From: Aphelocoma coerulescens | Lineage: Eukaryota; Chordata; Aves; Passeriformes; Corvidae | Reading direction: 5' to 3' | Assembly (NCBI RefSeq): GCF_041296385.1 | Contig: NW_027184083.1 | Coordinates: 3,348,001 to 3,412,000 of the forward strand | DNA length: 64,000 bases | Shown: positions 1 through 64,000 of the stretch, one piece after another | How positions within the stretch are numbered: position 1 is the first letter of the stretch | Layout of the letters: every line of letters starts with the position of its first letter | Position numbers and translations under genes: made by a program | Notes under the pieces: generated by a model | What the model was told of the DNA's origin: nothing | The model's input: only the letters and a program-made list of their open reading frames with translations | Databases searched by the model: none

Positions 1-1559
1 CCAAGAGGATGACACAGCCACAAGAGCTGATGGCTGAACTGATCCGGAAGGCTAGGATCCGGATCAGAGAGTTATCAGGATGTGACTTCGACTGCATCCA
101 CGTGCCAATTAGGAAAAAAATGGGCCAAATTCCTAAGGCGATGTTGGAGAGTCTGCTTCAAGATTGTGAAGCATTGCAGTTTGCTCTGGAGGGCTACACA
201 GGCCAAATTTCTTTGCATAGGCCAGCCCACAAAATATTCAATTCGGAAGTTCAATTCGAATTAAATATAATAAGTGTTCGGAGCAAGGAACCTCTAAAGG
301 CCTTGACAGTTTTTACTGACGCGTCCGGGGCGACTTGGAAAAACGCCCAAACTCAGCGGTGGGAGACTGACATCAAAGAGGTAGAAGGATCGCCTCAGGT
401 TGCTGAGTTGGACGCAGTCGTCAGGGCTTTCGAAAGGTTCCCCGAACCCCTAAATTTGGTAACAGACTCTGCATATGTTGCAGGGGTAGTCTCCAGAGCC
501 GAGCACGCCATTTTGCGTGAAGTCTCCAACATGGCTTTGTATGAGTTGCTCTCAAAGTTAATAAATCTGGTCTCCCACCGAGAGCAACCATTTTACGTGA
601 TGCACGTCAGGTCACACACGGACCTGCCCGGGTTCATCGCAGAAGGCAACAGGAGGGCAGATGCCCTCGCTGCGCCAGCTGCGATGGCCCCGACTCCAAA
701 CGTGTTTGAGCAGGCCAAAATCAGCCATCAGCTGTTCCATCAGAACACTCCTGCCCTAGTTCGTCGATTCAATCTAAAGCACGACCAGGCCAGGGCGATT
801 GTGGCTGCATGTCCAGAATGCCACCAGCTAGCCCTTCCTGCCATTGGTACTGGCGCAAACCCCCGTGGACTTAACAGCTGCGAAGTGTGGCAGATGGACG
901 TGACACATGTTGCTTCATTCGGCAGAATGAAGTACGTACATGTGTCGGTTGATACCTTCTCGGGAGCAGTTTTTGCCTCTGCCCACACAGGGGAAAAGGC
1001 TAGCGATGTCCAAAAGCACTTAGTGCAGGCAATCGCTACCCTGGGCATCCCCAAAGTCATCAAAACGGACAATGGCCCAGCGTATACGTCCAAGGAGTTC
1101 AGGAGCTTCCTGCAGCGATGGGGAATAGAACACAAGACTGGCATCCCCTATTCCCCGACAGGTCAAGCCATTGTAGAGAGGGCCCACCAAAACATCAAAA
1201 GAATGCTCCAGCGCCAGTGCTCCCCCAAAAAGCTAGAGTCACCTGCTGTCAGGCTCTCAAAGGCATTGTTCACCCTAAATTTCCTCGACTGTGCCTTTGA
1301 GAACCTGAACCCACCAATCGTGCGGCACTTTGGGCGGTCTCAGCAGTTGCAAATGAAAGAAAGGTCTCCGGTGATGGTTAAGGACCCGGAGACTAGGCAG
1401 ATACAAGGGCCTTATGAACTAGTTACCTGGGGGAAAGGGTACGCATGTGTATCCACCCCCGAGGGCCCTAGGTGGATCCCATCAAAGTGGGTGAAACCGT
1501 GTATCTCCCAGACCGTCAGGAAGGGAGATCAAATACCCCCCAAGACCGGGGTAGGTTAG
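1..1559 (+). CDS. pol: U0 pol, 3' part (connection, RNase H, integrase), cut by window start
   Basis: This is the carboxy half of a Pro-Pol polyprotein whose 5' part lies before the window. The frame is already open at the first bases, so the ATG at position 9 is internal and not a start. RNase H acidic residues (FTDAS, AELDA, VTDSA and the D of RRADA), the integrase HHCC zinc motif (HQLFH with CPEC) and the integrase DDE triad (QMDVTH, KTDNG, IVERAH) are all present. An SH3-like integrase tail ends near WIPSKWVKP. The protein ends in a Gln-type variant near its C-terminus (ETRQIQ) shared with U1 and U2, where later units have Glu. Confidence 0.93.
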   Translation, partial: KRMTQPQELMAELIRKARIRIRELSGCDFDCIHVPIRKKMGQIPKAMLESLLQDCEALQFALEGYTGQISLHRPAHKIFNSEVQFELNIISVRSKEPLKALTVFTDASGATWKNAQTQRWETDIKEVEGSPQVAELDAVVRAFERFPEPLNLVTDSAYVAGVVSRAEHAILREVSNMALYELLSKLINLVSHREQPFYVMHVRSHTDLPGFIAEGNRRADALAAPAAMAPTPNVFEQAKISHQLFHQNTPALVRRFNLKHDQARAIVAACPECHQLALPAIGTGANPRGLNSCEVWQMDVTHVASFGRMKYVHVSVDTFSGAVFASAHTGEKASDVQKHLVQAIATLGIPKVIKTDNGPAYTSKEFRSFLQRWGIEHKTGIPYSPTGQAIVERAHQNIKRMLQRQCSPKKLESPAVRLSKALFTLNFLDCAFENLNPPIVRHFGRSQQLQMKERSPVMVKDPETRQIQGPYELVTWGKGYACVSTPEGPRWIPSKWVKPCISQTVRKGDQIPPKTGVG

Positions 1560-1619
1560 TCGTGTGCCTCTCTGAGCCCCGAGCCCCAAGTTTATCCCAG
1601 TTGTTATCCCCAGTTTCAA

Positions 1620-1645
1620 CCTCATTTTTCTAAGTTTTGTTTTAG
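1620..1645 (+). other. Putative 3' splice acceptor for the env-type subgenomic RNA (U0)
   Basis: A pyrimidine-rich stretch ends in TTTTAG at 1640-1645, 86 bases after the pol stop, where simple retroviruses place or precede the env acceptor. The TAG of this AG is also the stop codon that closes the membrane-anchor frame upstream, so that frame is open only from the predicted exon start at 1646. The matching donor is in the leader (for example 3432). The same site recurs in every unit. Usage is inferred. Confidence 0.5.
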
Positions 1646-1948
1646 TTTGGAGACATCGGAGATGGGTCCTGTGCCGTCAGCGGATGGGGATTATCCAGGT
1701 GGACTAGATCCATTCTCCGAACCGGACTGATCTTGTTTTTTATTCTCTTGGTTGTCATAATTATGTTCGGGCTGCTGAAAAAACTGCTAACCAACATGAT
1801 TATGAGCTCATCCTCCCCTGCAGACATCAACCAAGCAGAGCTCCCCAAAGACTTTGAACTCGAGCCTATGGCCCAGGAGATGACATGGTTCGGGGACCTG
1901 TACCCGGACTCAGAGTACTGTCCCCAAGCCGAATTCATGTCATCTTAA
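1646..1948 (+). pseudogene. env: U0 env remnant: transmembrane anchor and cytoplasmic tail only
   Basis: An open frame of 100 codons runs from the predicted splice acceptor to TAA. It starts with a Trp/Arg-containing juxtamembrane stretch, then a strongly hydrophobic segment (LILFFILLVVIIMFGLL), two lysines and an acidic tail of about 55 residues ending FMSS. This is the layout of the end of a retroviral TM subunit: short ectodomain stub, membrane-spanning segment, tail. No surface subunit, furin site or fusion peptide can exist in the 390 bases between pol and the PPT, so env has suffered a large internal deletion. The first ATG in this frame is inside the membrane segment (1763). U0, U1 and U6-U8 have Met in the tail (NMIMSS) where U2-U5 have Thr. 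A small accessory membrane protein is an alternative reading. Confidence 0.6.
1662..1730 (+). other. 22-codon ORF at the presumed env start (U0)
   Basis: The first ATG after the predicted acceptor (GAGATGG, purine at -3 and G at +4) opens a 22-residue acidic ORF that stops at TGA 1728-1730, just before the hydrophobic segment coded in another frame. It may be the leftover start of env, joined out of frame to the env 3' end by the deletion. It is conserved in every unit, but the units are too similar for that to mean selection. Confidence 0.25.
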
Positions 1949-1953
1949 AAAAC

Positions 1954-2504
1954 TGTCCTGGGTTGAGGGGTATTCTATTACCATCCTCATGAGCTGTTGA
2001 AATCAGGTGGGGCAGTGTTTCCTTGCCTCCTCCCCCCAGACTATCTTTCTGTTAATGGCCCATCATTGTCCTGCTGCATAACTCAGAGATAACTCCCTCC
2101 AGACTATCTTCTGTTAACGAGCCTAATCAACACTTGGCCTCATGACTCATTACCCCATTGTGAGATGCTCCACCCAGAGGGAGGAACCAAGCATCCCATC
2201 GTGGATATAACTGGGACTCTGAGCACCAAAGGGGGGCTCCACTGGATTTCCAGAGGACAGGAGCTACACAGCCACCGCTGGATTTTCTGAGGAAGAGCAG
2301 ACCCCTTCTACTACAGGATCACCACTTCAGAGGATTGCAGCCACCATTCCACCAGACTGCTACCACTACCCTGCCTAACAGGGACTCAGGTTGTATCTTG
2401 ACTCTGTCAGTGTTTTCTTTTACTTTCTTTTCCTTTTCTTTAATTTCCATTAAATTGTTATTCTGACTTGGTGCCTCTCACTGGTTTGTTTTCAAACTAG
2501 CACA
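1954..2504 (+). mobile_element. Solo LTR of an unrelated, ERVL-like retrovirus (end of U0)
   Basis: This 551-bp insert begins TGTCCTGGG and ends GCACA, with TG...CA termini. It is flanked by a perfect 5-bp target duplication AAAAC (1949-1953 and 2505-2509). Units without the insert show the empty site with a single AAAAC, so the boundaries are exact. The 5-bp duplication and TGTCCTGG-type start fit bird ERVL (class III) LTRs. Inside are a perfect AP-1 palindrome ATGACTCAT (2142-2150), a TATA-like ATATAA (2205-2210), ATTAAA (2449-2454) and two copies of a short motif starting CAGACTATCTT (near 2037 and 2099). No internal retroviral sequence remains. Confidence 0.88.
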
Positions 2505-2509
2505 AAAAC

Positions 2510-2523
2510 AAAAAAGGAGGAGA
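2510..2523 (+). other. Polypurine tract (plus-strand primer) before LTR1
   Basis: Fourteen purines (A6 then GGAGGAGA) lie directly against the LTR 5' edge TGTGGG. This is the plus-strand DNA priming site and fixes the LTR start. The solo LTR's right target duplication ends at 2509, so the insertion abuts but does not damage it. The equivalents are 9927-9940 and 16789-16802, and the same bases precede each later LTR. Confidence 0.8.
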
Positions 2524-2839
2524 TGTGGGAGTGTGTTTGTTTAGTTCAGTCCAGGTCTCCCCTCTATGTTCCTTAAGTTTGGTGTACCCCAGTTGGCGCC
2601 CCCCGTATTTTATTAAAATCACCCTATATGACAGTTTTGTCTCCTCCCAGGACCCTGTCTGTCACTCTGGCACCCCTCCCAGGCTTCTGGAAAGTTCTAG
2701 CCAGGGGGCCAGGTGACTGGTCCTGGGAAAGAAGTCCCTCCCTTCCCCTGTTACAGTTGGTTCCCTTATGTGTCCCTCGTTGTGTTTGCCGCACCCTTCT
2801 CTTCCCTGGTTGGTTACTCTGTACTCCCCCGCCTTGTCT

Positions 2840-2865
2840 CCCCCCCCCCCCCCCCCCCCCCCCCC
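2840..2865 (+). repeat. Poly-C run abutting the TATA-like box of LTR1
   Basis: Twenty-six uninterrupted C residues end one base before ATAAAA. The run length varies by LTR: 26 (L1, L2, L4), 19 (L3), 21 (L5) and 27 (L6). In L7-L9 it is 16-17 C, a T, then 5 C. The other strand is a pure G run able to form G-quadruplexes. Confidence 0.9.
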
Positions 2866-2871
2866 ATAAAA
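2866..2871 (+). promoter_or_regulatory. LTR1 TATA-like box
   Basis: ATAAAA is the only TATA-like element in a sensible place: about 80 bases before the AATAAA signal and immediately after the poly-C run. Transcription would start near 2895-2900. This is inferred from position. Confidence 0.5.
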
Positions 2872-2946
2872 TCCCCTGCACGAGATCGGCAGGTGCGCTG
2901 AGTTGGGCACCCCCTGGTGGTTGAGGTCCCCCCCGTTCGGAGGACC

Positions 2947-2952
2947 AATAAA
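2947..2952 (+). terminator. LTR1 polyadenylation signal AATAAA
   Basis: A canonical AATAAA lies in the second half of the LTR, followed within about 25 bases by CTGAGCCTG and a pyrimidine-rich stretch. It would define the R/U5 boundary. It is present in every LTR of the array. Confidence 0.65.
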
Positions 2953-3134
2953 CTTTCTGGATTTAACCCAACTCTGAGCCTGCCTCCTTTCCTCCACCGT
3001 CTCCCTTTATTGCCGCGGTCCCTTGGAAGGACCCACGAGCCAGACCTCTGATCCCTCCGATATCAGAGGCTGGCCCCTGCAGCCTGCTGTGTCCCGAGCT
3101 GACCGGGCTGAGAGGGAACTGTTCCTAGGGGACA

Positions 3135-3272
3135 CAAAGGCAGCTTGGCGCCCAAGCGTGGGGCTTCCCGTTCCATCGGACCCCACGGAAGGGGCGTCCT
3201 CGGCAAAGGCAGCTTGGCGCCCGGGCATGGGGCCCCGCTTCCATCGGACCCCACGGAAGGGACTGATTGTTT
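3135..3272 (+). repeat. 69-bp tandem duplication containing the PBS (U1 leader)
   Basis: Two copies start at CAAAGGCAGCTTGGCGCCC (3135 and 3204) and run through a shared GGACCCCACGGAAGGG, so the leader has two TTGGCGCCC motifs 69 bases apart. They differ just downstream of that core (AAGCGTGGGGC against GGGCATGGGGCC). Every unit has both copies, so the duplication predates the array. Confidence 0.85.
3146..3164 (+). other. Primer binding site, tRNA-Lys type (U1)
   Basis: TGGCGCCCAAGCGTGGGGC matches the lysine-1,2 tRNA complement used by Mason-Pfizer-type betaretroviruses except for one extra G after AA. It primes minus-strand DNA synthesis. The second copy at 3215 matches less well after the first eight bases. 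Which copy was used in replication cannot be told from sequence. Confidence 0.7.
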
Positions 3273-3415
3273 CGGCAAGTGCGTCATCGGGACGTCAAGC
3301 TACCCCAGCTGCAGCACGCTCCGTTTTAGTTAGCTGCGCTCCTGGGGGTGAGGACGGTAGCTTCGCCGTGCCTGCGAAGTCGTTCTCGGCAGAGGAACCG
3401 GCCGCCTGGAGCTAA
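3227..3415 (+). CDS. Leader uORF, 62 codons (U1)
   Basis: The only ATG between the presumed transcription start and the splice donor opens a 62-residue Ser/Ala/Arg-rich frame, ending TAA 16 bases before the donor. Both spliced and unspliced RNAs would carry it. It resembles no protein I recognise; if translated, its likelier effect is on scanning to gag. The gag start ATG is 252 bases downstream of its stop. Confidence 0.25.
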   Translation: MGPRFHRTPRKGLIVSASASSGRQATPAAARSVLVSCAPGGEDGSFAVPAKSFSAEEPAAWS

Positions 3416-3428
3416 CCTGGACTCCAGT

Positions 3429-3437
3429 CAGGTAAGT
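3429..3437 (+). other. Major splice donor (U1)
   Basis: CAG/GTAAGT is a full consensus donor, in the leader upstream of gag as in simple retroviruses. In U7-U9 the last exon base changes from G to A (CAA/GTAAGT; GT at 45708, 52570 and 59432), which should weaken but not abolish it. Confidence 0.7.
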
Positions 3438-3438
3438 A

Positions 3439-3620
3439 TTTTTCCCCGGGGCGGGAAAAACTTGCCTCAAAGCCGGTAAAGGCTTTCGGAGGGACCAGTG
3501 TCCCCGGCTCTTGAAGAGCCGAACGCAGGACGGTCCCCGGCTCTCGAAGAGCCGAACATAGGCTGCGCAGCCCCGGAACAAGCGCGGTTAGCTTGTCTCC
3601 GGTTGGTTTTTGGGAAAACC
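3439..3620 (+). other. Hairpin cluster between splice donor and gag, candidate packaging signal (U1)
   Basis: Five local inverted repeats follow each other. They are TTTTTCCC/GGGAAAAA with a 6-base loop (3439-3460), AAAGCC/GGCTTT (3469-3486), CGGCTCT-TGA-AGAGCCG (3505-3521), CGGCTCT-CGA-AGAGCCG (3538-3554) and GGTTTT-TGGG-AAAACC (3605-3620). The third and fourth are near-identical twins 33 bases apart. Because they lie 3' of the donor they are present only in unspliced RNA, the place where retroviral packaging signals usually sit. Confidence 0.5.
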
Positions 3621-3666
3621 GGCCTTCCAGGCTTGAAGTTTAGCTCCAGACGCTGTGCTGTTGGCT

Positions 3667-5521
3667 ATGGGCGCTGCGCTCTCCACAGCACAGAAGGGGG
3701 TATTTCTCCAAGTTGCGGGACTCCTTGAGGGTGGGGGGATAAGTTTTTCAAAGGGATGTTTAAAACGGTTTATTCGGTGGCTGTTTCTGCACTTCCCTCA
3801 GTGCTCTCAGGATACGGTTTTGACCGTTCCCTTTTGGAATGCCGCGGGAGAAAAACTGGCGCGATCTAATTCTGCCAAAGAGAAAGATTTCTCCTTTCTG
3901 TACTTGCAAATTAGATTGGCGTTAGCTAAAAAAAGGGAGAGGGAAGGACGAACAACCCCGAATTCCCCAGTTGTTACCCCTAACCCGTCTCCCGAACCCG
4001 TGTCCCCTCAAACGGGCATGCTGAGGAGAGCAACCCGCGATGCGCAGGGCTGCCACCGTCTCCCTGGCTCTCCTCGGGATCCCCGGAGTCCCCGCTCAGA
4101 CAGTCCCGGCCAGACTGCCCGAGGCTTATCCTGTTCCCCGGCTTCCCCAGTTGTTAGACCCCGAGTTCGGTTTGGCTATCCAGAGAGTTTAGAAAATGCC
4201 CTCCCTGCCCGAGGAGGACAAGATGGCGGGCGCCACGTGGCAGAAACCCCCTCTTGCTTTTCCCCGCGCTTTTCCACCCGAAATCCCTTTCTCCCGAGTC
4301 CCAACCCCTTTCTCCCCGACCCCTCCTACTCCCAAGCTGGTTCCACACCTCTTACCCCTCCTACCTGTCACCAGTGCGCGCCCCCGTGCTCCGCCCCCAG
4401 AAATCGCGGTTCCATGCCCGGCTGCCACCCACTTCCTGCTTCCGGTTCCCACGCCTGTCCTTCCGGTTCCCACGGTGTCTGGCCGGAAGGGGGGGGGGCC
4501 CGAGGACCGGAACCCGGAACTGGATCCCATTCCCTCGGCCGCTCCGGTTTTTTATCAGAGGTCCCGGAGAGGAGGAACAACCCATGTCAGCTGGGAACCA
4601 CTCTCACACCAAACAATAAAGGAACTCTGCAAGGCACAGAAGGAGTTTGGGAGAGAAAGCGAATATTTTCGTGGCCTCTTAAAGGCAAGTCTCTCCGGAG
4701 CAGTAATGACACCTTTCGATCTGCGTCAGCTTTTCTCATGCCTTCTTTCCTCGGCAGAGTTTCTGCTCTGGAAGGCAGCGTGGGAAAGGGAGCTCCGCAG
4801 ACTCCTTCCAGCGCTCTTGCAAGGTTCTGATACGGCCGTTGATGCCGACAATAAGGAATTCACATTGGACCATCTAAGCGGCGAAGCAGATTGGGCTTTG
4901 GCGCCGAAGCAAGCTCAAGGCTTGCCTTTGGAGGTTCTGCAACAGGTCAAGGAAGCGGCCAGTAAGGCATTCCTTGGTCTGAGGCCTGATGTGCCCATAG
5001 AATCCTACTCGCAGGTCCAGCAGCAACCCACTGAGTCATTCCTAAAGTTTGTGGAGAGACTAACCCGAGCTGTAGAGTTGCAGGTCAAGCAGCCGGCGGC
5101 CAGGGAAGAGGTCATCGCAGAGATGGCTATGGTGAATGCCAACCCTCAATGCAAGGCAGCCATCCTGAGCCTCCCCCTGGACCCCCCGCCAACCATACAG
5201 GATATGTTGGAAGTTTGTGCTGCGAAGGCACCACACCTGCAACCTACCAGCTCAGAGAGACAGCGGCCCAGAGGAACGGCCTCAGTGGGAACAGCAACGC
5301 ATCGCCCTGCAGCGGACCAGAGGAGGACCACGGGCCTGAACACCAAACCACCTCCAACTGCAAACGGCCGAAAGCGAGCCCCGCCGGCCAGGAACACCTG
5401 CTTCCTATGTGACCGGCCTGGACATTGGACAAGGGACTGCCCGCTCAAGTGGCAGTTCCAGCAATTTAAAAAGGAACATGAACCTGGGGGACAGGAGGGC
5501 CAACTGCAACAAAAAAACTGA
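3667..5521 (+). pseudogene. gag: U1 gag, frameshifted at a G10 run
   Basis: The start is the MGAALS methionine, four codons into a longer open stretch, because Gly-2 and Ser-6 fit N-myristoylation. Matrix and the proline-rich region read through to the G run at 4489-4498. With ten Gs the frame leaves Gag and ends at 4830 after a frameshifted tail of about 110 codons. Capsid and nucleocapsid continue intact in the neighbouring frame to TGA 5521. The full protein would need two more Gs (or one fewer). Homopolymer length is also the commonest sequencing error, so the break needs read-level support. Confidence 0.85.
4489..4498 (+). repeat. Frame-setting G run in gag (U1, 10 G)
   Basis: The run lies in the linker between the proline-rich region and capsid. 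Lengths by unit are 10 in U1, U7 and U8; 11 in U2, U3, U6 and U9; and 12 in U4 and U5. Only 12 keeps Gag in a single frame. Confidence 0.9.
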
Positions 5522-5546
5522 ATGGGGAGCGCGCGCCCGCCCCGCG
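5512..5546 (+). promoter_or_regulatory. -1 ribosomal frameshift signal at the gag end (U1)
   Basis: A AAA AAC (5512-5518) sits in the Gag frame directly before the TGA, five bases upstream of a GC-only-rich stretch (5524-5546) with GGGG and CCCC arms able to fold. Slipping back one base enters a frame with no stop before protease. This heptamer is the one used by several betaretroviruses and deltaretroviruses. Confidence 0.8.
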
Positions 5547-8500
5547 TTGTAGTGGTGAAGACAAAAAAGGGACGGGACGCGAGGGGGAGGGGAAACTTAG
5601 AGAGACCAAACTATCAGACACGACTTTAAAACCGGACTTGACTTCCTTTTCTGATGGTTCTTTCAGGTTGCAGCTGTTGACACCGTTCCACCTAAAGACC
5701 AAAGAGTGGCATACCGCACCGGTAAGCGCTGGTGGTGAGCTGTGGGCAGAAGACCAAGGCCCTGACAGATATGTCATTGTCGGAAATGTTGCCTGCACAC
5801 CACAAGAGATCGAAGTCGCTCCGGGACTAATGACATCCAGTCCCGAAGGACCTGTTCTCTTGCTGCACTGTGTCCACCCACCTCTTTTCCTGCCCAGAGG
5901 GCAGACAGTCGCCCAGGCTATCCCTGTAGAAAGGCCACACCCAACAGTGTGTGCCACACATGTCATAGGGACAGAGAAGCCTCAGGTAGGCTGCGAGATC
6001 AACAGAGGGGAGGAAGTCCTACACCTCAGAGGGCTTCTGGACACAGGGGCAGATGTGACGATCATTCCCACACGAGAATGGCCGGCACATTGGGAATTGC
6101 AGAACGTGGCTGGACACGTGCAAGGTGTTGGGGGCATTCAATTGGCCAAACAGTCAAAGAGCATCGTGCAAATCAAGGGACTGAGCGGACAATTGGCAAA
6201 CATACGTCCGTTCGTATTAGACTACAAGGAACCCCTCTTGGGGAGAGACCTCATGCAGCAGTGGGGAGTCACAATTGACCTACCTGACCCCCCGAAAAAT
6301 TTTTGGGCTGCGGCCACTGAAGAGCGCCCTACTCAAAAACTAAATTGGAAAACTGATCAGCCCATTTGGGTAGAGCAGTGGTCGCTCTATGGTGAGAAGT
6401 TGAAGGCGCTCGAGAAGCTCGTGGAGGAGCAACTTGAAAAGGGGAATATCGTGGAATCCAACAGCCCGTGGAATTCCCCTGTCTTTGTTATCAAAAAGCC
6501 TAACAAAGACAAATGGCGGCTCCTCCAGGACCTTCGTCAAATTAACAATGCTATTGAGGGCATGGGCTCTCTCCAACCAGGGATGCCATCCCCAACGATG
6601 CTCCCTCAAAATTGGAATCTGGCAGTAATTGACATTAAAGACTGCTTTTTCCAAATTCCCCTGCACCCTGACGATGCCCCGCGTTTTGCCTTCTCGATTC
6701 CTGTTATCAATCGAGAAGCCCCAAGGAAAAGATACCATTGGAAGGTGTTGCCACAGGGTATGAAGAACAGCCAGACCATCTGCCAATGGTATGTCTCTTC
6801 CTTGCTTGCCCCAGTTTGCGCAGCAGCAAAAGAGGCCATCATCTTCCATTATATGGATGATGTCCTCGTGTGTGCCCTCGACAATGACATGCTTGCCAGT
6901 GTGCTCGACCTGACAATCAATGCATTGGTTGCTGCAGGGTTCGAGCTCCAAGAGGAAAAGATTCAACGGATGCCACCTTGGAAGTACCTGGGCCTACAAA
7001 TTACAAAGCGGACCATTGTGCCGCAAAAATTGGCTATCAATACCAACATCAAGACTCTGGCAGATGTCCACCAGCTGTGTGGGTCTTTAAATTGGGTGAG
7101 GCCGTGGCTGGGTCTGTCCACCGAAGACCTAGCCCCCCTTTTTGATTTACTAAAAGGGGGAGAGGAGCTTAGTTCTCCCCGGACACTCACCCCAGAGGCG
7201 CAAACAGCTCTGGAGAAGGTGCAACATCTAATGTCCACCAGGCAGGCAAGCAGGTGTAGGCCTGACTTGCCATTCAAATTCATCATCCTGGGTAATCTGC
7301 CACACTTGCACGGGGTTGTCTTCCAATGGGAAGACAACAAAAAGAAGAGCAAAAAGGACCAGGACCGGAGGGATCCCCTCTTAATTATAGAGTGGGTATT
7401 TCTCAGTCACCATCGGTCCAAGAGGATGACACAGCCACAAGAGCTGATGGCTGAACTGATCCGGAAGGCTAGGATCCGGATCAGAGAGTTATCAGGATGT
7501 GACTTCGACTGCATCCACGTGCCAATTAGGAAAAAAATGGGCCAAATTCCTAAGGCGATGTTGGAGAGTCTGCTTCAAGATTGTGAAGCATTGCAGTTTG
7601 CTCTGGAGGGCTACACAGGCCAAATTTCTTTGCATAGGCCAGCCCACAAAATATTCAATTCGGAAGTTCAATTCGAATTAAATATAATAAGTGTTCGGAG
7701 CAAGGAACCTCTAAAGGCCTTGACAGTTTTTACTGACGCGTCCGGGGCGACTTGGAAAAACGCCCAAACTCAGCGGTGGGAGACTGACATCAAAGAGGTA
7801 GAAGGATCGCCTCAGGTTGCTGAGTTGGACGCAGTCGTCAGGGCTTTCGAAAGGTTCCCCGAACCCCTAAATTTGGTAACAGACTCTGCATATGTTGCAG
7901 GGGTAGTCTCCAGAGCCGAGCACGCCATTTTGCGTGAAGTCTCCAACATGGCTTTGTATGAGTTGCTCTCAAAGTTAATAAATCTGGTCTCCCACCGAGA
8001 GCAACCATTTTACGTGATGCACGTCAGGTCACACACGGACCTGCCCGGGTTCATCGCAGAAGGCAACAGGAGGGCAGATGCCCTCGCTGCGCCAGCTGCG
8101 ATGGCCCCGACTCCAAACGTGTTTGAGCAGGCCAAAATCAGCCATCAGCTGTTCCATCAGAACACTCCTGCCCTAGTTCGTCGATTCAATCTAAAGCACG
8201 ACCAGGCCAGGGCGATTGTGGCTGCATGTCCAGAATGCCACCAGCTAGCCCTTCCTGCCATTGGTACTGGCGCAAACCCCCGTGGACTTAACAGCTGCGA
8301 AGTGTGGCAGATGGACGTGACACATGTTGCTTCATTCGGCAGAATGAAGTACGTACATGTGTCGGTTGATACCTTCTCGGGAGCAGTTTTTGCCTCTGCC
8401 CACACAGGGGAAAAGGCTAGCGATGTCCAAAAGCACTTAGTGCAGGCAATCGCTACCCTGGGCATCCCCAAAGTCATCAAAACGGACAATGGCCCAGCGT

Positions 8501-8976
8501 ATACGTCCAAGGAGTTCAGGAGCTTCCTGCAGCGATGGGGAATAGAACACAAGACTGGCATCCCCTATTCCCCGACAGGTCAAGCCATTGTAGAGAGGGC
8601 CCACCAAAACATCAAAAGAATGCTCCAGCGCCAGTGCTCCCCCAAAAAGCTAGAGTCACCTGCTGTCAGGCTCTCAAAGGCATTGTTCACCCTAAATTTC
8701 CTCGACTGTGCCTTTGAGAACCTGAACCCACCAATCGTGCGGCACTTTGGGCGGTCTCAGCAGTTGCAAATGAAAGAAAGGTCTCCGGTGATGGTTAAGG
8801 ACCCGGAGACTAGGCAGATACAAGGGCCTTATGAACTAGTTACCTGGGGGAAAGGGTACGCATGTGTATCCACCCCCGAGGGCCCTAGGTGGATCCCATC
8901 AAAGTGGGTGAAACCGTGTATCTCCCAGACCGTCAGGAAGGGAGATCAAATACCCCCCAAGACCGGGGTAGGTTAG
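5518..8976 (+). CDS. pro-pol: U1 Pro-Pol polyprotein, uninterrupted
   Basis: The frame is entered by -1 slippage and runs 1152 codons without a stop. About residues 40-140 hold a region with faint dUTPase similarity (LPRGQTVAQ). Protease has DTGA at 175-178 and LLGRDL near 240. Reverse transcriptase has LPQGMKNS from 411 and YMDD at 445-448. RNase H acidic residues are D740, E769, D789 and D854. Integrase has H876/H880/C904/C907 and the triad D933, D990, E1026 (35 residues between the last two), plus an SH3-like tail. Protease and polymerase share one frame, so a single frameshift makes both. Odd here: the near-invariant Pro after LPQGMKNS is Gln, shared with U2, U3 and U6, which may impair the enzyme. 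Confidence 0.95.
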   Translation: MNGERAPAPRCSGEDKKGTGREGEGKLRETKLSDTTLKPDLTSFSDGSFRLQLLTPFHLKTKEWHTAPVSAGGELWAEDQGPDRYVIVGNVACTPQEIEVAPGLMTSSPEGPVLLLHCVHPPLFLPRGQTVAQAIPVERPHPTVCATHVIGTEKPQVGCEINRGEEVLHLRGLLDTGADVTIIPTREWPAHWELQNVAGHVQGVGGIQLAKQSKSIVQIKGLSGQLANIRPFVLDYKEPLLGRDLMQQWGVTIDLPDPPKNFWAAATEERPTQKLNWKTDQPIWVEQWSLYGEKLKALEKLVEEQLEKGNIVESNSPWNSPVFVIKKPNKDKWRLLQDLRQINNAIEGMGSLQPGMPSPTMLPQNWNLAVIDIKDCFFQIPLHPDDAPRFAFSIPVINREAPRKRYHWKVLPQGMKNSQTICQWYVSSLLAPVCAAAKEAIIFHYMDDVLVCALDNDMLASVLDLTINALVAAGFELQEEKIQRMPPWKYLGLQITKRTIVPQKLAINTNIKTLADVHQLCGSLNWVRPWLGLSTEDLAPLFDLLKGGEELSSPRTLTPEAQTALEKVQHLMSTRQASRCRPDLPFKFIILGNLPHLHGVVFQWEDNKKKSKKDQDRRDPLLIIEWVFLSHHRSKRMTQPQELMAELIRKARIRIRELSGCDFDCIHVPIRKKMGQIPKAMLESLLQDCEALQFALEGYTGQISLHRPAHKIFNSEVQFELNIISVRSKEPLKALTVFTDASGATWKNAQTQRWETDIKEVEGSPQVAELDAVVRAFERFPEPLNLVTDSAYVAGVVSRAEHAILREVSNMALYELLSKLINLVSHREQPFYVMHVRSHTDLPGFIAEGNRRADALAAPAAMAPTPNVFEQAKISHQLFHQNTPALVRRFNLKHDQARAIVAACPECHQLALPAIGTGANPRGLNSCEVWQMDVTHVASFGRMKYVHVSVDTFSGAVFASAHTGEKASDVQKHLVQAIATLGIPKVIKTDNGPAYTSKEFRSFLQRWGIEHKTGIPYSPTGQAIVERAHQNIKRMLQRQCSPKKLESPAVRLSKALFTLNFLDCAFENLNPPIVRHFGRSQQLQMKERSPVMVKDPETRQIQGPYELVTWGKGYACVSTPEGPRWIPSKWVKPCISQTVRKGDQIPPKTGVG

Positions 8977-9062
8977 TCGTGTGCCTCTCTGAGCCCCGAG
9001 CCCCAAGTTTATCCCAGTTGTTATCCCCAGTTTCAACCTCATTTTTCTAAGTTTTGTTTTAG

Positions 9063-9365
9063 TTTGGAGACATCGGAGATGGGTCCTGTGCCGTCAGCGG
9101 ATGGGGATTATCCAGGTGGACTAGATCCATTCTCCGAACCGGACTGATCTTGTTTTTTATTCTCTTGGTTGTCATAATTATGTTCGGGCTGCTGAAAAAA
9201 CTGCTAACCAACATGATTATGAGCTCATCCTCCCCTGCAGACATCAACCAAGCAGAGCTCCCCAAAGACTTTGAACTCGAGCCTATGGCCCAGGAGATGA
9301 CATGGTTCGGGGACCTGTACCCGGACTCAGAGTACTGTCCCCAAGCCGAATTCATGTCATCTTAA
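9063..9365 (+). pseudogene. env: U1 env remnant (membrane anchor and tail)
   Basis: Same length and layout as in U0: acceptor AG just before 9063, hydrophobic segment about 9150-9200, and the Met-type tail. It is followed directly by a solo LTR insertion. Confidence 0.6.
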
Positions 9366-9370
9366 AAAAC

Positions 9371-9921
9371 TGTCCTGGGTTGAGGGGTATTCTATTACCA
9401 TCCTCATGAGCTGTTGAAATCAGGTGGGGCAGTGTTTCCTTGCCTCCTCCCCCCAGACTATCTTTCTGTTAATGGCCCATCATTGTCCTGCTGCATAACT
9501 CAGAGATAACTCCCTCCAGACTATCTTCTGTTAACGAGCCTAATCAACACTTGGCCTCATGACTCATTACCCCATTGTGAGATGCTCCACCCAGAGGGAG
9601 GAACCAAGCATCCCATCGTGGATATAACTGGGACTCTGAGCACCAAAGGGGGGCTCCACTGGATTTCCAGAGGACAGGAGCTACACAGCCACCGCTGGAT
9701 TTTCTGAGGAAGAGCAGACCCCTTCTACTACAGGATCACCACTTCAGAGGATTGCAGCCACCATTCCACCAGACTGCTACCACTACCCTGCCTAACAGGG
9801 ACTCAGGTTGTATCTTGACTCTGTCAGTGTTTTCTTTTACTTTCTTTTCCTTTTCTTTAATTTCCATTAAATTGTTATTCTGACTTGGTGCCTCTCACTG
9901 GTTTGTTTTCAAACTAGCACA
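9371..9921 (+). mobile_element. Solo ERVL-like LTR (end of U1)
   Basis: It is 551 bp, with AAAAC target duplications at 9366-9370 and 9922-9926. Insertion point and length are identical to the copy at 1954, so both descend from one insertion duplicated with the unit. Confidence 0.88.
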
Positions 9922-9940
9922 AAAACAAAAAAGGAGGAGA

Positions 9941-10559
9941 TGTGGGAGTGTGTTTGTTTAGTTCAGTCCAGGTCTCCCCTCTATGTTCCTTAAGTTTGGT
10001 GTACCCCAGTTGGCGCCCCCCGTATTTTATTAAAATCACCCTATATGACAGTTTTGTCTCCTCCCAGGACCCTGTCTGTCACTCTGGCACCCCTCCCAGG
10101 CTTCTGGAAAGTTCTAGCCAGGGGGCCAGGTGACTGGTCCTGGGAAAGAAGTCCCTCCCTTCCCCTGTTACAGTTGGTTCCCTTATGTGTCCCTCGTTGT
10201 GTTTGCCGCACCCTTCTCTTCCCTGGTTGGTTACTCTGTACTCCCCCGCCTTGTCTCCCCCCCCCCCCCCCCCCCCCCCCCCATAAAATCCCCTGCACGA
10301 GATCGGCAGGTGCGCTGAGTTGGGCACCCCCTGGTGGTTGAGGTCCCCCCCGTTCGGAGGACCAATAAACTTTCTGGATTTAACCCAACTCTGAGCCTGC
10401 CTCCTTTCCTCCACCGTCTCCCTTTATTGCCGCGGTCCCTTGGAAGGACCCACGAGCCAGACCTCTGATCCCTCCGATATCAGAGGCTGGCCCCTGCAGC
10501 CTGCTGTGTCCCGAGCTGACCGGGCTGAGAGGGAACTGTTCCTAGGGGACACAAAGGCA
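9941..10559 (+). mobile_element. LTR2, shared by U1 and U2
   Basis: The polypurine tract is at 9927-9940. The C run is 26 (10257-10282). It shares two markers with LTR1 that are absent from most later LTRs: ATTAAAATC in U3 and GTCTCCC before the U5 TTTATTG, where L3-L9 have GTCTGCC. Confidence 0.9.
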
Positions 10560-11083
10560 GCTTGGCGCCCAAGCGTGGGGCTTCCCGTTCCATCGGACCC
10601 CACGGAAGGGGCGTCCTCGGCAAAGGCAGCTTGGCGCCCGGGCATGGGGCCCCGCTTCCATCGGACCCCACGGAAGGGACTGATTGTTTCGGCAAGTGCG
10701 TCATCGGGACGTCAAGCTACCCCAGCTGCAGCACGCTCCGTTTTAGTTAGCTGCGCTCCTGGGGGTGAGGACGGTAGCTTCGCCGTGCCTGCGAAGTCGT
10801 TCTCGGCAGAGGAACCGGCCGCCTGGAGCTAACCTGGACTCCAGTCAGGTAAGTATTTTTCCCCGGGGCGGGAAAAACTTGCCTCAAAGCCGGTAAAGGC
10901 TTTCGGAGGGACCAGTGTCCCCGGCTCTTGAAGAGCCGAACGCAGGACGGTCCCCGGCTCTCGAAGAGCCGAACATAGGCTGCGCAGCCCCGGAACAAGC
11001 GCGGTTAGCTTGTCTCCGGTTGGTTTTTGGGAAAACCGGCCTTCCAGGCTTGAAGTTTAGCTCCAGACGCTGTGCTGTTGGCT
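10560..11083 (+). other. U2 5' leader
   Basis: PBS at 10563-10581 with its duplicate 69 bases on, splice donor GT at 10849, then the hairpin cluster. I found no change of note relative to U1. Confidence 0.8.
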
Positions 11084-12939
11084 ATGGGCGCTGCGCTCTC
11101 CACAGCACAGAAGGGGGTATTTCTCCAAGTTGCGGGACTCCTTGAGGGTGGGGGGATAAGTTTTTCAAAGGGATGTTTAAAACGGTTTATTCGGTGGCTG
11201 TTTCTGCACTTCCCTCAGTGCTCTCAGGATACGGTTTTGACCGTTCCCTTTTGGAATGCCGCGGGAGAAAAACTGGCGCGATCTAATTCTGCCAAAGAGA
11301 AAGATTTCTCCTTTCTGTACTTGCAAATTAGATTGGCGTTAGCTAAAAAAAGGGAGAGGGAAGGACGAACAACCCCGAATTCCCCAGTTGTTACCCCTAA
11401 CCCGTCTCCCGAACCCGTGTCCCCTCAAACGGGCATGCTGAGGAGAGCAACCCGCGATGCGCAGGGCTGCCACCGTCTCCCTGGCTCTCCTCGGGATCCC
11501 CGGAGTCCCCGCTCAGACAGTCCCGGCCAGACTGCCCGAGGCTTATCCTGTTCCCCGGCTTCCCCAGTTGTTAGACCCCGAGTTCGGTTTGGCTATCCAG
11601 AGAGTTTAGAAAATGCCCTCCCTGCCCGAGGAGGACAAGATGGCGGGCGCCACGTGGCAGAAACCCCCTCTTGCTTTTCCCCGCGCTTTTCCACCCGAAA
11701 TCCCTTTCTCCCGAGTCCCAACCCCTTTCTCCCCGACCCCTCCTACTCCCAAGCTGGTTCCACACCTCTTACCCCTCCTACCTGTCACCAGTGCGCGCCC
11801 CCGTGCTCCGCCCCCAGAAATCGCGGTTCCATGCCCGGCTGCCACTCACTTCCTGCTTCCGGTTCCCACGCCTGTCCTTCCGGTTCCCACGGTGTCTGGC
11901 CGGAAGGGGGGGGGGGCCCGAGGACCGGAACCCGGAACTGGATCCCATTCCCTCGGCCGCTCCGGTTTTTTATCAGAGGTCCCGGAGAGGAGGAACAACC
12001 CATGTCAGCTGGGAACCACTCTCACACCAAACAATAAAGGAACTCTGCAAGGCACAGAAGGAGTTTGGGAGAGAAAGCGAATATTTTCGTGGCCTCTTAA
12101 AGGCAAGTCTCTCCGGAGCAGTAATGACACCTTTCGATCTGCGTCAGCTTTTCTCATGCCTTCTTTCCTCGGCAGAGTTTCTGCTCTGGAAGGCAGCGTG
12201 GGAAAGGGAGCTCCGCAGACTCCTTCCAGCGCTCTTGCAAGGTTCTGATACGGCCGTTGATGCCGACAATAAGGAATTCACATTGGACCATCTAAGCGGC
12301 GAAGCAGATTGGGCTTTGGCGCCGAAGCAAGCTCAAGGCTTGCCTTTGGAGGTTCTGCAACAGGTCAAGGAAGCGGCCAGTAAGGCATTCCTTGGTCTGA
12401 GGCCTGATGTGCCCATAGAATCCTACTCGCAGGTCCAGCAGCAACCCACTGAGTCATTCCTAAAGTTTGTGGAGAGACTAACCCGAGCTGTAGAGTTGCA
12501 GGTCAAGCAGCCGGCGGCCAGGGAAGAGGTCATCGCAGAGATGGCTATGGTGAATGCCAACCCTCAATGCAAGGCAGCCATCCTGAGCCTCCCCCTGGAC
12601 CCCCCGCCAACCATACAGGATATGTTGGAAGTTTGTGCTGCGAAGGCACCACACCTGCAACCTACCAGCTCAGAGAGACAGCGGCCCAGAGGAACGGCCT
12701 CAGTGGGAACAGCAACGCATCGCCCTGCAGCGGACCAGAGGAGGACCACGGGCCTGAACACCAAACCACCTCCAACTGCAAACGGCCGAAAGCGAGCCCC
12801 GCCGGCCAGGAACACCTGCTTCCTATGTGACCGGCCTGGACATTGGACAAGGGACTGCCCGCTCAAGTGGCAGTTCCAGCAATTTAAAAAGGAACATGAA
12901 CCTGGGGGACAGGAGGGCCAACTGCAACAAAAAAACTGA
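11084..12939 (+). pseudogene. gag: U2 gag, frameshifted at a G11 run
   Basis: Eleven Gs (11906-11916) move the matrix frame to a stop at 12037, about 40 codons past the run. Capsid and nucleocapsid are open in the next frame to 12939. A Pro-to-Ser change (CHSLPAS) in the linker is private to this unit. Confidence 0.85.
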
Positions 12940-15900
12940 ATGGGGAGCGCGCGCCCGCCCCGCGTTGTAGTGGTGAAGACAAAAAAGGGACGGGACGCGA
13001 GGGGGAGGGGAAACTTAGAGAGACCAAACTATCAGACACGACTTTAAAACCGGACTTGACTTCCTTTTCTGATGGTTCTTTCAGGTTGCAGCTGTTGACA
13101 CCGTTCCACCTAAAGACCAAAGAGTGGCATACCGCACCGGTAAGCGCTGGTGGTGAGCTGTGGGCAGAAGACCAAGGCCCTGACAGATATGTCATTGTCG
13201 GAAATGTTGCCTGCACACCACAAGAGATCGAAGTCGCTCCGGGACTAATGACATCCAGTCCCGAAGGACCTGTTCTCTTGCTGCACTGTGTCCACCCACC
13301 TCTTTTCCTGCCCAGAGGGCAGACAGTCGCCCAGGCTATCCCTGTAGAAAGGCCACACCCAACAGTGTGTGCCACACATGTCATAGGGACAGAGAAGCCT
13401 CAGGTAGGCTGCGAGATCAACAGAGGGGAGGAAGTCCTACACCTCAGAGGGCTTCTGGACACAGGGGCAGATGTGACGATCATTCCCACACGAGAATGGC
13501 CGGCACATTGGGAATTGCAGAACGTGGCTGGACACGTGCAAGGTGTTGGGGGCATTCAATTGGCCAAACAGTCAAAGAGCATCGTGCAAATCAAGGGACT
13601 GAGCGGACAATTGGCAAACATACGTCCGTTCGTATTAGACTACAAGGAACCCCTCTTGGGGAGAGACCTCATGCAGCAGTGGGGAGTCACAATTGACCTA
13701 CCTGACCCCCCGAAAAATTTTTGGGCTGCGGCCACTGAAGAGCGCCCTACTCAAAAACTAAATTGGAAAACTGATCAGCCCATTTGGGTAGAGCAGTGGT
13801 CGCTCTATGGTGAGAAGTTGAAGGCGCTCGAGAAGCTCGTGGAGGAGCAACTTGAAAAGGGGAATATCGTGGAATCCAACAGCCCGTGGAATTCCCCTGT
13901 CTTTGTTATCAAAAAGCCTAACAAAGACAAATGGCGGCTCCTCCAGGACCTTCGTCAAATTAACAATGCTATTGAGGGCATGGGCTCTCTCCAACCAGGG
14001 ATGCCATCCCCAACGATGCTCCCTCAAAATTGGAATCTGGCAGTAATTGACATTAAAGACTGCTTTTTCCAAATTCCCCTGCACCCTGACGATGCCCCGC
14101 GTTTTGCCTTCTCGATTCCTGTTATCAATCGAGAAGCCCCAAGGAAAAGATACCATTGGAAGGTGTTGCCACAGGGTATGAAGAACAGCCAGACCATCTG
14201 CCAATGGTATGTCTCTTCCTTGCTTGCCCCAGTTTGCGCAGCAGCAAAAGAGGCCATCATCTTCCATTATATGGATGATGTCCTCGTGTGTGCCCTCGAC
14301 AATGACATGCTTGCCAGTGTGCTCGACCTGACAATCAATGCATTGGTTGCTGCAGGGTTCGAGCTCCAAGAGGAAAAGATTCAACGGATGCCACCTTGGA
14401 AGTACCTGGGCCTACAAATTACAAAGCGGACCATTGTGCCGCAAAAATTGGCTATCAATACCAACATCAAGACTCTGGCAGATGTCCACCAGCTGTGTGG
14501 GTCTTTAAATTGGGTGAGGCCGTGGCTGGGTCTGTCCACCGAAGACCTAGCCCCCCTTTTTGATTTACTAAAAGGGGGAGAGGAGCTTAGTTCTCCCCGG
14601 ACACTCACCCCAGAGGCGCAAACAGCTCTGGAGAAGGTGCAACATCTAATGTCCACCAGGCAGGCAAGCAGGTGTAGGCCTGACTTGCCATTCAAATTCA
14701 TCATCCTGGGTAATCTGCCACACTTGCACGGGGTTGTCTTCCAATGGGAAGACAACAAAAAGAAGAGCAAAAAGGACCAGGACCGGAGGGATCCCCTCTT
14801 AATTATAGAGTGGGTATTTCTCAGTCACCATCGGTCCAAGAGGATGACACAGCCACAAGAGCTGATGGCTGAACTGATCCGGAAGGCTAGGATCCGGATC
14901 AGAGAGTTATCAGGATGTGACTTCGACTGCATCCACGTGCCAATTAGGAAAAAAATGGGCCAAATTCCTAAGGCGATGTTGGAGAGTCTGCTTCAAGATT
15001 GTGAAGCATTGCAGTTTGCTCTGGAGGGCTACACAGGCCAAATTTCTTTGCATAGGCCAGCCCACAAAATATTCAATTCGGAAGTTCAATTCGAATTAAA
15101 TATAATAAGTGTTCGGAGCAAGGAACCTCTAAAGGCCTTGACAGTTTTTACTGACGCGTCCGGGGCGACTTGGAAAAACGCCCAAACTCAGCGGTGGGAG
15201 ACTGACATCAAAGAGGTAGAAGGATCGCCTCAGGTTGCTGAGTTGGACGCAGTCGTCAGGGCTTTCGAAAGGTTCCCCGAACCCCTAAATTTGGTAACAG
15301 ACTCTGCATATGTTGCAGGGGTAGTCTCCAGAGCCGAGCACGCCATTTTGCGTGAAGTCTCCAACATGGCTTTGTATGAGTTGCTCTCAAAGTTAATAAA
15401 TCTGGTCTCCCACCGAGAGCAACCATTTTACGTGATGCACGTCAGGTCACACACGGACCTGCCCGGGTTCATCGCAGAAGGCAACAGGAGGGCAGATGCC
15501 CTCGCTGCGCCAGCTGCGATGGCCCCGACTCCAAACGTGTTTGAGCAGGCCAAAATCAGCCATCAGCTGTTCCATCAGAACACTCCTGCCCTAGTTCGTC
15601 GATTCAATCTAAAGCACGACCAGGCCAGGGCGATTGTGGCTGCATGTCCAGAATGCCACCAGCTAGCCCTTCCTGCCATTGGTACTGGCGCAAACCCCCG
15701 TGGACTTAACAGCTGCGAAGTGTGGCAGATGGACGTGACACATGTTGCTTCATTCGGCAGAATGAAGTACGTACATGTGTCGGTTGATACCTTCTCGGGA
15801 GCAGTTTTTGCCTCTGCCCACACAGGGGAAAAGGCTAGCGATGTCCAAAAGCACTTAGTGCAGGCAATCGCTACCCTGGGCATCCCCAAAGTCATCAAAA

Positions 15901-16394
15901 CGGACAATGGCCCAGCGTATACGTCCAAGGAGTTCAGGAGCTTCCTGCAGCGATGGGGAATAGAACACAAGACTGGCATCCCCTATTCCCCGACAGGTCA
16001 AGCCATTGTAGAGAGGGCCCACCAAAACATCAAAAGAATGCTCCAGCGCCAGTGCTCCCCCAAAAAGCTAGAGTCACCTGCTGTCAGGCTCTCAAAGGCA
16101 TTGTTCACCCTAAATTTCCTCGACTGTGCCTTTGAGAACCTGAACCCACCAATCGTGCGGCACTTTGGGCGGTCTCAGCAGTTGCAAATGAAAGAAAGGT
16201 CTCCGGTGATGGTTAAGGACCCGGAGACTAGGCAGATACAAGGGCCTTATGAACTAGTTACCTGGGGGAAAGGGTACGCATGTGTATCCACCCCCGAGGG
16301 CCCTAGGTGGATCCCATCAAAGTGGGTGAAACCGTGTATCTCCCAGACCGTCAGGAAGGGAGATCAAATACCCCCCAAGACCGGGGTAGGTTAG
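12936..16394 (+). CDS. pro-pol: U2 Pro-Pol polyprotein, uninterrupted
   Basis: The slippery heptamer is at 12930-12936. By eye the protein is identical to that of U1, including Gln after LPQGMKNS, the APVC and VCAL variants and ETRQIQ, so U1 and U2 are recent copies of each other. All protease, RT, RNase H and integrase catalytic residues are present. Confidence 0.95.
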   Translation: MNGERAPAPRCSGEDKKGTGREGEGKLRETKLSDTTLKPDLTSFSDGSFRLQLLTPFHLKTKEWHTAPVSAGGELWAEDQGPDRYVIVGNVACTPQEIEVAPGLMTSSPEGPVLLLHCVHPPLFLPRGQTVAQAIPVERPHPTVCATHVIGTEKPQVGCEINRGEEVLHLRGLLDTGADVTIIPTREWPAHWELQNVAGHVQGVGGIQLAKQSKSIVQIKGLSGQLANIRPFVLDYKEPLLGRDLMQQWGVTIDLPDPPKNFWAAATEERPTQKLNWKTDQPIWVEQWSLYGEKLKALEKLVEEQLEKGNIVESNSPWNSPVFVIKKPNKDKWRLLQDLRQINNAIEGMGSLQPGMPSPTMLPQNWNLAVIDIKDCFFQIPLHPDDAPRFAFSIPVINREAPRKRYHWKVLPQGMKNSQTICQWYVSSLLAPVCAAAKEAIIFHYMDDVLVCALDNDMLASVLDLTINALVAAGFELQEEKIQRMPPWKYLGLQITKRTIVPQKLAINTNIKTLADVHQLCGSLNWVRPWLGLSTEDLAPLFDLLKGGEELSSPRTLTPEAQTALEKVQHLMSTRQASRCRPDLPFKFIILGNLPHLHGVVFQWEDNKKKSKKDQDRRDPLLIIEWVFLSHHRSKRMTQPQELMAELIRKARIRIRELSGCDFDCIHVPIRKKMGQIPKAMLESLLQDCEALQFALEGYTGQISLHRPAHKIFNSEVQFELNIISVRSKEPLKALTVFTDASGATWKNAQTQRWETDIKEVEGSPQVAELDAVVRAFERFPEPLNLVTDSAYVAGVVSRAEHAILREVSNMALYELLSKLINLVSHREQPFYVMHVRSHTDLPGFIAEGNRRADALAAPAAMAPTPNVFEQAKISHQLFHQNTPALVRRFNLKHDQARAIVAACPECHQLALPAIGTGANPRGLNSCEVWQMDVTHVASFGRMKYVHVSVDTFSGAVFASAHTGEKASDVQKHLVQAIATLGIPKVIKTDNGPAYTSKEFRSFLQRWGIEHKTGIPYSPTGQAIVERAHQNIKRMLQRQCSPKKLESPAVRLSKALFTLNFLDCAFENLNPPIVRHFGRSQQLQMKERSPVMVKDPETRQIQGPYELVTWGKGYACVSTPEGPRWIPSKWVKPCISQTVRKGDQIPPKTGVG

Positions 16395-16480
16395 TCGTGT
16401 GCCTCTCTGAGCCCCGAGCCCCAAGTTTATCCCAGTTGTTATCCCCAGTTTCAACCTCATTTTTCTAAGTTTTGTTTTAG

Positions 16481-16783
16481 TTTGGAGACATCGGAGATGG
16501 GTCCTGTGCCGTCAGCGGATGGGGATTATCCAGGTGGACTAGATCCATTCTCCGAACCGGACTGATCTTGTTTTTTATTCTCTTGGTTGTCATAATTATG
16601 TTCGGGCTGCTGAAAAAACTGCTAACCAACACGATTATGAGCTCATCCTCCCCTGCAGACATCAACCAAGCAGAGCTTCCCAAAGACTTTGAACTCGAGC
16701 CTATGGCCCAGGAGATGACATGGTTCGGGGACCTGTACCCGGACTCAGAGTACTGTCCCCAAGCCGAATTCATGTCATCTTAA
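16481..16783 (+). pseudogene. env: U2 env remnant (membrane anchor and tail)
   Basis: The tail carries the Thr variant (NTIMSS), which results from C in place of T at a CpG. No solo LTR follows: the empty target TTAAAAAACAAAAAAGG is seen at 16780-16796. Confidence 0.6.
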
Positions 16784-16802
16784 AAAACAAAAAAGGAGGA
16801 GA

Positions 16803-17414
16803 TGTGGGAGTGTGTTTGTTTAGTTCAGTCCAGGTCTCCCCTCTATGTTCCTTAAGTTTGGTGTACCCCAGTTGGCGCCCCCCGTATTTTATTAAAGTCA
16901 CCCTATATGACAGTTTTGTCTCCTCCCAGGACCCTGTCTGTCACTCTGGCACCCCTCCCAGGCTTCTGGAAAGTTCTAGCCAGGGGACCAGGTGACTGGT
17001 CCTGGGAAAGAAGTCCCTCCCTTCCCCTGTTACAGTTGGTTCCCTTATGTGTCCCTCGTTGTGTTTGCCGCACCCTTCTCTTCCCTGGTTGGTTACTCTG
17101 TACTCCCCCGCCTTGTCTCCCCCCCCCCCCCCCCCCCATAAAATCCCCTGCACGAGATCGGCAGGTGCGCTGAGTTGGGCACCCCCTGGTGGTTGAGGTC
17201 CCCCCCGTTCGGAGGACCAATAAACTTTCTGGATTTAACCCAACTCTGAGCCTGCCTCCTTTCCTCCACCGTCTGCCTTTATTGCCGCGGTCCCTTGGAA
17301 GGACCCACGAGCCAGACCTCTGATCCCTCCGATATCAGAGGCTGGCCCCTGCAGCCTGCTGTGTCCCGAGCTGACCGGGCTGAGAGGGAACTGTTCCTAG
17401 GGGACACAAAGGCA
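16803..17414 (+). mobile_element. LTR3, shared by U2 and U3
   Basis: Polypurine tract at 16789-16802. This is the shortest C run of the array, 19 (17119-17137), which accounts for the 612-bp length. It carries ATTAAAGTC and GTCTGCC markers and a CAGGGGACC variant shared with LTR4. Confidence 0.9.
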
Positions 17415-17938
17415 GCTTGGCGCCCAAGCGTGGGGCTTCCCGTTCCATCGGACCCCACGGAAGGGGCGTCCTCGGCAAAGGCAGCTTGGCGCCCGGGCAT
17501 GGGGCCCCGCTTCCGTCGGACCCCACGGAAGGGACTGATTGTTTCGGCAAGTGCGTCATCGGGACGTCAAGCTACCCCAGCTGCAGCACGCTCCGTTTTA
17601 GTTAGCTGCGCTCCTGGGGGTGAGGACGGTAGCTTCGCCGTGCCTGCGAAGTCGTTCTCGGCAGAGGAACCGGCCGCCTGGAGCTAACCTGGACTCCAGT
17701 CAGGTAAGTATTTTTCCCCGGGGCGGGAAAAACTTGCCTCAAAGCCGGTAAAGGCTTTCGGAGGGACCAGTGTCCCCGGCTCTTGAAGAGCCGAACGCAG
17801 GACGGTCCCCGGCTCTCGAAGAGCCGAACATAGGCTGCGCAGCCCCGGAACAAGCGCGGTTAGCTTGTCTCCGGTTGGTTTTTGGGAAAACCGGCCTTCC
17901 AGGCTTGAAGTTTAGCTCCAGACGCTGTGCTGTTGGCT
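17415..17938 (+). other. U3 5' leader
   Basis: PBS at 17418-17436, donor GT at 17704, hairpins as in U1. The uORF carries a His-to-Arg change (CGCTTCCGTCGG) shared with U4-U6. Confidence 0.8.
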
Positions 17939-19794
17939 ATGGGCGCTGCGCTCTCCACAGCACAGAAGGGGGTATTTCTCCAAGTTGCGGGACTCCTTGA
18001 GGGTGGGGGGATAAGTTTTTCAAAGGGATGTTTAAAACGGTTTATTCGGTGGCTGTTTCTGCACTTCCCTCAGTGCTCTCAGGATACGGTTTTGACCGTT
18101 CCCTTTTGGAATGCCGCGGGAGAAAAACTGGCGCGATCTAATTCTGCCAAAGAGAAAGATTTCTCCTTTCTGTACTTGCAAATTAGATTGGCGTTAGCTA
18201 AAAAAAGGGAGAGGGAAGGACGAACAACCCCGAATTCCCCAGTTGTTACCCCTAACCCGTCTCCCGAACCCGTGTCCCCTCAAACGGGCATGCTGAGGAG
18301 AGCAACCCGCGATGCGCAGGGCTGCCACCGTCTCCCTGGCTCTCCTCGGGATCCCCGGAGTCCCCGCTCAGACAGTCCCGGCCAGACTGCCCGAGGCTTA
18401 TCCTGTTCCCCGGCTTCCCCAGTTGTTAGACCCCGAGTTCGGTTTGGCTATCCAGAGAGTTTAGAAAATGCCCTCCCTGCCCGAGGAGGACAAGATGGCG
18501 GGCGCCACGTGGCAGAAACCCCCTCTTGCTTTTCCCCGCGCTTTTCCACCCGAAATCCCTTTCTCCCGAGTCCCAACCCCTTTCTCCCCGACCCCTCCTA
18601 CTCCCAAGCTGGTTCCACACCTCTTACCCCTCCTACCTGTCACCAGTGCGCGCCCCCGTGCTCCGCCCCCAGAAATCGCGGTTCCATGCCCGGCTGCCAC
18701 CCACTTCCTGCTTCCGGTTCCCACGCCTGTCCTTCCGGTTCCCACGGTGTCTGGCCGGAAGGGGGGGGGGGCCCGAGGACCGGAACCCGGAACTGGATCC
18801 CATTCCCTCGGCCGCTCCGGTTTTTTATCAGAGGTCCCGGAGAGGAGGAACAACCCATGTCAGCTGGGAACCACTCTCACACCAAACAATAAAGGAACTC
18901 TGCAAGGCACAGAAGGAGTTTGGGAGAGAAAGCGAATATTTTCGTGGCCTCTTAAAGGCAAGTCTCTCCGGAGCAGTAATGACACCTTTCGATCTGCGTC
19001 AGCTTTTCTCATGCCTTCTTTCCTCGGCAGAGTTTCTGCTCTGGAAGGCAGCGTGGGAAAGGGAGCTCCGCAGACTCCTTCCAGCGCTCTTGCAAGGTTC
19101 TGATACGGCCGTTGATGCCGACAATAAGGAATTCACATTGGACCATCTAAGCGGCGAAGCAGATTGGGCTTTGGCGCCGAAGCAAGCTCAAGGCTTGCCT
19201 TTGGAGGTTCTGCAACAGGTCAAGGAAGCGGCCAGTAAGGCATTCCTTGGTCTGAGGCCTGATGTGCCCATAGAATCCTACTCGCAGGTCCAGCAGCAAC
19301 CCACTGAGTCATTCCTAAAGTTTGTGGAGAGACTAACCCGAGCTGTAGAGTTGCAGGTCAAGCAGCCGGCGGCCAGGGAAGAGGTCATCGCAGAGATGGC
19401 TATGGTGAATGCCAACCCTCAATGCAAGGCAGCCATCCTGAGCCTCCCCCTGGACCCCCCGCCAACCATACAGGATATGTTGGAAGTTTGTGCTGCGAAG
19501 GCACCACACCTGCAACCTACCAGCTCAGAGAGACAGCGGCCCAGAGGAATGGCCTCAGTGGGAACAGCAACGCATCGCCCTGCAGCGGACCAGAGGAGGA
19601 CCACGGGCCTGAACACCAAACCACCTCCAACTGCCAACGGCCGAAAGCGAGCCCCGCCGGCCAGGAACACCTGCTTCCTATGTGACCGGCCTGGACATTG
19701 GACAAGGGACTGCCCGCTCAAGTGGCAGTTCCAGCAATTTAAAAAGGAACATGAACCTGGGGGACAGGAGGGCCAACTGCAACAAAAAAACTGA
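17939..19794 (+). pseudogene. gag: U3 gag, frameshifted at a G11 run
   Basis: The run is 18761-18771. The matrix frame ends at 18892 and the capsid-nucleocapsid frame at 19794. A Thr-to-Met change (RGMASVG) between capsid and nucleocapsid is private to this unit. Confidence 0.85.
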
Positions 19795-20579
19795 ATGGGG
19801 AGCGCGCGCCCGCCCCGCGTTGGAGTGGTGAAGACAAAAAAGGGACGGGACGCGAGGGGGAGGGGAAACTTAGAGAGACCAAACTATCAGACACGACTTT
19901 AAAACCGGACTTGACTTCCTTTTCTGATGGTTCTTTCAGGTTGCAGCTGTTGACACCGTTCCACCTAAAGACCAAAGAGTGGCATACCGCACCGGTAAGC
20001 GCTGGTGGTGAGCTGTGGGCAGAAGACCAAGGCCCTGACAGATATGTCATTGTCGGAAATGTTGCCTGCACACCACAAGAGATCGAAGTCGCTCCGGGAC
20101 TAATGACATCCAGTCCCGAAGGACCTGTTCTCTTGCTGCACTGTGTCCACCCACCTCTTTTCCTGCCCAGAGGGCAGACAGTCGCCCAGGCTATCCCTGT
20201 AGAAAGGCCACACCCAACGGTGTGTGCCACACATGTCATAGGGACAGAGAAGCCTCGGGTAGGCTGCGAGATCAACAGAGGGGAGGAAGTCCTACACCTC
20301 AGAGGGCTTCTGGACACAGGGGCAGATGTGACGATCATTCCCACACGAGAATGGCCGGCACATTGGGAATTGCAGAACGTGGCTGGACACGTGCAAGGTG
20401 TTGGGGGCTTTCAATTGGCCAAACAGTCAAAGAGCATCGTGCAAATCAAGGGACTGAGCGGACAATTGGCAAACATACGTCCGTTCGTATTAGACTACAA
20501 GGAACCCCTCTTGGGGAGAGACCTCATGCAGCAGTGGGGAGTCACAATTGACCTACCTGACCCCCCGAAAAATTTTTGA
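19791..20579 (+). pseudogene. pro: U3 pro (protease), truncated by a nonsense codon
   Basis: Protease with its DTGA is complete, but the Trp codon after PPKNF is TGA (20577-20579). A 5-bp duplication (AGCCC, near 20632-20641) 55 bases downstream would break the frame anyway. This is the only unit with both lesions. Confidence 0.9.
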
Positions 20580-20629
20580 GTTGCGGCCACTGAAGAGCGC
20601 CCTACTCAAAAACTAAATTGGAAAACTGA

Positions 20630-23254
20630 TCAGCCCAGCCCATTTGGGTAGAGCAGTGGTCGCTCTATGGTGAGAAGTTGAAGGCGCTCGAGAAGCTCGT
20701 GGAGGAGCAACTTGAAAAGGGGAATATCGTGGAATCCAACAGCCCGTGGAATTCCCCTGTCTTTGTTATCAAAAAGCCTAACAAAGACAAATGGCGGCTC
20801 CTCCAGGACCTTCGTCAAATTAACAATGCTATTGAGGGCATGGGCTCTCTCCAACCAGGGATGCCATCCCCAACGATGCTCCCTCAAAATTGGAATCTGG
20901 CAGTAATCGACATTAAAGACTGCTTTTTCCAAATTCCCCTGCACCCTGACGATGCTCCGCGTTTTGCCTTCTCGATTCCTGTTATCAATCGAGAAGCCCC
21001 AAGGAAAAGATACCATTGGAAGGTGTTGCCACAGGGTATGAAGAACAGCCAGACCATCTGCCAATGGTATGTCTCTTCCTTGCTTGCCCCAGTTTGCGCA
21101 GCAGCAAATGAGGCCTTCATCTTCCATTATATGGATGATGTCCTCGTGTGTGCCCCCGACAATGACATGCTTGCCAGTGTGCTCGACCTGACAATCAATG
21201 CATTGGTTGCTGCAGGGTTCGAGCTCCAAGAGGAAAAGATTCAACGGATGCCACCTTGGAAGTACCTGGGCCTACAAATTACAAAGCGGACCATTGTGCC
21301 GCAAAAATTGGCTATCAATACCAACATCAAGACTCTGGCAGATGTCCACCAGCTGTGTGGGTCTTTAAATTGGGTGAGGCCGTGGCTGGGTCTGTCCACC
21401 GAAGACCTAGCCCCCCTTTTTGATTTACTAAAAGGGGGAGAGGAGCTTAGTTCTCCCCGGACACTCACCCCAGAGGCGCAAACAGCTCTGGAGAAGGTGC
21501 AACATCTAATGTCCACCAGGCAGGCAAGCAGGTGTAGGCCTGACTTGCCATTCAAATTCATCATCCTGGGTAATCTGCCACACTTGCACGGGGTTGTCTT
21601 CCAATGGGAAGACAACAAAAAGAAGAGCAAAAAGGACCAGGACCGGAGGGATCCCCTCTTAATTATAGAGTGGGTATTTCTCAGTCACCATCGGTCCAAG
21701 AGGATGACACAGCCACAAGAGCTGATGGCTGAACTGATCCGGAAGGCTAGGATCCGGATCAGAGAGTTATCAGGATGTGACTTCGACTGCATCCACGTGC
21801 CAATTAGGAAAAAAATGGGCCAAATTCCTAAGGCGATGTTGGAGAGTCTGCTTCAAGATTGTGAAGCATTGCAGTTTGCTCTGGAGGGCTACACAGGCCA
21901 AATTTCTTTGCATAGGCCAGCCCACAAAATATTCAATTCGGAAGTTCAATTCGAATTAAATATAATAAGTGTTCGGAGCAAGGAACCTCTAAAGGCCTTG
22001 ACAGTTTTTACTGACGCGTCCGGGGCGACTTGGAAAAACGCCCAAACTCAGCGGTGGGAGACTGACATCAAAGAGGTAGAAGGATCGCCTCAGGTTGCTG
22101 AGTTGGACGCAGTCGTCAGGGCTTTCGAAAGGTTCCCCGAACCCCTAAATTTGGTAACAGACTCTGCATATGTTGCAGGGGTAGTCTCCAGAGCCGAGCA
22201 CGCCATTTTGCGTGAAGTCTCCAACATGGCTTTGTATGAGTTGCTCTCAAAGTTAATAAATCTGGTCTCCCACCGAGAGCAACCATTTTACGTGATGCAC
22301 GTCAGGTCACACACGGACCTGCCCGGGTTCATCGCAGAAGGCAACAGGAGGGCAGATGCCCTCGCTGCGCCAGCTGCGATGGCCCCGACTCCAAACGTGT
22401 TTGAGCAGGCCAAAATCAGCCATCAGCTGTTCCATCAGAACACTCCTGCCCTAGTTCGTCGATTCAATCTAAAGCACGACCAGGCCAGGGCGATTGTGGC
22501 TGCATGTCCAGAATGCCACCAGCTAGCCCTTCCTGCCATTGGTACTGGCGCAAACCCCCGTGGACTTAACAGCTGCGAAGTGTGGCAGATGGACGTGACA
22601 CATGTTGCTTCATTCGGCAGAATGAAGTACGTACATGTGTCGGTTGATACCTTCTCGGGAGCAGTTTTTGCCTCTGCCCACACAGGGGAAAAGGCTAGCG
22701 ATGTCCAAAAGCACTTAGTGCAGGCAATCGCTACCCTGGGCATCCCCAAAGTCATCAAAACGGACAATGGCCCAGCGTATACGTCCAAGGAGTTCAGGAG
22801 CTTCCTGCAGCGATGGGGAATAGAACACAAGACTGGCATCCCCTATTCCCCGACAGGTCAAGCCATTGTAGAGAGGGCCCACCAAAACATCAAAAGAATG
22901 CTCCAGCGCCAGTGCTCCCCCAAAAAGCTAGAGTCACCTGCTGTCAGGCTCTCAAAGGCATTGTTCACCCTAAATTTCCTCGACTGTGCCTTTGAGAACC
23001 TGAACCCACCAATCGTGCGGCACTTTGGGCGGTCTCAGCAGTTGCAAATGAAAGAAAGGTCTCCGGTGATGGTTAAGGACCCGGAGACTAGGGAGATACA
23101 AGGGCCTTATGAACTAGTTACCTGGGGGAAAGGGTACGCATGTGTATCCACCCCCGAGGGCCCTAGGTGGATCCCATCAAAGTGGGTGAAACCGTGTATC
23201 TCCCAGACCGTCAGGAAGGGAGATCAAATACCCCCCAAGACCGGGGTAGGTTAG
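20630..23254 (+). pseudogene. pol: U3 pol (RT, RNase H, integrase), cut off from pro
   Basis: The frame is open from just after a TGA at 20627-20629 to TAG, 874 codons. RT YMDD, RNase H and integrase motifs are intact, but there is no start and no slippery heptamer in the short overlap with pro. Private substitutions ANEAFIF (for AKEAIIF) lie just before YMDD. Gln after LPQGMKNS is as in U1. Confidence 0.88.
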
Positions 23255-23340
23255 TCGTGTGCCTCTCTGAGCCCCGAGCCCCAAGTTTATCCCAGTTGTT
23301 ATCCCCAGTTTCAACCTCATTTTTCTAAGTTTTGTTTTAG

Positions 23341-23643
23341 TTTGGAGACATCGGAGATGGGTCCTGTGCCGTCAGCGGATGGGGATTATCCAGGTGGACT
23401 AGATCCATTCTCCGAACCGGACTGATCTTGTTTTTTATTCTCTTGGTTGTCATAATTATGTTCGGGCTGCTGAAAAAACTGCTAACCAACACGATTATGA
23501 GCTCATCCTCCCCTGCAGACATCAACCAAGCAGAGCTCCCCAAAGACTTTGAACTCGAGCCTATGGCCCAGGAGATGACATGGTTCGGGGACCTGTACCC
23601 GGACTCAGAGTACTGTCCCCAAGCCGAATTCATGTCATCTTAA
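23341..23643 (+). pseudogene. env: U3 env remnant (membrane anchor and tail)
   Basis: Thr-type tail, no solo LTR downstream, polypurine tract immediately after the TAA and A-rich linker. Confidence 0.6.
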
Positions 23644-23662
23644 AAAACAAAAAAGGAGGAGA

Positions 23663-24281
23663 TGTGGGAGTGTGTTTGTTTAGTTCAGTCCAGGTCTCCC
23701 CTCTATGTTCCTTAAGTTTGGTGTACCCCAGTTGGCGCCCCCCGTATTTTATTAAAGTCACCCTATATGACAGTTTTGTCTCCTCCCAGGACCCTGTCTG
23801 TCACTCTGGCACCCCTCCCAGGCTTCTGGAAAGTTCTAGCCAGGGGACCAGGTGACTGGTCCTGGGAAAGAAGTCCCTCCCTTCCCCTGTTACAGTTGGT
23901 TCCCTTATGTGTCCCTCGTTGTGTTTGCCGCACCCTTCTCTTCCCTGGTTGGTTACTCTGTACTCCCCCGCCTTGTCTCCCCCCCCCCCCCCCCCCCCCC
24001 CCCCATAAAATCCCCTGCACGAGATCGGCAGGTGCGCTGAGTTGGGCACCCCCTGGTGGTTGAGGTCCCCCCCGTTCGGAGGACCAATAAACTTTCTGGA
24101 TTTAACCCAACTCTGAGCCTGCCTCCTTTCCTCCACCGTCTGCCTTTATTGCCGCGGTCCCTTGGAAGGACCCACGAGCCAGACCTCTGATCCCTCCGAT
24201 ATCAGAGGCTGGCCCCTGCAGCCTGCTGTGTCCCGAGCTGACCGGGCTGAGAGGGAACTGTTCCTAGGGGACACAAAGGCA
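23663..24281 (+). mobile_element. LTR4, shared by U3 and U4
   Basis: C run of 26 (23979-24004). CAGGGGACC variant as in LTR3, so it is closest to that copy apart from run length. Confidence 0.9.
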
Positions 24282-24805
24282 GCTTGGCGCCCAAGCGTGG
24301 GGCTTCCCGTTCCATCGGACCCCACGGAAGGGGCGTCCTCGGCAAAGGCAGCTTGGCGCCCGGGCATGGGGCCCCGCTTCCGTCGGACCCCACGGAAGGG
24401 ACTGATTGTTTCCGCAAGTGCGTCATCGGGACGTCAAGCTACCCCAGCTGCAGCACGCTCCGTTTTAGTTAGCTGCGCTCCTGGGGGTGAGGACGGTAGC
24501 TTCGCCGTGCCTGCGAAGTCGTTCTCGGCAGAGGAACCGGCCGCCTGGAGCTAACCTGGACTCCAGTCAGGTAAGTATTTTTCCCCGGGGCGGGAAAAAC
24601 TTGCCTCAAAGCCGGTAAAGGCTTTCGGAGGGACCAGTGTCCCCGGCTCTTGAAGAGCCGAACGCAGGACGGTCCCCGGCTCTCGAAGAGCCGAACATAG
24701 GCTGCGCAGCCCCGGAACAAGCGCGGTTAGCTTGTCTCCGGTTGGTTTTTGGGAAAACCGGCCTTCCAGGCTTGAAGTTTAGCTCCAGACGCTGTGCTGT
24801 TGGCT
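24282..24805 (+). other. U4 5' leader
   Basis: PBS at 24285-24303, donor GT at 24571. It shares with U5 a private G-to-C change (GTTTCCGCAAG) at about 24413 that replaces Gly by Arg in the overlapping small frame but leaves the uORF protein unchanged. Confidence 0.78.
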
Positions 24806-26662
24806 ATGGGCGCTGCGCTCTCCACAGCACAGAAGGGGGTATTTCTCCAAGTTGCGGGACTCCTTGAGGGTGGGGGGATAAGTTTTTCAAAGGGATGTTT
24901 AAAACGATTTATTCGGTGGCTGTTTCTGCACTTCCCTCAGTGCTCTCAGGATACGGTTTTGACCGTTCCCTTTTGGAATGCCGCGGGAGAAAAACTGGCG
25001 CGATCTAATTCTGCCAAAGAGAAAGATTTCTCCTTTCTGTACTTGCAAATTAGATTGGCGTTAGCTAAAAAAAGGGAGAGGGAAGGACGAACAACCCCGA
25101 ATTCCCCAGTTGTTACCCCTAACCCGTCTCCCGAACCCGTGTCCCCTCAAACGGGCATGCTGAGGAGAGCAACCCGCGATGCGCAGGGCTGCCACCGTCT
25201 CCCTGGCTCTCCTCGGGATCCCCGGAGTCCCCGCTCAGACAGTCCCGGCCAGACTGCCCGAGGCTTATCCTGTTCCCCGGCTTCCCCAGTTGTTAGACCC
25301 CGAGTTCGGTTTGGCTATCCAGAGAGTTTAGAAAATGCCCTCCCTGCCCGAGGAGGACAAGATGGCGGGCGCCACGTAGCAGAAACCCCCTCTTGCTTTT
25401 CCCCGCGCTTTTCCACCCGAAATCCCTTTCTCCCGAGTCCCAACCCCTTTCTCCCCGACCCCTCCTACTCCCAAGCTGGTTCCACACCTCTTACCCCTCC
25501 TACCTGTCACCAGTGCGCGCCCCCGTGCTCCGCCCCCAGAAATCGCGGTTCCATGCCCGGCTGCCACCCACTTCCTGCTTCCGGTTCCCACGCCTGTCCT
25601 TCCGGTTCCCACGGTGTCTGGCCGGAAGGGGGGGGGGGGCCCGAGGACCGGAACCCGGAACTGGATCCCATTCCCTCGGCCGCTCCGGTTTTTTATCAGA
25701 GGTCCCGGAGAGGAGGAACAACCCATGTCAGCTGGGAACCACTCTCACACCAAACAATAAAGGAACTCTGCAAGGCACAGAAGGAGTTTGGGAGAGAAAG
25801 CGAATATTTTCGTGGCCTCTTAAAGGCAAGTCTCTCCGGAGCAGTAATGACACCTTTCGATCTGCGTCAGCTTTTCTCATGCCTTCTTTCCTCGGCAGAG
25901 TTTCTGCTCTGGAAGGCAGCGTGGGAAAGGGAGCTCCGCAGACTCCTTCCAGCGCTCTTGCAAGGTTCTGATACGGCCGTTGATGCCGACAATAAGGAAT
26001 TCACATTGGACCATCTAAGCGGCGAAGCAGATTGGGCTTTGGCGCCGAAGCAAGCTCAAGGCTTGCCTTTGGAGGTTCTGCAACAGGTCAAGGAAGCGGC
26101 CAGTAAGGCATTCCTTGGTCTGAGGCCTGATGTGCCCATAGAATCCTACTCGCAGGTCCAGCAGCAACCCACTGAGTCATTCCTAAAGTTTGTGGAGAGA
26201 CTAACCCGAGCTGTAGAGTTGCAGGTCAAGCAGCCGGCGGCCAGGGAAGAGGTCATCGCAGAGATGGCTATGGTGAATGCCAACCCTCAATGCAAGGCAG
26301 CCATCCTGAGCCTCCCCCTGGACCCCCCGCCAACCATACAGGATATGTTGGAAGTTTGTGCTGCGAAGGCACCACACCTGCAACCTACCAGCTCAGAGAG
26401 ACAGCGGCCCAGAGGAACGGCCTCAGTGGGAACAGCAACGCATCGCCCTGCAGCGGACCAGAGGAGGACCACGGGCCTGAACACCAAACCACCTCCAACT
26501 GCAAACGGCCGAAAGCGAGCCCCGCCGGCCAGGAACACCTGCTTCCTATGTGACCGGCCTGGACATTGGACAAGGGACTGCCCGCTCAAGTGGCAGTTCC
26601 AGCAATTTAAAAAGGAACATGAACCTGGGGGACAGGAGGGCCAACTGCAACAAAAAAACTGA
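24806..26662 (+). CDS. gag: U4 Gag polyprotein, full length (618 residues)
   Basis: Gag builds the particle core at the membrane. Residues 1-2 are Met-Gly with Ser-6, a myristoylation signal. Matrix covers roughly 1-100 with a basic patch (KKRERE, about 88-93). A proline-rich linker (100-290) contains YPESL at 171-175, a candidate ALIX-binding late motif, and a repeated NPFLP. Capsid runs about 300-530, with MTPFDLRQLF near 348 and the major homology region (QxxxESFxxFxxRL type) near 450-466. Nucleocapsid has a single CX2CX4HX4C zinc knuckle at 579-592; class II viruses usually have two. Twelve Gs (25628-25639) keep the whole in frame. The stop follows the slippery A AAA AAC. Confidence 0.93.
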   Translation: MGAALSTAQKGVFLQVAGLLEGGGISFSKGCLKRFIRWLFLHFPQCSQDTVLTVPFWNAAGEKLARSNSAKEKDFSFLYLQIRLALAKKREREGRTTPNSPVVTPNPSPEPVSPQTGMLRRATRDAQGCHRLPGSPRDPRSPRSDSPGQTARGLSCSPASPVVRPRVRFGYPESLENALPARGGQDGGRHVAETPSCFSPRFSTRNPFLPSPNPFLPDPSYSQAGSTPLTPPTCHQCAPPCSAPRNRGSMPGCHPLPASGSHACPSGSHGVWPEGGGGPEDRNPELDPIPSAAPVFYQRSRRGGTTHVSWEPLSHQTIKELCKAQKEFGRESEYFRGLLKASLSGAVMTPFDLRQLFSCLLSSAEFLLWKAAWERELRRLLPALLQGSDTAVDADNKEFTLDHLSGEADWALAPKQAQGLPLEVLQQVKEAASKAFLGLRPDVPIESYSQVQQQPTESFLKFVERLTRAVELQVKQPAAREEVIAEMAMVNANPQCKAAILSLPLDPPPTIQDMLEVCAAKAPHLQPTSSERQRPRGTASVGTATHRPAADQRRTTGLNTKPPPTANGRKRAPPARNTCFLCDRPGHWTRDCPLKWQFQQFKKEHEPGGQEGQLQQKN

Positions 26663-29600
26663 ATGGGGAGCGCGCGCCCGCCCCGCGTTGGAGTGGTGAA
26701 GACAAAAAAGGGACGGGACGCGAGGGGGAGGGGAAACTTAGAGAGACCAAACTATCAGACACGACTTTAAAACCGGACTTGACTTCCTTTTCTGATGGTT
26801 CTTTCAGGTTGCAGCTGTTGACACCGTTCCACCTAAAGACCAAAGAGTGGCATACCGCACCGGTAAGCGCTGGTGGTGAGCTGTGGGCAGAAGACCAAGG
26901 CCCTGACAGATATGTCATTGTCGGAAATGTTGCCTGCACACCACAAGAGATCGAAGTCGCTCCGGGACTAATGACATCCAGTCCCGAAGGACCTGTTCTC
27001 TTGCTGCACTGTGTCCACCCACCTCTTTTCCTGCCCAGAGGGCAGACAGTCGCCCAGGCTATACCTGTAGAAAGGCCACACCCAACGGTGTGTGCCACAC
27101 ATGTCATAGGGACAGAGAAGCCTCGGGTAGGCTGCGAGATCAACAGAGGGGAGGAAGTCCTACACCTCAGAGGGCTTCTGGACACAGGGGCAGATGTGAC
27201 GATCATTCCCACACGAGAATGGCCGGCACATTGGGAATTGCAGAACGTGGCTGGACACGTGCAAGGTGTTGGGGGCATTCAATTGGCCAAACAGTCAAAG
27301 AGCATCGTGCAAATCAAGGGACTGAGCGGACAATTGGCAAACATACGTCCGTTCGTATTAGACTACAAGGAACCCCTCTTGGGGAGAGACCTCATGCAGC
27401 AGTGGGGAGTCACAATTGACCTACCTGACCCCCGGAAAAATTTTTGGGCTGCGGCCACTGAAGAGCGCCCTACTCAAAAACTAAATTGGAAAACTGATCA
27501 GCCCATTTGGGTAGAGCAGTGGTCGCTCTATGGTGAGAAGTTGAAGGCGCTCGAGAAGCTCGTGGAGGAGCAACTTGAAAAGGGGAATATCGTGGAATCC
27601 AACAGCCCGTGGAATTCCCCTGTCTTTGTTATCAAAAAGCCTAACAAAGACAAATGGCGGCTCCTCCAGGACCTTCGTCAAATTAACAATGCTATTGAGG
27701 GCATGGGCTCTCTCCAACCAGGGATGCCATCCCCAACGATGCTCCCTCAAAATTGGAATCTGGCAGTAATTGACATTAAAGACTGCTTTTTCCAAATTCC
27801 CCTGCACCCTGACGATGCCCCGCGTTTTGCCTTCTCGATTCCTGTTATCAATCGAGAAGCCCCAAGGAAAAGATACCATTGGAAGGTGTTGCCACAGGGT
27901 ATGAAGAACAGCCCGACCATCTGCCAATGGTATGTCTCTTCCTTGCTTGCCCCAGTTCGCGCAGCAGCAAAAGAGGCCATCATCTTCCATTATATGGATG
28001 ATGTCCTCGTGTGTGCCCCCGACAATGACATGCTTGCCAGTGTGCTCGACCTGACAATCAATGCATTGGTTGCTGCAGGGTTCGAGCTCCAAGAGGAAAA
28101 GATTCAACGGATGCCACCTTGGAAGTACCTGGGCCTACAAATTACAAAGCGGACCATTGTGCCGCAAAAATTGGCTATCAATACCAACATCAAGACTCTG
28201 GCAGATGTCCACCAGCTGTGTGGGTCTTTAAATTGGGTGAGGCCGTGGCTGGGTCTGTCCACCGAAGACCTAGCCCCCCTTTTTGATTTACTAAAAGGGG
28301 GAGAGGAGCTTAGTTCTCCCCGGACACTCACCCCAGAGGCGCAAACAGCTCTGGAGAAGGTGCAACATCTAATGTCCACCAGGCAGGCAAGCAGGTGTAG
28401 GCCTGACTTGCCATTCAAATTCATCATCCTGGGTAATCTGCCACACTTGCACGGGGTTGTCTTCCAATGGGAAGACAACAAAAAGAAGAGCAAAAAGGAC
28501 CAGGACCGGAGGGATCCCCTCTTAATTATAGAGTGGGTATTTCTCAGTCACCATCGGTCCAAGAGGATGACACAGCCACAAGAGCTGATGGCTGAACTGA
28601 TCCGGAAGGCTAGGATCCGGATCAGAGAGTTATCAGGATGTGACTTCGACTGCATCCACGTGCCAAATAGGAAAAAAATGGGCCAAATTCCTAAGGCGAT
28701 GTTGGAGAGTCTGCTTCAAGATTGTGAAGCATTGCAGTTTGCTCTGGAGGGCTACACAGGCCAAATTTCTTTGCATAGGCCAGCCCACAAAATATTCAAT
28801 TCGGAAGTTCAATTCGAATTAAATATAATAAGTGTTCGGAGCAAGGAACCTCTAAAGGCCTTGACAGTTTTTACTGACGCGTCCGGGGCGACTTGGAAAA
28901 ACGCCCAAACTCAGCGGTGGGAGACTGACATCAAAGAGGTAGAAGGATCGCCTCAGGTTGCTGAGTTGGACGCAGTCGTCAGGGCTTTCAAAAGGTTCCC
29001 CGAACCCCTAAATTTGGTAACAGACTCTGCATATGTTGCAGGGGTAGTCTCCAGAGCCGAGCACGCCATTTTGCGTGAAGTCTCCAACATGGCTTTGTAT
29101 GAGTTGCTCTCAAAGTTAATAAATCTGGTCTCCCACCGAGAGCAACCATTTTACGTGATGCACGTCAGGTCACACACGGACCTGCCCGGGTTCATCGCAG
29201 AAGGCAACAGGAGGGCAGATGCCCTCGCTGCGCCAGCTGCGATGGCCCCGACTCCAAACGTGTTTGAGCAGGCCAAAATCAGCCATCAGCTGTTCCATCA
29301 GAACACTCCTGCCCTAGTTCGTCGATTCAATCTAAAGCACGACCAGGCCAGGGCGATTGTGGCTGCATGTCCAGAATGCCACCAGCTAGCCCTTCCTGCC
29401 ATTGGTACTGGCGCAAACCCCCGTGGACTTAACAGCTGCGAAGTGTGGCAGATGGACGTGACACATGTTGCTTCATTCGGCAGAATGAAGTACGTACATG
29501 TGTCGGTTGATACCTTCTCGGGAGCAGTTTTTGCCTCTGCCCACACAGGGGAAAAGGCTAGCGATGTCCAAAAGCACTTAGTGCAGGCAATCGCTACCCT

Positions 29601-30117
29601 GGGCATCCCCAAAGTCATCAAAACGGACAATGGCCCAGCGTATACGTCCAAGGAGTTCAGGAGCTTCCTGCAGCGATGGGGAATAGAACACAAGACTGGC
29701 ATCCCCTATTCCCCGACAGGTCAAGCCATTGTAGAGAGGGCCCACCAAAACATCAAAAGAATGCTCCAGCGCCAGTGCTCCCCCAAAAAGCTAGAGTCAC
29801 CTGCTGTCAGGCTCTCAAAGGCATTGTTCACCCTAAATTTCCTCGACTGTGCCTTTGAGAACCTGAACCCACCAATCGTGCGGCACTTTGGGCGGTCTCA
29901 GCAGTTGCAAATGAAAGAAAGGTCTCCGGTGATGGTTAAGGACCCGGAGACTAGGGAGATACAAGGGCCTTATGAACTAGTTACCTGGGGGAAAGGGTAC
30001 GCATGTGTATCCACCCCCGAGGGCCCTAGGTGGATCCCATCAAAGTGGGTGAAACCGTGTATCTCCCAGACCGTCAGGAAGGGAGATCAAATACCCCCCA
30101 AGACCGGGGTAGGTTAG
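26659..30117 (+). CDS. pro-pol: U4 Pro-Pol polyprotein, uninterrupted
   Basis: The slippery site is at 26653-26659. This copy has the consensus Pro after LPQGMKNS, unlike U1, U2, U3 and U6. Private or rare changes are DPRKNF after protease (with U5), HVPNRKK in the connection (shared only with U8) and FKRFPEP in RNase H, where the other units have FERF. All catalytic residues are present. With Gag also open, U4 is one of two units with both long frames. Confidence 0.95.
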   Translation: MNGERAPAPRWSGEDKKGTGREGEGKLRETKLSDTTLKPDLTSFSDGSFRLQLLTPFHLKTKEWHTAPVSAGGELWAEDQGPDRYVIVGNVACTPQEIEVAPGLMTSSPEGPVLLLHCVHPPLFLPRGQTVAQAIPVERPHPTVCATHVIGTEKPRVGCEINRGEEVLHLRGLLDTGADVTIIPTREWPAHWELQNVAGHVQGVGGIQLAKQSKSIVQIKGLSGQLANIRPFVLDYKEPLLGRDLMQQWGVTIDLPDPRKNFWAAATEERPTQKLNWKTDQPIWVEQWSLYGEKLKALEKLVEEQLEKGNIVESNSPWNSPVFVIKKPNKDKWRLLQDLRQINNAIEGMGSLQPGMPSPTMLPQNWNLAVIDIKDCFFQIPLHPDDAPRFAFSIPVINREAPRKRYHWKVLPQGMKNSPTICQWYVSSLLAPVRAAAKEAIIFHYMDDVLVCAPDNDMLASVLDLTINALVAAGFELQEEKIQRMPPWKYLGLQITKRTIVPQKLAINTNIKTLADVHQLCGSLNWVRPWLGLSTEDLAPLFDLLKGGEELSSPRTLTPEAQTALEKVQHLMSTRQASRCRPDLPFKFIILGNLPHLHGVVFQWEDNKKKSKKDQDRRDPLLIIEWVFLSHHRSKRMTQPQELMAELIRKARIRIRELSGCDFDCIHVPNRKKMGQIPKAMLESLLQDCEALQFALEGYTGQISLHRPAHKIFNSEVQFELNIISVRSKEPLKALTVFTDASGATWKNAQTQRWETDIKEVEGSPQVAELDAVVRAFKRFPEPLNLVTDSAYVAGVVSRAEHAILREVSNMALYELLSKLINLVSHREQPFYVMHVRSHTDLPGFIAEGNRRADALAAPAAMAPTPNVFEQAKISHQLFHQNTPALVRRFNLKHDQARAIVAACPECHQLALPAIGTGANPRGLNSCEVWQMDVTHVASFGRMKYVHVSVDTFSGAVFASAHTGEKASDVQKHLVQAIATLGIPKVIKTDNGPAYTSKEFRSFLQRWGIEHKTGIPYSPTGQAIVERAHQNIKRMLQRQCSPKKLESPAVRLSKALFTLNFLDCAFENLNPPIVRHFGRSQQLQMKERSPVMVKDPETREIQGPYELVTWGKGYACVSTPEGPRWIPSKWVKPCISQTVRKGDQIPPKTGVG

Positions 30118-30203
30118 TCGTGTGCCTCTCTGAGCCCCGAGCCCCAAGTTTATCCCAGTTGTTATCCCCAGTTTCAACCTCATTTTTCTAAGTTTTGTTT
30201 TAG

Positions 30204-30506
30204 TTTGGAGACATCGGAGATGGGTCCTGTGCCGTCAGCGGATGGGGATTATCCAGGTGGACTAGATCCATTCTCCGAACCGGACTGATCTTGTTTTTTA
30301 TTCTCTTGGTTGTCATAATTATGTTCGGGCTGCTGAAAAAACTGCTAACCAACACGATTATGAGCTCATCCTCCCCTGCAGACATCAACCAAGCAGAGCT
30401 CCCCAAAGACTTTGAACTCGAGCCTATGGCCCAGGAGATGACATGGTTCGGGGACCTGTACCCGGACTCAGAGTACTGTCCCCAAGCCGAATTCATGTCA
30501 TCTTAA
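30204..30506 (+). pseudogene. env: U4 env remnant (membrane anchor and tail)
   Basis: Thr-type tail; empty solo-LTR site downstream. Even this best-preserved unit has no Env surface subunit. Confidence 0.6.
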
Positions 30507-30525
30507 AAAACAAAAAAGGAGGAGA

Positions 30526-31139
30526 TGTGGGAGTGTGTTTGTTTAGTTCAGTCCAGGTCTCCCCTCTATGTTCCTTAAGTTTGGTGTACCCCAGTTGGCG
30601 CCCCCCGTATTTTATTAAAGTCACCCTATATGACAGTTTTGTCTCCTCCCAGGACCCTGTCTGTCACTCTGGCACCCCTCCCAGGCTTCTGGAAAGTTCT
30701 AGCCAGGGGGCCAGGTGACTGGTCCTGGGAAAGAAGTCCCTCCCTTCCCCTGTTACAGTTGGTTCCCTTATGTGTCCCTCGTTGTGTTTGCCGCACCCTT
30801 CTCTTCCCTGGTTGGTTACTCTGTACTCCCCCGCCTTGTCTCCCCCCCCCCCCCCCCCCCCCATAAAATCCCCTGCACGAGATCGGCAGGTGCGCTGAGT
30901 TGGGCACCCCCTGGTGGTTGAGGTCCCCCCCGTTCGGAGGACCAATAAACTTTCTGGATTTAACCCAACTCTGAGCCTGCCTCCTTTCCTCCACCGTCTG
31001 CCTTTATTGCCGCGGTCCCTTGGAAGGACCCACGAGCCAGACCTCTGATCCCTCCGATATCAGAGGCTGGCCCCTGCAGCCTGCTGTGTCCCGAGCTGAC
31101 CGGGCTGAGAGGGAACTGTTCCTAGGGGACACAAAGGCA
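30526..31139 (+). mobile_element. LTR5, shared by U4 and U5
   Basis: C run of 21 (30842-30862). It lacks the CAGGGGACC variant of L3 and L4, having CAGGGGGCC, but keeps ATTAAAGTC and GTCTGCC. Confidence 0.9.
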
Positions 31140-31663
31140 GCTTGGCGCCCAAGCGTGGGGCTTCCCGTTCCATCGGACCCCACGGAAGGGGCGTCCTCGG
31201 CAAAGGCAGCTTGGCGCCCGGGCATGGGGCCCCGCTTCCGTCGGACCCCACGGAAGGGACTGATTGTTTCCGCAAGTGCGTCATCGGGACGTCAAGCTAC
31301 CCCAGCTGCAGCACGCTCCGTTTTAGTTAGCTGCGCTCCTGGGGGTGAGGACGGTAGCTTCGCCGTGCCTGCGAAGTCGTTCTCGGCAGAGGAACCGGCC
31401 GCCTGGAGCTAACCTGGACTCCAGTCAGGTAAGTATTTTTCCCCGGGGCGGGAAAAACTTGCCTCAAAGCCGGTAAAGGCTTTCGGAGGGACCAGTGTCC
31501 CCGGCTCTTGAAGAGCCGAACGCAGGACGGTCCCCGGCTCTCGAAGAGCCGAACATAGGCTGCGCAGCCCCGGAACAAGCGCGGTTAGCTTGTCTCCGGT
31601 TGGTTTTTGGGAAAACCGGCCTTCCAGGCTTGAAGTTTAGCTCCAGACGCTGTGCTGTTGGCT
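31140..31663 (+). other. U5 5' leader
   Basis: PBS at 31143-31161, donor GT at 31429. It has the GTTTCCGCAAG variant in common with U4 only. Confidence 0.78.
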
Positions 31664-33520
31664 ATGGGCGCTGCGCTCTCCACAGCACAGAAGGGGGTAT
31701 TTCTCCAAGTTGCGGGACTCCTTGAGGGTGGGGGGATAAGTTTTTCAAAGGGATGTTTAAAACGGTTTATTCGGTGGCTGTTTCTGCACTTCCCTCAGTG
31801 CTCTCAGGATACGGTTTTGACCGTTCCCTTTTGGAATGCCGCGGGAGAAAAACTGGCGCGATCTAATTCTGCCAAAGAGAAAGATTTCTCCTTTCTGTAC
31901 TTGCAAATTAGATTGGCGTTAGCTAAAAAAAGGGAGAGGGAAGGACGAACAACCCCGAATTCCCCAGTTGTTACCCCTAACCCGTCTCCCGAACCCGTGT
32001 CCCCTCAAACGGGCATGCTGAGGAGAGCAACCCGCGATGCGCAGGGCTGCCACCGTCTCCCTGGCTCTCCTCGGGATCCCCGGAGTCCCCGCTCAGACAG
32101 TCCCGGCCAGACTGCCCGAGGCTTATCCTGTTCCCCGGCTTCCCCAGTTGTTAGACCCCGAGTTCGGTTTGGCTATCCAGAGAGTTTAGAAAATGCCCTC
32201 CCTGCCCGAGGAGGACAAGATGGCGGGCGCCACGTAGCAGAAACCCCCTCTTGCTTTTCCCCGCGCTTTTCCACCCGAAATCCCTTTCTCCCGAGTCCCA
32301 ACCCCTTTCTCCCCGACCCCTCCTACTCCCAAGCTGGTTCCACACCTCTTACCCCTCCTACCTGTCACCAGTGCGCGCCCCCGTGCTCCGCCCCCAGAAA
32401 TCGCGGTTCCATGCCCGGCTGCCACCCACTTCCTGCTTCCGGTTCCCACGCCTGTCCTTCCGGTTCCCACGGTGTCTGGCCGGAAGGGGGGGGGGGGCCC
32501 GAGGACCGGAACCCGGAACTGGATCCCATTCCCTCGGCCGCTCCGGTTTTTTATCAGAGGTCCCGGAGAGGAGGAACAACCCATGTCAGCTGGGAACCAC
32601 TCTCACACCAAACAATAAAGGAACTCTGCAAGGCACAGAAGGAGTTTGGGAGAGAAAGCGAATATTTTCGTGGCCTCTTAAAGGCAAGTCTCTCCGGAGC
32701 AGTAATGACACCTTTCGATCTGCGTCAGCTTTTCTCATGCCTTCTTTCCTCGGCAGAGTTTCTGCTCTGGAAGGCAGCGTGGGAAAGGGAGCTCCGCAGA
32801 CTCCTTCCAGCGCTCTTGCAAGGTTCTGATACGGCCGTTGATGCCGACAATAAGGAATTCACATTGGACCATCTAAGCGGCGAAGCAGATTGGGCTTTGG
32901 CGCCGAAGCAAGCTCAAGGCTTGCCTTTGGAGGTTCTGCAACAGGTCAAGGAAGCGGCCAGTAAGGCATTCCTTGGTCTGAGGCCTGATGTGCCCATAGA
33001 ATCCTACTCGCAGGTCCAGCAGCAACCCACTGAGTCATTCCTAAAGTTTGTGGAGAGACTAACCCGAGCTGTAGAGTTGCAGGTCAAGCAGCCGGCGGCC
33101 AGGGAAGAGGTCATCGCAGAGATGGCTATGGTGAATGCCAACCCTCAATGCAAGGCAGCCATCCTGAGCCTCCCCCTGGACCCCCCGCCAACCATACAGG
33201 ATATGTTGGAAGTTTGTGCTGCGAAGGCACCACACCTGCAACCTACCAGCTCAGAGAGACAGCGGCCCAGAGGAACGGCCTCAGTGGGAACAGCAACGCA
33301 TCGCCCTGCAGCGGACCAGAGGAGGACCACGGGCCTGAACACCAAACCACCTCCAACTGCAAACGGCCGAAAGCGAGCCCCGCCGGCCAGGAACACCTGC
33401 TTCCTATGTGACCGGCCTGGACATTGGACAAGGGACTGCCCGCTCAAGTGGCAGTTCCAGCAATTTAAAAAGGAACATGAACCTGGGGGACAGGAGGGCC
33501 AACTGCAACAAAAAAACTGA
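31664..33520 (+). CDS. gag: U5 Gag polyprotein, full length (618 residues)
   Basis: Twelve Gs (32486-32497) keep matrix, capsid and nucleocapsid in one frame. By eye the protein equals that of U4. Both share the silent GTG-to-GTA change in GGRHVAE (CACGTAG), which marks U4 and U5 as close copies; U4 alone has a silent change at 24907 (CGG to CGA). Confidence 0.93.
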   Translation: MGAALSTAQKGVFLQVAGLLEGGGISFSKGCLKRFIRWLFLHFPQCSQDTVLTVPFWNAAGEKLARSNSAKEKDFSFLYLQIRLALAKKREREGRTTPNSPVVTPNPSPEPVSPQTGMLRRATRDAQGCHRLPGSPRDPRSPRSDSPGQTARGLSCSPASPVVRPRVRFGYPESLENALPARGGQDGGRHVAETPSCFSPRFSTRNPFLPSPNPFLPDPSYSQAGSTPLTPPTCHQCAPPCSAPRNRGSMPGCHPLPASGSHACPSGSHGVWPEGGGGPEDRNPELDPIPSAAPVFYQRSRRGGTTHVSWEPLSHQTIKELCKAQKEFGRESEYFRGLLKASLSGAVMTPFDLRQLFSCLLSSAEFLLWKAAWERELRRLLPALLQGSDTAVDADNKEFTLDHLSGEADWALAPKQAQGLPLEVLQQVKEAASKAFLGLRPDVPIESYSQVQQQPTESFLKFVERLTRAVELQVKQPAAREEVIAEMAMVNANPQCKAAILSLPLDPPPTIQDMLEVCAAKAPHLQPTSSERQRPRGTASVGTATHRPAADQRRTTGLNTKPPPTANGRKRAPPARNTCFLCDRPGHWTRDCPLKWQFQQFKKEHEPGGQEGQLQQKN

Positions 33521-36500
33521 ATGGGGAGCGCGCGCCCGCCCCGCGTTGGAGTGGTGAAGACAAAAAAGGGACGGGACGCGAGGGGGAGGGGAAACTTAGA
33601 GAGACCAAACTATCAGACACGACTTTAAAACCGGACTTGACTTCCTTTTCTGATGGTTCTTTCAGGTTGCAGCTGTTGACACCGTTCCACCTAAAGACCA
33701 AAGAGTGGCATACCGCACCGGTAAGCGCTGGTGGTGAGCTGTGGGCAGAAGACCAAGGCCCTGACAGATATGTCATTGTCGGAAATGTTGCCTGCACACC
33801 ACAAGAGATCGAAGTCGCTCCGGGACTAATGACATCCAGTCCCGAAGGACCTGTTCTCTTGCTGCACTGTGTCCACCCACCTCTTTTCCTGCCCAGAGGG
33901 CAGACAGTCGCCCAGGCTATACCTGTAGAAAGGCCACACCCAACGTTGTGTGCCACACATGTCATAGGGACAGAGAAGCCTCGGGTAGGCTGCGAGATCA
34001 ACAGAGGGGAGGAAGTCCTACACCTCAGAGGGCTTCTGGACACAGGGGCAGATGTGACGATCATTCCCACACGAGAATGGCCGGCACATTGGGAATTGCA
34101 GAACGTGGCTGGACACGTGCAAGGTGTTGGGGGCATTCAATTGGCCAAACAGTCAAAGAGCATCGTGCAAATCAAGGGACTGAGCGGACAATTGGCAAAC
34201 ATACGTCCGTTCGTATTAGACTACAAGGAACCCCTCTTGGGGAGAGACCTCATGCAGCAGTGGGGAGTCACAATTGACCTACCTGACCCCCGGAAAAATT
34301 TTTGGGCTGCGGCCACTGAAGAGCGCCCTACTCAAAAACTAAATTGGAAAACTGATCAGCCCATTTGGGTAGAGCAGTGGTCGCTCTATGGTGAGAAGTT
34401 GAAGGCGCTCGAGAAGCTCGTGGAGGAGCAACTTGAAAAGGGGAATATCGTGGAATCCAACAGCCCGTGGAATTCCCCTGTCTTTGTTATCAAAAAGCCT
34501 AACAAAGACAAATGGCGGCTCCTCCAGGACCTTCGTCAAATTAACAATGCTATTGAGGGCATGGGCTCTCTCCAACCAGGGATGCCATCCCCAACGATGC
34601 TCCCTCAAAATTGGAATCTGGCAGTAATTGACATTAAAGACTGCTTTTTCCAAATTCCCCTGCACCCTGACGATGCCCCGCGTTTTGCCTTCTCGATTCC
34701 TGTTATCAATCGAGAAGCCCCAAGGAAAAGATACCATTGGAAGGTGTTGCCACAGGGTATGAAGAACAGCCCGACCATCTGCCAATGGTATGTCTCTTCC
34801 TTGCTTGCCCCAGTTCGCGCAGCAGCAAAAGAGGCCATCATCTTCCATTATATGGATGATGTCCTCGTGTGTGCCCCCGACAATGACATGCTTGCCAGTG
34901 TGCTCGACCTGACAATCAATGCATTGGTTGCTGCAGGGTTCGAGCTCCAAGAGGAAAAGATTCAACGGATGCCACCTTGGAAGTACCTGGGCCTACAAAT
35001 TACAAAGCGGACCATTGTGCCGCAAAAATTGGCTATCAATACCAACATCAAGACTCTGGCAGATGTCCACCAGCTGTGTGGGTCTTTAAATTGGGTGAGG
35101 CCGTGGCTGGGTCTGTCCACCGAAGACCTAGCCCCCCTTTTTGATTTACTAAAAGGGGGAGAGGAGCTTAGTTCTCCCCGGACACTCACCCCAGAGGCGC
35201 AAACAGCTCTGGAGAAGGTGCAACATCTAATGTCCACCAGGCAGGCAAGCAGGTGTAGGCCTGACTTGCCATTCAAATTCATCATCCTGGGTAATCTGCC
35301 ACACTTGCACGGGGTTGTCTTCCAATGGGAAGACAACAAAAAGAAGAGCAAAAAGGACCAGGACCGGAGGGATCCCCTCTTAATTATAGAGTGGGTATTT
35401 CTCAGTCACCATCGGTCCAAGAGGATGACACAGCCACAAGAGCTGATGGCTGAACTGATCCGGAAGGCTAGGATCCGGATCAGAGAGTTATCAGGATGTG
35501 ACTTCGACTGCATCCACGTGCCAATTAGGAAAAAAATGGGCCAAATTCCTAAGGCGATGTTGGAGAGTCTGCTTCAAGATTGTGAAGCATTGCAGTTTGC
35601 TCTGGAGGGCTACACAGGCCAAATTTCTTTGCATAGGCCAGCCCACAAAATATTCAATTCGGAAGTTCAATTCGAATTAAATATAATAAGTGTTCGGAGC
35701 AAGGAACCTCTAAAGGCCTTGACAGTTTTTACTGACGCGTCCGGGGCGACTTGGAAAAACGCCCAAACTCAGCGGTGGGAGACTGACATCAAAGAGGTAG
35801 AAGGATCGCCTCAGGTTGCTGAGTTGGACGCAGTCGTCAGGGCTTTCGAAAGGTTCCCCGAACCCCTAAATTTGGTAACAGACTCTGCATATGTTGCAGG
35901 GGTAGTCTCCAGAGCCGAGCACGCCATTTTGCGTGAAGTCTCCAACATGGCTTTGTATGAGTTGCTCTCAAAGTTAATAAATCTGGTCTCCCACCGAGAG
36001 CAACCATTTTACGTGATGCACGTCAGGTCACACACGGACCTGCCCGGGTTCATCGCAGAAGGCAACAGGAGGGCAGATGCCCTCGCTGCGCCAGCTGCGA
36101 TGGCCCCGACTCCAAACGTGTTTGAGCAGGCCAAAATCAGCCATCAGCTGTTCCATCAGAACACTCCTGCCCTAGTTCGTCGATTCAATCTAAAGCACGA
36201 CCAGGCCAGGGCGATTGTGGCTGCATGTCCAGAATGCCACCAGCTAGCCCTTCCTGCCATTGGTACTGGCGCAAACCCCCGTGGACTTAACAGCTGCGAA
36301 GTGTGGCAGATGGACGTGACACATGTTGCTTCATTCGGCAGAATGAAGTACGTACATGTGTCGGTTGATACCTTCTCGGGAGCAGTTTTTGCCTCTGCCC
36401 ACACAGGGGAAAAGGCTAGCGATGTCCAAAAGCACTTAGTGCAGGCAATCGCTACCCTGGGCATCCCCAAAGTCATCAAAACGGACAATGGCCCAGCGTA

Positions 36501-36975
36501 TACGTCCAAGGAGTTCAGGAGCTTCCTGCAGCGATGGGGAATAGAACACAAGACTGGCATCCCCTATTCCCCGACAGGTCAAGCCATTGTAGAGAGGGCC
36601 CACCAAAACATCAAAAGAATGCTCCAGCGCCAGTGCTCCCCCAAAAAGCTAGAGTCACCTGCTGTCAGGCTCTCAAAGGCATTGTTCACCCTAAATTTCC
36701 TCGACTGTGCCTTTGAGAACCTGAACCCACCAATCGTGCGGCACTTTGGGCGGTCTCAGCAGTTGCAAATGAAAGAAAGGTCTCCGGTGATGGTTAAGGA
36801 CCCGGAGACTAGGGAGATACAAGGGCCTTATGAACTAGTTACCTGGGGGAAAGGGTACGCATGTGTATCCACCCCCGAGGGCCCTAGGTGGATCCCATCA
36901 AAGTGGGTGAAACCGTGTATCTCCCAGACCGTCAGGAAGGGAGATCAAATACCCCCCAAGACCGGGGTAGGTTAG
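33517..36975 (+). CDS. pro-pol: U5 Pro-Pol polyprotein, uninterrupted
   Basis: Slippery site at 33511-33517. It has Pro after LPQGMKNS, the APVR and VCAP variants, DPRKNF as in U4, and a private Val-to-Leu change before protease (PTLCATHV). It has the majority HVPI and FERF forms where U4 differs, so of all units its polymerase carries the fewest unusual residues. It is the best candidate for a recently functional copy, but function is not shown. Confidence 0.95.
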   Translation: MNGERAPAPRWSGEDKKGTGREGEGKLRETKLSDTTLKPDLTSFSDGSFRLQLLTPFHLKTKEWHTAPVSAGGELWAEDQGPDRYVIVGNVACTPQEIEVAPGLMTSSPEGPVLLLHCVHPPLFLPRGQTVAQAIPVERPHPTLCATHVIGTEKPRVGCEINRGEEVLHLRGLLDTGADVTIIPTREWPAHWELQNVAGHVQGVGGIQLAKQSKSIVQIKGLSGQLANIRPFVLDYKEPLLGRDLMQQWGVTIDLPDPRKNFWAAATEERPTQKLNWKTDQPIWVEQWSLYGEKLKALEKLVEEQLEKGNIVESNSPWNSPVFVIKKPNKDKWRLLQDLRQINNAIEGMGSLQPGMPSPTMLPQNWNLAVIDIKDCFFQIPLHPDDAPRFAFSIPVINREAPRKRYHWKVLPQGMKNSPTICQWYVSSLLAPVRAAAKEAIIFHYMDDVLVCAPDNDMLASVLDLTINALVAAGFELQEEKIQRMPPWKYLGLQITKRTIVPQKLAINTNIKTLADVHQLCGSLNWVRPWLGLSTEDLAPLFDLLKGGEELSSPRTLTPEAQTALEKVQHLMSTRQASRCRPDLPFKFIILGNLPHLHGVVFQWEDNKKKSKKDQDRRDPLLIIEWVFLSHHRSKRMTQPQELMAELIRKARIRIRELSGCDFDCIHVPIRKKMGQIPKAMLESLLQDCEALQFALEGYTGQISLHRPAHKIFNSEVQFELNIISVRSKEPLKALTVFTDASGATWKNAQTQRWETDIKEVEGSPQVAELDAVVRAFERFPEPLNLVTDSAYVAGVVSRAEHAILREVSNMALYELLSKLINLVSHREQPFYVMHVRSHTDLPGFIAEGNRRADALAAPAAMAPTPNVFEQAKISHQLFHQNTPALVRRFNLKHDQARAIVAACPECHQLALPAIGTGANPRGLNSCEVWQMDVTHVASFGRMKYVHVSVDTFSGAVFASAHTGEKASDVQKHLVQAIATLGIPKVIKTDNGPAYTSKEFRSFLQRWGIEHKTGIPYSPTGQAIVERAHQNIKRMLQRQCSPKKLESPAVRLSKALFTLNFLDCAFENLNPPIVRHFGRSQQLQMKERSPVMVKDPETREIQGPYELVTWGKGYACVSTPEGPRWIPSKWVKPCISQTVRKGDQIPPKTGVG

Positions 36976-37061
36976 TCGTGTGCCTCTCTGAGCCCCGAGC
37001 CCCAAGTTTATCCCAGTTGTTATCCCCAGTTTCAACCTCATTTTTCTAAGTTTTGTTTTAG

Positions 37062-37364
37062 TTTGGAGACATCGGAGATGGGTCCTGTGCCGTCAGCGGA
37101 TGGGGATTATCCAGGTGGACTAGATCCATTCTCCGAACCGGACTGATCTTGTTTTTTATTCTCTTGGTTGTCATAATTATGTTCGGGCTGCTGAAAAAAC
37201 TGCTAACCAACACGATTATGAGCTCATCCTCCCCTGCAGACATCAACCAAGCAGAGCTCCCCAAAGACTTTGAACTCGAGCCTATGGCCCAGGAGATGAC
37301 ATGGTTCGGGGACCTGTACCCGGACTCAGAGTACTGTCCCCAAGCCGAATTCATGTCATCTTAA
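37062..37364 (+). pseudogene. env: U5 env remnant (membrane anchor and tail)
   Basis: Thr-type tail combined with a solo LTR immediately downstream. In U0 and U1 the solo LTR is linked to the Met type instead. Confidence 0.6.
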
Positions 37365-37369
37365 AAAAC

Positions 37370-37920
37370 TGTCCTGGGTTGAGGGGTATTCTATTACCAT
37401 CCTCATGAGCTGTTGAAATCAGGTGGGGCAGTGTTTCCTTGCCTCCTCCCCCCAGACTATCTTTCTGTTAATGGCCCATCATTGTCCTGCTGCATAACTC
37501 AGAGATAACTCCCTCCAGACTATCTTCTGTTAACGAGCCTAATCAACACTTGGCCTCATGACTCATTACCCCATTGTGAGATGCTCCACCCAGAGGGAGG
37601 AACCAAGCATCCCATCGTGGATATAACTGGGACTCTGAGCACCAAAGGGGGGCTCCACTGGATTTCCAGAGGACAGGAGCTACACAGCCACCGCTGGATT
37701 TTCTGAGGAAGAGCAGACCCCTTCTACTACAGGATCACCACTTCAGAGGATTGCAGCCACCATTCCACCAGACTGCTACCACTACCCTGCCTAACAGGGA
37801 CTCAGGTTGTATCTTGACTCTGTCAGTGTTTTCTTTTACTTTCTTTTCCTTTTCTTTAATTTCCATTAAATTGTTATTCTGACTTGGTGCCTCTCACTGG
37901 TTTGTTTTCAAACTAGCACA
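37370..37920 (+). mobile_element. Solo ERVL-like LTR (end of U5)
   Basis: It is 551 bp, with AAAAC at 37365-37369 and 37921-37925. Same insertion point as 1954 and 9371, yet separated from them by three units that lack it. Confidence 0.88.
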
Positions 37921-37939
37921 AAAACAAAAAAGGAGGAGA

Positions 37940-38559
37940 TGTGGGAGTGTGTTTGTTTAGTTCAGTCCAGGTCTCCCCTCTATGTTCCTTAAGTTTGGTG
38001 TACCCCAGTTGGCGCCCCCCGTATTTTATTAAAATCACCCTATATGACAGTTTTGTCTCCTCCCAGGACCCTGTCTGTCACTCTGGCACCCCTCCCAGGC
38101 TTCTGGAAAGTTCTAGCCAGGGGGCCAGGTGACTGGTCCTGGGAAAGAAGTCCCTCCCTTCCCCTGTTACAGTTGGTTCCCTTATGTGTCCCTCGTTGTG
38201 TTTGCCGCACCCTTCTCTTCCCTGGTTGGTTACTCTGTACTCCCCCGCCTTGTCTCCCCCCCCCCCCCCCCCCCCCCCCCCCATAAAATCCCCTGCACGA
38301 GATCGGCAGGTGCGCTGAGTTGGGCACCCCCTGGTGGTTGAGGTCCCCCCCGTTCGGAGGACCAATAAACTTTCTGGATTTAACCCAACTCTGAGCCTGC
38401 CTCCTTTCCTCCACCGTCTGCCTTTATTGCCGCGGTCCCTTGGAAGGACCCACGAGCCAGACCTCTGATCCCTCCGATATCAGAGGCTGGCCCCTGCAGC
38501 CTGCTGTGTCCCGAGCTGACCGGGCTGAGAGGGAACTGTTCCTAGGGGACACAAAGGCA
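37940..38559 (+). mobile_element. LTR6, shared by U5 and U6
   Basis: It has the longest C run, 27 (38256-38282). It carries ATTAAAATC like L1 and L2 but GTCTGCC like L3-L5, so the block moved with the solo LTR ends inside this LTR. Confidence 0.9.
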
Positions 38560-39083
38560 GCTTGGCGCCCAAGCGTGGGGCTTCCCGTTCCATCGGACCC
38601 CACGGAAGGGGCGTCCTCGGCAAAGGCAGCTTGGCGCCCGGGCATGGGGCCCCGCTTCCGTCGGACCCCACGGAAGGGACTGATTGTTTCGGCAAGTGCG
38701 TCATCGGGACGTCAAGCTACCCCAGCTGCAGCACGCTCCGTTTTAGTTAGCTGCGCTCCTGGGGGTGAGGACGGTAGCTTCGCCGTGCCTGCGAAGTCGT
38801 TCTCGGCAGAGGAACCGGCCGCCTGGAGCTAACCTGGACTCCAGTCAGGTAAGTATTTTTCCCCGGGGCGGGAAAAACTTGCCTCAAAGCCGGTAAAGGC
38901 TTTCGGAGGGACCAGTGTCCCCGGCTCTTGAAGAGCCGAACGCAGGACGGTCCCCGGCTCTCGAAGAGCCGAACATAGGCTGCGCAGCCCCGGAACAAGC
39001 GCGGTTAGCTTGTCTCCGGTTGGTTTTTGGGAAAACCGGCCTTCCAGGCTTGAAGTTTAGCTCCAGACGCTGTGCTGTTGGCT
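38560..39083 (+). other. U6 5' leader
   Basis: PBS at 38563-38581, donor GT at 38849 with the full CAG/GTAAGT. It resembles U3 (CGCTTCCGTCGG with GTTTCGGC). Confidence 0.8.
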
Positions 39084-40939
39084 ATGGGCGCTGCGCTCTC
39101 CACAGCACAGAAGGGGGTATTTCTCCAAGTTGCGGGACTCCTTGAGGGTGGGGGGATAAGTTTTTCAAAGGGATGTTTAAAACGGTTTATTCGGTGGCTG
39201 TTTCTGCACTTCCCTCAGTGCTCTCAGGATACGGTTTTGACCGTTCCCTTTTGGAATGCCGCGGGAGAAAAACTGGCGCGATCTAATTCTGCCAAAGAGA
39301 AAGATTTCTCCTTTCTGTACTTGCAAATTAGATTAGCGTTAGCTAAAAAAAGGGAGAGGGAAGGACGAACAACCCCGAATTCCCCAGTTGTTACCCCTAA
39401 CCCGTCTCCCGAACCCGTGTCCCCTCAAACGGGCATGCTGAGGAGAGCAACCCGCGATGCGCAGGGCTGCCACCGTCTCCCTGGCTCTCCTCGGGATCCC
39501 CGGAGTCCCCGCTCAGACAGTCCCGGCCAGACTGCCCGAGGCTTATCCTGTTCCCCGGCTTCCCCAGTTGTTAGACCCCGAGTTCGGTTTGGCTATCCAG
39601 AGAGTTTAGAAAATGCCCTCCCTGCCCGAGGAGGACAAGATGGCGGGCGCCACGTGGCAGAAACCCCCTCTTGCTTTTCCCCGCGCTTTTCCACCCGAAA
39701 TCCCTTTCTCCCGAGTCCCAACCCCTTTCTCCCCGACCCCTCCTACTCCCAAGCTGGTTCCACACCTCTTACCCCTCCTACCTGTCACCAGTGCGCGCCC
39801 CCGTGCTCCGCCCCCAGAAATCGCGGTTCCATGCCCGGCTGCCACCCACTTCCTGCTTCCGGTTCCCACGCCTGTCCTTCCGGTTCCCACGGTGTCTGGC
39901 CGGAAGGGGGGGGGGGCCCGAGGACCGGAACCCGGAACTGGATCCCATTCCCTCGGCCGCTCCGGTTTTTTATCAGAGGTCCCGGAGAGGAGGAACAACC
40001 CATGTCAGCTGGGAACCACTCTCACACCAAACAATAAAGGAACTCTGCAAGGCACAGAAGGAGTTTGGGAGAGAAAGCGAATATTTTCGTGGCCTCTTAA
40101 AGGCAAGTCTCTCCGGAGCAGTAATGACACCTTTCGATCTGCGTCAGCTTTTCTCATGCCTTCTTTCCTCGGCAGAGTTTCTGCTCTGGAAGGCAGCGTG
40201 GGAAAGGGAGCTCCGCAGACTCCTTCCAGCGCTCTTGCAAGGTTCTGATACGGCCGTTGATGCCGACAATAAGGAATTCACATTGGACCATCTAAGCGGC
40301 GAAGCAGATTGGGCTTTGGCGCCGAAGCAAGCTCAAGGCTTGCCTTTGGAGGTTCTGCAACAGGTCAAGGAAGCGGCCAGTAAGGCATTCCTTGGTCTGA
40401 GGCCTGATGTGCCCATAGAATCCTACTCGCAGGTCCAGCAGCAACCCACTGAGTCATTCCTAAAGTTTGTGGAGAGACTAACCCGAGCTGTAGAGTTGCA
40501 GGTCAAGCAGCCGGCGGCCAGGGAAGAGGTCATCGCAGAGATGGCTATGGTGAATGCCAACCCTCAATGCAAGGCAGCCATCCTGAGCCTCCCCCTGGAC
40601 CCCCCGCCAACCATACAGGATATGTTGGAAGTTTGTGCTGCGAAGGCACCACACCTGCAACCTACCAGCTCAGAGAGACAGCGGCCCAGAGGAACGGCCT
40701 CAGTGGGAACAGCAACGCATCGCCCTGCAGCGGACCAGAGGAGGACCACGGGCCTGAACACCAAACCACCTCCAACTGCAAACGGCCGAAAGCGAGCCCC
40801 GCCGGCCAGGAACACCTGCTTCCTATGTGACCGGCCTGGACATTGGACAAGGGACTGCCCGCTCAAGTGGCAGTTCCAGCAATTTAAAAAGGAACATGAA
40901 CCTGGGGGACAGGAGGGCCAACTGCAACAAAAAAACTGA
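39084..40939 (+). pseudogene. gag: U6 gag, frameshifted at a G11 run
   Basis: The run is 39906-39916. The matrix frame stops at 40037; capsid and nucleocapsid continue to 40939. It has the MGAALS amino terminus, as in U1-U5, and one silent change in matrix (TTGGCG to TTAGCG near 39335). Confidence 0.85.
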
Positions 40940-43900
40940 ATGGGGAGCGCGCGCCCGCCCCGCGTTGGAGTGGTGAAGACAAAAAAGGGACGGGACGCGA
41001 GGGGGAGGGGAAACTTAGAGAGACCAAACTATCAGACACAACTTTAAAACCGGACTTGACTTCCTTTTCTGATGGTTCTTTCAGGTTGCAGCTGTTGACA
41101 CCGTTCCACCTAAAGACCAAAGAGTGGCATACCGCACCGGTAAGCGCTGGTGGTGAGCTGTGGGCAGAAGACCAAGGCCCTGACAGATATGTCATTGTCG
41201 GAAATGTTGCCTGCACACCACAAGAGATCGAAGTCGCTCCGGGACTAATGACATCCAGTCCCGAAGGACCTGTTCTCTTGCTGCACTGTGTCCACCCACC
41301 TCTTTTCCTGCCCAGAGGGCAGACAGTCGCCCAGGCTATCCCTGTAGAAAGGCCACACCCAACGGTGTGTGCCACACATGTCATAGGGACAGAGAAGCCT
41401 CGGGTAGGCTGCGAGATCAACAGAGGGGAGGAAGTCCTACACCTCAGAGGGCTTCTGGACACAGGGGCAGATGTGACGATCATTCCCACACGAGAATGGC
41501 CGGCACATTGGGAATTGCAGAACGTGGCTGGACACGTGCAAGGTGTTGGGGGCTTTCAATTGGCCAAACAGTCAAAGAGCATCGTGCAAATCAAGGGACT
41601 GAGCGGACAATTGGCAAACATACGTCCGTTCGTATTAGACTACAAGGAACCCCTCTTGGGGAGAGACCTCATGCAGCAGTGGGGAGTCACAATTGACCTA
41701 CCTGACCCCCCGAAAAATTTTTGGGCTGCGGCCACTGAAGAGCGCCCTACTCAAAAACTAAATTGGAAAACTGATCAGCCCATTTGGGTAGAGCAGTGGT
41801 CGCTCTATGGTGAGAAGTTGAAGGCGCTCGAGAAGCTCGTGGAGGAGCAACTTGAAAAGGGGAATATCGTGGAATCCAACAGCCCGTGGAATTCCCCTGT
41901 CTTTGTTATCAAAAAGCCTAACAAAGACAAATGGCGGCTCCTCCAGGACCTTCGTCAAATTAACAATGCTATTGAGGGCATGGGCTCTCTCCAACCAGGG
42001 ATGCCATCCCCAACGATGCTCCCTCAAAATTGGAATCTGGCAGTAATTGACATTAAAGACTGCTTTTTCCAAATTCCCCTGCACCCTGACGATGCCCCGC
42101 GTTTTGCCTTCTCGATTCCTGTTATCAATCGAGAAGCCCCAAGGAAAAGATACCATTGGAAGGTGTTGCCACAGGGTATGAAGAACAGCCAGACCATCTG
42201 CCAATGGTATGTCTCTTCCTTGCTTGCCCCAGTTCGCGCAGCAGCAAAAGAGGCCATCATCTTCCATTATATGGATGATGTCCTCGTGTGTGCCCTCGAC
42301 AATGACATGCTTGCCAGTGTGCTCGACCTGACAATCAATGCATTGGTTGCTGCAGGGTTCGAGCTCCAAGAGGAAAAGATTCAACGGATGCCACCTTGGA
42401 AGTACCTGGGCCTACAAATTACAAAGCGGACCATTGTGCCGCAAAAATTGGCTATCAATACCAACATCAAGACTCTGGCAGATGTCCACCAGCTGTGTGG
42501 GTCTTTAAATTGGGTGAGGCCGTGGCTGGGTCTGTCCACCGAAGACCTAGCCCCCCTTTTTGATTTACTAAAAGGGGGAGAGGAGCTTAGTTCTCCCCGG
42601 ACACTCACCCCAGAGGCGCAAACAGCTCTGGAGAAGGTGCAACATCTAATGTCCACCAGGCAGGCAAGCAGGTGTAGGCCTGACTTGCCATTCAAATTCA
42701 TCATCCTGGGTAATCTGCCACACTTGCACGGGGTTGTCTTCCAATGGGAAGACAACAAAAAGAAGAGCAAAAAGGACCAGGACCGGAGGGATCCCCTCTT
42801 AATTATAGAGTGGGTATTTCTCAGTCACCATCGGTCCAAGAGGATGACACAGCCACAAGAGCTGATGGCTGAACTGATCCGGAAGGCTAGGATCCGGATC
42901 AGAGAGTTATCAGGATGTGACTTCGACTGCATCCACGTGCCAATTAGGAAAAAAATGGGCCAAATTCCTAAGGCGATGTTGGAGAGTCTGCTTCAAGATT
43001 GTGAAGCATTGCAGTTTGCTCTGGAGGGCTACACAGGCCAAATTTCTTTGCATAGGCCAGCCCACAAAATATTCAATTCGGAAGTTCAATTCGAATTAAA
43101 TATAATAAGTGTTCGGAGCAAGGAACCTCTAAAGGCCTTGACAGTTTTTACTGACGCGTCCGGGGCGACTTGGAAAAACGCCCAAACTCAGCGGTGGGAG
43201 ACTGACATCAAAGAGGTAGAAGGATCGCCTCAGGTTGCTGAGTTGGACGCAGTCGTCAGGGCTTTCGAAAGGTTCCCCGAACCCCTAAATTTGGTAACAG
43301 ACTCTGCATATGTTGCAGGGGTAGTCTCCAGAGCCGAGCACGCCATTTTGCGTGAAGTCTCCAACATGGCCTTGTATGAGTTGCTCTCAAAGTTAATAAA
43401 TCTGGTCTCCCACCGAGAGCAACCATTTTACGTGTTGCACGTCAGGTCACACACGGACCTGCCCGGGTTCATCGCAGAAGGCAACAGGAGGGCAGATGCC
43501 CTCGCTGCGCCAGCTGCGATGGCCCCGACTCCAAACGTGTTTGAGCAGGCCAAAATCAGCCATCAGCTGTTCCATCAGAACACTCCTGCCCTAGTTCGTC
43601 GATTCAATCTAAAGCACGACCAGGCCAGGGCGATTGTGGCTGCATGTCCAGAATGCCACCAGCTAGCCCTTCCTGCCATTGGTACTGGCGCAAACCCCCG
43701 TGGACTTAACAGCTGCGAAGTGTGGCAGATGGACGTGACACATGTTGCTTCATTCGGCAGAATGAAGTACGTACATGTGTCGGTTGATACCTTCTCGGGA
43801 GCAGTTTTTGCCTCTGCCCACACAGGGGAAAAGGCTAGCGATGTCCAAAAGCACTTAGTGCAGGCAATCGCTACCCTGGGCATCCCCAAAGTCATCAAAA

Positions 43901-44394
43901 CGGACAATGGCCCAGCGTATACGTCCAAGGAGTTCAGGAGCTTCCTGCAGCGATGGGGAATAGAACACAAGACTGGCATCCCCTATTCCCCGACAGGTCA
44001 AGCCATTGTAGAGAGGGCCCACCAAAACATCAAAAGAATGCTCCAGCGCCAGTGCTCCCCCAAAAAGCTAGAGTCACCTGCTGTCAGGCTCTCAAAGGCA
44101 TTGTTCACCCTAAATTTCCTCGACTGTGCCTTTGAGAACCTGAACCCACCAATCGTGCGGCACTTTGGGCGGTCTCAGCAGTTGCAAATGAAAGAAAGGT
44201 CTCCGGTGATGGTTAAGGACCCGGAGACTAGGGAGATACAAGGGCCTTATGAACTAGTTACCTGGGGGAAAGGGTACGCATGTGTATCCACCCCCGAGGG
44301 CCCTAGGTGGATCCCATCAAAGTGGGTGAAACCGTGTATCTCCCAGACCGTCAGGAAGGGAGATCAAATACCCCCCAAGACCGGGGTAGGTTAG
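40936..44394 (+). CDS. pro-pol: U6 Pro-Pol polyprotein, uninterrupted; mosaic
   Basis: Slippery site at 40930-40936. The 5' part has GGFQLA as in U3 and U7-U9, but no 5-bp duplication. RT has Gln after LPQGMKNS and VCAL as in U1 and U2. From RNase H onward (GCCTTGTATG near 43370 and YVLHV near 43434) it matches U7 and U8. The switch lies between about 42297 and 43370. Catalytic motifs are complete. Confidence 0.94.
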   Translation: MNGERAPAPRWSGEDKKGTGREGEGKLRETKLSDTTLKPDLTSFSDGSFRLQLLTPFHLKTKEWHTAPVSAGGELWAEDQGPDRYVIVGNVACTPQEIEVAPGLMTSSPEGPVLLLHCVHPPLFLPRGQTVAQAIPVERPHPTVCATHVIGTEKPRVGCEINRGEEVLHLRGLLDTGADVTIIPTREWPAHWELQNVAGHVQGVGGFQLAKQSKSIVQIKGLSGQLANIRPFVLDYKEPLLGRDLMQQWGVTIDLPDPPKNFWAAATEERPTQKLNWKTDQPIWVEQWSLYGEKLKALEKLVEEQLEKGNIVESNSPWNSPVFVIKKPNKDKWRLLQDLRQINNAIEGMGSLQPGMPSPTMLPQNWNLAVIDIKDCFFQIPLHPDDAPRFAFSIPVINREAPRKRYHWKVLPQGMKNSQTICQWYVSSLLAPVRAAAKEAIIFHYMDDVLVCALDNDMLASVLDLTINALVAAGFELQEEKIQRMPPWKYLGLQITKRTIVPQKLAINTNIKTLADVHQLCGSLNWVRPWLGLSTEDLAPLFDLLKGGEELSSPRTLTPEAQTALEKVQHLMSTRQASRCRPDLPFKFIILGNLPHLHGVVFQWEDNKKKSKKDQDRRDPLLIIEWVFLSHHRSKRMTQPQELMAELIRKARIRIRELSGCDFDCIHVPIRKKMGQIPKAMLESLLQDCEALQFALEGYTGQISLHRPAHKIFNSEVQFELNIISVRSKEPLKALTVFTDASGATWKNAQTQRWETDIKEVEGSPQVAELDAVVRAFERFPEPLNLVTDSAYVAGVVSRAEHAILREVSNMALYELLSKLINLVSHREQPFYVLHVRSHTDLPGFIAEGNRRADALAAPAAMAPTPNVFEQAKISHQLFHQNTPALVRRFNLKHDQARAIVAACPECHQLALPAIGTGANPRGLNSCEVWQMDVTHVASFGRMKYVHVSVDTFSGAVFASAHTGEKASDVQKHLVQAIATLGIPKVIKTDNGPAYTSKEFRSFLQRWGIEHKTGIPYSPTGQAIVERAHQNIKRMLQRQCSPKKLESPAVRLSKALFTLNFLDCAFENLNPPIVRHFGRSQQLQMKERSPVMVKDPETREIQGPYELVTWGKGYACVSTPEGPRWIPSKWVKPCISQTVRKGDQIPPKTGVG

Positions 44395-44480
44395 TCGTGT
44401 GCCTCTCTGAGCCCCGAGCCCCAAGTTTATCCCAGTTGTTATCCCCAGTTTCAACCTCATTTTTCTAAGTTTTGTTTTAG

Positions 44481-44783
44481 TTTGGAGACATCGGAGATGG
44501 GTCCTGTGCCGTCAGCGGATGGGGATTATCCAGGTGGACTAGATCCATTCTCCGAACCGGACTGATCTTGTTTTTTATTCTCTTGGTTGTCATAATTATG
44601 TTCGGGCTGCTGAAAAAACTGCTAACCAACATGATTATGAGCTCATCCTCCCCTGCAGACATCAACCAAGCAGAGCTCCCCAAAGACTTTGAACTCGAGC
44701 CTATGGCCCAGGAGATGACATGGTTCGGGGACCTGTACCCGGACTCAGAGTACTGTCCCCAAGCCGAATTCATGTCATCTTAA
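44481..44783 (+). pseudogene. env: U6 env remnant (membrane anchor and tail)
   Basis: Met-type tail without solo LTR, the combination also seen in U7 and U8. Confidence 0.6.
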
Positions 44784-44802
44784 AAAACAAAAAAGGAGGA
44801 GA

Positions 44803-45418
44803 TGTGGGAGTGTGTTTGTTTAGTTCAGTCCAGGTCTCCCCTCTATGTTCCTTAAGTTTGGTGTACCCCAGTTGGCGCCCCCCGTATTTTATTAAAGTCA
44901 CCCTATATGACAGTTTTGTCTCCTCCCAGGACCCTGTCTGTCACTCTGGCACCCCTCCCAGGCTTCTGGAAAGTTCTAGCCAGGGGGCCAGGTGACTGGT
45001 CCTGGGAAAGAAGTCCCTCCCTTCCCCTGTTACAGTTGGTTCCCTTATGTGTCCCTCGTTGTGTTTGCCGCACCCTTCTCTTCCCTGGTTGGTTACTCTG
45101 TACTCCCCCGCCTTGTCTCCCCCCCCCCCCCCCCCTCCCCCATAAAATCCCCTGCACGAGACAGGCAGGTGCGCTGAGTTGGGCACCCCCTGGTGGTTGA
45201 GGTCCCCCCCGTTCGGAGGACCAATAAACTTTCTGGATTTAACCCAACTCTGAGCCTGCCTCCTTTCCTCCACCGTCTGCCTTTATTGCCGCGGTCCCTT
45301 GGAAGGACCCACGAGCCAGACCTCTGATCCCTCCGATATCAGAGGCTGGCCCCCGCAGCCTGCTGTGTCCCGAGCTGACCGGGCTGAGAGGGAACTGTTC
45401 CTAGGGGACACAAAGGCA
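44803..45418 (+). mobile_element. LTR7, shared by U6 and U7
   Basis: The C run is interrupted: C17 (45119-45135), T, C5. R begins with GAGACAGGCAGG in place of GAGATCGGCAGG. Both features define the L7-L9 subfamily. Confidence 0.9.
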
Positions 45419-45942
45419 GCTTGGCGCCCAAGCGTGGGGCTTCCCGTTCCATCGGACCCCACGGAAGGGGCGTCCTCGGCAAAGGCAGCTTGGCGCCCGG
45501 GCATGGGGCCCCGCTTCCATCGGACCCCACGGAAGGGACTGATTGTTTCGGCAAGTGCGTCATCGGGACGTCAAGCTACCCCAGCTGCAGCACGCTCCGT
45601 TTTAGTTAGCTGCGCTCCTGGGGGTGAGGACGGTAGCTTCGCCGTGCCTGCGAAGTCGTTCTCGGCGGAGGAACCGGCCGCCTGGAGCTAACCTGGACTC
45701 CAGTCAAGTAAGTATTTTTCCCCGGGGCGGGAAAAACTTGCCTCAAAGCCGGTAAAGGCTTTCGGAGGGACCAGTGTCCCCGGCTCTTGAAGAGCCGAAC
45801 GCAGGACGGTCCCCGGCTCTCGAAGAGCCGAACGTAGGCTGCGCAGCCCCGGAACAAGCGCGGTTAGCTTGTCTCCAGTTGGTTTTTGGGAAAACCGGCC
45901 TTCCAGGCTTGAAGTTTAGCTCCAGACGCTGTGCTGTTGGCT
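45419..45942 (+). other. U7 5' leader
   Basis: PBS at 45422-45440. The donor is weakened at the last exon base (CAA/GTAAGT, GT at 45708). The fifth hairpin keeps GGTTTT/AAAACC although the flank changes from CCGGTT to CCAGTT. Confidence 0.8.
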
Positions 45943-47797
45943 ATGGGCGCTAAACTCTCCACAGCACAGAAGGGGGCATTTCTCCAAGTTGCGGGACTCC
46001 TTGAGGGTGGGGGGATAAGTTTTTCAAAGGGATGTTTAAAACGGTTTATTCGGTGGCTGTTTCTGCACTTCCCTCAGTGCTCTCAGGATACGGTTTTGAC
46101 CGTTCCCTTTTGGAATGCCGCGGGAGAAAAACTGGCGCGATCTAATTCTGCCAAAGAGAAAGATTTCTCCTTTCTGTACTTGCAAATTAGATTGGCGTTA
46201 GCTAAAAAAAGGGAGAGGGAAGGACGAACAACCCCGAATTCCCCAGTTGTTACCCCTAACCCGTCTCCCGAACCCGTGTCCCCTCAAACGGGCATGCTGA
46301 GGAGAGCAACCCGCGATGCGCAGGGCTGCCACCGTCTCCCTGGCTCTCCTCGGGATCCCCGGAGTCCCCGCTCAGACAGTCCCGGCCAGACTGCCCGAGG
46401 CTTATCCGGTTCCCCGGCTTCCCCAGTTGTTAGACCCCGAGTTCGGTTTGGCTATCCAGAGAGTTTAGAAAATGCCCTCCCTGCCCGAGGAGGACAAGAT
46501 GGCGGGCGCCACGTGGCAGAAACCCCCTCTTGCTTTTCCCCGCGCTTTTCCACCCGAAATCCCTTTCTCCCGAGTCCCAACCCCTTTCTCCCCGACCCCT
46601 CCTACTCCCAAGCTGGTTCCACACCTCTTACCCCTCCTACCTGTCACCAGTGCGCGCCCCCGTGCTCCTCCCCCAGAAATCGCGGTTCCATGCCCGGCTG
46701 CCACCCACTTCCTGCTTCCGGTTCCCACGCCTGTCCTTCCGGTTCCCACGGTGTCTGGCCGGAAGGGGGGGGGGCCCGAGGACCGGAACCCGGAACTGGA
46801 TCCCATTCCCTCGGCCGCTCCGGTTTTTTATCAGAGGTCCCGGAGAGGAGGAACAACCCATGTCAGCTGGGAACCCCTCTCACACCAAACAATAAAGGAA
46901 CTCTGCAAGGCACAGAAGGAGTTTGGGAGAGAAAGCGAATATTTTCGTGGCCTCTTAAAGGCAAGTCTCTCCGGAGCAGTAATGACACCTTTCGATCTGC
47001 GTCAGCTTTTCTCATGCCTGCTTTCCTCGGCAGAGTTTCTGCTCTGGAAGGCAGCGTGGGAAAGGGAGCTCCGCAGACTCCTTCCAGCGCTCTTGCAAGG
47101 TTCTGATACGGCCGTTGATGCCGACAATAAGGAATTCACATTGGACCATCTAAGCGGCGAAGCAGATTGGGCTTTGGCGCCGAAGCAAGCTCAAGGCTTG
47201 CCTTTGGAGGTTCTGCAACAGGTCAAGGAAGCGGCCAGTAAGGCATTCCTTGGTCTGAGGCCTGATGTGCCCATAGAATCCTACTCGCAGGTCCAGCAGC
47301 AACCCACTGAGTCATTCCTAAAGTTTGTGGAGAGACTAACCCGAGCTGTAGAGTTGCAGGTCAAGCAGCCGGCGGCCAGGGAAGAGGTCATCGCAGAAAT
47401 GGCTATGGTGAATGCCAACCCTCAATGCAAGGCAGCCATCCTGAGCCTCCCCCTGGACCCCCCGCCAACCATACAGGATATGTTGGAAGTTTGTGCTGCG
47501 AAGGCACCACACCTGCAACCTACCAGCTCAGAGAGACAGCGGCCCAGAGGAACGGCCTCAGTGGGAACAGCAACGCATCGCCCTGCAGCGGACCAGAGGA
47601 GGACCACGGGCCTGAACACCAAACCACCTCCAACTGCAAACGGCCGAAAGCGAGCCCCGCCGGCCAGGAACACCTGCTTCCTATGTGACCGGCCTGGACA
47701 TTGGACAAGGGACTGCCCGCTCAAGTGGCAGTTCCAGCAATTTAAAAAGGAACATGAACCTGGGGGACAGGAGGGCCAACTGCAACAAAAAAACTGA
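45943..47797 (+). pseudogene. gag: U7 gag, frameshifted at a G10 run
   Basis: The amino terminus is MGAKLSTAQKGAF, with Lys-4 and Ala for the Ala-4 and Val of U1-U6. A basic residue after the myristoylation site fits matrix membrane binding. Ten Gs (46765-46774) send the matrix frame to a stop at 47106; capsid and nucleocapsid read to 47797. GLSGSP and CSSPRN in the linker are also specific to U7-U9. Confidence 0.85.
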
Positions 47798-48654
47798 ATG
47801 GGGAGCGCGCGCCCGCCCCGCGTTGGAGTGGTGAAGACAAAAAAGGGACGGGACGCGAGGGGGAGGGGAAACTTAGAGAGACCAAACTATCAGACACGAC
47901 TTTAAAACCGGACTTGACTTCCTTTTCTGATGGTTCTTTCAGGTTGCAGCTGTTGACACCGTTCCACCTAAAGACCAAAGAGTGGCATACCGCACCGGTA
48001 AGCGCTGGTGGTGAGCTGTGGGCAGAAGACCAAGGCCCTGACAGATATGTCACTGTTGGAAATGTTACCTGCACACCACAAGAGATCGAAGTCGCTCCGG
48101 GACTAATGACATCCAGTCCCGAAGGACCTGTTCTCTTGCTGCGCTGTGTCCACCCACCTCTTTTCCTGCCCAGAGGGCAGACAGTCGCCCAGGCTATCCC
48201 TGTAGAAAGGCCACACCCAACGGTGTGTGCCACACATGTCATAGGGACAGAGAAGCCTCGGGTAGGCTGCGAGATCAACAGAGGGGAGGAAGTCCTACAC
48301 CTCAGAGGGCTTCTGGACACAGGGGCAGATGTGACGATCATTCCCACACGAGAATGGCCGGCACATTGGGAATTGCAGAACGTGGCTGGACACGTGCAAG
48401 GTGTTGGGGGCTTTCAATTGGCCAAACAGTCAAAGAGCATCGTGCAAATCAAGGGACTGAGCGGACAATTGGCAAACATACGTCCGTTCGTATTAGACTA
48501 CAAGGAACCCCTCTTGGGGAGAGACCTCATGCAGCAGTGGGGAGTCACAATTGACCTACCTGACCCCCCGAAAAATTTTTGGGTTGCGGCCACTGAAGAG
48601 CGCCCTACTCAAAAACTAAATTGGAAAACTGATCAGCCCAGCCCATTTGGGTAG
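47794..48654 (+). pseudogene. pro: U7 pro (protease), separated from pol by a 5-bp duplication
   Basis: Protease is complete with DTGA and GRDL. The AGCCC duplication (about 48634-48643) shifts the frame and the reading ends at TAG after QPSPFG. Val/Thr/Arg changes in the dUTPase-like part (RYVTVGNVTC, LLLRCVH) mark U7-U9. Confidence 0.9.
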
Positions 48655-51257
48655 AGCAGTGGTCGCTCTATGGTGAGAAGTTGAAGGCGCTCGAGAAGCT
48701 CGTGGAGGAGCAACTTGAAAAGGGGAATATCGTGGAATCCAACAGCCCGTGGAATTCCCCTGTCTTTGTTATCAAAAAGCCTAACAAAGACAAATGGCGG
48801 CTCCTCCAGGACCTTCGTCAAATTAACAATGCTATTGAGGACATGGGCTCTCTCCAACCAGGGATGCCATCCCCAACGATGCTCCCTCAAAATTGGAATC
48901 TGGCAGTAATTGACATTAAAGACTGCTTTTTCCAAATTCCCCTGCACCCTGACGATGCCCCGCGTTTTGCCTTCTCGATTCCTGTTATCAATCGAGAAGC
49001 CCCAAGGAAAAGATACCATTGGAAGGTGTTGCCACAGGGTATGAAGAACAGCCCGACCATCTGCCAATGGTATGTCTCTTCCTTGCTTGCCCCAGTTCGC
49101 GCAGCAGCAAAAGAGGCCATCATCTTCCATTATATGGATGATGTCCTCGTGTGTGCCCCCGACAATGACATGCTTGCCAGTGTGCTCGACCTGACAATCA
49201 ATGCATTGGTTGCTGCAGGGTTCGAGCTCCAAGAGGAAAAGATTCAACGGATGCCACCTTGGAAGTACCTGGGCCTACAAATTACAAAGCGGACCATTGT
49301 GCCGCAAAAATTGGCTATCAATACCAACATCAAGACTCTGGCAGATGTCCACCAGCTGTGTGGGTCTTTAAATTGGGTGAGGCCGTGGCTGGGTCTGTCC
49401 ACCGAAGACCTAGCCCCCCTTTTTGATTTACTAAAAGGGGGAGAGGAGCTTAGTTCTCCCCGGACACTCACCCCAGAGGCGCAAACAGCTCTGGAGAAGG
49501 TGCAACATCTAATGTCCACCAGGCAGGCAAGCAGGTGTAGGCCTGACTTGCCATTCAAATTCATCATCCTGGGTAATCTGCCACACTTGCACGGGGTTGT
49601 CTTCCAATGGGAAGACAACAAAAAGAAGAGCAAAAAGGACCAGGACCGGAGGGATCCCCTCTTAATTATAGAGTGGGTATTTCTCAGTCACCATCGGTCC
49701 AAGAGGATGACACAGCCACAAGAGCTGATGGCTGAACTGATCCGGAAGGCTAGGATCCGGATCAGAGAGTTATCAGGATGTGACTTCGACTGCATCCACG
49801 TGCCAATTAGGAAAAAAATGGGCCAAATTCCTAAGGCGATGTTGGAGAGTCTGCTTCAAGATTGTGAAGCATTGCAGTTTGCTCTGGAGGGCTACACAGG
49901 CCAAATTTCTTTGCATAGGCCAGCCCACAAAATATTCAATTCGGAAGTTCAATTCGAATTAAATATAATAAGTGTTCGGAGCAAGGAACCTCTAAAGGCC
50001 TTGACAGTTTTTACTGACGCGTCCGGGGCGACTTGGAAAAACGCCCAAACTCAGCGGTGGGAGACTGACATCAAAGAGGTAGAAGGATCGCCTCAGGTTG
50101 CTGAGTTGGACGCAGTCGTCAGGGCTTTCGAAAGGTTCCCCGAACCCCTAAATTTGGTAACAGACTCTGCATATGTTGCAGGGGTAGTCTCCAGAGCCGA
50201 GCACGCCATTTTGCGTGAAGTCTCCAACATGGCCTTGTATGAGTTGCTCTCAAAGTTAATAAATCTGGTCTCCCACCGAGAGCAACCATTTTACGTGTTG
50301 CACGTCAGGTCACACATGGACCTGCCCGGGTTCATCGCAGAAGGCAACAGGAGGGCAGATGCCCTCGCTGCGCCAGCTGCGATGGCCCCGACTCCAAACG
50401 TGTTTGAGCAGGCCAAAATCAGCCATCAGCTGTTCCATCAGAACACTCCTGCCCTAGTTCGTCGATTCAATCTAAAGCACGACCAGGCCAGGGCGATTGT
50501 GGCTGCATGTCCAGAATGCCACCAGCTAGCCCTTCCTGCCATTGGTACTGGCGCAAACCCCCGTGGACTTAACAGCTGCGAAGTGTGGCAGATGGACGTG
50601 ACACATGTTGCTTCATTCGGCAGAATGAAGTACGTACATGTGTCGGTTGATACCTTCTCGGGAGCAGTTTTTGCCTCTGCCCACACAGGGGAAAAGGCTA
50701 GCGATGTCCAAAAGCACTTAGTGCAGGCAATCGCTACCCTGGGCATCCCCAAAGTCATCAAAACGGACAATGGCCCAGCGTATACGTCCAAGGAGTTCAG
50801 GAGCTTCCTGCAGCGATGGGGAATAGAACACAAGACTGGCATCCCCTATTCCCCGACAGGTCAAGCCATTGTAGAGAGGGCCCACCAAAACATCAAAAGA
50901 ATGCTCCAGCGCCAGTGCTCCCCCAAAAAGCTAGAGTCACCTGCTGTCAGGCTCTCAAAGGCATTGTTCACCCTAAATTTCCTCGACTGTGCCTTTGAGA
51001 ACCTGAACCCACCAATCGTGCGGCACTTTGGGCGGTCTCAGCAGTTGCAAATGAAAGAAAGGTCTCCGGTGATGGTTAAGGACCCGGAGACTAGGGAGAT
51101 ACAAGGGCCTTATGAACTAGTTACCTGGGGGAAAGGGTACGCATGTGTATCCACCCCCGAGGGCCCTAGGTGGATCCCATCAAAGTGGGTGAAACCGTGT
51201 ATCTCCCAGACCGTCAGGAAGGGAGATCAAATACCCCCCAAGACCGGGGTAGGTTAG
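48633..51257 (+). pseudogene. pol: U7 pol (RT, RNase H, integrase), out of frame with pro
   Basis: 874 codons open in the -1 frame relative to pro. It has consensus Pro after LPQGMKNS, YMDD intact and EDMG where the other groups have EGMG. A private Thr-to-Met change (SHMDLPG, near 50316) lies in the RNase H loop next to its last catalytic region. Confidence 0.88.
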
Positions 51258-51343
51258 TCGTGTGCCTCTCTGAGCCCCGAGCCCCAAGTTTATCCCAGTT
51301 GTTATCCCCAGTTTCAACCTCATTTTTCTAAGTTTTGTTTTAG

Positions 51344-51646
51344 TTTGGAGACATCGGAGATGGGTCCTGTGCCGTCAGCGGATGGGGATTATCCAGGTGG
51401 ACTAGATCCATTCTCCGAACCGGACTGATCTTGTTTTTTATTCTCTTGGTTGTCATAATTATGTTCGGGCTGCTGAAAAAACTGCTAACCAACATGATTA
51501 TGAGCTCATCCTCCCCTGCAGACATCAACCAAGCAGAGCTCCCCAAAGACTTTGAACTCGAGCCTATGGCCCAGGAGATGACATGGTTCGGGGACCTGTA
51601 CCCGGACTCAGAGTACTGTCCCCAAGCCGAATTCATGTCATCTTAA
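51344..51646 (+). pseudogene. env: U7 env remnant (membrane anchor and tail)
   Basis: Met-type tail, no solo LTR, polypurine tract directly before LTR8. Confidence 0.6.
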
Positions 51647-51665
51647 AAAACAAAAAAGGAGGAGA

Positions 51666-52280
51666 TGTGGGAGTGTGTTTGTTTAGTTCAGTCCAGGTCT
51701 CCCCTCTATGTTCCTTAAGTTTGGTGTACCCCAGTTGGCGCCCCCCGTATTTTATTAAAGTCACCCTATATGACAGTTTTGTCTCCTCCCAGGACCCTGT
51801 CTGTCACTCTGGCACCCCTCCCAGGCTTCTGGAAAGTTCTAGCCAGGGGGCCAGGTGACTGGTCCTGGGAAAGAAGTCCCTCCCTTCCCCTGTTACAGTT
51901 GGTTCCCTTATGTGTCCCTCGTTGTGTTTGCCGCACCCTTCTCTTCCCTGGTTGGTTACTCTGTACTCCCCCGCCTTGTCTCCCCCCCCCCCCCCCCTCC
52001 CCCATAAAATCCCCTGCACGAGACAGGCAGGTGCGCTGAGTTGGGCACCCCCTGGTGGTTGAGGTCCCCCCCGTTCGGAGGACCAATAAACTTTCTGGAT
52101 TTAACCCAACTCTGAGCCTGCCTCCTTTCCTCCACCGTCTGCCTTTATTGCCGCGGTCCCTTGGAAGGACCCACGAGCCAGACCTCTGATCCCTCCGATA
52201 TCAGAGGCTGGCCCCCGCAGCCTGCTGTGTCCCGAGCTGACCGGGCTGAGAGGGAACTGTTCCTAGGGGACACAAAGGCA
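51666..52280 (+). mobile_element. LTR8, shared by U7 and U8
   Basis: C16 (51982-51997), T, C5. Otherwise indistinguishable by eye from LTR7 and LTR9. Confidence 0.9.
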
Positions 52281-52804
52281 GCTTGGCGCCCAAGCGTGGG
52301 GCTTCCCGTTCCATCGGACCCCACGGAAGGGGCGTCCTCGGCAAAGGCAGCTTGGCGCCCGGGCATGGGGCCCCGCTTCCATCGGACCCCACGGAAGGGA
52401 CTGATTGTTTCGGCAAGTGCGTCATCGGGACGTCAAGCTACCCCAGCTGCAGCACGCTCCGTTTTAGTTAGCTGCGCTCCTGGGGGTGAGGACGGTAGCT
52501 TCGCCGTGCCTGCGAAGTCGTTCTCGGCGGAGGAACCGGCCGCCTGGAGCTAACCTGGACTCCAGTCAAGTAAGTATTTTTCCCCGGGGCGGGAAAAACT
52601 TGCCTCAAAGCCGGTAAAGGCTTTCGGAGGGACCAGTGTCCCCGGCTCTTGAAGAGCCGAACGCAGGACGGTCCCCGGCTCTCGAAGAGCCGAACGTAGG
52701 CTGCGCAGCCCCGGAACAAGCGCGGTTAGCTTGTCTCCAGTTGGTTTTTGGGAAAACCGGCCTTCCAGGCTTGAAGTTTAGCTCCAGACGCTGTGCTGTT
52801 GGCT
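52281..52804 (+). other. U8 5' leader
   Basis: PBS at 52284-52302, weakened donor with GT at 52570, same hairpin variants as U7. Confidence 0.8.
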
Positions 52805-54659
52805 ATGGGCGCTAAACTCTCCACAGCACAGAAGGGGGCATTTCTCCAAGTTGCGGGACTCCTTGAGGGTGGGGGGATAAGTTTTTCAAAGGGATGTTTA
52901 AAACGGTTTATTCGGTGGCTGTTTCTGCACTTCCCTCAGTGCTCTCAGGATACGGTTTTGACCGTTCCCTTTTGGAATGCCGCGGGAGAAAAACTGGCGC
53001 GATCTAATTCTGCCAAAGAGAAAGATTTCTCCTTTCTGTACTTGCAAATTAGATTGGCGTTAGCTAAAAAAAGGGAGAGGGAAGGACGAACAACCCCGAA
53101 TTCCCCAGTTGTTACCCCTAACCCGTCTCCCGAACCCGTGTCCCCTCAAACGGGCATGCTGAGGAGAGCAACCCGCGATGCGCAGGGCTGCCACCGTCTC
53201 CCTGGCTCTCCTCGGGATCCCCGGAGTCCCCGCTCAGACAGTCCCGGCCAGACTGCCCGAGGCTTATCCGGTTCCCCGGCTTCCCCAGTTGTTAGACCCC
53301 GAGTTCGGTTTGGCTATCCAGAGAGTTTAGAAAATGCCCTCCCTGCCCGAGGAGGACAAGATGGCGGGCGCCACGTGGCAGAAACCCCCTCTTGCTTTTC
53401 CCCGCGCTTTTCCACCCGAAATCCCTTTCTCCCGAGTCCCAACCCCTTTCTCCCCGACCCCTCCTACTCCCAAGCTGGTTCCACACCTCTTACCCCTCCT
53501 ACCTGTCACCAGTGCGCGCCCCCGTGCTCCTCCCCCAGAAATCGCGGTTCCATGCCCGGCTGCCACCCACTTCCTGCTTCCGGTTCCCACGCCTGTCCTT
53601 CCGGTTCCCACGGTGTCTGGCCGGAAGGGGGGGGGGCCCGAGGACCGGAACCCGGAACTGGATCCCATTCCCTCGGCCGCTCCGGTTTTTTATCAGAGGT
53701 CCCGGAGAGGAGGAACAACCCATGTCAGCTGGGAACCCCTCTCACACCAAACAATAAAGGAACTCTGCAAGGCACAGAAGGAGTTTGGGAGAGAAAGCGA
53801 ATATTTTCGTGGCCTCTTAAAGGCAAGTCTCTCCGGAGCAGTAATGACACCTTTCGATCTGCGTCAGCTTTTCTCATGCCTGCTTTCCTCGGCAGAGTTT
53901 CTGCTCTGGAAGGCAGCGTGGGAAAGGGAGCTCCGCAGACTCCTTCCAGCGCTCTTGCAAGGTTCTGATACGGCCGTTGATGCCGACAATAAGGAATTCA
54001 CATTGGACCATCTAAGCGGCGAAGCAGATTGGGCTTTGGCGCCGAAGCAAGCTCAAGGCTTGCCTTTGGAGGTTCTGCAACAGGTCAAGGAAGCGGCCAG
54101 TAAGGCATTCCTTGGTCTGAGGCCTGATGTGCCCATAGAATCCTACTCGCAGGTCCAGCAGCAACCCACTGAGTCATTCCTAAAGTTTGTGGAGAGACTA
54201 ACCCGAGCTGTAGAGTTGCAGGTCAAGCAGCCGGCGGCCAGGGAAGAGGTCATCGCAGAAATGGCTATGGTGAATGCCAACCCTCAATGCAAGGCAGCCA
54301 TCCTGAGCCTCCCCCTGGACCCCCCGCCAACCATACAGGATATGTTGGAAGTTTGTGCTGCGAAGGCACCACACCTGCAACCTACCAGCTCAGAGAGACA
54401 GCGGCCCAGAGGAACGGCCTCAGTGGGAACAGCAACGCATCGCCCTGCAGCGGACCAGAGGAGGACCACGGGCCTGAACACCAAACCACCTCCAACTGCA
54501 AACGGCCGAAAGCGAGCCCCGCCGGCCAGGAACACCTGCTTCCTATGTGACCGGCCTGGACATTGGACAAGGGACTGCCCGCTCAAGTGGCAGTTCCAGC
54601 AATTTAAAAAGGAACATGAACCTGGGGGACAGGAGGGCCAACTGCAACAAAAAAACTGA
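52805..54659 (+). pseudogene. gag: U8 gag, frameshifted at a G10 run
   Basis: Ten Gs (53627-53636). Matrix frame to 53968, capsid-nucleocapsid frame to 54659. Protein pieces match U7 by eye. Confidence 0.85.
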
Positions 54660-55516
54660 ATGGGGAGCGCGCGCCCGCCCCGCGTTGGAGTGGTGAAGAC
54701 AAAAAAGGGACGGGACGCGAGGGGGAGGGGAAACTTAGAGAGACCAAACTATCAGACACGACTTTAAAACCGGACTTGACTTCCTTTTCTGATGGTTCTT
54801 TCAGGTTGCAGCTGTTGACACCGTTCCACCTAAAGACCAAAGAGTGGCATACCGCACCGGTAAGCGCTGGTGGTGAGCTGTGGGCAGAAGACCAAGGCCC
54901 TGACAGATATGTCACTGTTGGAAATGTTACCTGCACACCACAAGAGATCGAAGTCGCTCCGGGACTAATGACATCCAGTCCCGAAGGACCTGTTCTCTTG
55001 CTGCGCTGTGTCCACCCACCTCTTTTCCTGCCCAGAGGGCAGACAGTCGCCCAGGCTATCCCTGTAGAAAGGCCACACCCAACGGTGTGTGCCACACATG
55101 TCATAGGGACAGAGAAGCCTCGGGTAGGCTGCGAGATCAACAGAGGGGAGGAAGTCCTACACCTCAGAGGGCTTCTGGACACAGGGGCAGATGTGACGAT
55201 CATTCCCACACGAGAATGGCCGGCACATTGGGAATTGCAGAACGTGGCTGGACACGTGCAAGGTGTTGGGGGCTTTCAATTGGCCAAACAGTCAAAGAGC
55301 ATCGTGCAAATCAAGGGACTGAGCGGACAATTGGCAAACATACGTCCGTTCGTATTAGACTACAAGGAACCCCTCTTGGGGAGAGACCTCATGCAGCAGT
55401 GGGGAGTCACAATTGACCTACCTGACCCCCCGAAAAATTTTTGGGTTGCGGCCACTGAAGAGCGCCCTACTCAAAAACTAAATTGGAAAACTGATCAGCC
55501 CAGCCCATTTGGGTAG
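54656..55516 (+). pseudogene. pro: U8 pro (protease), separated from pol by a 5-bp duplication
   Basis: Same lesion and same protein as U7; the duplication lies at about 55496-55505 and the TAG at 55514-55516. Confidence 0.9.
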
Positions 55517-58119
55517 AGCAGTGGTCGCTCTATGGTGAGAAGTTGAAGGCGCTCGAGAAGCTCGTGGAGGAGCAACTTGAAAAGGGGAATATCGTGGAAT
55601 CCAACAGCCCGTGGAATTCCCCTGTCTTTGTTATCAAAAAGCCTAACAAAGACAAATGGCGGCTCCTCCAGGACCTTCGTCAAATTAACAATGCTATTGA
55701 GGACATGGGCTCTCTCCAACCAGGGATGCCATCCCCAACGATGCTCCCTCAAAATTGGAATCTGGCAGTAATTGACATTAAAGACTGCTTTTTCCAAATT
55801 CCCCTGCACCCTGACGATGCCCCGCGTTTTGCCTTCTCGATTCCTGTTATCAATCGAGAAGCCCCAAGGAAAAGATACCATTGGAAGGTGTTGCCACAGG
55901 GTATGAAGAACAGCCCGACCATCTGCCAATGGTATGTCTCTTCCTTGCTTGCCCCAGTTTGCGCAGCAGCAAAAGAGGCCATCATCTTCCATTATATGGA
56001 TGATGTCCTCGTGTGTGCCCCCGACAATGACATGCTTGCCAGTGTGCTCGACCTGACAATCAATGCATTGGTTGCTGCAGGGTTCGAGCTCCAAGAGGAA
56101 AAGATTCAACGGATGCCACCTTGGAAGTACCTGGGCCTACAAATTACAAAGCGGACCATTGTGCCGCAAAAATTGGCTATCAATACCAACATCAAGACTC
56201 TGGCAGATGTCCACCAGCTGTGTGGGTCTTTAAATTGGGTGAGGCCGTGGCTGGGTCTGTCCACCGAAGACCTAGCCCCCCTTTTTGATTTACTAAAAGG
56301 GGGAGAGGAGCTTAGTTCTCCCCGGACACTCACCCCAGAGGCGCAAACAGCTCTGGAGAAGGTGCAACATCTAATGTCCACCAGGCAGGCAAGCAGGTGT
56401 AGGCCTGACTTGCCATTCAAATTCATCATCCTGGGTAATCTGCCACACTTGCACGGGGTTGTCTTCCAATGGGAAGACAACAAAAAGAAGAGCAAAAAGG
56501 ACCAGGACCGGAGGGATCCCCTCTTAATTATAGAGTGGGTATTTCTCAGTCACCATCGGTCCAAGAGGATGACACAGCCACAAGAGCTGATGGCTGAACT
56601 GATCCGGAAGGCTAGGATCCGGATCAGAGAGTTATCAGGATGTGACTTCGACTGCATCCACGTGCCAAATAGGAAAAAAATGGGCCAAATTCCTAAGGCG
56701 ATGTTGGAGAGTCTGCTTCAAGATTGTGAAGCATTGCAGTTTGCTCTGGAGGGCTACACAGGCCAAATTTCTTTGCATAGGCCAGCCCACAAAATATTCA
56801 ATTCGGAAGTTCAATTCGAATTAAATATAATAAGTGTTCGGAGCAAGGAACCTCTAAAGGCCTTGACAGTTTTTACTGACGCGTCCGGGGCGACTTGGAA
56901 AAACGCCCAAACTCAGCGGTGGGAGACTGACATCAAAGAGGTAGAAGGATCGCCTCAGGTTGCTGAGTTGGACGCAGTCGTCAGGGCTTTCGAAAGGTTC
57001 CCCGAACCCCTAAATTTGGTAACAGACTCTGCATATGTTGCAGGGGTAGTCTCCAGAGCCGAGCACGCCATTTTGCGTGAAGTCTCCAACATGGCCTTGT
57101 ATGAGTTGCTCTCAAAGTTAATAAATCTGGTCTCCCACCGAGAGCAACCATTTTACGTGTTGCACGTCAGGTCACACACGGACCTGCCCGGGTTCATCGC
57201 AGAAGGCAACAGGAGGGCAGATGCCCTCGCTGCGCCAGCTGCGATGGCCCCGACTCCAAACGTGTTTGAGCAGGCCAAAATCAGCCATCAGCTGTTCCAT
57301 CAGAACACTCCTGCCCTAGTTCGTCGATTCAATCTAAAGCACGACCAGGCCAGGGCGATTGTGGCTGCATGTCCAGAATGCCACCAGCTAGCCCTTCCTG
57401 CCATTGGTACTGGCGCAAACCCCCGTGGACTTAACAGCTGCGAAGTGTGGCAGATGGACGTGACACATGTTGCTTCATTCGGCAGAATGAAGTACGTACA
57501 TGTGTCGGTTGATACCTTCTCGGGAGCAGTTTTTGCCTCTGCCCACACAGGGGAAAAGGCTAGCGATGTCCAAAAGCACTTAGTGCAGGCAATCGCTACC
57601 CTGGGCATCCCCAAAGTCATCAAAACGGACAATGGCCCAGCGTATACGTCCAAGGAGTTCAGGAGCTTCCTGCAGCGATGGGGAATAGAACACAAGACTG
57701 GCATCCCCTATTCCCCGACAGGTCAAGCCATTGTAGAGAGGGCCCACCAAAACATCAAAAGAATGCTCCAGCGCCAGTGCTCCCCCAAAAAGCTAGAGTC
57801 ACCTGCTGTCAGGCTCTCAAAGGCATTGTTCACCCTAAATTTCCTCGACTGTGCCTTTGAGAACCTGAACCCACCAATCGTGCGGCACTTTGGGCGGTCT
57901 CAGCAGTTGCAAATGAAAGAAAGGTCTCCGGTGATGGTTAAGGACCCGGAGACTAGGGAGATACAAGGGCCTTATGAACTAGTTACCTGGGGGAAAGGGT
58001 ACGCATGTGTATCCACCCCCGAGGGCCCTAGGTGGATCCCATCAAAGTGGGTGAAACCGTGTATCTCCCAGACCGTCAGGAAGGGAGATCAAATACCCCC
58101 CAAGACCGGGGTAGGTTAG
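55495..58119 (+). pseudogene. pol: U8 pol (RT, RNase H, integrase), out of frame with pro
   Basis: It differs from U7 by APVC before YMDD, HVPNRKK in the connection (otherwise only in U4) and the normal SHTDLPG in RNase H. All polymerase and integrase motifs are present, but there is no route from pro. Confidence 0.88.
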
Positions 58120-58205
58120 TCGTGTGCCTCTCTGAGCCCCGAGCCCCAAGTTTATCCCAGTTGTTATCCCCAGTTTCAACCTCATTTTTCTAAGTTTTGT
58201 TTTAG

Positions 58206-58508
58206 TTTGGAGACATCGGAGATGGGTCCTGTGCCGTCAGCGGATGGGGATTATCCAGGTGGACTAGATCCATTCTCCGAACCGGACTGATCTTGTTTTT
58301 TATTCTCTTGGTTGTCATAATTATGTTCGGGCTGCTGAAAAAACTGCTAACCAACATGATTATGAGCTCATCCTCCCCTGCAGACATCAACCAAGCAGAG
58401 CTCCCCAAAGACTTTGAACTCGAGCCTATGGCCCAGGAGATGACATGGTTCGGGGACCTGTACCCGGACTCAGAGTACTGTCCCCAAGCCGAATTCATGT
58501 CATCTTAA
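58206..58508 (+). pseudogene. env: U8 env remnant (membrane anchor and tail)
   Basis: Met-type tail, no solo LTR; last env remnant in the window. Confidence 0.6.
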
Positions 58509-58527
58509 AAAACAAAAAAGGAGGAGA

Positions 58528-59142
58528 TGTGGGAGTGTGTTTGTTTAGTTCAGTCCAGGTCTCCCCTCTATGTTCCTTAAGTTTGGTGTACCCCAGTTGG
58601 CGCCCCCCGTATTTTATTAAAGTCACCCTATATGACAGTTTTGTCTCCTCCCAGGACCCTGTCTGTCACTCTGGCACCCCTCCCAGGCTTCTGGAAAGTT
58701 CTAGCCAGGGGGCCAGGTGACTGGTCCTGGGAAAGAAGTCCCTCCCTTCCCCTGTTACAGTTGGTTCCCTTATGTGTCCCTCGTTGTGTTTGCCGCACCC
58801 TTCTCTTCCCTGGTTGGTTACTCTGTACTCCCCCGCCTTGTCTCCCCCCCCCCCCCCCCTCCCCCATAAAATCCCCTGCACGAGACAGGCAGGTGCGCTG
58901 AGTTGGGCACCCCCTGGTGGTTGAGGTCCCCCCCGTTCGGAGGACCAATAAACTTTCTGGATTTAACCCAACTCTGAGCCTGCCTCCTTTCCTCCACCGT
59001 CTGCCTTTATTGCCGCGGTCCCTTGGAAGGACCCACGAGCCAGACCTCTGATCCCTCCGATATCAGAGGCTGGCCCCCGCAGCCTGCTGTGTCCCGAGCT
59101 GACCGGGCTGAGAGGGAACTGTTCCTAGGGGACACAAAGGCA
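58528..59142 (+). mobile_element. LTR9, shared by U8 and U9
   Basis: C16 (58844-58859), T, C5. Member of the L7-L9 subfamily. Confidence 0.9.
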
Positions 59143-59666
59143 GCTTGGCGCCCAAGCGTGGGGCTTCCCGTTCCATCGGACCCCACGGAAGGGGCGTCCT
59201 CGGCAAAGGCAGCTTGGCGCCCGGGCATGGGGCCCCGCTTCCATCGGACCCCACGGAAGGGACTGATTGTTTCGGCAAGTGCGTCATCGGGACGTCAAGC
59301 TACCCCAGCTGCAGCACGCTCCGTTTTAGTTAGCTGCGCTCCTGGGGGTGAGGACGGTAGCTTCGCCGTGCCTGCGAAGTCGTTCTCGGCGGAGGAACCG
59401 GCCGCCTGGAGCTAACCTGGACTCCAGTCAAGTAAGTATTTTTCCCCGGGGCGGGAAAAACTTGCCTCAAAGCCGGTAAAGGCTTTCGGAGGGACCAGTG
59501 TCCCCGGCTCTTGAAGAGCCGAACGCAGGACGGTCCCCGGCTCTCGAAGAGCCGAACGTAGGCTGCGCAGCCCCGGAACAAGCGCGGTTAGCTTGTCTCC
59601 AGTTGGTTTTTGGGAAAACCGGCCTTCCAGGCTTGAAGTTTAGCTCCAGACGCTGTGCTGTTGGCT
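59143..59666 (+). other. U9 5' leader
   Basis: PBS at 59146-59164, weakened donor with GT at 59432, hairpins as in U7. Confidence 0.8.
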
Positions 59667-61522
59667 ATGGGCGCTAAACTCTCCACAGCACAGAAGGGGG
59701 CATTTCTCCAAGTTGCGGGACTCCTTGAGGGTGGGGGGATAAGTTTTTCAAAGGGATGTTTAAAACGGTTTATTCGGTGGCTGTTTCTGCACTTCCCTCA
59801 GTGCTCTCAGGATACGGTTTTGACCGTTCCCTTTTGGAATGCCGCGGGAGAAAAACTGGCGCGATCTAATTCTGCCAAAGAGAAAGATTTCTCCTTTCTG
59901 TACTTGCAAATTAGATTGGCGTTAGCTAAAAAAAGGGAGAGGGAAGGACGAACAACCCCGAATTCCCCAGTTGTTACCCCTAACCCGTCTCCCGAACCCG
60001 TGTCCCCTCAAACGGGCATGCTGAGGAGAGCAACCCGCGATGCGCAGGGCTGCCACCGTCTCCCTGGCTCTCCTCGGGATCCCCGGAGTCCCCGCTCAGA
60101 CAGTCCCGGCCAGACTGCCCGAGGCTTATCCGGTTCCCCGGCTTCCCCAGTTGTTAGACCCCGAGTTCGGTTTGGCTATCCAGAGAGTTTAGAAAATGCC
60201 CTCCCTGCCCGAGGAGGACAAGATGGCGGGCGCCACGTGGCAGAAACCCCCTCTTGCTTTTCCCCGCGCTTTTCCACCCGAAATCCCTTTCTCCCGAGTC
60301 CCAACCCCTTTCTCCCCGACCCCTCCTACTCCCAAGCTGGTTCCACACCTCTTACCCCTCCTACCTGTCACCAGTGCGCGCCCCCGTGCTCCTCCCCCAG
60401 AAATCGCGGTTCCATGCCCGGCTGCCACCCACTTCCTGCTTCCGGTTCCCACGCCTGTCCTTCCGGTTCCCACGGTGTCTGGCCGGAAGGGGGGGGGGGC
60501 CCGAGGACCGGAACCCGGAACTGGATCCCATTCCCTCGGCCGCTCCGGTTTTTTATCAGAGGTCCCGGAGAGGAGGAACAACCCATGTCAGCTGGGAACC
60601 CCTCTCACACCAAACAATAAAGGAACTCTGCAAGGCACAGAAGGAGTTTGGGAGAGAAAGCGAATATTTTCGTGGCCTCTTAAAGGCAAGTCTCTCCGGA
60701 GCAGTAATGACACCTTTCGATCTGCGTCAGCTTTTCTCATGCCTGCTTTCCTCGGCAGAGTTTCTGCTCTGGAAGGCAGCGTGGGAAAGGGAGCTCCGCA
60801 GACTCCTTCCAGCGCTCTTGCAAGGTTCTGATACGGCCGTTGATGCCGACAATAAGGAATTCACATTGGACCATCTAAGCGGCGAAGCAGATTGGGCTTT
60901 GGCGCCGAAGCAAGCTCAAGGCTTGCCTTTGGAGGTTCTGCAACAGGTCAAGGAAGCGGCCAGTAAGGCATTCCTTGGTCTGAGGCCTGATGTGCCCATA
61001 GAATCCTACTCGCAGGTCCAGCAGCAACCCACTGAGTCATTCCTAAAGTTTGTGGAGAGACTAACCCGAGCTGTAGAGTTGCAGGTCAAGCAGCCGGCGG
61101 CCAGGGAAGAGGTCATCGCAGAGATGGCTATGGTGAATGCCAACCCTCAATGCAAGGCAGCCATCCTGAGCCTCCCCCTGGACCCCCCGCCAACCATACA
61201 GGATATGTTGGAAGTTTGTGCTGCGAAGGCACCACACCTGCAACCTACCAGCTCAGAGAGACAGCGGCCCAGAGGAACGGCCTCAGTGGGAACAGCAACG
61301 CATCGCCCTGCAGCGGACCAGAGGAGGACCACGGGCCTGAACACCAAACCACCTCCAACTGCAAACGGCCGAAAGCGAGCCCCGCCGGCCAGGAACACCT
61401 GCTTCCTATGTGACCGGCCTGGACATTGGACAAGGGACTGCCCGCTCAAGTGGCAGTTCCAGCAATTTAAAAAGGAACATGAACCTGGGGGACAGGAGGG
61501 CCAACTGCAACAAAAAAACTGA
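59667..61522 (+). pseudogene. gag: U9 gag, frameshifted at a G11 run
   Basis: It is MGAKLS-type like U7 and U8, but with eleven Gs (60489-60499), so the matrix frame ends at 60620 instead of after a long shifted tail. Capsid-nucleocapsid frame ends at 61522. The run length therefore changes even among the most similar units. Confidence 0.85.
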
Positions 61523-62379
61523 ATGGGGAGCGCGCGCCCGCCCCGCGTTGGAGTGGTGAAGACAAAAAAGGGACGGGACGCGAGGGGGAGGGGAAACTTA
61601 GAGAGACCAAACTATCAGACACGACTTTAAAACCGGACTTGACTTCCTTTTCTGATGGTTCTTTCAGGTTGCAGCTGTTGACACCGTTCCACCTAAAGAC
61701 CAAAGAGTGGCATACCGCACCGGTAAGCGCTGGTGGTGAGCTGTGGGCAGAAGACCAAGGCCCTGACAGATATGTCACTGTTGGAAATGTTACCTGCACA
61801 CCACAAGAGATCGAAGTCGCTCCGGGACTAATGACATCCAGTCCCGAAGGACCTGTTCTCTTGCTGCGCTGTGTCCACCCACCTCTTTTCCTGCCCAGAG
61901 GGCAGACAGTCGCCCAGGCTATCCCTGTAGAAAGGCCACACCCAACGGTGTGTGCCACACATGTCATAGGGACAGAGAAGCCTCGGGTAGGCTGCGAGAT
62001 CAACAGAGGGGAGGAAGTCCTACACCTCAGAGGGCTTCTGGACACAGGGGCAGATGTGACGATCATTCCCACACGAGAATGGCCGGCACATTGGGAATTG
62101 CAGAACGTGGCTGGACACGTGCAAGGTGTTGGGGGCTTTCAATTGGCCAAACAGTCAAAGAGCATCGTGCAAATCAAGGGACTGAGCGGACAATTGGCAA
62201 ACATACGTCCGTTCGTATTAGACTACAAGGAACCCCTCTTGGGGAGAGACCTCATGCAGCAGTGGGGAGTCACAATTGACCTACCTGACCCCCCGAAAAA
62301 TTTTTGGGTTGCGGCCACTGAAGAGCGCCCTACTCAAAAACTAAATTGGAAAACTGATCAGCCCAGCCCATTTGGGTAG
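61519..62379 (+). pseudogene. pro: U9 pro (protease), separated from pol by a 5-bp duplication
   Basis: Same protein and lesion as U7 and U8; duplication at about 62360-62369, TAG at 62377-62379. Confidence 0.9.
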
Positions 62380-64000
62380 AGCAGTGGTCGCTCTATGGTG
62401 AGAAGTTGAAGGCGCTCGAGAAGCTCGTGGAGGAGCAACTTGAAAAGGGGAATATCGTGGAATCCAACAGCCCGTGGAATTCCCCTGTCTTTGTTATCAA
62501 AAAGCCTAACAAAGACAAATGGCGGCTCCTCCAGGACCTTCGTCAAATTAACAATGCTATTGAGGACATGGGCTCTCTCCAACCAGGGATGCCATCCCCA
62601 ACGATGCTCCCTCAAAATTGGAATCTGGCAGTAATTGACATTAAAGACTGCTTTTTCCAAATTCCCCTGCACCCTGACGATGCCCCGCGTTTTGCCTTCT
62701 CGATTCCTGTTATCAATCGAGAAGCCCCAAGGAAAAGATACCATTGGAAGGTGTTGCCACAGGGTATGAAGAACAGCCCGACCATCTGCCAATGGTATGT
62801 CTCTTCCTTGCTTGCCCCAGTTCGCGCAGCAGCAAAAGAGGCCATCATCTTCCATTATATGGATGATGTCCTCGTGTGTGCCCCCGACAATGACATGCTT
62901 GCCAGTGTGCTCGACCTGACAATCAATGCATTGGTTGCTGCAGGGTTCGAGCTCCAAGAGGAAAAGATTCAACGGATGCCACCTTGGAAGTACCTGGGCC
63001 TACAAATTACAAAGCGGACCATTGTGCCGCAAAAATTGGCTATCAATACCAACATCAAGACTCTGGCAGATGTCCACCAGCTGTGTGGGTCTTTAAATTG
63101 GGTGAGGCCGTGGCTGGGTCTGTCCACCGAAGACCTAGCCCCCCTTTTTGATTTACTAAAAGGGGGAGAGGAGCTTAGTTCTCCCCGGACACTCACCCCA
63201 GAGGCGCAAACAGCTCTGGAGAAGGTGCAACATCTAATGTCCACCAGGCAGGCAAGCAGGTGTAGGCCTGACTTGCCATTCAAATTCATCATCCTGGGTA
63301 ATCTGCCACACTTGCACGGGGTTGTCTTCCAATGGGAAGACAACAAAAAGAAGAGCAAAAAGGACCAGGACCGGAGGGATCCCCTCTTAATTATAGAGTG
63401 GGTATTTCTCAGTCACCATCGGTCCAAGAGGATGACACAGCCACAAGAGCTGATGGCTGAACTGATCCGGAAGGCTAGGATCCGGATCAGAGAGTTATCA
63501 GGATGTGACTTCGACTGCATCCACGTGCCAATTAGGAAAAAAATGGGCCAAATTCCTAAGGCGATGTTGGAGAGTCTGCTTCAAGATTGTGAAGCATTGC
63601 AGTTTGCTCTGGAGGGCTACACAGGCCAAATTTCTTTGCATAGGCCAGCCCACAAAATATTCAATTCGGAAGTTCAATTCGAATTAAATATAATAAGTGT
63701 TCGGAGCAAGGAACCTCTAAAGGCCTTGACAGTTTTTACTGACGCGTCCGGGGCGACTTGGAAAAACGCCCAAACTCAGCGGTGGGAGACTGACATCAAA
63801 GAGGTAGAAGGATCGCCTCAGGTTGCTGAGTTGGACGCAGTCGTCAGGGCTTTCGAAAGGTTCCCCGAACCCCTAAATTTGGTAACAGACTCTGCATATG
63901 TTGCAGGGGTAGTCTCCAGAGCCGAGCACGCCATTTTGCGTGAAGTCTCCAACATGGCCTTGTATGAGTTGCTCTCAAAGTTAATAAATCTGGTCTCCCA
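62358..64000 (+). pseudogene. pol: U9 pol, out of frame with pro and cut by window end
   Basis: RT with YMDD and Pro after LPQGMKNS, APVR, the connection with HVPI, and the first RNase H acidic residues are visible before the window stops within RNase H. Confidence 0.87.

What the first reader, a model, noticed from the sequence alone, without database searches (positions are those of the whole stretch)
1..64000. An endogenous retrovirus turned into a macrosatellite: at least nine LTR-sharing tandem units and no host DNA
Isolated proviruses have two LTRs, a target duplication and host flanks. Here one LTR separates each internal region over 64 kb, period about 6.86 kb, and neither array edge is seen. 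Unequal crossing-over between LTRs explains the topology. Arrays of near-complete coding proviruses this long are unusual and would act as a satellite, as an RNA source and as a repair template for each other. Possible homes are a centromere, a sex chromosome such as the bird W, or a germline-restricted chromosome.
Basis: partly seen in the sequence, partly recalled or inferred. Interest (0 to 1): 0.9.

Follow-up and report, generated by a model that had tools for sequence, protein, structure and literature searches.

The report
W-chromosome provirus expanded into macrosatellite
One ancient virus insertion on the female-only W chromosome of a jay appears to have been copied head to tail into an array of roughly half a million bases, and a second virus that landed inside it has begun to do the same, which shows step by step how a virus can turn into satellite DNA.

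Summary
The window has nine same-strand LTRs (eight complete inter-LTR units, two partial), spaced 6.86 or 7.42 kb, and no other DNA. The element is an env-less, betaretrovirus-like ERVK.

The window is C37:3348001-3412000 of a 1.33-Gb genome.

The array fills the last 236 kb of C37 and the last 109 kb of C38 (reverse strand). Three further contigs (188 kb) begin and end inside array units. The C37 left edge and C38 right edge carry the same 6-bp target duplication, AGTCAT. The simplest reading is one provirus expanded to about 0.53 Mb (at least 67 LTRs), broken only by assembly.

The 551-bp insert in three window units is a solo LTR of a second, ERVL-like element. Elsewhere on C37, at the same site with the same AAAAC duplication, it forms LTR-sharing arrays of 3 and 7 interiors. 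States 0, 3 and 7 at one site point to LTR-LTR unequal exchange.

Neighbouring units are most alike, and units are mosaics. Shared-LTR tandems are known; this size, single-insertion origin, W location and nested array I found nowhere reported. Function is untested.

The parts
1..2523 (+). left partial unit: end of pro-pol, env-tail remnant, nested LTR, polypurine tract
1954..2504 (+). nested 551-bp ERVL-like solo LTR, AAAAC on both sides
9371..9921 (+). nested solo LTR, second copy, identical, same AAAAC site
37370..37920 (+). nested solo LTR, third copy, identical, same AAAAC site
2524..3142 (+). ERVK LTR 0 (TGTGGGAG to AAAGGCA)
   Evidence: 3' end from the C38 array edge
9941..10559 (+). ERVK LTR 1
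16803..17414 (+). ERVK LTR 2
23663..24281 (+). ERVK LTR 3
30526..31139 (+). ERVK LTR 4
37940..38559 (+). ERVK LTR 5
44803..45418 (+). ERVK LTR 6
51666..52280 (+). ERVK LTR 7
58528..59142 (+). ERVK LTR 8
31143..31229 (+). two PBS-like motifs 69 nt apart after LTR 4; the pair follows all nine LTRs
24776..26662 (+). one gag frame, 628 codons stop to stop (Gag_p24, Gag_p24_C, CCHC), ending A-AAA-AAC directly before the stop
26623..30117 (+). one pro-pol frame, 1164 codons stop to stop (RVP, RVT_1, RVT_thumb, RNase H, integrase)
30285..30506 (+). hydrophobic stretch and tail before the polypurine tract, read as an env remnant (inference)
59143..64000 (+). right partial unit: leader, gag and part of pro-pol

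Best explanation
A single env-less, betaretrovirus-like (ERVK) provirus inserted at an AGTCAT site on the W chromosome of the Florida Scrub-Jay lineage and was then multiplied in place, head to tail, by unequal homologous exchange. The exchange began between its own LTRs (inferred) and later involved whole units, with local gene conversion. This gave an LTR-sharing macrosatellite of about 0.53 Mb over five assembly contigs. Because the W has no partner over most of its length (established knowledge), exchange between sister chromatids or within a chromatid is the likely route. A later ERVL-like insertion in one unit was copied with its unit and itself expanded and collapsed in the same way (0, 3 and 7 interiors). 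Shown: array structure, both outer edges with one target duplication, nested copy states, mosaic units, similarity falling with distance. Inferred: the order of events, the sister-chromatid route, the species name, and that the three gap contigs belong to this array. Each LTR is placed to act as 3' LTR of one unit and promoter of the next; expression was not tested.
For: Nine LTRs with no host DNA between units. The C37 left flank ends AGTCAT directly before the first LTR, and the C38 right flank starts AGTCAT directly after the last LTR; chance by base composition 2.6e-4. The contig ends read (both ends of C331, C349 and C522, and the array end of C38; 2 kb each) lie inside units, and C37 also ends inside a unit. 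Nested element with 7, 3 and 0 interiors at one site with one target duplication. Adjacent units are the most alike: 988 of 362,880 orders as good in the window; over 25 C37 units the mean difference rises from 8.8 at lag 1 to 22.6 at lag 10, Mantel r 0.356, reached by 1 of 10,000 permutations. At least seven recombination events among the eight complete window units.
Against: The middle of the array is not assembled, so one array is inferred. The interiors of C331, C349, C522 and most of the C38 array were not read; their tandem nature rests on probe and pattern positions. Exact repeats in the nested arrays reach 11,585 bp against a mean read of 14.55 kb, so 3 and 7 are less certain than the existence of nested arrays. 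The C38 array is not pure: one interval holds at least 7.7 kb of another element. No reads, depth or expression were examined. The direct gene test for W linkage did not complete (and repeats).
Confidence: 0.85

Rival explanations
1. Assembly artefact: near-identical dispersed W proviruses were chained into a false tandem.
For: The W is full of related ERVs (26 dispersed pattern matches listed on C34-C38 against 12 elsewhere), and the contigs break inside units.
Against: Units differ from each other and exact repeats in the window stop at 4,725 bp, well under the 14.55-kb mean HiFi read. A false chain would not be expected to give similarity that falls with distance or matching target duplications at two far edges.
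Confidence: 0.05
2. The ERVK array began as a ready-made multimer: a circular or concatenated copy integrated, or was amplified as extrachromosomal DNA, before homologous exchange took over.
For: LTR-sharing units and one target duplication fit this equally well for the outer element.
Against: For the nested element, 0, 3 and 7 interiors at one site with one target duplication require change after integration, so a separate mechanism for the outer array is not needed.
Confidence: 0.06
3. C37 and C38 hold two separate arrays at two W loci, and the AGTCAT match is chance.
For: No assembled sequence joins them. C38 and C331 have 9.18-kb spacings that are not seen on C37.
Against: A chance 6-mer match is about 1 in 3,800. 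Each array lacks its other edge and stops at a contig end, in the orientation that one array requires. The C38 edge LTR differs from some C37 LTRs by only 1-3 substitutions.
Confidence: 0.04

Closest known systems
HERV-K108 (7p22.1) tandem provirus (PMC4149278, passages seen)
   Same: ERVK proviruses head to tail with a single shared LTR in the middle
   Different: Two units; here at least 67 LTRs over about 0.53 Mb, with a second element nested and tandem
Three tandem full-length Kronos_I ERVs in the chicken chromosome 32 centromere core (PMC9974502, passages seen)
   Same: Tandem full-length ERVs in a bird genome
   Different: Three copies on an autosomal dot chromosome; the passages do not say whether LTRs are shared. 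Centromere role not tested here
Cassandra tandem arrays in plants (PMC7215508, passages seen)
   Same: [quoted passage not shown] unequal crossing-over discussed as a cause of copy-number change
   Different: A 12-repeat product of about 6 kb from elements without gag, pol or env; here about 6.9-kb units with gag and pol, in an animal, with both outer edges found
HINT1W 5,648-bp unit, tandemly duplicated 52 times on the chicken W (PMC9974502, passages seen)
   Same: Kilobase-unit macrosatellite on a bird W; GC 53.6% there, 54.2% in the window (from base counts)
   Different: The unit holds a host gene, not a provirus

Membership tests
LTR-sharing tandem provirus | one LTR between successive internal regions, no target duplication inside | tested here: met
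   nine of nine window LTRs have the polypurine tract before and a PBS-like motif after; no other DNA in the window
LTR-sharing tandem provirus | one target duplication around the whole | tested here: met
   AGTCAT at the C37 left and C38 right edges; continuity between the two contigs is inferred
Macrosatellite | kilobase units in a long tandem array with local homogenisation | tested here: met
   25 complete ERVK units on C37; mean difference rises with distance
Macrosatellite | copy number varies between individuals | not testable with these tools
   one assembly only
ERVK / betaretrovirus-like | gag p24, protease, RT with thumb, integrase of this class | tested here: met
   Pfam hits; database relatives annotated as ERV group K; integrase closest to 7usf and 3jca among solved chains (that these are MMTV is recalled)
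ERVK / betaretrovirus-like | env gene | tested here: not met
   no env-sized frame; only a short tail
ERVK / betaretrovirus-like | dUTPase before the protease (recalled trait) | tested here: not met
   no dUTPase match up to E = 10 in 26623-27420
ERVL-like (nested element) | spuma-like RT, no env, 5-bp target duplication | tested here: inconclusive
   RT closest to Pr125Pol entries 7o0h, 7o0g and 7o24 (that these are foamy virus is recalled); AAAAC duplication; gag-size and pol frames fill the interior; no tree made
Centromere core | CENP-A binding | not testable with these tools
   no chromatin data
Germline-restricted chromosome sequence | absent from somatic tissue | not tested
   PMC11631490 assigned the matching scaffolds to the W by depth in 25 females and 25 males and by homology

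The most novel reading that the evidence does not exclude
The array is a working part of the W: its centromere core (as three Kronos_I copies are on chicken chromosome 32) or a female-limited source of ERV RNA and piRNA. It is kept uniform by exchange between sister chromatids on a chromosome that otherwise hardly recombines, and later ERV insertions into it are amplified in the same way.
Probability: 0.12. Interest if true: 0.92.

Novelty: new variant of a known kind. Interest (0 to 1): 0.74.

Why it matters
It is a readable case of how one transposable element becomes satellite DNA: both ends of the original insertion appear to survive, and a second element caught inside shows copy-number steps (0, 3, 7) at one fixed site. 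It sits on a female-limited chromosome, so unit variants in mothers and daughters would measure exchange between sister chromatids on a bird W. It also bears on the 'refugium' view of the avian W (PMC8310711, passages including part of the abstract seen): some of the ERV load there can come from DNA-level amplification of few insertions, so counts of full-length ERVs may overstate retrotransposition. It would explain why two W scaffolds of this assembly end where they do.

Tried and rejected
Independent proviral insertions: rejected, because no target duplication or host DNA separates units and one nested insertion is shared by several. Selection on the coding frames between units: not supported; 15 of 42 coding differences are synonymous against an expected share of 0.296 (p = 0.40; one further difference involves a stop codon). 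Rfam search of 23200-38700 found 0 families; ARAGORN found 0 tRNAs in the window. One scan of viral contigs found no relative. Telomere repeats: 0. My first LTR end was 7 nt short; the C38 edge corrected it. A direct gene test of W linkage (PF13907, PF12374) and a genome-wide count of the nested LTR did not complete; the W call rests on matching the published assembly. That paper speaks both of 5 W-linked scaffolds and of 5 additional ones; C34-C38 are five contigs and sum to its 41.5 Mb. Literature searches listed no title on an ERV array of this size; they cover open-licence PubMed Central papers only, and I opened passages of ten papers. PMC5411765 (crowSat1) is not held, so a relation to that 14-kb satellite was not checked.
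Full report
What is in the window. All but 21 of the 64,000 bases lie in 20-mers that occur at least twice, and no 20-mer occurs on both strands. Nine LTRs occur, each after a polypurine tract and before a PBS-like motif, giving eight complete inter-LTR units and a partial one at each side. Pieces of the frames of one unit hit Gag_p24, Gag_p24_C, CCHC, RVP, RVT_1, RVT_thumb, RNase H and integrase models. The gag frame read ends in A-AAA-AAC directly before its stop, with pro-pol in the -1 frame, the usual form of a frameshift site (established knowledge). No env-sized frame is present. A short hydrophobic stretch with a tail before the polypurine tract is read as an env remnant, an inference. 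Of the eight complete units, two keep both long frames uninterrupted; gag is split in six and pro-pol in three. Gag splits lie at a G homopolymer, where consensus errors are also likely, so the true number of open units is uncertain.

The nested insert. Three units are 556 bp longer. The extra DNA is a 551-bp LTR-like sequence, TGTCCT...AGCACA, with AAAAC on both sides, identical in the three copies; the flanks without it equal the short units exactly.

The genome around it. The window is G000:C37:3348001-3412000 of a 1,330,612,911-base genome in 660 contigs. A 1-kb probe had 728 candidate places, of which 40 were scored; all 40 were 98-100% identical and lie on C37, C38, C331, C349 and C522. 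A 30-base LTR-start pattern has 105 exact matches, of which 100 are listed. Of the listed rows, 62 lie in tandem on those five contigs, 26 are dispersed on C34-C38 and 12 lie elsewhere (my count of the rows). In that paper the W-linked scaffolds have about twice the depth in females and gave no alignments to the paternal assembly. The species name, and that C37 and C38 are among those scaffolds, are my inference from these matches. A protein tree made before this was known placed the RT-IN piece with two Corvus sequences (100/100 support).

The edges. The array starts on C37 at 3193212. Before that LTR there is no polypurine tract but other DNA, ending AGTCAT. From there to the contig end are 26 LTRs. 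On C38, of 3,082,033 bases, the array runs in reverse from the contig end to 2972885, where ...AAAGGCA is followed by AGTCAT and non-array DNA. The two outer flanks thus carry the same six bases, as one provirus would leave; by base composition the chance is 2.6e-4. Both ends of C331, C349 and C522 and the array end of C38, 2 kb each, lie inside units. If all five pieces belong together, the array has 235,996 + 109,149 + 78,473 + 74,707 + 34,982 = 533,307 bases. The LTR count of at least 67 is 62 listed pattern rows, four probe matches on C522 and the C37 edge LTR. The placing of the three gap contigs is inference. C331 and C38 share 9.18-kb spacings, two each; in the one such C38 unit read it is a 2.33-kb internal duplication. 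The array is not everywhere pure: one C38 interval of 18.6 kb holds at least 7.7 kb of a third element with protease, RT, RNase H and integrase hits.

The second array inside the first. Left of the window on C37 the nested LTR recurs at 5.85-5.91-kb spacing: eight LTRs from 3261738 to 3303293 and four from 3310159 to 3328253. In each set the first LTR has AAAAC only before it, the last only after it, and interior LTRs sit between GGGTGGATAA and TAATTTGGCGCC, the sequences at the two ends of its own interior. The nested LTRs at 3335118 and 3342539 and the three in the window are solo. All seven sites are the same position of an ERVK unit. The ten nested interiors differ at 0-6 substitutions in aligned pieces of about 5 kb; the first LTR of each set has one difference from the window copy and the others none. 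The nested pol has RT, RNase H and integrase hits, and its RT is closest to Pr125Pol entries among solved chains, so I call it ERVL-like. One insertion, copied with its host unit and now present with 0, 3 and 7 interiors, is what LTR-LTR exchange predicts, gains and losses both.

How units relate. In the window, unit pairs differ at 1-31 substitutions in up to 5.4 kb (the last unit is partial). Adjacent units are as alike or more so in only 988 of 362,880 orders of the nine, and at least seven recombination events are needed among the eight complete units. Over 25 C37 units, in about 4.0 kb each, the mean difference rises from 8.8 at lag 1 to 22.6 at lag 10; Mantel r 0.356 is reached by 1 of 10,000 permutations and the adjacent mean by 0 of 10,000. 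The synonymous share does not differ from neutral. The picture is local, recent unequal exchange and conversion.

Age. The two edge LTRs differ at 5 substitutions; the C38 one is 611 bases long. With the crow rate used in PMC7341801 (0.0158 per site per million years, passage) this is about 0.26 million years; slower avian rates recalled from memory give one to two million. Conversion between LTRs can shift this either way.

Can the assembly be trusted. The published reads are HiFi with mean 14.55 kb, assembled with Hifiasm. Exact repeats reach 4,725 bp in the window, so its unit order should be resolvable. On the C37 array they reach 11,585 bp, in the nested arrays, so 3 and 7 are less certain. 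The assembly breaks inside units, as expected for an array longer than the reads, and would do so for a false chain too. No reads were examined here.

Comparison. Shared-LTR tandems are known: HERV-K108 with two units and Cassandra arrays in plants with up to 13 LTRs; three tandem Kronos_I copies form a chicken centromere core. This is the same kind at far larger scale, with the original insertion's ends apparently still readable, on a W chromosome, and with a second array nested at one site. The ten literature searches named under Tried and rejected listed no report of it. Function, expression and centromere status are untested.

Noticed in passing
window 3146 and 3215 (and the same pair after all nine LTRs): Two PBS-like motifs 69 nt apart (TGGCGCCCAAGCGTGGGG and TGGCGCCCGGGCATGGGG; tRNA-Lys-like, recalled), each preceded by AAAGGCAGCT, as if the LTR end and PBS had been duplicated.
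   Followed up: partly
window 2840, 10257 and seven more: A C homopolymer of 16-27 bases in every LTR just before a TATA-like CCCATAAAAT, differing in length between units.
   Followed up: no
window 26623-27117: About 165 residues before the protease match no Pfam family even at E = 10, where betaretroviruses carry a dUTPase (recalled).
   Followed up: partly
L051:1310-9000 (C38:3055310-3063000): A third LTR-type element of at least 7.7 kb lies inside a C38 array interval; one frame has protease, RT, RNase H and integrase hits.
   Followed up: partly
L052 (C38:3008501-3017000): A unit with a 2.33-kb internal duplication, copies 99.9% alike; 9.18-kb spacings occur twice on C38 and twice on C331, so this variant seems to have spread.
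   Followed up: partly
G000 C34-C38 against other contigs: Dispersed exact LTR-start matches: 26 listed on about 41 Mb of W-linked contigs against 12 listed on the remaining about 1.29 Gb.
   Followed up: partly
L026:356-2059 (C37 just left of the array): Opposite-strand RT and protease frames of another ERV lie within 3 kb of the array's left edge.
   Followed up: no
C37 right end and C38 right end: The matching target duplication suggests that these two W scaffolds are neighbours separated only by the array, a join the assembly does not make.
   Followed up: partly
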